DNA of 46,289 nt from Treponema sp. (GTDB lineage: Bacteria > Spirochaetota > Spirochaetia > Treponematales > Breznakiellaceae): assembly GCA_009788065.1 (NCBI GenBank), contig WQSF01000012.1, positions 1 through 46,289 on the forward strand, read 5' to 3'. Position numbers and translations under genes: made by a program. This document shows positions 1 to 46,289 of the stretch, piece by piece. Position 1 is the stretch's first letter; each line of letters begins with the position of its first letter. The notes below the pieces were generated by a model that ran no database searches, was not told the origin of the DNA, and saw only the letters and a list, made by a program, of their open reading frames with translations.

Positions 1-249
1 GTATTGAGATTTAACGACACTCATGAAAACGAAACAATTCTGGCAAATTTTATAAATACATCAGTAATATACCCATTAAGTAAAAATGTAATAAAAACTA
101 CAATTGAATTATGCAAGCATAATAAAATCAAACTACCAGACGCAATTATTGCTGCTACCGCCTTAATTGCAAATTTCATATTAGTAACTCGCAATATAGA
201 TGATTTTAAGAAAATTCCTAAACTGGAACTATTAAACCCTTTTGAATAA
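1..249 (+). CDS. VapC-type PIN-domain toxin, 5' end missing
   Basis: This is the C-terminal ~82 residues of a PIN-domain protein; the frame is open to base 1, so the start and the first catalytic acidic residues lie outside the window. The visible part has the second half of the PIN active site: LPDAIIAATA (the Asp binds a metal and the helix is typical of VapC) followed by LVTRNIDDF, the usual TxN-x-x-DF block near the PIN C terminus. Family members are Mg-dependent RNases neutralised by a cognate antitoxin normally encoded just upstream, here off the window. The gene is AT-rich, as is the HicAB module that follows, which fits a mobile toxin-antitoxin gene. The family assignment is good; the RNA target cannot be told. 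Confidence 0.8.
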   Translation, partial: VLRFNDTHENETILANFINTSVIYPLSKNVIKTTIELCKHNKIKLPDAIIAATALIANFILVTRNIDDFKKIPKLELLNPFE

Positions 250-292
250 AAATCACGGGCGAAGGCTCTTTGGTGTGTTTGGAAATACCATC

Positions 293-321
293 TGTCCGCC
301 AAGAAACCGACCTGGCGGACA
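293..321. repeat. Perfect 9 bp inverted repeat between convergent genes
   Basis: TGTCCGCCA (293-301) and TGGCGGACA (313-321) form a perfect 9 bp stem around an 11-base loop. It lies between the ends of the vapC-like gene (+) and the Cys-rich peptide gene (-). It could act as a terminator, but neither side has an immediate T run; the nearest (TTTTTT) starts 11 bases after the stem on the + strand. Confidence 0.6.
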
Positions 322-329
322 TACACTAA

Positions 330-539
330 TCATTTTTTACATATACAACCAGATTTGGTTCCGTCGCAACTATCTCCAGAACCACCGTTGACTCCACTAC
401 AGTTACCGCCGCCTGGCTGGCTATAAATCATGCCGCACGAACCTTCACAGTCTACGCCGAGGCTGCAGGCTAATTGACCCAATCCGACCGCTAACAGTAG
501 TCCAATCAAGACTACAATCAAAAGTTTACTTTTCTTCAT
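330..539 (-). CDS. Small secreted cysteine-rich peptide, function unknown
   Basis: This encodes 69 residues. The start at 539 is chosen because AGAGGAG sits at the right distance upstream; the longer frame to 590 has no such site. Residues 1-5 are MKKSK, 6-20 are a hydrophobic stretch (LLIVVLIGLLLAVGL), then QLAC gives a possible but poor lipobox (Gln at -3). The mature part is Gly/Ser-rich with seven Cys counting the first (C-x6-C-x3-C, then NC, SC, and a terminal GCIC) and ends in two Lys. Spaced Cys in a Gly/Ser background suggests disulfides or a modified peptide (bacteriocin-like or a small lipoprotein), but no maturation, export or immunity gene is adjacent. A palindrome TGTCA-CCGC-TGACA lies upstream at 563-576. 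I do not recognise the family. Confidence 0.6.
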   Translation of the reverse strand: MKKSKLLIVVLIGLLLAVGLGQLACSLGVDCEGSCGMIYSQPGGGNCSGVNGGSGDSCDGTKSGCICKK

Positions 540-635
540 ACAAAACTCCTCTGCGGTTTTAATGTCACCGCTGACAATTTTTATTCTCATACGGGAATAT
601 TTATTAAATTTAAAGCGGAAAAAAAATTAAAAAAA

Positions 636-694
636 GCGTGTAAAACGCACAGTTTTCGAGAGAAAATACATGATTTTTGTGCGTTTACGCACAA
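636..694. promoter_or_regulatory. Palindrome with a related half-copy, possible operator
   Basis: TTGTGCGTTTACGCACAA (677-694) has perfect 8 bp arms around TT. A related sequence, GCGTGTAAAACGCAC (636-650), shares the GTGT/GCGT core and ends in the same CGCAC arm. Both lie in the AT-rich region between the Cys-rich peptide gene (-) and hicA (+). Two similar dyads 41 bases apart look like a regulator binding region; the regulator is unknown. Confidence 0.45.
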
Positions 695-747
695 GAACAT
701 GGAAAATTGCAATTAAAAGGGGTTTATTCTTGAGTCTTCTTTACTAG

Positions 748-776
748 TTGACCCTGGTATCACATTATAGTACCAT
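748..776 (+). promoter_or_regulatory. hicAB promoter, predicted leaderless
   Basis: TTGACC (748-753), a 17-base spacer and TACCAT (771-776) form the promoter. Only six bases separate the -10 from the hicA ATG at 783, so transcription should start at or next to the A of ATG. No Shine-Dalgarno sequence is visible. GGTA (756-759) and TACC (771-774) flank the AT-rich core and may be part of a HicB operator. Confidence 0.5.
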
Positions 777-782
777 TTCAAT

Positions 783-1037
783 ATGAACTCTAAGCACAAA
801 AAGACAATGGAGTTAGTTTTTAAGAACCCTACACAAGCTAATATCCTATGGGCAGATATTGAAAGTCTTTTTGCTGCTTTGGGAGGTAAAATATCGGAAG
901 GTTCAGGATCGAGAATACGAATTAAGTTAAATGAATCACGTGCTGTTTTTCACCGTCCTCATCCGCAAAAAACCACCGATAAAGGAGCCGTAAATTCTGT
1001 TCGAAGATTTCTTGAAAATGCGGGGGTACAATTATGA
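783..1037 (+). CDS. hicA: HicA family toxin (mRNA interferase)
   Basis: This 84-residue toxin has the double-stranded RNA-binding-like HicA fold. The sequence is of the subtype starting MNSKHKKTMELVF, with WADIESLFAALGG, then EGSGSRIRI and FHRPHP, and a C-terminal VRRFLENAGV. In the better-known E. coli-type HicA the GSNH segment carries the catalytic His; here the equivalent is GSGSR and the conserved His are in FHRPHP, so the active-site His may differ. HicA cleaves mRNA when not bound by HicB. The gene overlaps hicB by four bases (ATGA), so the two are translationally coupled, toxin first, as is usual for hicAB. Confidence 0.9.
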   Translation: MNSKHKKTMELVFKNPTQANILWADIESLFAALGGKISEGSGSRIRIKLNESRAVFHRPHPQKTTDKGAVNSVRRFLENAGVQL

Positions 1038-1375
1038 TGGAATATAAAGGTTATTTAGGAACTGTAGAATATGACGCACAAGCTCAAATTTTTCATGGAG
1101 ACGTTATTAATACCAGAGATGTTATTACTTTTCAGGGAACAACAGTAAAGGAAATAGAAAAAGCGTTTAAAGATTCAATAAACGATTATATTTCATGGTG
1201 CAAAGAAGAAGGAGTTGAACCTGAGAAACCATACTCAGGTAAATTTAATGTGCGGTTATCGCCGGAGCTTCACAGACAAGTCGCAATATTGGCAAAGAAA
1301 AAACATTTGTCACTTAATAGCTTTGTAGAAAAAGCATTAACCGATGAAATATCCATGTTGCGCGAAGCGTTATAA
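1034..1375 (+). CDS. hicB: HicB family antitoxin
   Basis: This 113-residue protein has two parts. Residues 1-60 form the partial RNase-H-like HicB domain (GYLGTVEYDAQAQIFHGDV, then GTTVKEIEKAFKDSINDY), which binds HicA. Residues ~68-113 form a ribbon-helix-helix DNA-binding domain (GKFNVRLSPELHRQVAILA, then LSLNSFVEKAL), which allows autorepression of the hicAB promoter. Its start overlaps the hicA stop as ATGA; a second ATG at 1037 is possible. Length and domain order match the Arc-type HicB group. Confidence 0.92.
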   Translation: MMEYKGYLGTVEYDAQAQIFHGDVINTRDVITFQGTTVKEIEKAFKDSINDYISWCKEEGVEPEKPYSGKFNVRLSPELHRQVAILAKKKHLSLNSFVEKALTDEISMLREAL

Positions 1376-1386
1376 AACCATAAAAT
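1358..1386 (+). promoter_or_regulatory. Promoter of the orphan response regulator, inside hicB
   Basis: TTGCGC (1358-1363), a 17-base spacer and TAAAAT (1381-1386) end five bases before the ATG at 1392. There is no Shine-Dalgarno sequence. The -35 lies inside the 3' end of hicB, so the regulator can be expressed separately from the toxin-antitoxin module, probably from a leaderless mRNA. Confidence 0.45.
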
Positions 1387-1391
1387 AAGCA

Positions 1392-2000
1392 ATGCAAGTA
1401 TTATTAATCGATGATCACCCAATGCTAAACGCAGGGATTGTTTCTATTCTGGAACAGACAGGCATTTTTAAAGTTTGCGCTCAGGCGCAATCCCTTAAAG
1501 AAGCTATGAGTATCATCGAAAAAACAGATACTCTGCCCTCCCTTATTATTCTTGACATGCTCCTTGGCGAAGATAACGGTCTGGATTTTCTTCCGATGCT
1601 GGAAGAATTTTGCCATAATAAAAAAGTTACCAAACCTCCTGTTCTTGTTTGCTCCGCTCTTGGCGATTCATTTAAAATACAGACGGCTTTAAAATTGGGA
1701 GCTGCAGGATTTTTATCAAAAACAGGCGGCAAAGATGAACTATTAAAAGCTATAGATACGATACTAAGCGGTAAGGTATATATTTCCGGCGAGGTAAATA
1801 TCAAATTAAAAGAAAACTCCTCTGTTTACGCGAAGTTTTCAAAACGGGAGATAGATGTGATTGAATTAATAAAAGAAAATAAATCAAACAAGCAAATTGC
1901 CAATACATTAAATATTAACTTAAGAACCGTAGAAAATTATATTAGTAAAATTTATTTTAAAACCGGTTTTTCAAGCAGAGATGAATTCTTAAAACTGTAA
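1392..2000 (+). CDS. LuxR/NarL-family response regulator, orphan
   Basis: This is a 202-residue two-domain regulator. The receiver (1-~125) has the acidic pair D7/D8, phospho-acceptor D55 (in LIILDML), S88 and K110 (FLSK). The C-terminal LuxR helix-turn-helix (~149-202) starts FSKREIDVIELI and continues with NKQIANTLNINLRTVENYISKIY. No histidine kinase is adjacent; the nearest in the window is at 44661, beside a second regulator of the same build. Its own promoter overlaps the end of hicB. Target genes are unknown. It differs in base composition from the housekeeping block that follows, as do its toxin-antitoxin neighbours. Confidence 0.9.
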   Translation: MQVLLIDDHPMLNAGIVSILEQTGIFKVCAQAQSLKEAMSIIEKTDTLPSLIILDMLLGEDNGLDFLPMLEEFCHNKKVTKPPVLVCSALGDSFKIQTALKLGAAGFLSKTGGKDELLKAIDTILSGKVYISGEVNIKLKENSSVYAKFSKREIDVIELIKENKSNKQIANTLNINLRTVENYISKIYFKTGFSSRDEFLKL

Positions 2001-2055
2001 AATTAACAGCGGCGGCGTTAATACCGCAACGACAGGCAAAAAATATTAAATCTTT

Positions 2056-2928
2056 TTAAAACCCTCTTTCACCCAGAGCTCTTACAATATCCATGTAAAT
2101 ATCGGGGATATGTATTCCAGATATTTTACGTTTTTTAATATCAAGGATTTCTGTGTGTGAAATGTTTTCGTATTTCTTAATGTTGTCGCTCCATCTTGCG
2201 GAAACTTCGCTTACAAGACCGTCGTTATCTCCGCTTACTTTCCTGATAGATAAATAATTATTAAAGTGCGCTATGTCGTCAAAGGCGTTTTTCATTGTGG
2301 TATATACGCTCTGATAAAACACCTGCTCATCCGGTATAATATTTTCGTTAAACACTTTCATATTTTGGGTTGTTAACTCGTAATTAACGCTGTATAAATC
2401 GGGATTAATATCTCCGATGATATGCCCGTAAATTTCAAGCGCTTTTTTAACGGATTTTGTGTGAACAATTTTTTGATGAAAAATTAAATCAGCGAGTTCC
2501 GCGCCGTGATGCGGCGTAGAAATAGTCGTAAGGCTTGCCACTTTGCCGCCGTAGTTGTATTTTTTAATTAAATAACGGGAGTCAAGCCCGCCTTTTGAAT
2601 GAGCAATTATATTAACCTTCCCGCTGCGGGTTTCCAATAAAACTTTATCGATTGTATCTTTTAAAAGCTCGGCGTTTGACTCAAAACTGCCCCATGCATC
2701 CGTGTTTCCCAAAAATATTTTAATGCCGTTTTCGGCAAAAGTTTCGGGGATTCTTCCCCAAAAATTAATAATGCTTTCTCTGTCATGAGCAATAATCCCA
2801 TGAACAAGTATAATGGGATATTTTAGAATTGGTTTATTTTCTTCGTTCTTGTTATCAGATTCCTGCGGCAGATTAGAGCAGCATTTAAACAGGGTTGAAA
2901 ATAAAAACAGAATCCGGTTTTTTAACAT
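2056..2928 (-). CDS. Alpha/beta-hydrolase, triacylglycerol lipase-like
   Basis: This 290-residue protein resembles the Pseudomonas/Burkholderia lipase group. It has YPIILVHGIIAHD (oxyanion-hole HG, residues 37-49), a nucleophile elbow AHSKGG with Ser111, STPHHGAELAD (137-147), and NDGLVS with Asp236. The catalytic His is most likely H258 in ISHTEILD, placed like the NHLDEVN block of true lipases. The N terminus (MLKNRILFLFSTLF followed by Cys-Cys) may be a short signal or lipoprotein leader. Its Shine-Dalgarno (AGGAGG) is formed by the last two Arg codons of the upstream methyltransferase gene, eight bases away, so translation is coupled. The substrate is unproven; an esterase role is possible. 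Confidence 0.82.
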   Translation of the reverse strand: MLKNRILFLFSTLFKCCSNLPQESDNKNEENKPILKYPIILVHGIIAHDRESIINFWGRIPETFAENGIKIFLGNTDAWGSFESNAELLKDTIDKVLLETRSGKVNIIAHSKGGLDSRYLIKKYNYGGKVASLTTISTPHHGAELADLIFHQKIVHTKSVKKALEIYGHIIGDINPDLYSVNYELTTQNMKVFNENIIPDEQVFYQSVYTTMKNAFDDIAHFNNYLSIRKVSGDNDGLVSEVSARWSDNIKKYENISHTEILDIKKRKISGIHIPDIYMDIVRALGERGF

Positions 2929-2936
2929 AAAAACAT

Positions 2937-4049
2937 TTACCTCCTGATTAAAAACGCTTTTGGTATTTTCCTGCTTTTAAAGTCCTCATCTGTTATTTTA
3001 TTATCTAAATCAATTACTTGTAAATCCTTCTGCGAAGATTTTGAGCGCAGTTGCGCATCCAATTCCTGAGCAGAAAAAGCGCCTCGGCGGACATTCACGC
3101 TGACAAACATTTTCCCGTCCGCCCGAAGAAGCTCAAGACATTTTACAAGCAAATCTGTTATATCTCTGTTTATATCAAAATTATCAGGCATTTTCTTGGA
3201 ATTGGAAAAAGCCGGAGGATCTATCACAATTATATCCCACAATTTTTTCTCAGTTATAGCCTTCCTGACGAACTCTAATACATCATCCCTGATAAGCGTA
3301 TGTTGGTTACGGTCAAGCTCAGAACCGCAGCTCTGCGTCCTTTGCGCGCTTCGCGTCATGGCGGGATATTCTTCTCTTATTCTGTCTGTGTGAATGCCTT
3401 TCTTAGCCAATTTAAATTCAAAACCGTTTAATAAAAAGTTCTCTCCAGCCCAATTTAAATAAGTGTTAGAAAGATCAACAGAATCGGTGGAAGCGGCGCC
3501 TCCCGCCGCCGCATAAACTGAAAAAGCGCCCGTGTATGAAAATAAATTTAAAACATTTTTATTAGCAGACTCGCTGCGTATAACGGCGCGAAGAAGCCGC
3601 CTGTCCGCAAAAAGACCTGTGTCAAGGTAATCGGATAAATTTACCTTAAAAGAAAGACCGCCCTCTTTTATGATTTGCGTAAAACGGGTTTCTCCTATTT
3701 TTTCATACTGCGACAAACCTTTTTGTTTTTGACGCTTTTTTAAAAATACATTTTCATGTTTTATTCCAAGCGCGGCAGAAATGCTTTCCTTCATTGCCGC
3801 GAGCCACAGTGTTTCGTCATTTTCATCTTTTTCATAGGGGCGTTTGTACAGAGCGCCGGAGACGGCGGCTTCTTGCAGCCTGATACAATTGCCGTAGAAA
3901 TCAAGCGCGAGAGGAATTTCCGGTATATCGCGATCATAAAGCCTGAAAACGCCTGCGCCTGTTCTTTGCGCCCATTTTTTAAGGTGTCGAAAACGTTTTT
4001 GCAGACGGTTTGAAAGCATTTGCGCCTGCGAGGCTGTTTTATCATCCAT
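2937..4049 (-). CDS. RlmK-like 23S rRNA methyltransferase
   Basis: This 370-residue, SAM-dependent methyltransferase resembles the C-terminal (RlmK) half of E. coli RlmKL, which makes m7G2069 in 23S rRNA; here it stands alone. The N terminus MLSNRLQKRFRHLKKWA followed by FRLYDRDIPEIPLALDFYG is the RlmK hallmark. The SAM site is LNLFSYTGAFSVYAA, the acidic loop follows (VDLSNTYLNWA), and the catalytic loop is DPPAFSNSKKM. Between NGF and DDVLEF there are about 40 extra residues including MTRSAQRTQSCGSELDRNQ, which includes a short DNA repeat shared with the ABC gene (3331-3347). RlmI (m5C) is the main alternative. No Shine-Dalgarno; the mRNA may be leaderless. Confidence 0.82.
   Translation of the reverse strand: MDDKTASQAQMLSNRLQKRFRHLKKWAQRTGAGVFRLYDRDIPEIPLALDFYGNCIRLQEAAVSGALYKRPYEKDENDETLWLAAMKESISAALGIKHENVFLKKRQKQKGLSQYEKIGETRFTQIIKEGGLSFKVNLSDYLDTGLFADRRLLRAVIRSESANKNVLNLFSYTGAFSVYAAAGGAASTDSVDLSNTYLNWAGENFLLNGFEFKLAKKGIHTDRIREEYPAMTRSAQRTQSCGSELDRNQHTLIRDDVLEFVRKAITEKKLWDIIVIDPPAFSNSKKMPDNFDINRDITDLLVKCLELLRADGKMFVSVNVRRGAFSAQELDAQLRSKSSQKDLQVIDLDNKITDEDFKSRKIPKAFLIRR
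3331..3347. repeat. 17 bp repeat, copy 1, inside the RlmK-like gene
   Basis: CTCTGCGTCCTTTGCGC matches CTCTGCGTTCTCTGCGC at 35963-35979 at 15 of 17 positions, in the same orientation and, like it, within a minus-strand gene. It falls in the extra linker segment of the methyltransferase. Confidence 0.6.
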
Positions 4050-4055
4050 GAATAC

Positions 4056-4064
4056 AGGATAGCA
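4056..4064 (-). promoter_or_regulatory. Extended -10 of the RlmK-like gene
   Basis: On the minus strand the sequence reads TGC-TATCCT, an extended -10 that ends six bases before the start codon at 4049. No -35 match and no Shine-Dalgarno are visible. The divergent radical SAM gene has its own -10 only about 20 bases away. Confidence 0.4.
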
Positions 4065-4082
4065 TATTTTAATTTATTTATT

Positions 4083-4088
4083 TATAGT
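4083..4088 (+). promoter_or_regulatory. -10 element of the radical SAM gene
   Basis: TATAGT ends five bases before the ATG at 4094, with a poor -35 (TAGCAT at 4060-4065, 17-base spacing). This again predicts a very short or absent leader. Confidence 0.35.
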
Positions 4089-4093
4089 AAGTC

Positions 4094-4960
4094 ATGGCAA
4101 TGAACATCACTCCTGTAACAAACCATCGCGAAAGAGAAAAGGGCGTTATTGTGTACCCTGTATATTCCCGCCGCTCGGCAGGTCTTTCAATCGGCGTCAA
4201 TCTTTTTCCTGATAAAAAAAGCTGTCAATTTGACTGCCCTTATTGCGAAGTGTTTCCATTTTCAAGCGGAGCCAAATTCTCTCTTGAACAGATGGAAACT
4301 GATTTACGCGCGGCGATTGATAACGCAAAGAAGGAAAAAATACCTGTCAAAGATATTTGCTTTTCAGGTAACGGCGAGCCTACGCTCTCCCCCGCTTTTG
4401 CCGAAGCGTTTAAGCTGGCGGAAAAAATTTACATGGAAACGCTTGCCGTTTCGGATGCTTCTCCTTCTTCGCGGATTGTTGTGATAACAAACGGAACGGA
4501 ACTTTTACAAACGCACATTTTTAACATGCTTAAAGAAGCCTGCGCCGAAGATGCAAAGCGCGCAACTCCATTCCTTGACATCTGGCTAAAACTGGATGCA
4601 GGTACGCCTGACTGGTATCAAAAGATTAACCGCTGCGCGACAGGTTTTTACGAATTAACAGGAAAAATAAAAGATTTTATTAAATGCGCTCCTGCAACAA
4701 TACAGACAATGCTCTGCGCTGTCGAAGGCATACAGCCTCCGCAGACGGAAGAAAAAGCGTGGGAAGCTCTTGTCTGTAAAATGGCGGAAGACGCCGGAGG
4801 TAATATCCGTAAAGTGCAAATCTACGGTAAAGCGCGCCCCGCTCCAGAAGATCCTTTAGCTTCTTCCCTGCCCGCGCAATACCTTGAAAAACGCGCTGAA
4901 TCATTGCGCGCCGCTTTCGCCGGAATAAATACAACTATCCCTGTTGAAGTATATTTGTAG
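4094..4960 (+). CDS. Radical SAM protein of the TYW1-related COG0731 type
   Basis: This 288-residue protein has the radical SAM cluster motif as CQFDCPYCE (C-x3-C-x2-C) preceded by SIGVNLFPDKK, then the GNGEPTLSP segment that helps bind SAM. These two blocks match the group annotated as wyosine-synthesis-related radical SAM proteins. True TYW1 has an extra flavodoxin or longer domain and belongs to archaea and eukaryotes; bacterial relatives of this size have no established reaction. The gene stands alone, divergent from the rlmK-like gene across 44 bases, so an RNA-modification link is suggestive only. An alternative ATG lies six bases downstream (4100). Confidence 0.8.
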   Translation: MAMNITPVTNHREREKGVIVYPVYSRRSAGLSIGVNLFPDKKSCQFDCPYCEVFPFSSGAKFSLEQMETDLRAAIDNAKKEKIPVKDICFSGNGEPTLSPAFAEAFKLAEKIYMETLAVSDASPSSRIVVITNGTELLQTHIFNMLKEACAEDAKRATPFLDIWLKLDAGTPDWYQKINRCATGFYELTGKIKDFIKCAPATIQTMLCAVEGIQPPQTEEKAWEALVCKMAEDAGGNIRKVQIYGKARPAPEDPLASSLPAQYLEKRAESLRAAFAGINTTIPVEVYL

Positions 4961-5002
4961 AACCGGATACAGTGTATCAATCTTTCCGATTAATCAATTT
5001 TA

Positions 5003-5011
5003 TGATATAAT
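5003..5011 (+). promoter_or_regulatory. gpmI promoter, extended -10
   Basis: TGA-TATAAT is an extended -10 (TGn plus a perfect TATAAT) with only a weak -35 (TTTCCG at 4983-4988). It leaves a leader of about 14 bases containing AAGGAG before the gpmI start, so this gene uses a standard ribosome-binding site. Confidence 0.65.
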
Positions 5012-5031
5012 CACAGCAATAAGGAGTAATT

Positions 5032-6738
5032 ATGGAAACCCTGAAGAAAAACCCTGCATGGAAAAGCCGCAAAGGCCCTGTAGTATTGGTAATAATGGAC
5101 GGTGTCGGTTACGGAGAATATAAAGAAGGCGACGCTGTAGCCAATTCAAAAATGGATAATTTAAACGCTCTAACAGAGCAAAATCCGCATACAAGGCTGA
5201 AAGCGCACGGAAAAGCGGTAGGGCTTCCCACAGACGAGGACATGGGTAACAGCGAAGTCGGGCATAACGCAATGGGCTGCGGACGCGTTTTTAATCAGGG
5301 CGCGGCGCTTGTTTCCGATTCCATCAAGACAGGTGCAATGTTTGAAGGCGCCGCATGGAAGGAAATAATTGCCAACGTTAAAGGCGGCGCGAAATGCGCG
5401 GGATGCCATCAACCCGGCACACTCCACTTTTTAGGGCTCTTTTCTGACGGTAATGTTCACAGCCACCTAGATCATTTAAAAGCGATGATCATACACGCTA
5501 AAAAAGAAAATATTAAACGCGTTAGAATTCATGTATTATTTGACGGCCGCGATGTGGGAAAACTAAGTGCTTTTGATTATATCGATCCGTTCGAAGCGTT
5601 TTTAAAAGAATTAAACGATGAAAACTTTGACGCGAAAATCGGCTCGGGCGGCGGACGGATGTGGATCACTATGGATCGATACGGCGCGGATTGGTCGATG
5701 GTAGATCGAGGCTGGCAGACCCATGTGCTTGGAGCTGCCCGTCAATTTACATCCGCACGGGAAGCTGTTGAAACATACCGCAAAGAAATTCCCGGCATTA
5801 TAGATCAGGATTTAAAAGAATTTGTAATAATCGAAAACGGCAAAGACGGCAAGCCGGCGCCTATCGGCACAATCGAAGACGGCGATTCTGTAATTTATTT
5901 TAATTTCAGAGGAGATCGCGCGCTTGAAATTACAGCCGCGTTTGAAGAAGACAACTTTAACAAGTTTGACCGCAAGAGGAGACCTAAAGTTTGTTACGCC
6001 GGTATTATGGAATACGACGGTGATCTTCATGTTCCAAAACGGTTCCTTGTAAATCCGCCCTCGATTGATCGCACAATGGGTGAATATCTTACGGCAAGCG
6101 GAGTACGCACTCTCGCGATTTCTGAAACGCAAAAATACGGGCATGTTACTTACTTTTTTAACGGTAACCGCACCGGTAAATTCAATGAAAAACTGGAAGA
6201 CTATGTGGAAATAAAAAGCGATGTAATTCCGTTTGAGCAAAAACCTTTAATGAAATGTAAAGAAATTACTGATAAAGTCGTCGAGGCGATAGGTTCAGGC
6301 AAATACGATTTTATCAGATTGAATTTTCCTAACGGCGACATGGTCGGGCACACCGGCGTTTACAACGCGGTAATTGAATCGATGGAAGGCATGGATATTC
6401 AACTTGGAAGAATAAAAGAAGCGGTTGAAAAAGCGGGAGCCGTGATGGTCATCACGGCGGATCACGGCAACAGTGACGATATGTACGAACATAACAAAAA
6501 AAACGGAGAAGTCCTTAGAAAAGAAGACGGGTCGCCGATTACAAAAACAAGCCACAGTCTCAATCCCGTTCCATGCATCGTGTATGATCCTGAATACAAG
6601 GGTGAGTATCAAAACGAACCTAAGGATGCCTGTCTGTCAACAGAACTGGGGATTAGCTCCATCGCGTCAACATGCATACAACTGCTCGGCTTTATTCCGC
6701 CTGATGATTATGACAAACCGGTTTTAAAGTCAAGTTGA
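5032..6738 (+). CDS. gpmI: 2,3-bisphosphoglycerate-independent phosphoglycerate mutase
   Basis: This enzyme interconverts 3- and 2-phosphoglycerate in glycolysis using two Mn ions and a phospho-serine. Residues 17-27 ([11 protein letters not shown]) hold the first metal Asp (D23). [12 protein letters not shown] holds the catalytic Ser74. Further metal and substrate blocks are [26 protein letters not shown] and ADHGNSDDM. At 568 residues it is slightly longer than typical iPGM (~510-550). The start follows AAGGAGTAATT. The gene is followed directly by the arabinose genes; the promoter of the next gene overlaps its stop codon. Confidence 0.96.
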
Positions 6739-6763
6739 GATAAATCGTTTATCAATATATAAT
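6735..6763 (+). promoter_or_regulatory. Arabinose operon promoter with overlapping operator dyad
   Basis: TTGAGA (6735-6740), a 17-base spacer and TATAAT (6758-6763) end six bases before the ATG at 6770. The -35 overlaps the gpmI stop codon. A perfect dyad GATAAA-TCG-TTTATC (6739-6753) fills the spacer and touches the -35, where a bound repressor would block polymerase. With no Shine-Dalgarno present, the mRNA is predicted to begin at the start codon. Confidence 0.65.
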
Positions 6764-6769
6764 CGATCC

Positions 6770-8368
6770 ATGGACCCGAAGAAAAATATAATCGAAGGGA
6801 AAACGTCTCTTGGTATCGAACTTGGCTCCACCCGCATTAAAGCGGTGTTAATAAATGAAGATTTTACCCTTATTGCCGCAGGCGGTTATGATTGGGAAAA
6901 CAGACTGGAAGACGGCATCTGGACATACCATTTGGATGATGTCTGGAAAGGGATTCAATGCTGTTATTTCAACCTTAAAACAGAAGTAAAAAAACTTTAC
7001 GGCATTGATCTTGCACGGGTTGGATCAATCGGCATTTCCGCCATGATGCACGGATACCTTGTCTTTGACAAGAATGAAAAACAGCTCGCGCAGTTTCGCA
7101 CATGGCGCAATACCGCAACTGAAAAAGCGGCAGGTATTCTGACTGACAAATTTAACTTTAATATTCCCCTGCGCTGGAGCATAGCGCACCTTTATCAGGC
7201 AATGTTAAACGAAGAAGCTCATGTAAAAGATATTGAATATATAACTACTCTGGCAGGTTATGTTCATCAAAAACTAACCGGTAAAAAAGTTCTTGGCATA
7301 GGCGACGCTTCAGGAATATTTCCTATTGACAGCGTTACGCAAAACTATGATTTAAAAATGATAGAAATATTTTCTGAAATCGCCTCTCCGTACAATTTTA
7401 GCTGGAAGATTGCCGGTATACTCCCTTCAATTTTAAACGCGGGCGAAGAAGCCGGATCACTCACAGAAGAAGGAGCGCTTCTGCTCTCCCCGGACGCCTC
7501 TCTAAAACCGGGTATTCCATTCTGTCCGCCTGAAGGAGATGCGGGTACCGGCATGATTGCAACTAACACCATAACAGAAAGAACCGGAAACATTTCCGCA
7601 GGAACTTCTATTTTCGCGATGATTGTGCTGGAGAAAAATCTGTCAAAGGTATATCCCGAAATTGATATTGTCACAACCCCGGACGGAAAATCTGTCGCGA
7701 TGGTTCATTGCAACAACTGCGCGTCTGACATTGACGCGTGGATAAAACTTTTTAACGAAGTAATTGAAACAACAGGCGCGAAAACAGACAAGAGCGCCCT
7801 TTACGCCGCACTGTACAGAAAAGCTCTGGAAGCTGACATTGACACAGGCGGTATTTTTTCCTGCAATTACTATTCGGGTGAACCGATTACCGGAATTGAA
7901 GAAGGAAGACCGTTAATCGCGCGGCTTGCCGACAGTAAATTTACGCTTCCCAATTTTATGAGAACTCTGCTATTTTCCGCTTTCGCGACTTTAAAATTAG
8001 GTATGGATATACTTACAGAAAAAGAAAATGTCCGTATAGACAGCCTTCTTGGACACGGCGGTTTGTTTAAAACAAAAGAAACAGGACAGCGTCTTATGGC
8101 AGCGGCTTTAAATACGCCTGTCTCTGTTATGGAAAACTCCGCGGCGGAAGGCGGCGCGTGGGGGATCGCCCTGCTTGCTTCATACATCCTGCAAAAACCG
8201 CAAGGCGTTTGTACTCTTGAACAATTTTTAGCTGAAAAAGTTTTTGCGGACGTTTCCACGATAAATGTTAAGCCTGACGCAAGAGACAGAGAAAGTTTTA
8301 ACATATTTATGCAGCGCTACGCCGCAGGGCTTAATATAGAAAAAGCGGCTATAGAAAATTTAAATTAA
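6770..8368 (+). CDS. FGGY-family sugar kinase, probable L-ribulokinase
   Basis: This 532-residue FGGY kinase opens with the ATP-binding phosphate-1 motif [16 protein letters not shown], has the substrate-contact segment [11 protein letters not shown] and TWRNT, an adenosine-site block [12 protein letters not shown], and a C-terminal [14 protein letters not shown] block. The family phosphorylates sugars such as xylulose, ribulose and fuculose. Lying just upstream of araA and araD, it most likely makes L-ribulose 5-phosphate, though it does not look like the canonical long AraB; xylulokinase is the alternative. It is predicted to be translated from a leaderless mRNA and heads a three-gene operon. 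Confidence 0.85.
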
Positions 8369-8383
8369 AATTGGAAGGTGGCT

Positions 8384-9889
8384 ATGATTAATTTAAAAGA
8401 TTGCGAATTCTGGTTTATTGTCGGAAGCCAGGATTTATACGGGGACGAAACACTTAGGCAGGTTGCAGATCATGCGAAAATAATGACAGACGAATTTAAC
8501 AAAAGCCCGTATATCCCGTGCGCTGTCGTTTTTAAACCGACAGCCAAATCGCCGCAGGGTATCCGAAGCCTTTTTGAAGAAGCAAACGCCTCTCCCTCGT
8601 GCGCGGGTATTATCACATGGATGCACACTTTTTCGCCTTCCAAAATGTGGATACAGGGGTTTTCGGTTAATCGTAAGCCGTTATTACACCTGCACACCCA
8701 GTTTAACCGGGACATTCCATGGGCAAAAATCGATATGGATTTCATGAATCTGAACCAGTCCGCGCACGGCGACAGGGAACACGGTTATATCCACACAAGG
8801 ATGCGCCTTGCGCGAAAAGTTATCGCCGGTTTCTGGCAGGACAACGAACTGCGCCGAAAGATCGGCGTTTGGATGCGCGCGGCTTCTGCAAAACATGAAG
8901 GCATGAATAAAGCTGTCCTTCGTCTTGGAGACAATATGCGCGAAGTCGCCGTAACAGAAGGTGATAAAGTTGAAGCTCAAATAAAAATGGGATGGCAGGT
9001 AAATACATGGGGTATAGGCGATTTAGCCGATCGTTATGCGAATATTTCTGACTCGCAGGCGGAAAATTTATTAAATGAATATGAATCGTTATATGAAATC
9101 GCTCCCGGAATAAAACAGGACAGTGTTAAAAGAAACACGGTGCTTCAGCAGGCAAAGATTGAAATCGCCCTTAAACAGATGCTTGAAGTCTGTAACTCAG
9201 GCGCTTTTACAACAAATTTTCAGGACTTGCACGGTTTGCCGCAACTGCCGGGTCTTGCCGCGCAGAGGCTGATGGAGCAGGGTTACGGTTTTGGCGCGGA
9301 AGGAGACTGGAAACAGTCAATGCTGACCTTTTGCGCGAAAATAATGGCGCAGGGACTTTCAGGCGGCGTTTCATTCATGGAAGATTACACATACCACTTT
9401 GAGCCTGGAAATGAAGCCGTCCTCGGCGCTCATATGCTTGAAATCTGCCCTTCTATAGCGCAAGACAGACCGCGAATTGAAATACATCCGCTTGCAATCG
9501 GCGGCAAAGATGATCCCGCGCGTTTAGTGTTTAACGCCGCCGCCGGAAGCGCTGTTCTTGCGACTTTGGTCGATCTCGGCAATCGCTTTAGGATGATTGT
9601 CAATGAAATTGAAACCGTTAAAATAGAAAATGAAATGCCGCGCCTTCCTGTCGCCCGCGCGTTATGGAAACCGCGCCCGAGTCTGGCGGATTCCGCTGAA
9701 GCGTGGATATTGTGCGGCGGAACTCATCATTCTGTTTACACAAGCGCTCTGACATCGGATTATTTTCATGATTGGGCAGCAATGTGCGGCATAGAATTTG
9801 TGTTAATTGACAAGAATACGAATGTAAACAGACTGCAGGATGAACTTAGATGGGGTGAAACATATTGGAACCAAATTTCTTACCGTTAA
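8384..9889 (+). CDS. araA: L-arabinose isomerase
   Basis: This 501-residue enzyme converts L-arabinose to L-ribulose with Mn. I place the start at ATG 8384, after GGAAGG (8373-8378); an in-frame GTG at 8378 overlaps that site. With this start the metal ligands fall at E306 (FGAEGDW), E333 (SFMEDYTYHF), H350 (GAHMLE) and H449 (GGTHHS), matching E. coli numbering of the first three exactly and the last within one. The N terminus EFWFIVGSQDLYG is diagnostic. It lies 15 bases after the kinase gene and 34 bases before araD. Confidence 0.97.
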   Translation: MINLKDCEFWFIVGSQDLYGDETLRQVADHAKIMTDEFNKSPYIPCAVVFKPTAKSPQGIRSLFEEANASPSCAGIITWMHTFSPSKMWIQGFSVNRKPLLHLHTQFNRDIPWAKIDMDFMNLNQSAHGDREHGYIHTRMRLARKVIAGFWQDNELRRKIGVWMRAASAKHEGMNKAVLRLGDNMREVAVTEGDKVEAQIKMGWQVNTWGIGDLADRYANISDSQAENLLNEYESLYEIAPGIKQDSVKRNTVLQQAKIEIALKQMLEVCNSGAFTTNFQDLHGLPQLPGLAAQRLMEQGYGFGAEGDWKQSMLTFCAKIMAQGLSGGVSFMEDYTYHFEPGNEAVLGAHMLEICPSIAQDRPRIEIHPLAIGGKDDPARLVFNAAAGSAVLATLVDLGNRFRMIVNEIETVKIENEMPRLPVARALWKPRPSLADSAEAWILCGGTHHSVYTSALTSDYFHDWAAMCGIEFVLIDKNTNVNRLQDELRWGETYWNQISYR

Positions 9890-9923
9890 CAGCGCGAGCT
9901 GTCATAAATAAGGAGAGGAACAA

Positions 9924-10628
9924 ATGATAAATTATAAAACATTACGCGAAGAAGCTTACGAAGCAAACATGGAAATAAAACGTAATAATCTTACAATTTT
10001 TACATGGGGTAATTCTTCGGCTTTCGATTCCGGTAAGGGCATATTCGCGATAAAACCGTCCGGTGTTGAATACGATAAATTAAAACCGCAGTCGATGGTT
10101 ATAATCGATCTTGACGGAAACATTGTCGATGGAAAATTGAAACCTTCGTCTGATACAAAAACACATTTGGTTTTATACAGGGAGTTTAAAGATATTAAAG
10201 GCATTACGCACACTCATTCGGTTTATGCCACGACATGGGCGCAAGCCGGAAAACCTGTTCCAATTTTTGGCACAACTCACGCCGATCACAGTATGCGCGA
10301 AATTCCCTGCGCGGAATTTATGAGCGTTGACACTGTTTTAAATGATTACGAATACGAGACAGGCAATCTGATTATTAATACATTAAAAACATACAGGTTA
10401 AACCCGGCGAGCGCCAATATGATTCTAGTAAAAGGCCACGGCCCTTATACATGGGGAGACAGCGCTCTTCAATCGGTATACAACAGTTCGGTACTGGAAG
10501 AAATTTGTAAAATGGCGCTTCTCACAATAACAATTGATCCTGACGCAAAATCTCTGCCGGATCACATTATAAAAAAACACTGGGAACGCAAACACGGAGA
10601 GAATGCTTATTACGGACAGCCCGATTGA
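9924..10628 (+). CDS. araD: L-ribulose-5-phosphate 4-epimerase
   Basis: This 234-residue class II aldolase-like enzyme makes D-xylulose 5-phosphate, the last step of the arabinose route into the pentose phosphate pathway. Zinc ligands are H96 and H98 (HTHSVYATTWA) and H172 (GHGPYTWG); phosphate and substrate loops are GNSSA, KPSGVEYDKL and SSDTKTH with D78. The start at 9924 follows AAGGAGAGGAAC, a strong Shine-Dalgarno. It ends the operon, and its last codons overlap a candidate promoter for the tRNA gene. No arabinose transporter or AraC/AraR gene is in the window. Confidence 0.96.
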   Translation: MINYKTLREEAYEANMEIKRNNLTIFTWGNSSAFDSGKGIFAIKPSGVEYDKLKPQSMVIIDLDGNIVDGKLKPSSDTKTHLVLYREFKDIKGITHTHSVYATTWAQAGKPVPIFGTTHADHSMREIPCAEFMSVDTVLNDYEYETGNLIINTLKTYRLNPASANMILVKGHGPYTWGDSALQSVYNSSVLEEICKMALLTITIDPDAKSLPDHIIKKHWERKHGENAYYGQPD

Positions 10629-10653
10629 CAAAGAAGCGTCATTTTGGTAACGT
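10625..10653 (+). promoter_or_regulatory. Possible tRNA-Pro promoter
   Basis: A perfect TTGACA (10625-10630) overlaps the araD stop and is followed after 17 bases by TAACGT (10648-10653), a weak -10. Transcription would start about 15 bases before the tRNA. Read-through from araD is the alternative. Confidence 0.35.
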
Positions 10654-10675
10654 GATCAATAATAGATTCGACTGG

Positions 10676-10750
10676 CGGGCAATAGCGCAGTTGGTTTAGC
10701 GTACAAGTCTGGGGGACTTGGGGTCCCCGGTTCAAATCCGGGTTGCCCGA
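10676..10750 (+). tRNA. tRNA-Pro (anticodon GGG)
   Basis: A 75-base cloverleaf: acceptor stem CGGGCAA/TTGCCCG, D stem GCGC/GCGT, anticodon stem CAAGT/ACTTG around the loop CTGGGGG (T33 then GGG), variable GGGTC, T stem CCCGG/CCGGG with loop TTCAAAT, and discriminator A. The 3' CCA is not encoded, so it must be added by a nucleotidyltransferase. It reads CCC and CCU codons. Confidence 0.95.
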
Positions 10751-10764
10751 CAGTAGAATTTATT

Positions 10765-11943
10765 TTAACTTCTGGGAGCTTCTATCAGCGGTTCCGGGTG
10801 CGGATTTCGAATCTGCATAACGGCTCTGCTGTTCCATTCGCCCGCCTGAGGCTGGCTTGCGAGAAATTCCCAAAGCGAACGCCCTGAAGATGTTTTTCCA
10901 TTCCAGTAAAGGCTTACCCCGAAATAGTAAATCGTTCTAAAATACTCGACTTCATCAATATACGATAATAAAAGCGGGTTCCTGTAAATCTCCTGCGCAA
11001 GCGATGAAAGATCTGTAAATACAAAGTCAAATGTACGGCGCCGGACTTCTTCTATAATTTTTGTATTCTGAATAAGAAACGAAAACATTAAATGCTGTTC
11101 GGCTGACGGACGGCTTCGCGGCGCGAAATAAAAACCTAATAATCTGTGCGCGGGCTCTACAATACTGTTATTGTATCTGTACAATTCCAAAAAGCGGTTT
11201 ATACCATGCTCTGATAATGTCCGCGTCATAGCGGATCTTGCGAAAGAAGCGGCGGCTTGCGCATCTGAAACAGGCGCGCCGCTGTCGCCGTTTATCGCGG
11301 AGCTTGCCCAAAGCGTATCCGATTCATTGATAATCGAAAGATACACGTCTATCATCTCGGTGTATTCCTGTTTAATGTTATGAATACCCGCGATCTTATA
11401 GCGCAATGATGTTCCAAATCCCGGATCATCCGCAATGCCGCGCATTGAATACGCTTTCTTGAACTGAGACAGCGCAAGCTGCAGTTCGCCTTCAACACGA
11501 TAAACTTCGCCGATCCAATATTCAGCCTCTGGATAATTTTTAAGCCTGTCGAACGCCGCAAGCGCCGACAATGCCGAGTTGTTAAAACCCGCTCTTGGCA
11601 CACGATAATACAATTCGTTAAACGCGGCAGTCGCGGCGTTATAATGTCTATCTTTCGCATAACGTTCGACTCTTTCAAGCGAATCGCCGATTCTGCGGAC
11701 TTCGTTAATGGAAAGCAATGTAATTACATCTCTTTCCATCTGCTCATACATTGCCCGCCTGTCACGCCGTGCGTCTTCAAACAGCATCAAAGCCGATCCA
11801 AAGTCGCCTGCTCTGAAATTCTGCTTGCCTGTTTCAAGCGACAGCCACCACGGCGGAGCTATCGGCTGCTGCGCAAATAAAGAAACTGAGGATAATAATA
11901 AAATCATTAAGATTACATTTCTACTTTGTTTACAATTAATCAT
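10765..11943 (-). CDS. Secreted TPR-type protein of unknown function
   Basis: This 392-residue protein has a Sec signal peptide (Lys/Arg start, hydrophobic VILMILLLSSVSLFA, then QQ, probable cleavage after FAQ or FA). Helical repeats resembling tetratricopeptide units follow: a block near 38-60 (GKQNFRAGDFGSALMLFEDA), another near 95-120 (KDRHYNAATAAFNELYY) and another near 140-168 (AEYWIGEVYRVEGELQLAL). TPR proteins usually bind partner proteins, here presumably in the periplasm or at the outer membrane. Its start overlaps the ispG stop by four bases (ATGA), so it is co-expressed with ispG although no functional link is obvious. Confidence 0.75.
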   Translation of the reverse strand: MINCKQSRNVILMILLLSSVSLFAQQPIAPPWWLSLETGKQNFRAGDFGSALMLFEDARRDRRAMYEQMERDVITLLSINEVRRIGDSLERVERYAKDRHYNAATAAFNELYYRVPRAGFNNSALSALAAFDRLKNYPEAEYWIGEVYRVEGELQLALSQFKKAYSMRGIADDPGFGTSLRYKIAGIHNIKQEYTEMIDVYLSIINESDTLWASSAINGDSGAPVSDAQAAASFARSAMTRTLSEHGINRFLELYRYNNSIVEPAHRLLGFYFAPRSRPSAEQHLMFSFLIQNTKIIEEVRRRTFDFVFTDLSSLAQEIYRNPLLLSYIDEVEYFRTIYYFGVSLYWNGKTSSGRSLWEFLASQPQAGEWNSRAVMQIRNPHPEPLIEAPRS

Positions 11944-13064
11944 AGTTTCTTTAGTTCCTCGTTAAATGCAGTATCCGCTGAATCAGCGGTGATTGTTTTA
12001 ATTATCTCGCCGTGTATAAAAATCAAAACTTTATCTCCTGCTCCTGTTATACCTAAATCGGCATGTTTGGCTTCCACAGGGCCGTTCACCTCACAGCCCA
12101 TAATTGCTACAGTTATGTCCTTGTCCATGGCGTATAGTCTAGACAGCCAGCGGCTTGAAAAGCCGTGAGTGTCGAAACTGTACCGTCCGCAGCGTGGACA
12201 TGAAACAATATTCACACCCCTGTGTTTCAGCCTGTCGTTTCCGCTCGCAAGCTGGGCGGCGGCAGTCAGTATCTCCCTGCCTGCGATTATCTCGTTTTCC
12301 ATGGTGTCGGACAATGATACTCTTATCGTATCGCCGATACCCTCTGTTAACAGCGTTACTAAAGCGGCGGTATTTCTGGCGACTCCGGCTGTCAAAGGAC
12401 CGGCTTCTGTCACCCCGATATGCAGGGGAGGGCTTTCATCCTCCGCTTCCATCCCCGCCGAAAAAAAACGGTTCGCTATTATAGTATCGGCAACTGAGCT
12501 GGCTTTCATTGATACCAGATAGTCAGTAAAGCCAAAATCCTTAAAAAAGGCTGTTTCCCTCTCAGCCGCCCGGACTAAAGCCTGCGCGGAAGTTAAAACG
12601 CCTTCATCTGCCTGTTTACGAAGGTCTTGCGGCAAACTTCCCGCGTTTACACCGATTCTGACCGGAACAGAGCCTGCGGCGGCTTTTTCAAGCACAAGGC
12701 GGACTTTTTCGGCGCTTCCGATATTTCCCGGGTTAATACGGATTTTGGCGATCGGGAAATCCATACACCGAAGCGCGATTTTATAATCAAAGTGAATATC
12801 GGCTGCAAGCGGCATTGACACCATCCCGGCGAGCCTGCCGAGTAACTCGGCGGATTGAATGTCGGGAACCGCAAAGCGCAGAAGATTGCAGCCCATCAAG
12901 CCCAATTCCTCGATTTTGGCCGCGGCGTTATCCAAATCTTGAATCAGGAGACGATCCTTCCACATTGTTTGAATAACGACAGGACTGTTTCCTCCGACGA
13001 AAACAGGGCGAACATGGGAAAAACCGCCTATTTTTATTGTTTTTGACTTTCTTCCTTGTTCCAT
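11940..13064 (-). CDS. ispG: 4-hydroxy-3-methylbut-2-enyl diphosphate synthase
   Basis: IspG (GcpE) is the penultimate enzyme of the MEP isoprenoid pathway and uses a 4Fe-4S cluster. The TIM-barrel N-terminal part has RFAVPDIQSA and ADIHFDYKIA; the cluster ligands are C289, C292 (SCPRCGRYSFDTHG) and C324 (IMGCEVNGP), with E331 as the likely fourth ligand. The length (374 aa) is the short bacterial form without the plant/chlamydial insert. The start at 13064 follows AAAGGAAG. It is divergent from the AMMECR1 gene across a near-perfect AT palindrome, and IspH of the same pathway lies 2.2 kb away. Confidence 0.97.
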   Translation of the reverse strand: MEQGRKSKTIKIGGFSHVRPVFVGGNSPVVIQTMWKDRLLIQDLDNAAAKIEELGLMGCNLLRFAVPDIQSAELLGRLAGMVSMPLAADIHFDYKIALRCMDFPIAKIRINPGNIGSAEKVRLVLEKAAAGSVPVRIGVNAGSLPQDLRKQADEGVLTSAQALVRAAERETAFFKDFGFTDYLVSMKASSVADTIIANRFFSAGMEAEDESPPLHIGVTEAGPLTAGVARNTAALVTLLTEGIGDTIRVSLSDTMENEIIAGREILTAAAQLASGNDRLKHRGVNIVSCPRCGRYSFDTHGFSSRWLSRLYAMDKDITVAIMGCEVNGPVEAKHADLGITGAGDKVLIFIHGEIIKTITADSADTAFNEELKKL

Positions 13065-13094
13065 AAAAACTTCCTTTAATATAATATATTAAAG
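13056..13094. promoter_or_regulatory. Divergent ispG/AMMECR1 promoter region with 21 bp palindrome
   Basis: Bases 13074-13094 are a perfect palindrome with 10 bp arms (CTTTAATATA and its complement) around one A. It contains TATAAT on the + strand (13080-13085), with TTGTTC (13056-13061) at 18 bases, ending 11 bases before the AMMECR1 ATG. AT-rich -10-like sequences appear on the minus strand too. The symmetry suggests back-to-back promoters, possibly with a shared regulator. Confidence 0.5.
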
Positions 13095-13096
13095 AA

Positions 13097-13660
13097 ATGG
13101 AATTCACCATAACCAAAGAAGAACAAAAAATTCTGCTTTCTCAGGCGCGGGAATCAATTTTGGCAAAATTGGAAGGCCGTGAACCGTCGTTCAGCGGCGA
13201 CATAAGCGCAGATTCAAACCTGCATACCCCTTGCGGAGCGTTCGTCACTTTGCATATGCTTCCGGGACGCAGTTTGCGCGGCTGTATCGGAAGGATGACG
13301 GCGTCGCTTCCGCTGATCGAAACAGTCCGGGTAATGGCAAATGAAGCCGCCTTCGGAGATCCGCGTTTTCCTTCTATCAAAAAAGAAGAATTTAAATTCT
13401 GCCATATCGAAATATCAGCGCTTTCTCCGATGACGCCTTGCGCCGATCCGCAAAAAGTGGAAGTCGGCGTTCATGGATTATTACTGACAGGCAGAGGACG
13501 TTCCGGCGTTCTTCTTCCGCAGGTTCCGGTAGAACAGGGATGGAATCTTGACGAATACCTCGATTATATTTGCTTAAAAGCAGGTCTTCCTTCGGGATAC
13601 TGTTACATGCCTGATGCGAAGCTCTCCACATTTACAGCAATTGTTTTTGGCGAGGAGTAA
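13097..13660 (+). CDS. AMMECR1 domain protein (AmmeMemoRadiSam protein A)
   Basis: This 187-residue protein is essentially one AMMECR1 domain. Its hallmark LRGCIGRM lies at ~57-64, preceded by CGAFVTLHMLPG and followed by DPRFPSI and HIEISALSPM. In many bacteria and archaea this protein is encoded with a Memo-like protein and a radical SAM protein; neither partner is next to it here (the radical SAM protein at 4094 belongs to a different group). Its reaction is unknown. Its last codons contain GAGGAG, the ribosome-binding site of murE seven bases downstream, so it is co-translated with cell-wall synthesis. Confidence 0.88.
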   Translation: MEFTITKEEQKILLSQARESILAKLEGREPSFSGDISADSNLHTPCGAFVTLHMLPGRSLRGCIGRMTASLPLIETVRVMANEAAFGDPRFPSIKKEEFKFCHIEISALSPMTPCADPQKVEVGVHGLLLTGRGRSGVLLPQVPVEQGWNLDEYLDYICLKAGLPSGYCYMPDAKLSTFTAIVFGEE

Positions 13661-13667
13661 GCGCGTA

Positions 13668-15251
13668 ATGTACTTTTCGCAATTCTTTACAAAACAAATT
13701 TCACAGAAATCAGGTTTTATTTCCATAGAAGGAAAAACAGATCCCGATATAAACTCTCTTGAATATGATTCCAGAAATGTTAAACAGGGAAGCCTTTTTT
13801 TTGCCCTCCCGGGTATTCATACAGACGGCAGTCTCTATATAGACGACGCAATTAACCGCGGCGCTTCGGTTATTGTTCACGAAAACGATATTGCGGAAAA
13901 AAAAGACGGAATTATTTATTTAAAAGTAAAAGACGCGCGTTTCGCAATGTCCCCAATAAGCGCGTCCTATTACAGGTTTCCTTCACAAAGTATGCTCGTA
14001 ACGGGAGTCACAGGAACCGAAGGCAAAAGCACAACTGTTTATCTTATCTGGCAGTTACTGACAATGCTTGGGAAAAAAGCCGGCTTTGTTTCTACAGTCC
14101 AGCGTTGTTTTGGAGGAGACGTTATATGGAATTCGGAACACCAGACAACTCCTGAAGCTCCGGTAGTTCAGAGGCTTCTGAGAGAAATTGCAGATAACGG
14201 ATGTGAGTACGCGGTATTGGAAGCGAGTTCCCACGGTCTTTCTCCCAAGACTAACCGTCTTGGAGATGTCGATTTCTGCTCCGGAGTTCTTACAAACATA
14301 ACTCATGAGCATCTTGAGTTTCACGGAACATGGGAACAGTACAGGGATGATAAAGCAAACCTTTTCCGCGCCGTAAACCGTTATGTTCCCGAAACCGGAA
14401 GCTCGTTCGCAGGATCGTTCGGCGTAATAAACAACGACGATAAAAGCGCGCGTTATATAATAAAATTATCAAAAAATAAAATATTCAGATACAGTCCCGC
14501 CGGCAGAGACGGAGATGTCATCCTTGAAGCGATAGAGAGCTGCGCGTGGGGCAACTGGTATGTAATATCAATTCCTGAGTCAGGAGAACTTATCCAACTG
14601 CGCGACAGACTTCCAGGCGCATATAACTCGGGAAATGTCCTTGCGTCTCTTTTAACAGTGTCAGGATTAACAGGCGTTCCATTACGCGAAATCGCTCCGT
14701 TTGTAAAATATTTAAAACCTGTCAGGGGAAGAATGACAAATATAAATAAAGGACAGCCTTTCGAGGCGGTTGTAGATTATGCGCATACTCCATCCTCTTT
14801 CCAGACAATCTTCCCTCCTCTTCGCGCAAGAATGGATAAAACAAACGGCAGGATAATAAGCCTTTTCGGCTCCGCAGGAGAGCGTGATACAAAAAAAAGA
14901 TACGAGCAGGGAAAAATCGCGGCTTACTACTCTGATATAATTATTTTGACAGACGAAGATCCGCGCGGCGAAAAACCTGAGGATATTCTGGAAGAAATAA
15001 AAAAGGGCGTTCTTGAAAATGATGACGGGCAAAACCAGAAAAGAATTATTTTTAAACAAGAAGAAAATCTCTTTCTTATACCTGAAAGACCGGCTGCAAT
15101 CAGAAAGGCTCTCTCGCTGGCGAAGAAAGGCGATCTTGTACTGCTCCTCGGTAAGGGCCATGAAAATTCGATAATTTACGCTGATAAAACTATGCCTTAT
15201 GATGAAATATCCGAAACAGAAAAAGCTCTAAGCGATTTGGGATTTAATTAA
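13668..15251 (+). CDS. murE: UDP-MurNAc-tripeptide synthetase (MurE)
   Basis: This 527-residue Mur ligase adds the third amino acid to the peptidoglycan stem. The start at 13668 is chosen over an upstream in-frame codon at 13614 because GAGGAG lies 10 bases before it and the protein then begins at the usual MurE N terminus. The ATP loop is GVTGTEGKSTT (113-123), followed by TTPEAP, LEASSHGL and THEHLEFHGTWEQY. The residue-3 selectivity motif reads D431-P432-R433 (TDEDPRGE) rather than the DNPR of diaminopimelate enzymes. Spirochaetes commonly use L-ornithine here, so ornithine is the best guess, by inference only. Confidence 0.93.
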   Translation: MYFSQFFTKQISQKSGFISIEGKTDPDINSLEYDSRNVKQGSLFFALPGIHTDGSLYIDDAINRGASVIVHENDIAEKKDGIIYLKVKDARFAMSPISASYYRFPSQSMLVTGVTGTEGKSTTVYLIWQLLTMLGKKAGFVSTVQRCFGGDVIWNSEHQTTPEAPVVQRLLREIADNGCEYAVLEASSHGLSPKTNRLGDVDFCSGVLTNITHEHLEFHGTWEQYRDDKANLFRAVNRYVPETGSSFAGSFGVINNDDKSARYIIKLSKNKIFRYSPAGRDGDVILEAIESCAWGNWYVISIPESGELIQLRDRLPGAYNSGNVLASLLTVSGLTGVPLREIAPFVKYLKPVRGRMTNINKGQPFEAVVDYAHTPSSFQTIFPPLRARMDKTNGRIISLFGSAGERDTKKRYEQGKIAAYYSDIIILTDEDPRGEKPEDILEEIKKGVLENDDGQNQKRIIFKQEENLFLIPERPAAIRKALSLAKKGDLVLLLGKGHENSIIYADKTMPYDEISETEKALSDLGFN

Positions 15252-15257
15252 GGGAAC

Positions 15258-15280
15258 CTTTAAAAACTAAAAGTTTTAAG
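15258..15280. terminator. Weak AT-rich hairpin between convergent murE and ispH
   Basis: AAAACT-AAA-AGTTTT with flanking partial pairing forms a hairpin made almost wholly of A-T pairs between the ends of murE (+) and ispH (-). It may help termination in both directions but lacks the GC core of a good terminator. Confidence 0.3.
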
Positions 15281-15283
15281 AGA

Positions 15284-16159
15284 TTATTTTAAAGCATTTT
15301 CTATCTTTTCAACTGCGCAATCGTCGGTAGAGGCGCCCGCGCACAAACCTACTGTTTTAAATAAAAAAAAGTTTTTGGGGATTTCTTCGGCTTCTTCAAT
15401 TAGAGCGCAGGGTTTGCCTGAACTGTCAGCAATCGCTAAAAGACGGCGTGTGTTGGAAGAATCTTTGCCGCCTGCGACAATAACCGCGTCCACTTCCGGC
15501 AGAAGTTCACGTAACGCCTGCTGGCGCTCGCTTGTCGCGCCGCAGATTGTATCAACAATTTCAAGATTGGGAAAGTATTTTTTTATTACATCGCCGATAC
15601 AGCGGTACTCTTCTTCGCTAATTGTAGTCTGCCCTAAAAGAGCAGTTTTTGCTTTGCTTCTTTTTTTTAATAAAAGCTCCGCCGCCTTTTGCGCCTCGTT
15701 TTCATTGCTTACAACCGAGAACGCGCCTGAATGTTTACGGCAGATTTGCTTTGCATATCCTGCAATGCCTTCAATTTCCGGGTGTTTTGCTTCTCCTGCC
15801 AAAAACAGACAGAAACCGGCTTGAAGCAGTTCTTGAGTTTTTAGCTGGCTTTCCTTTACTTTGGGGCATGTCGCGTCGATTATACAACAGCCCGCGCCGC
15901 GTAATTCTTTCTCTATTACAGGGCTTATACCATGAGCGCGGATAATTACAGAACAGTCGGATGTATACGGCAAGCCGTCAAGAGTTTCCACACCCTTGTT
16001 TTTTAAATCTTTTAAAACTTCAGGATTGTGGATTAAGGCGCCGTATGTGTAGACGGGAAAACCGCTTGCTTTGGCATCTTCGATTTCCTTGTAAGCGAGT
16101 GCGACGGCGCGGCGCACTCCCATACAAAAACCAAGGCAGCGCGCGCGTTTTACCGTCAT
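15284..16159 (-). CDS. ispH: 4-hydroxy-3-methylbut-2-enyl diphosphate reductase
   Basis: IspH (LytB) ends the MEP pathway by making IPP and DMAPP. The three 4Fe-4S Cys are C12 (GFCMGVRRAV), C98 (ATCPKV) and C206 (TICGATSERQQAL). Substrate His are H44 (IHNPEV), H76 (RAHG) and H126 (KHPE), and the SER block after C206 is present. At 291 residues it is standard length. An extra Cys at position 8 is not part of the known site. It begins four bases after secF and is the last gene of the yajC-secD-secF-ispH run; no clear Shine-Dalgarno is seen, so coupling to secF is likely. Confidence 0.96.
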   Translation of the reverse strand: MTVKRARCLGFCMGVRRAVALAYKEIEDAKASGFPVYTYGALIHNPEVLKDLKNKGVETLDGLPYTSDCSVIIRAHGISPVIEKELRGAGCCIIDATCPKVKESQLKTQELLQAGFCLFLAGEAKHPEIEGIAGYAKQICRKHSGAFSVVSNENEAQKAAELLLKKRSKAKTALLGQTTISEEEYRCIGDVIKKYFPNLEIVDTICGATSERQQALRELLPEVDAVIVAGGKDSSNTRRLLAIADSSGKPCALIEEAEEIPKNFFLFKTVGLCAGASTDDCAVEKIENALK

Positions 16160-16163
16160 TTAT

Positions 16164-17375
16164 TTAAGCTGAAACCAGCTTTTTCTTTTCCTGCTTAATT
16201 TTTTGATCGTTCCAGAAACTGACAAAGCCGGAAACAATGAACAGCGTTGTATACACGCCCGAAGTCATACCGACAAGCAGAATAAGAGCGAAATCTTTCA
16301 TTGATCCCGTTGTGAAGATAAACAGGAACAATACCGCAAGCATTGTAGTCGCTGTTGTAATGATGGTACGGCCAAGAATATTTGTAAGCGAAATGTCAAT
16401 GACATCCTTAAATGAATGATCGGGATATATGCGCAAATTCTCCCTTACACGGTCGAAGAAAATAATCGTATTGTTAGTTGTATAACCAAGTATCGTCAGA
16501 ATAGCCGCGATTGAAGTTGTGTTAAATTCAAGCCTTGTCCAGACGATGAACGCGATAATAACCAGAATGTCGTACAAAATCGCGACTACAGCTCCTACCG
16601 CGTATTGCAGTCTAAAACGGATAATCAGGTAAATAAGAATAATTAACAGCGCGAGAGGTATCAGATAAAAGACCTGTTCGATCAGTTTTTGCGACTGGCT
16701 TGAGCCGACATAATCAGAGCGGACTACAGCGATATAGCCTTTGCCGAAATAAGATTCAAGAATCTGAACAACTTCGTCAGATCTTACGCGATCATCTTCT
16801 TTGTCTTCGACACGGATCATAAAATGACGGTCGCCGGGCTGTCCGATACTTTGCACCGCAACGCTCTGGCTGAAACCCGCCATTGCGGTTCTTATTTCGG
16901 AAATATCAATCGGAGCGCTTGAAGGATCGAGGTAGTGCACAACAAACGGAGTAACGCTGTTTAACTGCGGATTTCCCTGCGAGCTGAAAAGCAGCCAGTT
17001 TGAATTAATATTATCGCTTGACGGTATTGTCACTTCAAGATCAGGCAAATCCCGCGCTATGGCGTTTTTAATCTCGCCGATTTCTGGGTATTCGGAAAAC
17101 AGATATGTATATGTTCTGCTTTCCGCGCCGATACCGGAAATAATAATATAAATACCGCTTCGATCAAATTGAATAACCGCGTTTGTCGTTCCGTTCCAGC
17201 GAAGGTTAAACGCTGTAGGAGCGATCTGCACTTCTTGAATAAGACCAGCCTGAAAATCTACGCCGAGCGCAAAGCCTTTGTTTAAAACATAACCGGAGAT
17301 ACTGAAAGCGACAAGAATGCAGGAGATAACCGCCGTAGGAATAAAAAACTTAGAAAATCGGATTATCTTTTTCAT
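16164..17375 (-). CDS. secF: Protein translocase subunit SecF
   Basis: This 403-residue RND-type membrane protein works with SecD to use the proton gradient in late steps of Sec export. It has a first membrane segment (~13-33), a periplasmic region (~40-225) longer than in E. coli SecF, and a five-helix C-terminal block containing AVGAVVAILYDILVIIAF and LGYTTNNTIIFFDRVREN, the SecF signature. Its start overlaps the secD stop by four bases, and AAGGAG in the end of secD provides the ribosome-binding site. Confidence 0.95.
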   Translation of the reverse strand: MKKIIRFSKFFIPTAVISCILVAFSISGYVLNKGFALGVDFQAGLIQEVQIAPTAFNLRWNGTTNAVIQFDRSGIYIIISGIGAESRTYTYLFSEYPEIGEIKNAIARDLPDLEVTIPSSDNINSNWLLFSSQGNPQLNSVTPFVVHYLDPSSAPIDISEIRTAMAGFSQSVAVQSIGQPGDRHFMIRVEDKEDDRVRSDEVVQILESYFGKGYIAVVRSDYVGSSQSQKLIEQVFYLIPLALLIILIYLIIRFRLQYAVGAVVAILYDILVIIAFIVWTRLEFNTTSIAAILTILGYTTNNTIIFFDRVRENLRIYPDHSFKDVIDISLTNILGRTIITTATTMLAVLFLFIFTTGSMKDFALILLVGMTSGVYTTLFIVSGFVSFWNDQKIKQEKKKLVSA

Positions 17376-19129
17376 AGACTGGCTCCTTTCGCTCTTGCGC
17401 TGCCTGATTCCTGAATACGCGTTGTCCAGCTTACAGAAAGCCCTTTACTGCCCATAACGTCGGTTCCAAAGTCGAAAATCAAGCGTGACACGAAAAGGGC
17501 GGTAAAGACCGATGAGAAAACACCGATCGAAAGAGCGACCGCGAATCCCCTGATCGGGCCGGAGCCTAACTGCGAAAGGAAAAGCGCGGCGATGAATGTT
17601 GTAATATTGGAGTCCATGATCGCCCAGAACGCTTTTCCAAAACCGGCTTCTATAACCGCTTTTCTGGATTTTCCAAGGCGCATTTCTTCTTTCATGCGCT
17701 CAAATATAATTACGTTAGCGTCTGTCGCCATACCAATCGTTAAAATGAAACCTGCAATCGCGGGTAACGTAAGCGTAAAAGAAAGAGCGGATAACACGCT
17801 GAACATTATGTAAAAGTTTAATAACTGTGCGATGATCGCGTTTATGCCCGCTGTTCTGTACCACACAAGCATGAACAAAAGCACCGCCGCGATACCGCCA
17901 AGAAGCGCGTAAAGCCCCTGACGAATCGTATCCTCTCCCATGGAGGCGCCGATACTCTGCTGGCTCGCCACATTAAGTTCAACCGGAAAAGCGGCGGTTC
18001 TTAAAACAAGAGCCAGATTCTCGGCTTCTTCGGAACTGAAACCGGTAATGGTTCCCCTGTCGCGGATACCAGTAGAAATTCTCGGGCTTGATTTTACTTT
18101 GTCGTCAAGAACGATGGCAAGATTTTTATCGACGTTAGCGGAAGTAAGTCTGTAAAAAATTTCTCCGCCTTCGGCGCTCAATCTAAAAATAACTTCCGGC
18201 TTGCCGTCCATATTGTTGCGCTCGACAATGGCGTCTTCGATATAGTTGCCGTCAAGACCGATTTCTTTTTTCACGGCGATAAAACGCAATGAACCGTCAA
18301 GATTTCTTTCCTGTTCATCAAGGCCGTATCTGTCTTTCGTGTAACAACCTAAAATCACAGTGTCTGCGGGAATAATTGAAGGATTCAAAAGATTGCCGTT
18401 CGCGTCGAAGGTTGTGGTAGGATTGAATCTGTAATAATTGTAAAAAGCTTCTGTAGCCTCTGAATCTTCGAGCTGGAAAGTGAGGCTTCCCTTTCCCATG
18501 ATAATATCATTGATTCGCTCGGGGTCAGCCGTACCGGGAATCTCAACATAAATTTGATCATTACCCTGTCTTCTTATGACAGGTTCGGTTAAACCGAATT
18601 GGTCGATACGGTTGTTTAAAACTTCCAAAGCGCGGTTCATCGCGTCCTCGGGATTATCGTCGGTTAATGTACGCCCGACCTGCAGTACAATGCTTAAGCC
18701 TCCCGAAAGATCGAGTCCGAGCTTAACCGCGTTACGCTGAAGATTCTTTAAAGCGAAAATATCATCGGCGTATTTCTGTTCTACTGCGTCCTGCGCTTCC
18801 CTTCTCGATGTAAAAGCTTCAAGAACCTGTCTTGCGGAAGGTTTATCGGAAACAGCTTGTTTAAGCGTTTTATATTTCTTCTTGGCGATGGATGTAATAA
18901 ATTCCAGATCCTCGGGGACATCGCCGTTCGTGCGGGCGGCGTCTAGAAGACGCTGAAGATCCTCGCTTGCGGCCTGGGAAGAATAAGTTCTTATCTGCTG
19001 TCTTGATTCCAGCGCCAGAGCCTGCTGATCCCTGGGAATGAAAAAATACCAGCGTACCGTGGGCCATAGAAACAGGAAACAAACCCCTAATACTAAAAGT
19101 AAAATAACGAATCTGTAGCGTTTACTCAT
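17372..19129 (-). CDS. secD: Protein translocase subunit SecD
   Basis: This 585-residue partner of SecF has an N-terminal membrane helix (~8-28), then a charged helical stretch (~38-120) before the conserved LGLDLSGGLSIVLQV motif. The periplasmic P1 domain follows (ALEVLNNRIDQFGLTEPVI, QIYVEIPGT). The membrane block includes TAAFPVELNV, then GFILTIGMATDANVIIFERMKEE with the conserved Asp of the proton path. It lies two bases after yajC and four bases overlap secF, the classical yajC-secD-secF order. Confidence 0.96.
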   Translation of the reverse strand: MSKRYRFVILLLVLGVCFLFLWPTVRWYFFIPRDQQALALESRQQIRTYSSQAASEDLQRLLDAARTNGDVPEDLEFITSIAKKKYKTLKQAVSDKPSARQVLEAFTSRREAQDAVEQKYADDIFALKNLQRNAVKLGLDLSGGLSIVLQVGRTLTDDNPEDAMNRALEVLNNRIDQFGLTEPVIRRQGNDQIYVEIPGTADPERINDIIMGKGSLTFQLEDSEATEAFYNYYRFNPTTTFDANGNLLNPSIIPADTVILGCYTKDRYGLDEQERNLDGSLRFIAVKKEIGLDGNYIEDAIVERNNMDGKPEVIFRLSAEGGEIFYRLTSANVDKNLAIVLDDKVKSSPRISTGIRDRGTITGFSSEEAENLALVLRTAAFPVELNVASQQSIGASMGEDTIRQGLYALLGGIAAVLLFMLVWYRTAGINAIIAQLLNFYIMFSVLSALSFTLTLPAIAGFILTIGMATDANVIIFERMKEEMRLGKSRKAVIEAGFGKAFWAIMDSNITTFIAALFLSQLGSGPIRGFAVALSIGVFSSVFTALFVSRLIFDFGTDVMGSKGLSVSWTTRIQESGSARAKGASL

Positions 19130-19131
19130 AA

Positions 19132-19548
19132 TTATTCACCGTTTTTGGAGGTTTCATCTTCTGAATCCTCCTTCTCCTCGTTTTTATCTTCTATTTTTTC
19201 TTCTTTTACCGCTGTCGGCTGTACAACATTGGAGATTGCGCTGCGTAAAAACTCAAGTTTTACGTTATCATCGACTTTCATGATTACAGTTGTCTCTTTT
19301 ACGCTCTGGATTGTCCCGTAAAGCCCGCCGATTGTAACAACTTTATCGCCTTTTTTAAGAGCTCCGAGCATTTTCTCGGTATCTTTACGTTTTTTGCTCT
19401 GCGGTCTGATTATTAAAAGGTAGAAAATGAGTATTATCACTATAAAAGGAATAAAACTGCCTAAAAGGCTTCCCCCTGTCGGCGGTACGCCCTCAGCTCC
19501 GGCCGCTTGCTGGGCGCCCATTAACAAAGAAAAAATAAATAAATTCAT
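19132..19548 (-). CDS. yajC: Preprotein translocase accessory subunit YajC
   Basis: This small single-span membrane protein associates with SecDF. I place the start at 19548, giving 138 residues, because AAGGA is then eight bases upstream; the ATG at 19557 would abut that site. The membrane helix (PFIVIILIFYLLIIRPQ) is followed by KKRKDTEKMLGALKKGDKV and TIGGLYGTI, the YajC signature. The C-terminal ~30 residues are Glu/Lys-rich and probably disordered. It heads the sec cluster under the promoter at 19581-19609. Confidence 0.95.
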   Translation of the reverse strand: MNLFIFSLLMGAQQAAGAEGVPPTGGSLLGSFIPFIVIILIFYLLIIRPQSKKRKDTEKMLGALKKGDKVVTIGGLYGTIQSVKETTVIMKVDDNVKLEFLRSAISNVVQPTAVKEEKIEDKNEEKEDSEDETSKNGE

Positions 19549-19580
19549 GAGTAACATCCTTCAAAATTGTATTACCAGGT

Positions 19581-19609
19581 CTATTAAAAGTCCCTGTGTA
19601 GATTAGCAA
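19581..19609 (-). promoter_or_regulatory. Promoter of the yajC-secD-secF-ispH operon
   Basis: On the minus strand TTGCTA (19604-19609), a 17-base spacer and TAATAG (19581-19586) lie about 33 bases before the yajC start, leaving a leader that includes AAGGA. The match is moderate. Confidence 0.4.
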
Positions 19610-19639
19610 AAATTAAGGTTTTATACAAGCATTCGGCTG

Positions 19640-20821
19640 CTATTTTTTCCAGACAATGGACACTTTAGGTTTTATAAGGGCGAAGGTTGACGAACCGATA
19701 TAATAGGAGAAATCGACTCCGGTTTCAATGTGCATTATGTCGAATAAAAGAAACAGAGCGCTAATACCTGCGTTTGCGTGGGCGGCGGCTTCGTTAACCC
19801 CTGAGCCTCCCGTGTTTGCCAGTAATGACACCCCGCCGCCGATACGGAATGTGATCATATTGCGTATTTTATTAAACCGTTTTTGCAAAGCCACATTCAT
19901 GTCAAAATCAACGAATGCCATACCTTTTCCTATGTTCGAATAACTGTCGTATATTTCCTGCATATTAAACCGTAAAGCGGTAACAGGGCTCAGTACATAT
20001 ACGGAAGCCGCAAATTCCATACCGGCGTTAAAAAAAGTCCGTTTGGACGAAATCGCTTCAATACTGAGACCTATGCACGGCAGATATAATTTCGGTCCAA
20101 ACATATCTTTTAAATCTCCGTAAACCGGAATTGCGGGATTAAAAGACATTTTAATAAAAACATCAAGCGGCTTTTTATAACCGATAAAAAATCCGTCGTA
20201 AGAAAAAACGAGCCCGCCGGGATTTTCGATTATTATATTGTAATTTCCGGGAACCAGTCTTTCATCGTCAAAGACAAGCCTTATTCTGGAGGTGTTAACA
20301 TAAATTTTTTCGACAGGAAAAATATATTTTTCCTGATCCCTGAGATATATTACGGATTCTTCAAAAATATTACTTCCCGAGATATGCAGTATCCTTTCTG
20401 TCATTTGATCCATATAAAACGATTCTGGAACTATCCTGTTAATTCCAGGCTGATATGCCGCGATAACCCTGAATTCCATCCATTCTGACGTTTCCCCTCT
20501 TCTTTCGAGCAAATCAAACGCGGTTATACTGTAACGGTACTGTCCCGGCGGCAATGAAAGATTTATATATTCTTCTTTTACAATCTGATAATAATAATCC
20601 GTGTACGTTTCTTTATAAATCTGAATCTCTATCTCATAATAAAGCGCGTACTGATCCTTATCCCACATTAAACGCTGGATAAATTTTGCCTCGCCTCCGC
20701 TGTAATCGATATGATACCCCGGCTGTAAAGGCTCGGCTTCTTCCTGAGCGCATAACACAGAAGCAGATATAAAAAAAACAGCGGCTGATAAAACAAGCGG
20801 GAGTATTTTATTATCTGCCAT
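19640..20821 (-). CDS. Secreted protein with probable outer-membrane barrel end
   Basis: This 393-residue protein has a signal peptide (PLVLSAAVFFISASVLCAQ). An N-terminal beta region (~28-130) looks like a fibronectin/Ig-type fold (LPPGQYRYSITAFD), followed by an IPT/TIG-like unit (~133-215: ILHISGSNIFEESVIYL, LVPGNYNIIIENPGG). The C-terminal ~180 residues alternate hydrophobic and polar residues with aromatic girdles, as in small outer-membrane barrels, ending IVWKK. Its start overlaps the end of the FecR-like gene by 11 bases (ATGGCAGATAA), so the two are coupled. Both carry Ig-like modules and may act together at the envelope; the function is unknown. Confidence 0.65.
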   Translation of the reverse strand: MADNKILPLVLSAAVFFISASVLCAQEEAEPLQPGYHIDYSGGEAKFIQRLMWDKDQYALYYEIEIQIYKETYTDYYYQIVKEEYINLSLPPGQYRYSITAFDLLERRGETSEWMEFRVIAAYQPGINRIVPESFYMDQMTERILHISGSNIFEESVIYLRDQEKYIFPVEKIYVNTSRIRLVFDDERLVPGNYNIIIENPGGLVFSYDGFFIGYKKPLDVFIKMSFNPAIPVYGDLKDMFGPKLYLPCIGLSIEAISSKRTFFNAGMEFAASVYVLSPVTALRFNMQEIYDSYSNIGKGMAFVDFDMNVALQKRFNKIRNMITFRIGGGVSLLANTGGSGVNEAAAHANAGISALFLLFDIMHIETGVDFSYYIGSSTFALIKPKVSIVWKK

Positions 20822-22730
20822 ACAGAACCCCCGTATCCCTTACCCGCACGCGTCCCGGACGCGGAATATCAAGTTCAAATGAATTCTGGCTTGCAGCGCC
20901 TCGTCTGACTATCGTTCCTTCGTCATTATAAAATACCGGCTCTACCTGCCAGAAGAAAGTACCGTTTTCCCCTAACGCCTGATAATCAGTAAAAGTATAA
21001 TTTAATTCTGACAGCGGTTCGCTCTGGAAAACTTGCTGGCGGCGCGGAGATGCGTCTCTATAGATGGTTACTATGTACGCGTTGGCGCCTTCAACCGAAG
21101 ACCAGTTAAATTCAATGTCTCTTTGGCGCTGTAATTCAGAAGCGCCGATTCTCATTCCGGCGGCAGGAAGCATTTCGGCGGGAGGAGGCAAAGGTTCCTG
21201 CCGCGCGGTATATACCTGCGGTTCGTCTTCTGTCTGCTCCTGTATTTCGCGTCCTGTTTCATGACGCGCAAGAGGCTCCTGCTGATCGGTTTCGGTGCGC
21301 TCATCCAATGCTAACCGCTCCTGCGTCTCGCTTTGCAGCCGTTCGCGCTCAAGCCGCTCTCGCTCAAGCCGCTCCTGACGCGCCTGCTGTTCCAACCGTT
21401 CGCGCTCCAACCGAACCTGCTGCTCCTGCCGTTCGCGTTCCAACCGAACCTGCTGCTCCTGCCGTTCGCGCTCCAACCGCGCCTGCCGCGCCAACTGTTC
21501 CTGTATTTCGCGTTCTTCCTGCGCCTGACGCTCTCGCATCTGCCGTTCCCGCAGAGCCTGCTCCTGGCGCGCTAATTGTTCCTGACGGGCGCGGCGTGTC
21601 TGCTCTTCCTGCCACTGCTGCTGCGCAAGCCTCGCCTGCTGCGCCTGCCTCTCTTCTTCCGCCTGACGCGCCAACCGCTCCCGGCGCTCGCGTTCCAACT
21701 GCGCCTGGCGAACAAGCTCCGCCTGCCTTGCCTGTTCCTGCTGATAAGCAAGCTGTTCCTGACGCGCGCGCTGCGCCTGCTCTTCCTGCTGAGCCTGTTG
21801 AATCTGTTCCGCTGACATTTGTGAAAGCTGATCGGCAGGAAGCAGCGCAAACTGTAAAAGTTCTGTAAGAGGCATCGACGCCAGTTGTTCCAACTGACTC
21901 TGCGACAGCGAGTTTAATTGATCTTCCGATAACAACGAAAGCTGCGCCTGCTGTTGAGGCGACATTAATTCCAAAACGTCCTGAGTATCCTCAGCCTGAT
22001 TATCCTGCGTAAACTTTTCTTCGCCCTGCGCGGGAAACGCTATTGCGTTAGAATCCGCTAAAGAAGGCGCAATCCTTGGCGGAATTACCGCGTCAACCGG
22101 ATAGTACGCTTCGCCCTGCGTATCCTGAACAACCATCGTACCCGCGGGGATTTCTCTTGTTTCTTTATTCTCGCCTGAAATCTGCGCCGATCCTTCGGTT
22201 ACTTTCAACACAAGCCCCATATCGCCCGTAAGCGCGTTAAATACGGTTCCAGGCGCGACTTTTACAACCTGTTCGCCGATAAGCAGTTGAAGCGCGTTTG
22301 AGTCCTTGTTAGACGAAATGTTAATATCGCCGGAAAAAAATTGTATTTGCAGTAAATTTGCGTCTTTTTGAATTCGTATTAATGTATTTTCACCTAACTC
22401 AATATTATTATCGTCTATATTTAAAGTCGCGCCTGAAAGACGGGCTATTCTGACAAGATCGCCTGAGTAAACGGGCGACTGCGTATTCAACCTGTCCCAC
22501 ACTACCCTGTCGTTATGGCGGCGCTGGACTGTATTGTACTTGACGGTTACAGTTCCGGCGGGCGGCATAATCAAAGATTGAAATGTGGCGAAAAAATCTT
22601 TGTAAAACAAATAAAGGCTTGCGCATAAACCGCAGATACAGAGAATAACCACGAAAACATCCGCAACTGTCGTCCTTGAACGAATTTCTTTCCTGCTCTC
22701 GGTAATTTTATATGAAAGTTCATTGTCCAT
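20811..22730 (-). CDS. FecR-domain membrane protein with Gln/Arg/Glu-rich coiled coil
   Basis: This 639-residue protein has a short cytoplasmic N terminus, one membrane helix (~23-43) and a periplasmic FecR-like domain (~75-190: SPVYSGDLVRIARLSGATL, LGENTLIRIQ, VKVAPGTVFNAL, EGSAQI). A low-complexity region (~255-500) made of Q, R, E, A and L follows, partly built from an 11-residue repeat (RLERERQEQQV); it should form a long coiled coil. The C-terminal ~100 residues resemble a fibronectin-type fold (RDIEFNWSSVEGANAYIVTIY). FecR domains normally sense or bind in the periplasm beside sigma factors; no sigma or anti-sigma gene is here. It may span the periplasm to the outer membrane. Confidence 0.75.
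   Translation of the reverse strand: MDNELSYKITESRKEIRSRTTVADVFVVILCICGLCASLYLFYKDFFATFQSLIMPPAGTVTVKYNTVQRRHNDRVVWDRLNTQSPVYSGDLVRIARLSGATLNIDDNNIELGENTLIRIQKDANLLQIQFFSGDINISSNKDSNALQLLIGEQVVKVAPGTVFNALTGDMGLVLKVTEGSAQISGENKETREIPAGTMVVQDTQGEAYYPVDAVIPPRIAPSLADSNAIAFPAQGEEKFTQDNQAEDTQDVLELMSPQQQAQLSLLSEDQLNSLSQSQLEQLASMPLTELLQFALLPADQLSQMSAEQIQQAQQEEQAQRARQEQLAYQQEQARQAELVRQAQLERERRERLARQAEEERQAQQARLAQQQWQEEQTRRARQEQLARQEQALRERQMRERQAQEEREIQEQLARQARLERERQEQQVRLERERQEQQVRLERERLEQQARQERLERERLERERLQSETQERLALDERTETDQQEPLARHETGREIQEQTEDEPQVYTARQEPLPPPAEMLPAAGMRIGASELQRQRDIEFNWSSVEGANAYIVTIYRDASPRRQQVFQSEPLSELNYTFTDYQALGENGTFFWQVEPVFYNDEGTIVRRGAASQNSFELDIPRPGRVRVRDTGVLYGR
21396..21494. repeat. 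33 bp tandem repeat, about three copies
   Basis: Units at 21396-21428 and 21429-21461 differ at one base; 21462-21494 is a diverged third. Each encodes 11 residues on the minus strand in the coiled-coil region of the FecR-like protein. Slippage could change the coil length without breaking the frame. Confidence 0.8.
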
Positions 22731-22756
22731 TACACACTTCTCATTTTTTATTATAA

Positions 22757-24628
22757 TTATTCGGAACCGATTTTATATTTCATTTCGTCCGCGTTAATAT
22801 CAACTTTGGAAATATCCGGCGCTTTAATGCCAAGCAGTTCCCTTACCTCTTTAAGAGTTTTTGGTCCTGACGTTACGCTGACATGGTTAATAACAGCGAA
22901 AATACGCACAGGTTTTTCTTTTCCTTTTACGGTAACGGAAGGCATCTCTTCCGTAATAAAGAAATATTTAACATGGTTCCACGTGCTTTCTGAAATAAGA
23001 ATATCGGTTCCCAGCGGTTTATTTAAAGATTCAATTCTGGAAGCAAGATTTACAGGATCGCCGATAACCGTATATTCCATGCGGACATCCGACCCAAGCT
23101 GTCCTGCTGTTACAATTCCTGTGTTAATTCCGCATCCGATAATAATGGGCGGATCACCCCGGTCGCCCGGTATGCGTTTTTTATTAAGCGCGACAAGGGC
23201 TTTTCGCATCATAAGCGCGGCTTTAACTCCGTTAAAAGCGTCTTTCGCGGGACTTCCGGCGCTGTAAGCCGTTCCCCAATGCGCCATAACAGCGTCGCCG
23301 ATAAATTTATCTACAACGCCGTTTGTTTTTTCCACACAGTCAACCATCTGCGTAAAATAATTATTAAGCCAAAAAACAATTTTGTCGGAAGCGTCCTTAC
23401 CGAATTCGTTTGTAAAAATCTCTGATTTTTCGGTAAAGCCGCGTATATCGGAAAAAAAGATGGTAGCGTGTTTGGGAAGACCGCCCGGTTTAATTTCGCC
23501 GCGCATTGCTTTTACGGCGATCTCGCGGTTTGTAAAACGCCCGAAAATACTCAGCGCCTTGCTCATCCTCTGAAAGCTCGCCGTAAGATAACCGATTTCG
23601 TCCCTGCTTTTGGGAACAAGGTCAAGCTCGAAAATACCGCCTTCAATTTTTCGCGCGGCATTAGCGAGAATTTTTAACGCGACAGAAATTGACTTGGAAA
23701 AAAACCAGATAAAAAGAATCGACAGGAATACAACCGCGGCGGTCAGGTACAAATTGCGGCGCGTTGTCGCATCGATCCCTTCAAAGATTATATTGTATTC
23801 GATACTCGTTATTACAATTGAATCGCCTGAATTCAATCTTGTATAAGCGATAAAGGATTTTACGCCTTCGTCTTCGAATAAATCCTGCCGGCTTCGCACG
23901 GGATTGTCGCGGATAAAACGGATATAACCTCTGTTGGAAATATTGGCTGCCTGCCTTACCATTCTCTGATTGGGATGTATCAAAATATCGCCGTCCGCGT
24001 TAATAAGGTACGATTGATTCACGCCGAAACCGAAACTTCCGCTTAAATTTTCAGGTTCAAAAAGAATCGACATCGCCTCGCCGTTTTGCATCGGATAAAA
24101 CAAAGCCAGCAAATGGTATGAAAAATACGGCGAGGCGTTTTTAATAACAGAATCTCCCGCAAGCGCGCGGTTGAAAAAAGATGAATTGGATTTGTAATAA
24201 AAATCGACAAGCTCTATATCGATACCGCGCGAAAGGAAAAAATTTTCGTTAATTAAAAAATGCCTGTCCTGCCCCGGCGATGAAAAAACAAGAGAGGCAA
24301 TCTGTTTGTTTTCCGCAAAGAAAAAACCGGCTGCCTGTTTTGCCAGAGCGCTGTCCGCGCCTGCGGAATTAATGATTTGCGCAAGAATCTGCGAATTTGA
24401 TTTTACGCTCGCGAGAGTATACTCAGTTTCCGCGGCGGATCTTCTGTTAATTTCATAATTATTTTCTTCCGCGGAAAGCTCTAAATCCTGTCTTACCATA
24501 TATGAAACAAGAAATGTTATTAACCCGAGGGAAACAAGAACAAGGATAGTAATAATTGTTACCAGCTTTGCGCCTATGGAAAATTTTATAAATTTATCGC
24601 TAAGCCGGTTTCTTTGGTGTCTAGCCAT
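22757..24628 (-). CDS. Class III adenylate cyclase with extracytoplasmic sensor and HAMP
   Basis: This 623-residue protein has a membrane helix at ~21-44, an extracytoplasmic sensor (~50-290; QSYLINADGDILIHPN resembles a Cache fold), a second helix (~293-312), a HAMP linker (~313-365) and a class III cyclase domain (~385-575). Metal Asp are D394 (FFSDIRGFT) and D445; base-selecting residues are K441 (VDKFIGD) and T520 (EYTVIGDPVN), the Lys/Thr pair found in several bacterial adenylate cyclases; N527 and R531 are present. It probably makes cAMP in response to a periplasmic ligand. The FecR-like gene follows 26 bases later. Confidence 0.92.
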   Translation of the reverse strand: MARHQRNRLSDKFIKFSIGAKLVTIITILVLVSLGLITFLVSYMVRQDLELSAEENNYEINRRSAAETEYTLASVKSNSQILAQIINSAGADSALAKQAAGFFFAENKQIASLVFSSPGQDRHFLINENFFLSRGIDIELVDFYYKSNSSFFNRALAGDSVIKNASPYFSYHLLALFYPMQNGEAMSILFEPENLSGSFGFGVNQSYLINADGDILIHPNQRMVRQAANISNRGYIRFIRDNPVRSRQDLFEDEGVKSFIAYTRLNSGDSIVITSIEYNIIFEGIDATTRRNLYLTAAVVFLSILFIWFFSKSISVALKILANAARKIEGGIFELDLVPKSRDEIGYLTASFQRMSKALSIFGRFTNREIAVKAMRGEIKPGGLPKHATIFFSDIRGFTEKSEIFTNEFGKDASDKIVFWLNNYFTQMVDCVEKTNGVVDKFIGDAVMAHWGTAYSAGSPAKDAFNGVKAALMMRKALVALNKKRIPGDRGDPPIIIGCGINTGIVTAGQLGSDVRMEYTVIGDPVNLASRIESLNKPLGTDILISESTWNHVKYFFITEEMPSVTVKGKEKPVRIFAVINHVSVTSGPKTLKEVRELLGIKAPDISKVDINADEMKYKIGSE

Positions 24629-24640
24629 AATATAAGCTAA

Positions 24641-24669
24641 ATTTTAATAAAAATAAAGCGAAAAATCAA
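24641..24669 (-). promoter_or_regulatory. Promoter of the class III cyclase gene
   Basis: On the minus strand TTGATT (24664-24669), a 17-base spacer and TAAAAT (24641-24646) end 12 bases before the ATG at 24628, leaving a leader of about six bases and no Shine-Dalgarno. Confidence 0.5.
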
Positions 24670-24678
24670 CAGACGAGT

Positions 24679-24714
24679 AAAAAAAAGGGGCTGTCCTTTG
24701 GACAGCTCCCTTTT
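24679..24714 (-). terminator. Intrinsic terminator of the outer-membrane barrel gene
   Basis: On the minus strand GGAGCTGTCC-AAA-GGACAGCCCC (one G-T pair) is followed by eight T (24686-24679). It lies 25 bases past the stop of the barrel gene at 24739 and separates it from the cyclase promoter. Confidence 0.9.
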
Positions 24715-24738
24715 ATTTGTTAACGCTATACAGGCGTA

Positions 24739-26214
24739 TTAAAACTTAACCGCAAGAAGGATTGTTCCAAAATAAGTAATACTGTTGTTTGTAGTGCCGA
24801 AGAAGTTGAAATTATTATGGTTAGACACACCTGTTAACAGGTCAATAGCTACATTCGGCGAGAAATAGAATTCAATACCGGCGTATAAACCTGTTTTGGT
24901 TCCGAAGCTTTGTTTCTCAATATCTTTAGAAGAATCATTCGTGGCTAATGATGTAATTACCTCTGTAGTTCTTCCGATCGATGATAGTCCGATACTTCCG
25001 CCGATGTTAATATTCAATTTGCCGGGTATGGGTCTGAACTGGGCGCCGAGTCCAAGAACAGGCGCGAATTCTATGCCGGTCTCTTTATACGTAAACATGG
25101 GAAGCAGAACATAACCGCCGCTAGCAGGAGTAATCATACCATTGATTGTACTACCAGTACTATAAAAACTAATCGGAAGAGCGAGTTCGGCGCCGATACC
25201 TATTTTCTCGGAATCCCATGATACCGCGAAAGACGGTTTGATTATATGGCTGGATTCCTTTATATCTGTGTAGAAAATATCAGCACCGTCTTCTTTGTAA
25301 CCCTTAGCGGAAAAGTTTTTATAAACCGATAAAGCGCCGGAAGTATCCAGCCATCCTACAGAATTCTCAGGATACGCTGTAGCAGATAAATCATATTCTA
25401 AATTGGCGGAAAATTTAAAGCCGCTCTCTTTTTCTACCAGAGTAATGCCGCCGAGATCCAGCCCGATACCGATTATATTGCGGTTTTCTGAATGTGTGAC
25501 ATTTTCACCCAATTCTCTATACGGAGCAGTAGGATCGCTGCCAGCAACATATTGATTTTCCATTCGGTAATCTTTAAATATGCCGAGGCTGAAAGAAACA
25601 GCGGGTCTGAGTCCGCGGTCTATAAGGTCTTTCGCCATACCCCACTTGATAGCGGGGGTAATGTTGCCGTATTGGACTTTGTAAACAGCGTAATCTAAAC
25701 CGCCTACCTGTACATCTTTCTTGTTAAAAAATTGATATCCTGCGCCTTTGCCTTCGATAAGCTCGTCAGTATCAAAAGAAAGCAGAATACCCATATTCGC
25801 AAAACCGACAAGAATACCGATGTCATGATTCGGTCTCGGAGCGTTAACGTCGCTTATGCTGTTTATTTGAGAGCTATTATACCATTTAAAAGTTTGATTT
25901 TCCTTATTTGCAAAATCATCTTTCATATCAGAATAGTCAAGACTTATTCTTCGAAATATTTGTCCGCCGTAATATCCGCCAATGTAAAAATTTTCTTTCT
26001 TTGCGGCAAACCCTATGTTCGCCATACCGTTAAATCCGGCAACTCCGTAAAATTTTTCGAATTCCGTGTCGGTATACCATTGCGGCGCAAGGTAATTATC
26101 CGCGTCCGTTGTAAAGCGCCACTGTGTCGCCAATCCTGTGGGCGAGTCCTGCTGCGCAAACGCGAACCCTGCAATCACCATAAGCAGTATGGCGATTCCT
26201 GTCAACTTTTTCAT
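24739..26214 (-). CDS. Major outer-membrane beta-barrel protein
   Basis: This 491-residue protein has a classic signal peptide (MKKLTGIAILLMVIAGFAFA, then QQD). The rest is rich in alternating beta strands, Gly and aromatic residues, and the protein ends FGTILLAVKF with a terminal Phe, the C-terminal strand signal used by the BAM assembly machinery. It resembles porin-like spirochaete outer-membrane proteins, but I cannot name the family. A consensus promoter, a strong AGGAGG site seven bases before the ATG and a good terminator suggest high expression. A terminator-like hairpin lies in its leader. Confidence 0.75.
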   Translation of the reverse strand: MKKLTGIAILLMVIAGFAFAQQDSPTGLATQWRFTTDADNYLAPQWYTDTEFEKFYGVAGFNGMANIGFAAKKENFYIGGYYGGQIFRRISLDYSDMKDDFANKENQTFKWYNSSQINSISDVNAPRPNHDIGILVGFANMGILLSFDTDELIEGKGAGYQFFNKKDVQVGGLDYAVYKVQYGNITPAIKWGMAKDLIDRGLRPAVSFSLGIFKDYRMENQYVAGSDPTAPYRELGENVTHSENRNIIGIGLDLGGITLVEKESGFKFSANLEYDLSATAYPENSVGWLDTSGALSVYKNFSAKGYKEDGADIFYTDIKESSHIIKPSFAVSWDSEKIGIGAELALPISFYSTGSTINGMITPASGGYVLLPMFTYKETGIEFAPVLGLGAQFRPIPGKLNINIGGSIGLSSIGRTTEVITSLATNDSSKDIEKQSFGTKTGLYAGIEFYFSPNVAIDLLTGVSNHNNFNFFGTTNNSITYFGTILLAVKF

Positions 26215-26232
26215 GATTCCTCCTAAAACTAT

Positions 26233-26266
26233 AAAAAGAGCCGGGCCGACGGCCCTTCTTGCTCTT
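26233..26266 (-). terminator. Terminator-like hairpin in the barrel-gene leader
   Basis: On the minus strand an outer stem AAGAGC/GCTCTT encloses an inner stem GGGCC-GTC-GGCCC and is followed by five T (26237-26233). It lies between the promoter at 26295-26323 and the start codon, ending about 10 bases before AGGAGG, so it is inside the mRNA leader. It may attenuate transcription, stabilise the mRNA, or terminate read-through from the TPR gene upstream. Confidence 0.65.
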
Positions 26267-26294
26267 CTTTTTCTCCTTAAACAACAATAACTAA

Positions 26295-26323
26295 ATTATA
26301 CTGCTATAATAAATGTCGTTCAA
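26295..26323 (-). promoter_or_regulatory. Strong promoter of the outer-membrane barrel gene
   Basis: On the minus strand TTGAAC (26318-26323), a 17-base spacer and a perfect TATAAT (26295-26300) give one of the best sigma-70-type promoters in the window. The predicted leader is about 70 bases and contains the hairpin at 26233-26266. Confidence 0.75.
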
Positions 26324-26337
26324 TACATGGTCAAGCT

Positions 26338-28101
26338 TTAATTTCTGCCTAACAGCGACGCATACTCCTTCTCATAGCGTTTAAGCAGGGGGTGTTCGGG
26401 CGCGATGGCGAGAGCCTGCCTAAGATAGTAAACGGCGCGGCGTTCTTCCCTGCGGTTGCGGTATAACTCAAATGTGGCTATCAGCGCGTCGAGATTTCTG
26501 GGGTCTTCGAAAAGACTTGAACGTAAATCGCTGAGAGCGGTGTCCTGGTTTGCCTGCAAACGGCTGCGCAGGTAAAAATAACGGCTTTTTATCTGGCTGT
26601 TGTTTACCGAATTGAGCCTGCCCTCAATCAGCCGGGAAGCTTCCTCCCTCCTGCCTGAATTGATTAAAGCGCTTATATAAACTACCGAATAATCATGGTT
26701 AAAATTATCGCGGTCGTACAATTCGCGCGCGTAATTGAGCGCTCTTGTGTTGTTTCCCAAACCGCGCTCAACATAGAACGCGTCGGTTAAATCCTGCTCG
26801 GTGCGGCGCGATGAAAGAATGCGGTTCAGGTAGCCCTGCGCTTCCTGCCATCGCTCGCGCTGAATCGCGTCGCGAAGGCTTAAACTCAGCACTTCCACAG
26901 AGGAACCGCCGCCGCTCTGTTGAAGACGGGTGAGCATTTCCCTGCCTTCGGTCTGATCGGCAGGGCGCTGGGATTCCATCAAAAGATCAGCCGCTAAAAC
27001 AAGCGCTTCCGTGTCATTCGGATTTGAGCGCAGAATCGAACGCAGGTAATTCAAAGCCGAATCGCGGTTGCGGTTTCCTTCGGATTGGACTTTTGCCCTT
27101 AGAAAAAGATACTGTCTGTTGTTCGGGTTTACAGGCGCGTAGCTGTCAAGAGCGGCGTTCGCCTGAGAATACTGCCCTTGATCTACAAGAATGTTCGCTT
27201 TCATTAAAAGCAAATCCCCGTCCCTCGGGTCTGACTGTAAAAGTTCATCCAGAGCCGGCAGGGCTCTGGACCAGTCTTTATTTTCGTAGAATGAAATTGC
27301 GCGCTCTCTTTTTATCTGGATACTGTCCGGGTGGCTGACAACGAGATCGGATAAAATACTGGTCGCTTCGTTGGGAGAGCCGGCAAGCCGTCTGACGCGC
27401 GCCATCCCAATCTGAGCAGGGTAACATTCTTCCGAGATTCCGTAAGCCTGCCTGTAAGCGGCTTCCGCCTGTACATATTGCCTCGATCTTTCATAAATGA
27501 GACCGCGAAAATAAGGGGGGAAAACCGAATTAAGGCGAAGCGATTCCGCTCTTTCAATGTCTTTTAAAATATCTGATAAAACCGAAGGTTCAGTTTGATC
27601 GTTCACAACAAGGAAAGGCAGAATATGTTCCAGAAAATCGACCGAACTTGAAGACGGACGGGTGTAGTTGCCCTTCTCGGCTTCTTTGATTATACGGGTA
27701 TAGTTTGACGTCAGCGGAAGATCGACGGAAGGGAGCCTTGCGGGCGAATCGGGATAAACCAGTTTGATTAATGAAACATTAACTCCTGTCATCATACGGC
27801 CGAAATCAACACCGCTTAAATTATTAGTACGAATAAGGTCGAGAGCGTTCAGCATCATTGACAAAACGCCGGATTCTGTCAAAAAACGTATTTCTTCGGC
27901 AAGGCTTCCTGAAGGCTGGCCCGGAACAGGGGGTATGTGCGTTGTATTTTCGGTATTTTCTGAGTGTTCAACGCTTGGATTCTCGGATGAATGTTCCTGT
28001 GAAGCGTCCCATCGTGACGAATCGGGTCCTGACTTACAAGAAAGGATAGCCAGAGCAGAAAAAAAAATGAAAAATACGCAATTCCTGACTCTTTTACTCA
28101 C
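26338..28101 (-). CDS. TPR-repeat lipoprotein
   Basis: This 587-residue protein starts with GTG and a lipoprotein signal (FFIFFSALAILSC; lipobox ILSC, Cys at 22). A Ser/Glu/His-rich linker leads to an array of TPR units over about residues 200-580 (for example YVQAEAAYRQAYGISEECYP, WSRALPALDELLQSDPRDG, SALNYLRSILRSNPNDTEAL, ending AVYYLRQALAIAPEHPLL). Such proteins are usually anchored to a membrane and hold multiprotein complexes. It is divergent from another TPR lipoprotein gene. The partner is unknown; neither a Shine-Dalgarno nor a clear promoter was seen. Confidence 0.82.
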   Translation of the reverse strand: MSKRVRNCVFFIFFSALAILSCKSGPDSSRWDASQEHSSENPSVEHSENTENTTHIPPVPGQPSGSLAEEIRFLTESGVLSMMLNALDLIRTNNLSGVDFGRMMTGVNVSLIKLVYPDSPARLPSVDLPLTSNYTRIIKEAEKGNYTRPSSSSVDFLEHILPFLVVNDQTEPSVLSDILKDIERAESLRLNSVFPPYFRGLIYERSRQYVQAEAAYRQAYGISEECYPAQIGMARVRRLAGSPNEATSILSDLVVSHPDSIQIKRERAISFYENKDWSRALPALDELLQSDPRDGDLLLMKANILVDQGQYSQANAALDSYAPVNPNNRQYLFLRAKVQSEGNRNRDSALNYLRSILRSNPNDTEALVLAADLLMESQRPADQTEGREMLTRLQQSGGGSSVEVLSLSLRDAIQRERWQEAQGYLNRILSSRRTEQDLTDAFYVERGLGNNTRALNYARELYDRDNFNHDYSVVYISALINSGRREEASRLIEGRLNSVNNSQIKSRYFYLRSRLQANQDTALSDLRSSLFEDPRNLDALIATFELYRNRREERRAVYYLRQALAIAPEHPLLKRYEKEYASLLGRN

Positions 28102-28159
28102 TGTTTACTATCCAAAAGTTAAAATTCTTGCGAGAAACGGAAAGATCACATATACAAAA

Positions 28160-28181
28160 TGATACCACAATGATAGTATCA
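28160..28181. promoter_or_regulatory. Dyad between the divergent TPR lipoprotein genes
   Basis: TGATAC (28160-28165) and GTATCA (28176-28181) are inverted repeats 10 bases apart. The right arm overlaps TGA-TAGTAT (28171-28179), an extended -10-like element eight bases before the ATG at 28188. This may be an operator, but it is short. Confidence 0.35.
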
Positions 28182-28187
28182 ATAACA

Positions 28188-29261
28188 ATGGATACAGGGA
28201 AGAAACTCATATTTTTAGTGAATTTCATTATAATATTATCGGTTTTTATTGCAGTTTCATGTACTTTAGAAACCGCCGGAGTTGACGCTTATTACATAAC
28301 AGGCTCGAAGGAAGATAAAAAAAATCTGCTGGAATTGTACGGTCTTTTAAAAAACGAAGAAAGCGGCAGTGAGGACGAATTCGCCGTTACAAGGGAGATT
28401 GCGGCTACTTTCGCGAGGCAAAAGGATTACGACAGATTAATCCATTTTTTAAGCGCGAAGACAATAAACAATCCGGCTGATCCCTACAACAGCTATTATT
28501 TCCTGATGATCGCCTACGCCCATCTTCAGCAGGGTTCGCAACCTATCGCCGCTCTCTATTTTGACTTGATCTTAAAAAATTATCCCGACCTGATCATAAA
28601 CGATGAATCAATCCATCTTGTCTGCCTTCGCCATCTTATCAACATTGATAATAACCCCCGGCGCCAGGTTTGGTACTACAGCGAATTAATTTCCAGATTT
28701 CCAGAAAATATCGATCTTGGAACAGCGTATTTCATGCTCGGTCAGGCTTGCGAACGTGTGGGCGACTGGAACAGCGCGATTGTCGCTTATACGAATTACC
28801 TGCCGTACACAGGAACGATAATCCCCGGATTCCCCCATGCCGACCAGCACGCAAGGCATCAGGTTGACTTTTCGAGATCAGCCAAAGATTGGACATTCGC
28901 AAGCCTTCCCGAACTCAGGGACGCTGTTGAAAAAGCTCTGGATGCCGGAAACGCAAAATTGCTCCAGCAGTATCAGGCAAAAGCGAATTTCTTTGCGCGA
29001 TCATGGGAACAGGTTGAAACCGACGACATCGGTATGTCACGGTTTAATCTGGCGCAATTTATGTACGGCAACCGAATCCGGTACGCGTCTTCCCTGGACT
29101 CCTCATCCAACTCGACTGAAGCATACCTTCGGACAACAGGCTGGTCTCTCTATACGTTAAATGTCTGGTATTTGTATTTTAGAAAGATCTATTTCCCCCA
29201 GGAACCCGAAATTCACGGCCGCTGGGAATGGGCGGGAATCTACTACGGGGAAAAATTTTAA
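28188..29261 (+). CDS. TPR-type lipoprotein
   Basis: I place the start at 28188, giving 357 residues and a clean lipoprotein signal (MDTGKKLIFLVNF, then IIILSVFIAVSC, lipobox AVSC). An ATG at 28170 and a TTG at 28128 are also in frame. The body is helical: residues ~60-130 contain TPR-like pairs (REIAATFARQKDYDRLIHFL; YYFLMIAYAHLQQGSQPIA), and ~170-195 another (GTAYFMLGQACERVGDWNSA). The C-terminal part is rich in Trp and Tyr. It ends one base before the mltD-like gene, so it may help place or regulate that murein hydrolase; this is inference from position only. Confidence 0.75.
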   Translation: MDTGKKLIFLVNFIIILSVFIAVSCTLETAGVDAYYITGSKEDKKNLLELYGLLKNEESGSEDEFAVTREIAATFARQKDYDRLIHFLSAKTINNPADPYNSYYFLMIAYAHLQQGSQPIAALYFDLILKNYPDLIINDESIHLVCLRHLINIDNNPRRQVWYYSELISRFPENIDLGTAYFMLGQACERVGDWNSAIVAYTNYLPYTGTIIPGFPHADQHARHQVDFSRSAKDWTFASLPELRDAVEKALDAGNAKLLQQYQAKANFFARSWEQVETDDIGMSRFNLAQFMYGNRIRYASSLDSSSNSTEAYLRTTGWSLYTLNVWYLYFRKIYFPQEPEIHGRWEWAGIYYGEKF

Positions 29262-29262
29262 A

Positions 29263-30594
29263 ATGAAAGATTTTAAAATTTTAATTGGATACGTTTTTAA
29301 AAATGCAAGCCTGCGAATATTATCGGGGGTCCTGTCGGCTGCCAAAGCGCCGCACATGCTCCGCATGTACGACACTTTGCCCCCGACACCCCGCCGGAGC
29401 TCTTCGTGGCTTGCATTATTAAAGAGGGTTCAAATTTTTACAGTTTTATTATTAATTATTCTACTCATTGGAGCAGGTGGTGTTGTTTGGGGGCAGAGCG
29501 TTGAAGCGGCTGGTGCGGCTCAGACAGAGAGCATTTCTACTAGACCTATGCGCGGCAGAGCGCCGGATGCGGTTTTGTTAGCGGCTAACAGGGCTTTGCA
29601 CACTTCGCATTATACGCCGCCTGTAAGAGCGGAAAACTCGCTTATTACCGATACGGCGCTGGAGCAGGAATTGACGCAGAGGTATATTAAGCAGTATTCC
29701 ACAGCGCACGGCGCGGCTACTTTAAACGCGATTCTGGAAAGAGCGCGCCCGTATCTGCCTTTCATAAAAGAAGAGGTTGAAAGGCTTAAAATGCCGCCTG
29801 AGCTGGCTTTATTACCTGTGATTGAATCCGGTTTTTCAATCACAGCTAAAAGCAAATCGGGCGCCGTCGGGCTTTGGCAGTTCATGTTGAACAGTATTTC
29901 ACCTTTTAACATAAAAGTGACCGATCTAATCGACGAGAGGCGGGATTTTGTAAAATCCACAAAGGGAGCGCTTCTTAAACTTGAGGAAAATTACAGAACA
30001 TTGGGAAGCTGGGAGCTTGCGCTTGCGGCTTATAACTCGGGGCTTGGAGCGGTCTCGCGCGTTATCCAAAAAACAGGCAGGCAGGATTATTGGGAGCTTG
30101 TCAGGCGAAATGATCTAAGGCAGGAAACCGTACATTTTGTGCCTAAATTAATCGCGGCGGCTTATATCATCTCTCAGCCGAGAAAATACGGGATAAATGT
30201 CTGGCAGGAAAAAATAGAATGGGAATCTATCGCCCTTACCCGGCAGATTTCTATCGATATGCTTGCCGAAAAAACCGGCGTTTCCAAAAGCCTGCTTAGA
30301 AACCTTAACGCGGAACTGCTTCACGGCATTACACCCGCCGATAAAAATTACAGGCTGAAAGTCCCCGCAGACAGTCTGGAAGAAATTACCGCCGTCCTTG
30401 AACGCGACGATTTGGAATTGATACGCTACCTGTACCATGTTGTGCGCCACGGCGATACGCTCTGGTCGATGTCGAGGTCTTACAATACATCCGTCAATAT
30501 GATCGAACAGCATAACCCGGGAATCGCGGAACGCTATTTAAAAATCGGGGAAACGGTTGTAATTCCGGTCTTAAAAGCGCCGATATTAGAGTAA
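29263..30594 (+). CDS. MltD-like lytic transglycosylase with LysM
   Basis: This murein hydrolase cleaves glycan strands between MurNAc and GlcNAc. With ATG 29263 it has 443 residues: an unusual N-terminal region (1-53) largely encoded by a palindromic element, a membrane or signal helix (~58-77), an SLT domain (~160-300) with catalytic E188 (PVIESGF), then SKSGAVGLWQFM and ALAAYNSGLGAVSRV, and a C-terminal LysM (~389-437: YHVVRHGDTLWSMSRSYN). The frame also extends upstream to 29161, but that would overlap the preceding gene by 101 bases. The helix followed by WGQS suggests periplasmic export. The stop overlaps the next start by one base (TAATG). Confidence 0.88.
   Translation: MKDFKILIGYVFKNASLRILSGVLSAAKAPHMLRMYDTLPPTPRRSSSWLALLKRVQIFTVLLLIILLIGAGGVVWGQSVEAAGAAQTESISTRPMRGRAPDAVLLAANRALHTSHYTPPVRAENSLITDTALEQELTQRYIKQYSTAHGAATLNAILERARPYLPFIKEEVERLKMPPELALLPVIESGFSITAKSKSGAVGLWQFMLNSISPFNIKVTDLIDERRDFVKSTKGALLKLEENYRTLGSWELALAAYNSGLGAVSRVIQKTGRQDYWELVRRNDLRQETVHFVPKLIAAAYIISQPRKYGINVWQEKIEWESIALTRQISIDMLAEKTGVSKSLLRNLNAELLHGITPADKNYRLKVPADSLEEITAVLERDDLELIRYLYHVVRHGDTLWSMSRSYNTSVNMIEQHNPGIAERYLKIGETVVIPVLKAPILE
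29296..29423. repeat. ~128 bp palindromic repeat element in mltD coding sequence
   Basis: The ends TTTAAAAATGCAAGCC (29296-29311) and GGCTTGCATT followed by ATTAAA (29408-29423) are inverted repeats with one mismatch over 16 bases. Inside, CGGGG..TGTCGG..GCCAAAG on the left pairs imperfectly with CTTTGCCCCCGACACCCCG on the right, and the centre is ACATGC-TCC-GCATGT. The whole can fold into one long cruciform or hairpin. It is open in the mltD frame (residues ~12-53). A partial relative lies at 39313-39368. Confidence 0.75.
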
Positions 30595-31466
30595 TGCGTA
30601 AATTCTCAAGTTTTTTACTGTTATTTTTCACTGCCGCCTGCGTCTTTTCAGAAGTCAATATCGGTATATCAGGCTCTCTTGACTGGACCGATATGCGGAT
30701 TTCATCGCAGGTTTCTCTCGATCTTGCCTCGGCAGGTCTAAAACTCCCCGCAGGAAGAACTCAGGGGGAAACTTTTTTAAATTCGGGTTATTTAAATCTG
30801 ATAAAGCCCTATCTTTTGGAAATTCAGGTTGATTCTTCTTCCGTTATCGGAGACCTTGTAAACTCGGGGCAGGTGAACCTCGCGCAAATTGAACAGGCGG
30901 CTCTCGGCGCAAAGTCGGTCGCTCCAGCTTTAACAAGCGATATGCGCAATATTTTTACAACTCAGATAATTTCCATGTCAGGTTTGAGCTCCGCTCTTTT
31001 GCCGGCAGGAAAACCGTCTCCCATTATGAGAACATTAACGCCGGTTTCGAGCGCCGGTTATACAGGCATTATAATAATCGCGGCGGACGAACTTCCCATG
31101 TACGGAATGAAAAGCACATCCCTTGTGACACCGTGCCTGTTTCCCAAAATATGGGACAGTAACATGAACTTGATTTATGAGCGCAGCATGCTTGAAATAA
31201 AAGATATTACAATGGTGAATTATTCATCGCTTGATAATATTTTTCATAAAAATCCTACAGGGCTTTCGGCAAAACTAAGAGAGATCGTTGGAGACAAACC
31301 TCTTAAGATTTTCGCGCGCGGAGTGTTCGGGATAAAACCTACGGATTTAATTATAGAAAGAGACGACGCAATGCTGATTATTTCTTCAGAAGAAAACCGC
31401 CGCCTGCTGTCGCAGGGAAAGGTTGTAATTATTCTTGACGATTCTGTTCTGAAGTACGATTTTTAA
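30594..31466 (+). CDS. Secreted protein of unknown function
   Basis: This 290-residue protein has a signal peptide (FSSFLLLFFTAACVFS, then EVN). Most of the rest is a single domain that I do not recognise. Visible features are a repeated-looking start (ISGSLDWTDMRISSQVSLDL), a Ser/Gly-rich middle (SMSGLSSALLPAGKPSP), an alternating beta strand GYTGIIIIAADELPMYGM, and a C-terminal alpha/beta segment (KPLKIFARGVFG, KVVIILDDSVLKYDF). It is the third gene of a run with a TPR lipoprotein and the MltD-like enzyme, overlapping the latter by one base, which suggests an envelope role. Its 3' end overlaps the convergent transporter gene by 38 bases. Confidence 0.65.
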   Translation: MRKFSSFLLLFFTAACVFSEVNIGISGSLDWTDMRISSQVSLDLASAGLKLPAGRTQGETFLNSGYLNLIKPYLLEIQVDSSSVIGDLVNSGQVNLAQIEQAALGAKSVAPALTSDMRNIFTTQIISMSGLSSALLPAGKPSPIMRTLTPVSSAGYTGIIIIAADELPMYGMKSTSLVTPCLFPKIWDSNMNLIYERSMLEIKDITMVNYSSLDNIFHKNPTGLSAKLREIVGDKPLKIFARGVFGIKPTDLIIERDDAMLIISSEENRRLLSQGKVVIILDDSVLKYDF

Positions 31467-32400
31467 ACCCTATAATAAATTTACCGATACTCGCCGCGAT
31501 TATCTGTTGAAAAATAATACTCACAAGCGTAGGCAGAACCGCGGCTTCGGGGAAAAATGTTACAGCGATTGTCATAACGGCGCTGTTGTTGCGAAGCCCG
31601 CCCGCGATGATAAGCGGCGCTTTTTGAGCCGCTTTGCATTTTCCGGCAATTCCCAGCAGCCAAACAACCAGGAATCCCGCAATAGTTAATATAACGCACA
31701 GTAACGCGACATGCCAGATAACAGGATCATCAGGTTTTACAAACGGCGCGATTGCCGAAGAATTCGCGGCGATAACAAGAATCAGACAAATCTTCGCGAA
31801 CGGATCTAAGCCCGGGCATATTTTTTGCGGAATTTTTCCCTTGCTGATTTCGTTTATAGCCACACCGACAATGGTCGGAATTACCACCATAAATAAAAGA
31901 GAAATCGCGATTCCCGACATGTCCATTTCTATCTTCGCGCCCATTAAAACCGACAAAGTCGCCGGAACTACAAGCGGCGCAAGCAGTGTGTCGATTAGGA
32001 TCAATGTAAGACCGAGCGCCTTGTCACCCTTATAAATCATTACCCAAATAAAACCTGAAACAGCGGTCGGACCCGCGAATAAAAGAATAAAACCGGCTAT
32101 TATATCGGGATTGTCAAAGAAGATTGACGAAGAAAAAAGAGCGGCTAACGGCATTAAAACATGCGCCGAAAAAAAGAAAAGCGCGATCGGCAGGGGACTT
32201 CGCACAGCGGCGCCTAATTCGCTTGCGGTCAATTTTAGCGCGCCTGAAAACGTCATAATGCCAAAAAGCCAAAGCACATAAGGACGCAGCGGCGAAAAAA
32301 CACCCGGAAGCAGCAAGCCCATAAAAACGGCGAGAGGCGTTGTAAGAGGGATCAGGCGATCGAGATAACTGTTTATTTTTTTTAAGCTGGAAGAAGACAC
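31429..32400 (-). CDS. Bile acid:sodium symporter (BASS) family transporter
   Basis: This 323-residue protein has nine to ten membrane helices. It matches the BASS/SBF family, with FGIMTFSGALKLT near residue 50, AGPTAVSGFIWVMI (~110) and the cross-over segment GGLRNNSAVMTIA (~270-283) that holds the sodium sites. Bacterial members carry pantoate, keto acids or related organic anions; the substrate cannot be told here. It starts with GTG overlapping the ompA-like stop by one base (TAGTG), so the two are coupled, although no functional link is known. Confidence 0.88.
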   Translation of the reverse strand: MSSSSLKKINSYLDRLIPLTTPLAVFMGLLLPGVFSPLRPYVLWLFGIMTFSGALKLTASELGAAVRSPLPIALFFFSAHVLMPLAALFSSSIFFDNPDIIAGFILLFAGPTAVSGFIWVMIYKGDKALGLTLILIDTLLAPLVVPATLSVLMGAKIEMDMSGIAISLLFMVVIPTIVGVAINEISKGKIPQKICPGLDPFAKICLILVIAANSSAIAPFVKPDDPVIWHVALLCVILTIAGFLVVWLLGIAGKCKAAQKAPLIIAGGLRNNSAVMTIAVTFFPEAAVLPTLVSIIFQQIIAASIGKFIIGFKNRTSEQNRQE

Positions 32401-33611
32401 TAGTTCTCCAAAATGGTGATTTCCACACGTCTGTTTCTGCGCATACCTTCTTCTGTGGTGTTATCCGCAATCGGTCTCTCAGCGCCGTAGCCGCGGATAA
32501 CCATGCGATCCGCCGCGCGCACTCCGGTATCCAGAAAATATTTGGCAATCGCGTTAGCGCGGTTTTGGGAAAGATTTAAAAGATATTCGCTTTCCCCACG
32601 GCGCGCGGCGTGCCCCGAGACAATAATATCATTGTCGGGATAACGCTTAAGAATCGCGGCGATAATATCGAGCTTTTCCTGCTCTCCCGGAAGAAGTCTG
32701 TCTGAATCGGCGTAGAAGCGTATATCCTCAAGGCTTAACGAAATTCCTTCTTCTACGGCTCTTACATTTACATCGTCAAGATCGAGGCGTTCAATTTCTT
32801 CGACGATTTCCGCAATTAACTGTTCCTTGTTCATTACTTCGGCTTCAACCAACTCCGCTTCCGCCGTTCCCCGAAATTCCATTATCATTTTATTGGACAT
32901 TTCCATCGTGAGACGAAATTCTTCGTTGTACGCTTTTTCCTGTCCTACATCGCGATCCCAATAAACGAGCTGTGTAAAAGTGCCGGATATCCGCGTCGGA
33001 TAAATTTTTCCGCGCACAGCGGAAGGACGGTATGCGATATGGTAAACAACCGAAAAAGCCGGATATGAAACTCCTTTCCACTCGCGCTCTCCGAGGAATT
33101 CGTAATTTGCGACAAAAGGTATACGGTACGGCTCTTCTATTCCAAATCCTTCGCGAAAATCGTGTACTTCGTGAGCTTCCGCCCTCCATCTATCTCCCGG
33201 TTTTAAATCCCTGCCGGGAAATGTGGGAACATTGCGCACTACAGGCATATAATATTTGGAATCAATCGTAATGCGGCCGAGCCTGTCGCGTTCAAATTCC
33301 GATTCGTATTCTCTCTGCCAGTGAAATCCTGACGCGGCATGCTGTCTGCCGAGCGAATCGTAGAGCAGGCGCTCCGACGATTGAAAAACCGCTTTATGAA
33401 CGCCCTTGCCGTCATTTACTTCCATTACTTCGACCGCAATGCGGTTAAGCGTTTCCGCGCGGTGGCTTAGCGTTTTATTAATAAAAACTGCCTGATCTAC
33501 AACGGAAATGATTCTGTATTTCGAGCCTTTAACGTGATTGAACTCAAACTCTTCGCAGTCTGCGCAAAGGTTGTTAAAAAATAATAATATTATCGCTAAT
33601 AAAAACTGCAT
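32400..33611 (-). CDS. OmpA-family outer-membrane protein
   Basis: This 403-residue protein has a signal peptide (QFLLAIILLFFNNLCA), a large N-terminal beta-rich domain (~20-270), and a C-terminal OmpA-like peptidoglycan-binding domain (~288-403). In the latter ISLSLEDIRFYADSDRLLP, NDIIVSGHAARRG, LSQNRANAIAKYFLD, RGYGAERPIADN and RRNRRVEI are the typical blocks; the Asp and Arg that hold diaminopimelate/ornithine peptide are present. It ties the outer membrane to the murein, as TP0624-like proteins are thought to do in treponemes. It is predicted to be translated from a leaderless mRNA. Confidence 0.88.
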   Translation of the reverse strand: MQFLLAIILLFFNNLCADCEEFEFNHVKGSKYRIISVVDQAVFINKTLSHRAETLNRIAVEVMEVNDGKGVHKAVFQSSERLLYDSLGRQHAASGFHWQREYESEFERDRLGRITIDSKYYMPVVRNVPTFPGRDLKPGDRWRAEAHEVHDFREGFGIEEPYRIPFVANYEFLGEREWKGVSYPAFSVVYHIAYRPSAVRGKIYPTRISGTFTQLVYWDRDVGQEKAYNEEFRLTMEMSNKMIMEFRGTAEAELVEAEVMNKEQLIAEIVEEIERLDLDDVNVRAVEEGISLSLEDIRFYADSDRLLPGEQEKLDIIAAILKRYPDNDIIVSGHAARRGESEYLLNLSQNRANAIAKYFLDTGVRAADRMVIRGYGAERPIADNTTEEGMRRNRRVEITILEN

Positions 33612-33617
33612 ATACCT

Positions 33618-33626
33618 ATTATAACA
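33618..33626 (-). promoter_or_regulatory. Extended -10 promoter of the ompA-like gene
   Basis: On the minus strand TGT-TATAAT ends six bases before the ATG at 33611. The -35 position (TGTTAG) is poor, as expected for an extended -10 promoter. The same nonamer precedes the histidine kinase gene at the same spacing (44646-44654). Confidence 0.6.
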
Positions 33627-33665
33627 CCTGCTTTATTATTCTAACAGTATCTAAAAGAGCGCGCA

Positions 33666-34508
33666 TTATGATAATATTCCTAATAATTTGCCTGTATTCA
33701 GTCCAAGTATCATGTCTTTTTCTTCGCCGTTAAGACTGCTTGCGTTAATGCTTTTAAAATAACGGGACGGCGGCAAAATGGGGAAATCACTGCCGAAAAG
33801 AATTCTATCGCAGATATTTAACGCTTTTACAACATCGTAAATTCGCGCGTCAAAAAGATACGGAGCGACTGCGGTATCGTAATACACGTTGCGAAAACCG
33901 GCTTTTATTTCCTTCATTGTCTCATATATAAAAATACCGCCGCCGAAATGAGCAAGAATAATTTTTAGTCCGGGATTATTTAAAACAAATTTTTCTATGT
34001 TCTGTAAAGGAACATTTGTTTTTCCCGGATAATAATGACCTACAGATTCGTTTACGTGCAGTAAGAGCGGAATATCAAGCTCCTTACAGGTGCCTGCAAT
34101 CGAAGATACATTATTCTCGTTAACAAGATCGATCCCCTGCCCCTGCGGGAAAAGCTCTCCCACCCCTTTAAGCCCCGCGCCGCAGCAGCGTTCAATTTCC
34201 GCGCGGGTCTCTTTGCAATTCGGAGGCGCGACAGCGAAACCGATTAATTTTTCCGGAAACTGCTTTACTTTTTCGATTACATAATCATTCACATAACGGC
34301 AAAGACCTATATCGTTAAAACCAAAACCGAACACGACGGCTTTGTCAAAATTATCTTTATCAAGAACGGTGGCAACATCTTCCGCGGTCGCGAACTTGTT
34401 AACCTTGCTGTTTGAAATTAATGAAAAATACGGCTCTTTTTCCGCGTATTTTTTCCAGTCCGCGATTATATCGGGTGGAGTTACGTGAACATGGCTGTCA
34501 ATCTTCAT
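33666..34508 (-). CDS. Amidohydrolase 2-family metal-dependent hydrolase
   Basis: This 280-residue TIM-barrel hydrolase has the metal-binding DSHVHV at 4-9 (H6, H8), a later His in LLLHVNES (~155), LAHFGGG (~190) and the C-terminal metal Asp in FGSDFPI (~240), the pattern of the amidohydrolase-related (PF04909) family. Members hydrolyse or decarboxylate small cyclic or aromatic molecules. It is the last gene of the ECF transporter operon, overlapping the S-component gene by 11 bases, so it probably acts on the imported compound. The substrate is not known. Confidence 0.85.
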   Translation of the reverse strand: MKIDSHVHVTPPDIIADWKKYAEKEPYFSLISNSKVNKFATAEDVATVLDKDNFDKAVVFGFGFNDIGLCRYVNDYVIEKVKQFPEKLIGFAVAPPNCKETRAEIERCCGAGLKGVGELFPQGQGIDLVNENNVSSIAGTCKELDIPLLLHVNESVGHYYPGKTNVPLQNIEKFVLNNPGLKIILAHFGGGIFIYETMKEIKAGFRNVYYDTAVAPYLFDARIYDVVKALNICDRILFGSDFPILPPSRYFKSINASSLNGEEKDMILGLNTGKLLGILS

Positions 34509-35253
34509 TCTCTTCTCCGTCCGCGCAGGGTCCTGCGAAAATGCCGATCTTGTTAAGCCCGAACAATAGCGGCGCTCCTACAAACATGGCAACCGCGGCG
34601 AAAATGGCGCGTTCAACAGGCGACGCGAACGTAAGCGCGAACCATATCTCCTTCGGCTGTTTATAAAGAACAAGCGAGAAAAAATTTCCTATTGTCGCGC
34701 CGCCTGTAAGCCCCGAGAACGCGCATAACCATATCGCAGGAAATTTTAAAGTGCGGCTTTTATGCGCAAACATTTTTCCTGCGAATATTATAGCGATCAT
34801 CATTACGATAAATCCAAGACCGTAAAAAACTAAAGGAAACAAAAATATGCTTCTTCCGATTTCCTGCGTAAACCAAAGTATTGTTCCAATAATGTAAATA
34901 ATTATTCCGCCGTTTATAATAAAACTGCCGCAAGAGCTGACTGTGACAGGAGGCCATTTGCTCCATGCGATACAGCCCGTTGTAAACGCCGTTGTCGTCC
35001 CGACAATGAACGTTCCAAGCCCCATCCACGCGGTATGCGGCGCGATAAGCGAGCCGATAAATCCGCCGACAGCCGACCCCAGAGCGCCGGCCAAAGGACC
35101 GAAAAACAATCCGGATAAAGGATAAAGAACTGTAGATAATGAAAAAGAGCCACCTGTTCCCAAAATCGGAAAAGTAGGCAGAAGGTGCCCTGCGGCAATT
35201 ACAGCCGCCCAAACGGAAATAACCGCGGGATGCGCCGTGATAAATTTTTTCAT
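34498..35253 (-). CDS. ECF transporter substrate-binding (S) component
   Basis: This 251-residue membrane protein has about six helices. Its N-terminal third has the pattern typical of S components: a helix with small residues, LSTVLYPLSGLFFGPLAGAL, then SAVGGFIGSLIAP. S components bind a vitamin or similar ligand and pair with EcfT and the ATPases encoded upstream. I cannot assign a ligand: it is not clearly a riboflavin, thiamine, biotin or folate type. It begins one base after the ATPase gene and overlaps the amidohydrolase start, so it is in the middle of a tight operon. Confidence 0.82.
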   Translation of the reverse strand: MKKFITAHPAVISVWAAVIAAGHLLPTFPILGTGGSFSLSTVLYPLSGLFFGPLAGALGSAVGGFIGSLIAPHTAWMGLGTFIVGTTTAFTTGCIAWSKWPPVTVSSCGSFIINGGIIIYIIGTILWFTQEIGRSIFLFPLVFYGLGFIVMMIAIIFAGKMFAHKSRTLKFPAIWLCAFSGLTGGATIGNFFSLVLYKQPKEIWFALTFASPVERAIFAAVAMFVGAPLLFGLNKIGIFAGPCADGEENED

Positions 35254-35254
35254 T

Positions 35255-36748
35255 CTAAACTTCGCGCCTCATGTCATATACTATCCCGTTTCTGTCAAGT
35301 TTAATCAATCTGCGCGCGTATTTATGCGCCAAAAACATGTTGTGGGTAACAAATATAATCGTAAAGCCTCTTGCGTTAAGACTGTTTAAAACATCCATGA
35401 TTTTTAAATTACCCTTGTAATCATTTCCTACGTCGATTTCATCAAGTACAAGAATTTTACAGCCCATTGCAAGAACGCAGGCGATTACGGTTTTTGTCCT
35501 GTCGGCGCGGCTGAGCGCGTGGGGAAACGCGTCAGCATCCTGAAGTCCTACAATATCAAGAGCTTCCTGCGCGCGCTGTTTTATCTCCGGTTTTGATAAA
35601 CGCATATTTTTTAATGCGAAAGCGATCTCTTTAAAAACCGAATCGGTGAAAAGCTGGTTATCCGGGTTTTGCATAACATACCCGACATCTTTTGAAATAT
35701 CGCTTACAGATAATATATTAGCATTTTTGTTTTTAATAAAAATTTCCCCTTCGTGCGGTTTCAAAAGCCCCGTAATACATTTTAGCAAAGTGGTTTTCCC
35801 GCATCCGTTATCGCCGATTAACGCGGCAAAATCCCCTTCGTTAATTGACAGGTTAAGATTGCTAATACCTGTTCCGGTCGGATATTTAAAATTTAAATTG
35901 GAAATTTTTATCGCGCAGGACGCTAATAAGGAGTTTGGTTCTATACTCTTCTCTCCCCCTGACTCTGCGTTCTCTGCGCTCTCTGTGAGAAAAAATTCAT
36001 TTACAATTTCAGGTGATTGTATCCCGTTACTTTCCAGCAGTTCAGCGTTTGAAAAAATTATTTCCGCTGAATCAAGCGCGGCGATCTTACCGTTTTTCAG
36101 AATACAGACCCTGTCCGCGTATTTTGCCATAAGTCCGCTGTTATGCGATGACATTATAACGGTAATCCTGCTGTTTTTCTGAATGTCTTTTAAGACGTTC
36201 ATTACGTCAACGGCTCCTTTGGGATCAAGGCGGCAGAGAGGTTCGTCAAGGACAAGTATACCGCACTTCATGGCAAGGGCTGCCGCGATTACAAGGCGCT
36301 GTTTTTCGCCGCCCGAAAGACTTGCGGGGTTTCTATCGTCAAAACCTTTTAAACCGACAGCGTTTAGCGCGTATTCAATCCGCTTTTCGATTTCTTCAGG
36401 CGGCAGAAGAAGGTTCTCAGGACCGAATGCGGCTTCTTCGCGTGCGGACGAAGTGAATAACTGAGCGTCAGGATCATCCATCACCAAGCCGACTTTAATA
36501 GCCATCTGCGGCACTGTAGATTTGTCCGCGCGGATGCCGTCCGAAATTACGGTACCTGACAGCCTGCCGCCTGAAAGCAGTGGGATTACGCCGTTAATTA
36601 ATTTGCAAAAAGCGCTCTTTCCCGAACCTGCTTCGCCCATCACGGCAAGGAATTCGCCCTTTTCTATGGAAATAGTCACTCCGTCGAGCGCTTTTTTCCT
36701 TGAACGGGGGTATATAAAGCTGACATCATTAAAATCGACAATGCTCAT
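35255..36748 (-). CDS. ECF transporter ATPase, two ABC domains fused
   Basis: This 497-residue protein carries two ATP-binding domains that are usually separate EcfA and EcfA' subunits. Domain 1: Walker A GEAGSGKS (38-45), Q-loop region DDPDAQLF, signature LSGGEKQRL (144-152), Walker B ILVLDEP with E169, H-loop His202. Domain 2: Walker A GDNGCGKTT (312-320), QNPDNQLF (360-367), Walker B ILVLDEI with E437, but the signature is LSRADRTK (412-419) instead of LSGGQ. The linker (~255-275) includes ESAENAESGGEKS, encoded by the second copy of a 17 bp repeat. It overlaps the EcfT stop by four bases. Confidence 0.9.
   Translation of the reverse strand: MSIVDFNDVSFIYPRSRKKALDGVTISIEKGEFLAVMGEAGSGKSAFCKLINGVIPLLSGGRLSGTVISDGIRADKSTVPQMAIKVGLVMDDPDAQLFTSSAREEAAFGPENLLLPPEEIEKRIEYALNAVGLKGFDDRNPASLSGGEKQRLVIAAALAMKCGILVLDEPLCRLDPKGAVDVMNVLKDIQKNSRITVIMSSHNSGLMAKYADRVCILKNGKIAALDSAEIIFSNAELLESNGIQSPEIVNEFFLTESAENAESGGEKSIEPNSLLASCAIKISNLNFKYPTGTGISNLNLSINEGDFAALIGDNGCGKTTLLKCITGLLKPHEGEIFIKNKNANILSVSDISKDVGYVMQNPDNQLFTDSVFKEIAFALKNMRLSKPEIKQRAQEALDIVGLQDADAFPHALSRADRTKTVIACVLAMGCKILVLDEIDVGNDYKGNLKIMDVLNSLNARGFTIIFVTHNMFLAHKYARRLIKLDRNGIVYDMRREV
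35963..35979. repeat. 17 bp repeat, copy 2, in the ABC linker
   Basis: CTCTGCGTTCTCTGCGC matches the copy at 3331-3347 with two mismatches. It encodes part of the linker between the two ATPase domains, a permissive site. Confidence 0.6.
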
Positions 36749-37488
36749 TTATAATTAAATTGAATCATACAAGCGAAAAAAATAATACTAACCGCGCAAA
36801 GAACAAAATCGCGCCCTTTCATCACCGGTTTGGAAAGCCATGTCCTTGTTTTATGGGCGCCGAAAGCCCTTAAATCCATGGCTACGGAGGAACATTGCGC
36901 CTTTCTCATTGCGCCTAACATTAAAGGAGTTACAAGGCCTGTATAGGCTCTCAGGTTGAAAATACGGCGTTCAAAAGCGCGCATTCCGCGCAATTTCTGC
37001 GCGTCCTGAATCACAAGCGCCTGATCCTTAAACGAAGGGATCATGTTAAACGCCGTTGTAATAATAAAAGACAGGCGGTAATTTAAACCAAGAGCGCAAA
37101 GACCCGAGGCGATTCCCGAAGGCGGCGTGGTTTCCGTCAGCATAGGCAGAAGGACAAATAGGGCGGCAAGGCGGCAGACAATCACAAGACCGAGAATTAA
37201 CCCTTCGAGCTTGAAAAAATAAGCGTAATTTTCGCCCGGACCGAAAATCATCTGCATTAAAATAATAAATGCCGCTAACAATGTAAGATTTTTTATGAAT
37301 TTTAATCCGCGAAAAGGAATTCCTGCCGCAAAACGGACGGCAATGAAGCATAACAGCATGCATACAGCCGGAATTATTTCATCTACCATGAAAACTAGAA
37401 CGGTAAGTAACAGAATAAAGAATAATTTGGCTCTCGTGTCAAAAGAGAAACCATTAAAATGTTTATTTATGACAAAATTTGCAGACAT
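36745..37488 (-). CDS. ECF transporter transmembrane (T) component
   Basis: This 247-residue protein belongs to the EcfT/CbiQ family. It starts with an N-terminal cytoplasmic segment, then RAKLFFILLLTVLVFMVDEI and further helices. The ATPase-coupling motif appears as AQKLRGMRAF, and a second near AMDLRAFGA; both have the Ala-Arg-Gly type core with LRG and LRA. AGGAA lies seven bases before the start. It heads a four-gene operon (T, fused A, S, amidohydrolase) on the minus strand. Confidence 0.87.
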   Translation of the reverse strand: MSANFVINKHFNGFSFDTRAKLFFILLLTVLVFMVDEIIPAVCMLLCFIAVRFAAGIPFRGLKFIKNLTLLAAFIILMQMIFGPGENYAYFFKLEGLILGLVIVCRLAALFVLLPMLTETTPPSGIASGLCALGLNYRLSFIITTAFNMIPSFKDQALVIQDAQKLRGMRAFERRIFNLRAYTGLVTPLMLGAMRKAQCSSVAMDLRAFGAHKTRTWLSKPVMKGRDFVLCAVSIIFFACMIQFNYK

Positions 37489-37583
37489 GTATATTCCTAA
37501 CTACAATAAATAATAATATACTATATACAAAAAATAAATAATGTACTATACTTGGATTATATCATACAAAAAGGAGTAATCGA

Positions 37584-37916
37584 ATGACAGACGCAAAAAC
37601 CCGTCTTGCCAACAGGGAAAGACAGAGAAAGTACCGCGAAGCTCACAGAGAAGAAATCAACGAACAGCGAAAAGACAGGTACAACGAGCGCATCAAGAAG
37701 GGAAAATGCCCGAGGTGCGGTGGAAAAGTTAAAAAAGGCTACACCTTATGCTCAGAGTGCTGCGATTATCAGGCTAATCTTAACAGGAAATACGCCAAGC
37801 AGAAAAAGAAAACCACCGGTAAAGCAGCCGCAAAAAAGACAGCAATTAAAAAACCTGCGAAAAAACCAGCCGCAAAAACAAAATCTAAAGTAAAAAAAGC
37901 AAAAGCAAAGAAATAA
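37584..37916 (+). CDS. Zinc-ribbon protein with Lys/Ala-rich histone H1-like tail
   Basis: This 110-residue basic protein has an Arg/Glu-rich helical start (ANRERQRKYREAHREEINEQ, like a DNA- or RNA-contacting helix), a four-Cys zinc ribbon CPRCGGKVKKGYTLCSEC (~42-59) and a C-terminal half of Lys, Ala, Pro and Thr (KKPAKKPAAKTKSK) like histone H1 or the tails of bacterial HU-type proteins. A nucleic-acid-binding, nucleoid-associated or ribosome-associated role is likely. AAGGAG lies 7 bases before the start and TATACT at 37547-37552 may be the -10; a strong terminator follows. Confidence 0.75.
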   Translation: MTDAKTRLANRERQRKYREAHREEINEQRKDRYNERIKKGKCPRCGGKVKKGYTLCSECCDYQANLNRKYAKQKKKTTGKAAAKKTAIKKPAKKPAAKTKSKVKKAKAKK

Positions 37917-37943
37917 TCACTTACAATTAATTCAAGTGAGTTG

Positions 37944-37978
37944 AAAAAACCGTGCGCCGAGAACGCACGGTTTTTTTA
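37944..37978. terminator. Bidirectional intrinsic terminator
   Basis: CCGTGCG (37950-37956) and CGCACGG (37964-37970) form a 7 bp GC-rich stem with a 7-base loop, followed by seven T and preceded by six A. It serves the zinc-ribbon gene (+) and, in reverse, prs, whose stop codon lies in the T run. Confidence 0.92.
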
Positions 37979-39253
37979 TTGTTCTTCCGAAGCTTGAAAA
38001 GGCAGTTCGTTCTGCGATTCGCTCGCCATTGTCTGGGAAAGCAGGCGGTTTATGATACCGGCATTATCAAGAAGACTAGAAACCGATTGATTTTGGTGCA
38101 GACGGGAAATTACATGCGCGAAAAGGCGCGAAATATTGACATTTACATACCATTCGCGGTTTATAACCTCTTCCTGATAGACTGCGTTTGTGCCGATCAT
38201 TCGGTAAAAAAGCCCTTCGTTATACGCTTCGTCAAAATGGGCGATTGCATTCCCAGAAAAAAGAGGCAGGGAAATCGCGCAAATAATCCTGCGCGCGCCG
38301 TTTTCCTTTAAAAGCCTCATACCTTTTATCAATGTGCCGCCCGTTCCAAGAAGATCGTCCGCCATAAAAACGGTTTTTTCTTCCACACTCCCCAAAAGGC
38401 GTATCTGCGAAATATTGGACTGAGTCGCGTCTCTTGCAAGCTTGGAATAATCTCTTTCTTTGTAAAGCAGCGCAAGCGGTTTTTTTAACGAAGAAGCGTA
38501 GAATTTATTACGGTCTACGGCTCCGGTGTCAGGGGAAACAACGACAAAATCATCGTTTAAAATTCCGTCCATTTTGGTTAATGTTTGAATTATCTGATAA
38601 CTTGCGTGAAGATTTTCCAGGCGAACCTTATCAAACGCGTTCATAATGTCCCTGGAATGAATATCCAGCGTAATAATCTGGTTCACACCGAGGCTTTCAA
38701 AGATTTTTCCTATCCTGCTTGCGGTAAGCCCTTCCCTGCCCTTTGCTTTGTGTTGTCTGGCGTACGGGTAATTCGGAATAACAAGGGTGATACGCTCGGC
38801 GCCCGCCTGTCTTACAGCGTCTACAGTGACATAAATTGTCATTAAATGATCGTTTATGGAAAGATTATAAACCACGCCGCCTGAAAATTTGACAGGATAG
38901 TGGTTTTCCACATCCTGAAAGATATAAACATCCTTTCCTCGGATGGATTCTTCGATTTCTGACTTTAATTCTCCGTTTGGAAACATGGTAAATTTGACTG
39001 GAACCTTAAAAGGACCGTTATTCACGCCGTTTCCGCTCTGGGAACCGCTTCCGCGCGTTACGATTTTATTAATCAGGTCGATTTGAAGATCCGCCTGATC
39101 TTCCGTAAGATTGTAGTGTTTGCATAATTCTTCCACCATTTGCTTTCTGCTATGGCGGTATTTATGGGCAAGATGCTTGATAACTTCATTGGCGAAGGTT
39201 TCCCCGCCGGGACAGGCAATGATGGCAAGATTGGCAGGATTTAAATACTTCAT
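37976..39253 (-). CDS. prs: Ribose-phosphate pyrophosphokinase, long form
   Basis: This enzyme makes PRPP from ribose 5-phosphate and ATP for nucleotide, His and Trp synthesis. Conserved blocks include FPNGELKSEIEESIRGKDVYI, NYPYARQHKAKGREG, DIHS (a metal/ATP His), SPDTGAVDR and the PRPP loop MADDLLGTGGT. At 425 residues it is about 100 longer than the usual ~315. Some of the excess is an insertion near residues 25-90 (KYRHSRKQMVEELCKHYN and on), between the first strand and the NGE motif; the C terminus is extended too. A promoter lies at 39266-39294. Confidence 0.93.
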   Translation of the reverse strand: MKYLNPANLAIIACPGGETFANEVIKHLAHKYRHSRKQMVEELCKHYNLTEDQADLQIDLINKIVTRGSGSQSGNGVNNGPFKVPVKFTMFPNGELKSEIEESIRGKDVYIFQDVENHYPVKFSGGVVYNLSINDHLMTIYVTVDAVRQAGAERITLVIPNYPYARQHKAKGREGLTASRIGKIFESLGVNQIITLDIHSRDIMNAFDKVRLENLHASYQIIQTLTKMDGILNDDFVVVSPDTGAVDRNKFYASSLKKPLALLYKERDYSKLARDATQSNISQIRLLGSVEEKTVFMADDLLGTGGTLIKGMRLLKENGARRIICAISLPLFSGNAIAHFDEAYNEGLFYRMIGTNAVYQEEVINREWYVNVNISRLFAHVISRLHQNQSVSSLLDNAGIINRLLSQTMASESQNELPFQASEEQ

Positions 39254-39265
39254 GATATATATAAT

Positions 39266-39294
39266 GTAATAGTATAAATCGAAAAAATAATCAA
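39266..39294 (-). promoter_or_regulatory. prs promoter
   Basis: On the minus strand TTGATT (39289-39294), a 17-base spacer and TATTAC (39266-39271) end 12 bases before the ATG at 39253. This is the same geometry as the cyclase gene at 24628 and again lacks a Shine-Dalgarno. Confidence 0.45.
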
Positions 39295-39312
39295 TATACC
39301 GGTTTGTCAGGC

Positions 39313-39368
39313 AATTTATGCCTGCGAAGGATCATCGGAAGTCCTGCCGGGGCTTTGCAAGTATAAAC
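39313..39368. repeat. Degenerate copy of the palindromic element
   Basis: GCCTGCGAA at 39320-39328, ATCGG at 39334-39338 and GTCCTG at 39341-39346 align with 29309-29338: 25 of 30 aligned positions match by eye, with one gap. The segment ends GGCTTTGCAAGTATAAA, resembling the right end of the long copy, so it looks like an internally deleted relative. It lies in the prs-39456 intergenic region. Confidence 0.6.
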
Positions 39369-39455
39369 TGTTTTATAAGGCGGACGGGGTTGTAGTATGG
39401 ACGATTTTCTTTCTTTTTATATTATGATAATATTATTATAACAAAGGAAGTACAT

Positions 39456-39671
39456 ATGGATATTGAAAAAATTAAAACAACTATTGAGACTACCAAAACC
39501 GTAGAAAAATTATGGAAAATTGGTGAAAAAATATTTGGAAAAAATGATAATGCCGTATGCGCTGTAACATATCTAATTGAGCGCGCGTATATATTGGGAA
39601 AACAAGATACTGAAAAAAATATTGATACTAAAAGTAAATCCTCGACAATTAATAAAAAGCAGGAGAAATAA
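39456..39671 (+). CDS. Small AT-rich gene, unknown function
   Basis: This predicts a 71-residue protein, start chosen by AAAGGAAG eight bases upstream. The N-terminal ~50 residues could form helices (KIKTTIETTKTVEKLWKIGE, then AVCAVTYLIERAYILGKQ); the C terminus is Lys/Ser/Asp-rich. No domain is recognised. It is more AT-rich than its neighbours and lies next to the degenerate palindromic element, which fits an accessory gene. The AT-rich region before it contains several -10-like sequences, so no single promoter can be chosen. Confidence 0.55.
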   Translation: MDIEKIKTTIETTKTVEKLWKIGEKIFGKNDNAVCAVTYLIERAYILGKQDTEKNIDTKSKSSTINKKQEK

Positions 39672-39714
39672 TATACAATTTATATTATGAACGAGAAGCT
39701 CCTCTAAATGATCC

Positions 39715-41199
39715 TTATTCCGCCCAACCCCGGCTGCGCTCTACGGCTTTATGCCAGTTTTTAATTAAATCGGCGCGTTTTTCGGTTTCCATGGAAGGCG
39801 TAAAGACTGTGTCTTGCTGCCAGCGGCTTTTTATCTCGTTTTGATCCTTCCAGAAATTGATCGTTATTCCGGCAAGGCAGGCGGCGCCCAAAGCGGTAGT
39901 TTCTCTGACTACAGGGCGGATTATATCCGCGCCGCAAATATCGGATTGGAACTGCATAAGAAATTTATCCCTGCTTGCGCCGCCGTCAACTTTCAACTCT
40001 GACATTTTTAATTCGATATCTGTCTCCATCGCTTTTAATAAATCCATTACCTGATAGGCGATCGATTCCTGCGCCGCCCTGATAATATGCGCGCGTTTTG
40101 TGCCGCGGGTTATTCCTACAATACAGCCGCGCGCGTACATATCCCAATAAGGCGCGCCTAAACCGGTAAAGGCAGGAACAAGATATACGCCTCCTGTATC
40201 GTCAACTTTACCGGCAATATATTCGCTGTCCGCGCTGTCCGTTAATAAACGCATTTCATCGCGCAGCCACTGGATGACAGCCCCTCCGGTGAAAACCGAA
40301 CCTTCCAAAGCGTAATGAACATTGCTGTCAAAACCCGCGGCGATTGTGGTTATCAAACCGTTTTTACTTTCTACAGCTGTCACGCCTGTGTTCATCAAAA
40401 GGAAACATCCCGTGCCGTAGGTGCATTTTACCTCTCCTTTGTCAAAACAGCATTGACCGAACAGCGCGGCCTGCTGATCTCCCGCGTTACCTGCAATCGG
40501 GATTTCAACGCCGTTAATCACAGCGTTCGCGAATACAGAACCTGACGGCTTTACGTCAGGCAGTACGGCGCGCGGAATGTCCAGAGCTTCCAGCAATTTG
40601 TCATCCCAGTCGAGCTTGTGAATATCAAAAAGCATTGTTCTGCTCGCGTTTGTGTAATCCGTTACATGCGCCGCGCCGTCTGTCAGTTTCCAGATAAGCC
40701 ATGTATCGACAGTGCCGAAAAGTATTTCGCCATTTTTGGCGCGATCGCGCGCTCCTTTCACATTATCTAAAATCCATTTAATTTTTGTCCCGGAAAAATA
40801 AGCGTCTGGAATTAATCCCGTTGTTTTTGTGATGTAATCGCCAAGCCCGTCTTTTCTTAACTGATCGACAATACCGGAAGTTCTTCTGCACTGCCAGACA
40901 ACTGCGTTAAAAACCGGCTGACCTGTATTTTTATCCCAAAGGATTGTTGTTTCCCGCTGGTTTGTAATGCCGATGGCGGCTATATCTCGCGCTTTAATAT
41001 TTTTTTTTGCAAGAATGTCCGTTATCGTATTATACTGAGTGGAAAATATATCCATCGGATCATGTTCAACCCATCCTTCGCGCGGATAAATCTGAGGGAA
41101 TTCTTTTTGTTCCAGCGCGGCAATTTTCTGTTCATGATCAAATAAAATCGCTCTGGAACTTGTCGTCCCCTGATCCAAAGATAAAATATATTTACTCAT
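39715..41199 (-). CDS. glpK: Glycerol kinase
   Basis: This 494-residue FGGY kinase phosphorylates glycerol to sn-glycerol 3-phosphate. The N terminus [18 protein letters not shown], the substrate blocks [13 protein letters not shown] and VVWQCRRT, the ATP-site [11 protein letters not shown] and [11 protein letters not shown], and the C-terminal [18 protein letters not shown] are all classic glycerol kinase. It follows a methyltransferase gene by 22 bases but has its own predicted leaderless promoter with a palindrome in it. No glpF or glpD is in the window. Confidence 0.97.
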
Positions 41200-41200
41200 T

Positions 41201-41234
41201 CGCTAATAATAGCGCGCGTTTTTATTTTCTGCAA
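41201..41234 (-). promoter_or_regulatory. glpK promoter with dyad
   Basis: On the minus strand TTGCAG (41229-41234), a 17-base spacer and TATTAT (41206-41211) end six bases before the ATG at 41199. CGCTA-ATAA-TAGCG (41201-41214) is a dyad covering the -10 and the predicted transcription start, and may be an operator for a glycerol regulator. Confidence 0.5.
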
Positions 41235-42004
41235 ACTGCGATAAGTTTGTTTGCGCACTGGTCGTACGGGCTTTCGTCCCAGTCGCCGTAAATATTGATG
41301 TTTTTAAAACCGGCTTTTTGCAATAACGCGCGCAGTTCAGACGCGCTGTACAGTCTTTGAACGAAAATCTTTTCCAGTCTTTTATTATCTTTTATAATAA
41401 TCCAGCGATTCTTAAGAAATGTCCATGAATCAACAGGTTCGTATTCCGTCAGCAATGTGGCGCCGGCGCGTTCAAACCATTCGGCTTCGATAAAATCACG
41501 TACAGCAATTTCTTTTCCAAGCGTTTCAATAATAAAAACGCCGTCTTTTTTTAAAGATTCATACACATTGCATAAAATCTTTAAATCATCGTCCTGATCG
41601 GAAAAATATCCAAAAGAAATATAAAGATTAACTATCGTGTCAAAGTATCCCGGGCGTACAAAATCCCTTGCGTCCGATTTGATATATTCAATGTCAAGTT
41701 TTTCGTATTTTGCGTCTTCTATAGCGGCGTTTAAAAAACTTTCAGTTATATCAACGCCTGTTACAGTAAAGCCCATACGCGCCAGCTCGGAGCTGATCCG
41801 ACCGAGACCGCAGCAAAGATCAAGAACCTTCGGAGCTGCATCCAAAGGTTCTCTCCAGTTTTCTGATGATGTTTCGCCGTAAAGATTAAAATTTGACAGC
41901 CTTGTTACAGCATCGGCGACGGAGGGAACTTCGCTCCAGTGAGCGTCATCAAACATGATGGGGGCGAAATTCTCCCAGAATTCGATATCTTCAAACCAAA
42001 GCAC
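41222..42004 (-). CDS. Class I SAM-dependent methyltransferase
   Basis: This 260-residue protein has a Rossmann methyltransferase core: motif I VLDLCCGLGRISSELARMGF (~75-94), the acidic motif II TGVDIT, motif III SDARDF and a later LLQKAGFKNI segment typical of UbiE/small-molecule methyltransferases. The N-terminal ~60 residues (FWENFAPIMFDDAHWSEV) are Trp/Phe-rich and may bind substrate. It starts with GTG five bases after the small gene upstream, so it is probably co-translated. The substrate is unknown. Confidence 0.8.
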   Translation of the reverse strand: MLWFEDIEFWENFAPIMFDDAHWSEVPSVADAVTRLSNFNLYGETSSENWREPLDAAPKVLDLCCGLGRISSELARMGFTVTGVDITESFLNAAIEDAKYEKLDIEYIKSDARDFVRPGYFDTIVNLYISFGYFSDQDDDLKILCNVYESLKKDGVFIIETLGKEIAVRDFIEAEWFERAGATLLTEYEPVDSWTFLKNRWIIIKDNKRLEKIFVQRLYSASELRALLQKAGFKNINIYGDWDESPYDQCANKLIAVCRK

Positions 42005-42009
42005 GGCTG

Positions 42010-42216
42010 TTAAGCGACAGAGCCTTCTGTCATCGGGTTCAGGTAACCGGTTTGTACGCAGATATTAAAAAGATGCCTTGTAATTGTTTCTTCTGTCGTC
42101 TTAATGCTTCCGTTGTTGTTACGTGTAAAACGAACAAGATATTCGCTGTCCAGCTCTTTTAAAATATCGATGTACTCTGTACATCCCGGCAAACACTTAA
42201 TACTATAACGTTTCAT
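42010..42216 (-). CDS. Small conserved-looking protein, unknown function
   Basis: I place the start at ATG 42216 (68 residues: MKRYSIKCLPGCTEYIDIL, then DSEYLVRFTRNNNG and ETITRHLFNICVQTGYL). A TTG at 42264 is the alternative. The later start fits a promoter (TTGATT-17-CAAAAT, 42255-42283) whose transcription start falls near 42248. It is probably a small alpha/beta protein with three Cys; I do not recognise it. It is co-directional with the methyltransferase gene five bases away. Confidence 0.55.
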   Translation of the reverse strand: MKRYSIKCLPGCTEYIDILKELDSEYLVRFTRNNNGSIKTTEETITRHLFNICVQTGYLNPMTEGSVA

Positions 42217-42247
42217 ACATTTGATATCGGAAAATAATTTGCCCCTC

Positions 42248-42283
42248 TTGAGGAATTTTGCCAATTTAACTAGAATTAATCAA
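42248..42283. promoter_or_regulatory. Overlapping divergent promoters
   Basis: + strand: TTGAGG (42248-42253), 17 bases, TAGAAT (42271-42276), six bases to the cyclase ATG at 42283 (leaderless). - strand: TTGATT (42278-42283), 17 bases, CAAAAT (42255-42260), leading to the small gene at 42216. The two promoters occupy the same DNA, so polymerase can use only one at a time. Confidence 0.55.
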
Positions 42284-43962
42284 TGAAAATACGGTTGAAA
42301 ATGTTCCTTGTGATACTGCCTCTGATCATAGTTCCGCTGGTTCTGGCGGAGGTGTCTTCGTATTTTCAGGCGGTCAACGGAATCACGCGTCTTGCCAGGC
42401 AGCTCCTTGGTTTTAAACTCGGAGAACTTGAAAAATACGCAAATAACCAATGGACGCTTCTGGTTGACAACAATTATGCCGGAAGACCTGAAATGGTGGA
42501 CGCCGCGAAAAAAGCCGTGGAAAATTACGGGCGCAGCATTCTTCTAAGTGATACCGAAATTATTTTCGCTGTAGACAACCGGGGCAGTCTCGCCATGTCA
42601 ACCTCAAACTTAAACCTTCAACCTTCTGAAACGCGGGAGCTTTTGAGCTTTCTCGGCAGGGAAAACCAGGGCTTGCAGACAGCGGTAATAGGCGCGGAAA
42701 AGCGAATTTTTCAATCATTTTATTTTACCCCTTTTGACTGGCATATCTTAATAACCGAAAAAGAGAATGTTTTTTTTGCCGACGCAAAAAAAATTACAAT
42801 ACAGACATTTATTACTCTCGGCGCAGCCGTAATCGCCGCAGCGCTTCTGCTTTTGCTGATAACCCGCCGACTCACAGAGCCGCTAAAACGTATCGCAGGG
42901 TCAATGGATTCCATTATTCAGACTTCCGACTTGTCGGCAAAAGTTGACGTTGAATACAATGACGAAACAGGCGTTCTTGCGCAGACATTCAATAAAATGA
43001 CAGAAGAGCTTGACAGGGCGTATTCCCAGATGAAACGTTATGCGTTTGACGCTGTTCTGTCAGGAAAAAAAGAAGAACGTATACGCCAGATTTTCCAAAA
43101 ATACGTCCCAAACAATGTAATAGAAAAATTTTTCGCCTCGCCTGAAAAAATGCTTGTCGGCGACAACAGAAAACTCGCAATTTTATTTTCAGATATCCGC
43201 TCTTTCACGACAATTTCTGAAGGAATGGCGCCTGATGATTTGGTTAGCTCTCTTAACCGTTATTTCTCAGGGCAGGTGGAAATAATTTACAACAGGAAGG
43301 GAATCGTAGACAAATACATAGGTGACGCGATCATGGCTATATGGGGCGCGCCTGAAAAACATGAAGATGACGCCTTACAGTCTGTGTTTTCCGGTCTTGA
43401 AATGATCGACGCGATTTCTGAATTTAACAATAACCAGCGCCGTCTGGGTAAATGCGAATTTAAAATCGGCGTGGGTATCAACTTCGGCGAAGTAACCGTC
43501 GGCAATATCGGCAGTGAGCGCAAAATGGATTATACGGTAATCGGAGACGCTGTAAACCTCGCGTCGCGCATGGAAGGGCTTACAAAAACATACCATTCCG
43601 ATTTATTAATATCTGAAAGCCTGTTTGAAGAGCTTAGGATTAAAGCGCCGAGCGCGGGTCTCAGTTACCGTCTTCTTGACACTGTCGCCGTAAAAGGTAA
43701 AACAAAAGGCGTTAGAATATTTACTGTTAAAAAAACAGCGTCCCTATCGCCTGCGGAGCAGAAAGCGTGGCAAATACACAATTCGGGAATGAAACTCTAC
43801 TACACTCGTTCATTCGGCGAAGCCGCCGCTAAATTTAAAGAAGTTCTTACGCATTTAAACGGCGACTTTAACGCGGACAATCTTTATAAAAGATGCGCCG
43901 AATACGCATCGTCTCCTCCGCCCGCCGACTGGAACGGCGTGGAAATCATGAAGACGAAGTAG
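42283..43962 (+). CDS. Class III adenylate cyclase with N-terminal sensor and HAMP
   Basis: This 559-residue protein has a membrane helix at ~7-23, an extracytoplasmic domain (~25-170), a second helix (~176-194), HAMP (~195-250), and a class III cyclase domain (~290-460). Metal Asp are D304 (LFSDIRSFT) and D348 (YIGDAIMA); base-selecting residues are K344 and T418 (DYTVIGDAVN), so ATP is the likely substrate; N425 and R429 are present. A C-terminal ~90-residue extension looks TPR-like (MKLYYTRSFGEAAAKFKEVL). It resembles the cyclase at 22757 but is shorter. Its 3' end overlaps the convergent membrane-protein gene by 17 bases. Confidence 0.92.
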   Translation: MKIRLKMFLVILPLIIVPLVLAEVSSYFQAVNGITRLARQLLGFKLGELEKYANNQWTLLVDNNYAGRPEMVDAAKKAVENYGRSILLSDTEIIFAVDNRGSLAMSTSNLNLQPSETRELLSFLGRENQGLQTAVIGAEKRIFQSFYFTPFDWHILITEKENVFFADAKKITIQTFITLGAAVIAAALLLLLITRRLTEPLKRIAGSMDSIIQTSDLSAKVDVEYNDETGVLAQTFNKMTEELDRAYSQMKRYAFDAVLSGKKEERIRQIFQKYVPNNVIEKFFASPEKMLVGDNRKLAILFSDIRSFTTISEGMAPDDLVSSLNRYFSGQVEIIYNRKGIVDKYIGDAIMAIWGAPEKHEDDALQSVFSGLEMIDAISEFNNNQRRLGKCEFKIGVGINFGEVTVGNIGSERKMDYTVIGDAVNLASRMEGLTKTYHSDLLISESLFEELRIKAPSAGLSYRLLDTVAVKGKTKGVRIFTVKKTASLSPAEQKAWQIHNSGMKLYYTRSFGEAAAKFKEVLTHLNGDFNADNLYKRCAEYASSPPPADWNGVEIMKTK

Positions 43963-44626
43963 CTGAAGAAGGTTTTTTAAATTTTTTAATAATCTTTCCG
44001 GCTACCCATGCGATCGTAAAACCGGCGAAAACCGAAATAATTCTATCGATAATATTAATCGGGATGCGGGAAATAATTTCTCTTAAGATAAGCGGAAGAC
44101 CGGAATAAAAACCTGAAGGCTGTGACGCGGGATTAAAAACCGCGCTTCCTTCGGTCTGCGCTCTTAAAATATTAATTAAAAATGAAATAAGCCCGCCCAA
44201 TATGCTCATCGCAAAACACAAAACAAATGAAAGGAGCGTAAGAACAAAAAAATTATTCATAACTTTTTCCAACTGCCGGCTTTTGGAATAATTTAATATA
44301 TCAGAACTTTTTTTATTACCGGAAAAATTCAATTCGACAGGAAAAATTCGGATAAATTTCCATGTTATAACTGCGGTAACAATACTGCAAAGCATGAAAA
44401 GATAACCTTCCCATCCCCAAAAATTGAGCGTATGCCCTGCAATATTTGTAAGAGCACCTGTCAGACAACCCCAAAAAAGCCCGCCGATTAAAGTAACCGC
44501 TATTGTTAAAATTGTATCAAGGTAAAGCGGAAGCCCAATCCCGCTTACGGCAAATATCCTGTTAAGAAATATATTTAAAGCGGCTCCCGCGAAACTGAAA
44601 AAAAGCATTAAAATAATTTTGCGCAT
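43946..44626 (-). CDS. ECF S-component-like membrane protein
   Basis: This 226-residue protein has about five to six helices. The N-terminal FAVSGIGLPLYLDTILTIAVTLIGG, then LFWGCLTGALTNIAGHTL, matches the pattern of ECF S components (small-residue helix, then a second helix with GxxxG-type spacing). There is no EcfT or EcfA gene beside it. It is divergent from the histidine kinase gene, both with leaderless extended -10 promoters. It may be a stand-alone ligand-binding sensor for the kinase, or simply an S component using the ATPase at 35255; neither is shown by sequence. Ser/Lys-rich end. Confidence 0.65.
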   Translation of the reverse strand: MRKIILMLFFSFAGAALNIFLNRIFAVSGIGLPLYLDTILTIAVTLIGGLFWGCLTGALTNIAGHTLNFWGWEGYLFMLCSIVTAVITWKFIRIFPVELNFSGNKKSSDILNYSKSRQLEKVMNNFFVLTLLSFVLCFAMSILGGLISFLINILRAQTEGSAVFNPASQPSGFYSGLPLILREIISRIPINIIDRIISVFAGFTIAWVAGKIIKKFKKPSSATSSS

Positions 44627-44631
44627 ATTAA

Positions 44632-44654
44632 ATTATACCATATCATGTTATAAT
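44632..44654. promoter_or_regulatory. Divergent extended -10 promoters, both predicted leaderless
   Basis: + strand: TGT-TATAAT (44646-44654) ends six bases before the kinase ATG at 44661. - strand: TGG-TATAAT (TATAAT at 44632-44637) ends five bases before the membrane-protein ATG at 44626. The -10 elements are 11 bases apart, so the two genes share one short control region. Confidence 0.6.
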
Positions 44655-44660
44655 TGTGTA

Positions 44661-45362
44661 ATGTACGGAGAAGCTCGTTTTTATTTTGACCTGATGTGGC
44701 TTTTTGTTTTTGTTATAACTTTTCTCATGCTCTTATTGAGTTATCTGTATTTTGCCAAAAGACGCGCGCAGAAGAACGAGCGCCTAAGCCTCGCTTTTTC
44801 TCATCAGGTAATTGAAGGGATGGAAATGGAGCGGCTTCGTATCGCGCGCGAACTCCATGACAGCGTATTGCCGCAGGTTCTTGGAATGTCCGCCGCCGAT
44901 CAGATAAGAACTATCTGCGTAGAAATGATGCCTCCAGATTTTTCGCGTCTTTCATTGAACGATCTGTTCGCCGACATCTGTAATAAATTCGCAAAAAGAA
45001 CAGGATTGGAATGCAGTTGTTTTATTGAAAACGAACTTTTATTTTCAAACCTGAGCGCGGAACACAAGCTCCATCTTTACCGCATGGTTCAGGAATGTTT
45101 TACAAATATAGAAAAACATTCGCGCGCGCATAAAGCTCTGCTTGTCGCAAGGCGTAATAACGGAAATATCCTGATTTGCGTTTCAGATGACGGAGAGGGA
45201 TTTGTCGAAAATTCAAAGAAAGACGGGCTCGGCATGATGAGCCTCAGGCAGAGAGCCGTAATTATAGGCGCAAATATAGATTTTATCAGCGAAAGCCAAA
45301 ACGGGTTTATGGTACGAATTGAATTAATTACCCTTCCCAATATAATTAACGACAGCGAGTAA
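44661..45362 (+). CDS. NarX/DegS-type histidine kinase with no sensor domain
   Basis: This 233-residue kinase has one N-terminal membrane helix (~11-31) and a short charged linker. The HisKA_3 site is RIARELHDSVLPQV with phospho-His H66. The ATPase domain has N149 (QECFTNI), the G1 box DDGEGF and the G2 box DGLGMMSL. There is no periplasmic loop and no PAS or HAMP, so sensing must come from elsewhere, possibly the adjacent S-like protein. The dimerisation segment is about 25-30 residues shorter than in NarX-type kinases. I place the start at 44661; a frame extending to 44619 would overlap the divergent gene. The stop is three bases from the next start. Confidence 0.87.
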   Translation: MYGEARFYFDLMWLFVFVITFLMLLLSYLYFAKRRAQKNERLSLAFSHQVIEGMEMERLRIARELHDSVLPQVLGMSAADQIRTICVEMMPPDFSRLSLNDLFADICNKFAKRTGLECSCFIENELLFSNLSAEHKLHLYRMVQECFTNIEKHSRAHKALLVARRNNGNILICVSDDGEGFVENSKKDGLGMMSLRQRAVIIGANIDFISESQNGFMVRIELITLPNIINDSE

Positions 45363-45365
45363 ATA

Positions 45366-45965
45366 ATGAAGAATATATTTATTATAGAAGATCATCCGAT
45401 TGTTATGGACAGCCTTAATTCGTATTTTTCCAATACAGGCAGTTGGAATGTAATTGAAACAGCCTCATCTCTTGCCTCGGCAAAGAAAAAAATACCGTCT
45501 CTAAAAACCGGTATAGATATTTTAATTTTGGATATTCAGCTTGAAGACGGCTGGGGCTTGGATATAATTCGATGGCTAAAGGAACAGAATATAAAACAGC
45601 CTCTTGTCGCTGTCTATACGGCGTTTGATGATTACGGCCATGTCAGCGCTGCCTTAAGCCTTGGAGTGAAAGCGTATATCACAAAAAACCGCGATAAACA
45701 GGATCTTGAAAAAGCGATCCTTAGCGCGCTTTCAGGCATTATCAGCATTGACGAAACCGCTCAAATGAAACTCAACACCATTACAAGTGTTACCAGTATG
45801 CTGACAAAACGCGAAGCCGAAATTTTTACGCTTGTAAAAACAGGACTATCAAACAAAGAAATCGCCTTAAAACTCAGCATAAGCGTCCGTACAGTCGGAA
45901 ACATTCTTTGCTGCGTGTATGATAAAACAGGCATTAAGTCGCGTCAGGAACTGGAAAGACTGTAA
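45366..45965 (+). CDS. LuxR/NarL-family response regulator
   Basis: This 199-residue regulator is the partner of the kinase three bases upstream. Receiver: E8/D9, phospho-acceptor D56 (LILDIQ), T85 (VYTAF) and K107 (YITKNR). HTH: LTKREAEIFTLVKTGLSNKE then IALKLSISVRTVGNILCCVY. It resembles the orphan regulator at 1392 in length and layout, so cross-talk with the same kinase is possible. It has no strong Shine-Dalgarno and is probably translated by coupling. Its target may be the divergent membrane-protein gene. The sequence after it holds only a short hairpin. Confidence 0.9.
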   Translation: MKNIFIIEDHPIVMDSLNSYFSNTGSWNVIETASSLASAKKKIPSLKTGIDILILDIQLEDGWGLDIIRWLKEQNIKQPLVAVYTAFDDYGHVSAALSLGVKAYITKNRDKQDLEKAILSALSGIISIDETAQMKLNTITSVTSMLTKREAEIFTLVKTGLSNKEIALKLSISVRTVGNILCCVYDKTGIKSRQELERL

Positions 45966-46004
45966 TTAAGACCTACGTGGTTGATCTTCCTCTTCCTATT
46001 TCTT

Positions 46005-46032
46005 ACACCCAGTGCCTGCGGGTATCTGGTGT
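46005..46032. repeat. Imperfect hairpin after the response regulator
   Basis: ACACCCAG (46005-46012) and CTGGTGT (46026-46032) pair with one bulged C around a 13-base loop, followed a few bases later by TCTTTTT. It might terminate the kinase-regulator operon, or the convergent toxin gene. The match is weak. Confidence 0.35.
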
Positions 46033-46289
46033 TATATCTTTTTATCAATTATTTTTGATATTAAAATTTCTTCGATGTTTCGCCGTCCGTCTAATATAAA
46101 TAAAATATAAGCTTTGTTGTTTTCTTCGGCAATTTTATAATAAACTTTCCATGGGTTAATTACGATTTCAAATACGTCATAAATGCCAATATCTTTTAAT
46201 TCCTGGCATTGTTTTGTTTTAATTTTCTCATTTTCTATTAATTCAATTTTTGTTAATATTTTTTTATAAATATTATTTGCGGTACCTTC
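46032..46289 (-). CDS. RelE/ParE-type toxin, 5' end missing
   Basis: Reading from the window end on the minus strand, an 85-residue frame is open to base 46289, so the start is outside. It contains LKDIGIYDVFEIVINPWKVY followed by YKIAEEN and ILDGRRNIEEIL, the RelE/ParE-superfamily pattern (a basic residue cluster before NPW, DGRRNIEEIL near the C terminus). ParE-like toxins poison gyrase; RelE-like ones cleave mRNA; the fragment cannot tell them apart. Its antitoxin should lie beyond the window. It is AT-rich, like the toxin-antitoxin genes at the other end. Confidence 0.8.
   Translation of the reverse strand, partial: EGTANNIYKKILTKIELIENEKIKTKQCQELKDIGIYDVFEIVINPWKVYYKIAEENNKAYILFILDGRRNIEEILISKIIDKKI

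Follow-up and report, generated by a model that had tools for sequence, protein, structure and literature searches.

According to the parts of the literature considered here, leaderless mRNAs are already known as a kind, have been measured in Leptospira and have been predicted in some spirochaetes. In Leptospira interrogans, dRNA-seq mapped the 5′ end to the start codon itself in 184 genes at 30 °C and 170 genes at 37 °C, and within 10 nt of the start in about 440 genes, beside leadered genes; in the portion of that report used here, sigma-54 sites were described and other motifs were not identified (PMC5243855). A sequence-based, large-scale prediction found leaderless genes in 6 of 18 Spirochaetes genomes, with a mean of 3.9% and a range of 1.8–6.9% of genes (Zheng 2011, PMC3160421). 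Leaderless transcriptomes have been cited with counts of 1174 for Deinococcus deserti and 505 for Mycobacterium tuberculosis (as cited in PMC5243855). In a survey of non-Shine-Dalgarno (non-SD) genes of 260 prokaryotes, a promoter-like bias was looked for just above the starts, and the six Spirochaetes included gave a mean PC3 of −3.25, so that the rule of the figure legend does not class the phylum as leaderless (PMC5397173); averaging over all the non-SD genes in that survey may hide a leaderless minority class.

The treponeme genome studied here resembles L. interrogans, of the same phylum, in that predicted leaderless genes stand beside leadered ones, but 5′ ends were measured there and are deduced here from promoter geometry, and the canonical sigma-70 −35/−10 elements are plain here. 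Leaderless and SD-led genes would likewise coexist genome-wide as in D. deserti and M. tuberculosis, which belong to other phyla and have larger counts, while in the treponeme a minority share is predicted. The original prediction remarked that leaderless genes are not a textbook feature of treponemes, which is fair, although the measured mRNAs of Leptospira come from a spirochaete too.

Ten sites of the window (the whole stretch of 46,289 nt analyzed) were re-read base by base for the −10 hexamer, its gap to the ATG, the −35 element and a TGN above the hexamer (Table 1). All ten hexamers, predicted to end 5–6 bases from the ATG, were present as placed, and so were the TTG-type −35 elements claimed exactly 17 bases upstream in five of the genes. 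An extended −10 (TGN), overlooked before, was found in four others (4049−, 33611−, 44626− and 44661), leaving a single gene (4094) with a −10 alone. The methyltransferase gene at 4049− and the radical SAM gene at 4094 form a divergent pair.

Table 1. Promoter elements at ten start codons of the window. The p value compares the promoter score of the site with the same score at other upstream positions in 487 operon-first genes; n.s., not significant.
Gene	Element	Sequence	Positions	Strand	Spacing	p
hicA (HicA_toxin, Pfam)	−35	TTGACC	748..753	+	17 bases above TACCAT	
hicA	−10	TACCAT	771..776	+	6 bases to ATG 783	0.003
LuxR-type response regulator (1392)	−35	TTGCGC	1358..1363	+	17 bases above −10	
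Response regulator	−10	TAAAAT	1381..1386	+	5 bases to ATG 1392	0.012
SAM methyltransferase	−10, extended TGC	TATCCT	4056..4061	−	6 bases to ATG 4049	0.107, n.s.
Radical SAM	−10, without −35 TTG or extended TG	TATAGT	4083..4088	+	5 bases to ATG 4094	0.056, n.s.
FGGY kinase (6770)	−35	TTGAGA	6735..6740	+	17 bases above −10	
FGGY kinase	−10	TATAAT	6758..6763	+	6 bases to ATG 6770	0.002
OmpA-domain protein	−10, extended TGT	TATAAT	33618..33623	−	6 bases to ATG 33611	0.015
glpK-like (FGGY family)	−10	TATTAT	41206..41211	−	6 bases to ATG 41199	0.023
glpK	−35	TTGCAG	41229..41234	−	17 bases above −10	
HAMP/adenylate-guanylate cyclase (42283)	−35	TTGAGG	42248..42253	+	17 bases above −10	
Cyclase	−10	TAGAAT	42271..42276	+	6 bases to ATG 42283	0.006
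44626− gene (no Pfam match)	−10, extended TGG	TATAAT	44632..44637	−	5 bases to ATG 44626	0.007
Histidine kinase	−10, extended TGT	TATAAT	44649..44654	+	6 bases to ATG 44661	0.055, n.s. alone

Seven of the ten sites gave p < 0.025 against the upstream-position null, the other three not being individually beyond chance. The absence of an SD, asserted for all ten genes, was confirmed in nine; the exception, 33611−, is borderline, since AGGTG, which weakly resembles an SD, lies at −18 to −14. The arrangement of an SD-led short-leader class, namely a purine-rich SD with a promoter at least 10 bases further up, was likewise not found in nine of the ten genes, 33611− being again borderline. Concerning the leaders of only 5–6 bases proposed for three further genes, those of the cyclase at 24628− and AMMECR1 fit the sequence (TANNNT 12 and 11 bases from the ATG, respectively), while prs (39253−), with hexamers 9, 15 and 17 bases from the ATG, does not fit such a leader.

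The genome-wide signature was studied in a sample of 1.226 of 2.137 Mb, with 934 genes called by a home-made gene finder. A TATAAT-like hexamer ending at −7, which would put +1 at the A of the ATG, occurred in 51 of the 274 operon-first genes lacking an SD, versus 0–14 at each of the other 59 positions. The same hexamer was found in 9/170 inner genes without SD, 1/213 first genes with SD and 0/277 inner genes with SD, the contrast between genes with and without SD being partly built in because an SD and TATAAT cannot share positions −12 to −7. In the 61 peak genes, columns that had not been selected were also biased (T at −35 in 84%, G at −33 in 46%, T at −15 in 57% and G at −14 in 49%), so that relative to the start-codon A the −10 lies at −12 to −7 and the −35 at −35 to −30. 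Their start codons were 59 ATG and 2 GTG, which is not distinctive since 893 of the 934 genes start with ATG and the finder prefers it. The predicted genome-wide excess of −10 elements at this spacing was clearly present: 35 of the 487 operon-first genes exceeded the 99% null cut (4.9 expected) and 76 the 95% cut (24 expected), the latter excess giving a lower bound of about 52 leaderless genes among the 487.

The one-position hexamer peak, the canonical −35 or extended −10 and the rarity of downstream SD starts make two initiation modes side by side, as originally proposed, the best reading. Very probably, as judged from the sequence, a sizeable minority of genes has ordinary sigma-70 promoters from which transcription would begin at the start-codon A itself, and hence yield leaderless mRNA. 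Leaderless mRNAs favour 70S/IF2 initiation at a 5′-terminal AUG, and translation of these genes would start by direct recognition of that AUG, presumably by a 70S-type route, while the remaining genes would use SD leaders, as a rule no shorter than 11 bases. The predicted leaderless genes could also be transcribed with a leader, from a more distant promoter upstream.

The distribution of leader lengths bears on a rather unlikely alternative, namely that the promoter at the ATG is secondary, or the leader short (1–5 nt) instead of nil, the main mRNA being leadered from upstream. A promoter scan over leaders of −6 to 40 nt, taking the best site per operon-first gene, detected a promoter in 151 genes, 60 of them at leaders of −1 to +4. 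Leaders of +1 to +4 were also above background (6, 7, 6 and 3 best sites), and the range of the scan ended at leaders of 40 nt, which leaves room for the alternative. However, the best sites clustered at exactly 0 in 27 of 91 genes without SD (Poisson p about 8e-22 against uniform placement), and SD 4-mers were absent from −18 to −4 in 60 of the 61 peak genes, so that a longer leader would supply no SD there. Predicted leaders fall into two states, near 0 without SD and mostly of 11 nt or more with SD. The shares of sites at leaders of −1 to +4 among operon-first genes without and with SD were, respectively, 56/91 and 4/60 in the treponeme genome (G000), 7/10 and 0/9 in G011, 10/19 and 0/9 in G007, 8/12 and 0/11 in G014, 14/17 and 0/17 in G162, 9/15 and 1/18 in G019, and 0/3 and 0/8 in the E. 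coli control.

It is improbable that the start codons are misassigned, i.e. that the promoters are real but the proteins begin further down at SD-led starts. Of 94 genes matched to the E. coli annotation, the gene finder gave the annotated start in 83 and another start in 11; of the ortholog pairs from three congeners, 72 with aligned starts were kept and 47 were set aside because their starts did not line up; and in the hicA product 22 residues precede the Pfam profile (residues 23–81 of 84). Against this, an in-frame downstream start with AGGA, GGAG or GAGG was found in just 2 of 87 leaderless candidates, compared to 30/202 other first genes without SD and 21/213 SD genes; only 2 of the 47 set-aside pairs concerned leaderless candidates; and in 14 of the 23 relatives examined the GlpK alignment began at residue 1, with an ATG at that point. 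Considering the orthologs with matching starts, a leaderless gene had a leaderless counterpart in 3/5 cases and an SD gene had one in 2/43 (Fisher p 0.005). The histidine kinase orthologs of G002 and G013 (65 and 60% protein identity) kept TATAAT-6-ATG, and those of the radical SAM gene at 4094 kept the spacing, by eye, in G011 and G013, being unclear in others.

For the comparison with other genomes, hexamer-only counts over a whole genome were too noisy (118 versus 94 in a reversed control; TANAAT at spacing 6, 107, and at other spacings, 69–117), so the −35 was added, and the whole −35/−10 pattern was counted at the leaderless spacing (N6) and three bases further (N9) or nearer (N3). Family sums covered 214 class-level genomes out of 392 and, from the phylum's other 178 genomes, families f26 (8 genomes) and f30 (29), with 141 left out. 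N6 exceeded N9 in 177 of the 178 class-level genomes that are not Borrelia-type, as against 6/18 in the also sequence-based work of Zheng 2011, and the hexamer excess alone amounts to about 5% of genes in the treponeme, as a lower bound; N6 exceeded N3 in 16/16 genomes tried. The N6/N9 excess was 2.25- to 4-fold in every class-level family group but the Borrelia-type one, whose 36 genomes displayed no excess (886 versus 949, ratio 0.93). In f26, which we guess to be Leptospira-like, the ratio was only 1.42. Among the 141 unsummed genomes, some had an excess (G171, 123 versus 28; G187, 111 versus 42; G072, 117 versus 51) and others little or none (G161, 24 versus 17; G204, 67 versus 79). The hexamer-alone excess was weak in G007 (3.5% of genes), G014 (1.0%) and G019 (0.9%). 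G027 (1.1 Mb, by our guess T. pallidum-like) had the hexamer at −7 in 1/131 genes, a nil to slight excess, with N6 10, N9 10 and N3 3. Loss of the leaderless class in G027 was considered and rejected, as 9 of 13 sites without SD lay at leaders of −1 to +4 (four of them at 3) versus 0/10 with SD; the class seems present, with its spacing shifted. In 150 kb of E. coli, the single control species, no gene had the hexamer at −7, and the pattern counts were N6 2, with N3, N9 and N12 all 0.

These counts also speak to base composition, by which AT-rich upstream DNA would provide TANNNT everywhere and the well-placed cases would have been chosen. The TANNNT background is high indeed (away from −7, the hexamer occurs in 3 to 22 of the 274 genes), and three of the window sites do no better than p 0.05. 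Nevertheless, the peak at −7 is about 4 times the adjacent positions (12 and 13 of 274), the −35 and TG keep canonical distances, and the spacing excess is missing in the Borrelia-type genomes, which are AT-rich too, making this explanation most implausible. Equally hard to credit is that the AT-rich element acts not as a promoter but as an enhancer of translation such as a ribosomal protein S1 site, discussed for the AT-rich bias upstream of non-SD genes (PMC5397173, in the part considered), as such a site has no reason to keep TTG 17 bases upstream or TG one base above TATAAT.

The proposed bias of leaderless genes to regulatory, catabolic and envelope functions was not supported. Pfam families were tallied in the first 300 residues of 83 of 87 leaderless proteins and 83 random ones of 213 SD-led operon-first genes, and the counts of regulators were similar (Response_reg 3 versus 2, HTH_3 2 versus 2), a coarse comparison because it concerns the best 25 of 142 and 124 families. 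The leaderless set included SecA, a gyrase/topoisomerase IV A-type protein, TsaD, two EF-Tu-type GTPases and citrate synthase. A divergent neighbour within 60 nt occurred in 12/44 leaderless versus 7/91 SD genes (p 0.0035), but divergent packing was rejected as a leaderless hallmark: other first genes without SD were alike (25/105), and such packing therefore does not set the leaderless genes apart.

Relative to the papers cited, in the parts considered, the breadth, the ortholog switching and the absence in Borrelia seem new. There is about an even chance that leaderless initiation is both ancient and general in the class, that roughly a tenth to two fifths of transcription units use it in place of SD leaders, in a two-state fashion, that close relatives have gained and lost it in individual genes (glpK), that it suits divergent genes packed closely together, and that Borrelia-type genomes have lost it entirely. 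If so, leaderless genes should be reckoned with when promoters and start codons are annotated in most non-Borrelia spirochaetes of the class, and starts will be misplaced in treponeme expression studies that take an SD leader for granted. The two states, the ortholog switching and the absence in Borrelia would then offer a natural series on how leaderless translation is kept or dropped.

Upstream regions were analyzed in 1,225,717 bases of the genome to which the window belongs (34 contigs including the window; the assembly has 2,137,078 bases in 98 contigs, is 70% complete, and the window is its contig 12), with a simple gene finder that yielded 934 genes with 80 bases upstream and whose starts equalled the annotation in 83 of 94 matched E. 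coli genes. A gene counted as operon-first if its upstream neighbour on the same strand was more than 40 nt away, and the -10 hexamer was TATAAT, one mismatch being allowed outside the fixed A2 and T6. The original prediction had called for a genome-wide count at the leaderless spacing, and an excess was found relative to the other upstream positions: among 274 operon-first genes lacking a Shine-Dalgarno (SD) sequence, 51 had a hexamer ending at -7, versus 12 and 13 genes at the adjoining positions and 0 to 14 at the remaining positions from -60 to -1. The corresponding figures were 9/170 for inner no-SD genes, 1/213 for first genes with SD and 0/277 for inner genes with SD. The 61 genes chosen by the hexamer alone were enriched at unselected columns (T-35 84%, G-33 46%, T-15 57%, G-14 49%), and with the first base of the ATG taken as +1 these -35 and TG columns would fall where a textbook promoter has them.

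Predicted leaders fell into two states. A promoter site was found in 91 of the 274 operon-first no-SD genes. Of these sites, 56 give leaders between -1 and +4, including 27 with a leader of 0; at least 27 sites at one position has p about 8e-22 under uniform placement. Of the 60 sites found in 213 first genes with SD, four lay between -1 and +4; the remaining 56 had leaders of at least 7, and 53 of them leaders of at least 11. This contrast is partly forced because both signals need the same bases; the position test inside no-SD genes is free of that constraint. The two states recur in six other spirochaete samples, with sites at -1 to +4 in no-SD versus SD genes of 7/10 vs 0/9 (G011), 10/19 vs 0/9 (G007), 8/12 vs 0/11 (G014), 14/17 vs 0/17 (G162), 9/15 vs 1/18 (G019) and 9/13 vs 0/10 (G027), and are absent from the E. 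coli sample, where the same scan gave 0/3 and 0/8. The plain hexamer count gave a weaker signal in G007, G014, G019 and G027. The last (1.14 Mb) displayed no excess at the exact spacing; 4 of its 13 promoter sites in no-SD genes give a leader of 3, and it may use short leaders where its relatives are leaderless.

In the window, re-reading of the sequence located all ten predicted -10 hexamers and all five TTG-type -35 elements where they had been placed. Four of the five TTG-less genes (4049-, 33611-, 44626- and 44661) carry TGN right above the hexamer; this extended -10 is the usual stand-in for a missing -35. Scored with a generic sigma-70 matrix against the other upstream positions of 487 operon-first genes, seven of the ten sites had p<0.025, and three lay above that value on the same null (4049- 0.107, 4094 0.056, 44661 0.055). 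The OmpA-domain gene 33611- has a weak SD-like AGGTG farther upstream of its ATG. As to the short leaders also claimed, re-reading agreed for the 24628- cyclase and AMMECR1 and disagreed for prs. In the divergent pairs 44626-/44661 and 4049-/4094 the ATGs are 34 and 44 bp apart with one -10 per direction inside the gap, so that the upstream portion of either promoter falls within or close to the opposite gene.

Concerning the start codons, an in-frame alternative farther down, preceded by a strong SD, occurred in 2 of the genome's 87 leaderless candidates, versus 30/202 other no-SD first genes and 21/213 SD genes. The GlpK alignment starts at residue 1, with ATG there, in 14 of 23 relatives. 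The predicted HicA, from its putative start, has 22 residues ahead of the Pfam profile; N-termini of such length occur in HicA proteins.

At the 95% cut, 76 of the 487 operon-first genes were counted where the null predicts 24, an excess of about 52 that is a minimum estimate, since many promoters score under the cut. The hexamer alone marked 4.9% of all genes, and 60 of 151 operon-first genes with a detected promoter had leaders of -1 to +4. The share of transcription units predicted to be leaderless would lie between one tenth and two fifths. Fifteen of the 87 candidates are inner genes, at most 40 nt from the upstream same-strand gene, which suggests promoters inside operons, close to where the preceding gene ends. 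The set also contains Phage_portal_2, a lambda-type phage portal gene, and prophage genes may use the leaderless mode too.

Divergent pairs within 60 nt were commoner for leaderless than for SD-led first genes (12/44 vs 7/91; Fisher p 0.0035), but other no-SD first genes show the same tendency (25/105). The proposed gene-class bias was not borne out by functional tallies, which lacked a regulator bias.

Orthologs were compared in three congeners (72 pairs with matching starts; 47 unlike-start pairs set aside): a leaderless gene had a leaderless ortholog in 3/5 pairs and an SD gene had one in 2/43 (Fisher p 0.005, small numbers). Judged by eye, glpK has near-leaderless spacing in its own genome, G011, G013 and G005. 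In G012, G017 and G003 its -10 is followed by a longer leader that carries an SD. For the histidine kinase, TATAAT-6-ATG is retained in G002 and G013.

Breadth was estimated with the pattern TTG-N20-TANNNT-N6-ATG against an N9 spacing in 392 genomes of the phylum, and against N3 in 22; these scans are not gene-aware, the gene-level analysis covering seven genomes.

Pattern counts by family group at the leaderless (N6) and control (N9) spacings; outside-class sums are f26 and f30 only, examples from 141 further phylum genomes, unsummed, being mixed
Family groups	Level	N6	N9	Genomes with N6 higher	Remark
f1	class	1567	627	17/17	
f3	class	7469	3107	78/79	G027 tied
f4	class	198	66	4/4	
f5	class	760	251	11/11	
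f8-f11	class	1046	261	13/13	
f13	class	1791	760	35/35	
f6, f12, f14-f22	class	1403	623	19/19	
f26	outside class	583	412	7/8	
f30	outside class	2282	1683	24/29	

The comparison with other spirochaetes favoured the leaderless spacing in 177 of 178 class-level genomes outside family f7 (14234 vs 5695; at least 1.5-fold in 169). Family f7 had no N6 excess (886 vs 949; N6 higher in 15/36, none by 1.5-fold), and it is Borrelia-type, the Borrelia_orfA family being present in 4/4 of its genomes tried and in 0/3 others. N3 was below N6 in 16/16 class-level non-Borrelia genomes tried (13 vs 83 in the own genome, 35 vs 241 in G162, 10 vs 124 in G154, 9 vs 87 in G020, 3 vs 10 in G027), the Borrelia-type values being 35 vs 17 (G100), 27 vs 25 (G125), 16 vs 22 (G257) and 32 vs 29 (G130). 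N6 also exceeded N9 in the genomes of three Treponema-titled records (105 vs 30, 87 vs 33, 98 vs 45) and one Brevinematales-titled record (44 vs 22). The strongest signature encountered was that of G162 (f1, genus g11), with 42 exact TTG-N20-TATAAT-N6-ATG matches vs 1 for the reversed control, and 241 vs 59 (N9) for the looser pattern over the whole genome. A protein search placed Treponema MAGs, probably of termite-gut origin, among the four named relatives (identity 62% at most), so that at order level the label 'treponeme' is reasonable. The window's 26338-28101- protein shares 60% identity with a protein of L027, titled Brevinematales bacterium, and 62% with that of the Treponema MAG L026; the taxon label of L027 may be wrong.

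Literature searches on leaderless genes in Treponema, Borrelia and other spirochaetes yielded no transcription-start study of a treponeme; their coverage excluded most subscription journals, which leaves absence unproven. By dRNA-seq of Leptospira interrogans, leaders below 10 nt were measured in about 440 genes (PMC5243855). Predictions by Zheng 2011 (PMC3160421) gave leaderless genes for 6 of 18 genomes of spirochaetes, with a mean of 3.9%, and a survey of non-SD genes does not mark the spirochaete phylum (PMC5397173). Judged from sequence, the predicted leaderless signal is real and the first reading correct in the main. It is of a known kind and wider in spirochaetes than the cited literature suggests.
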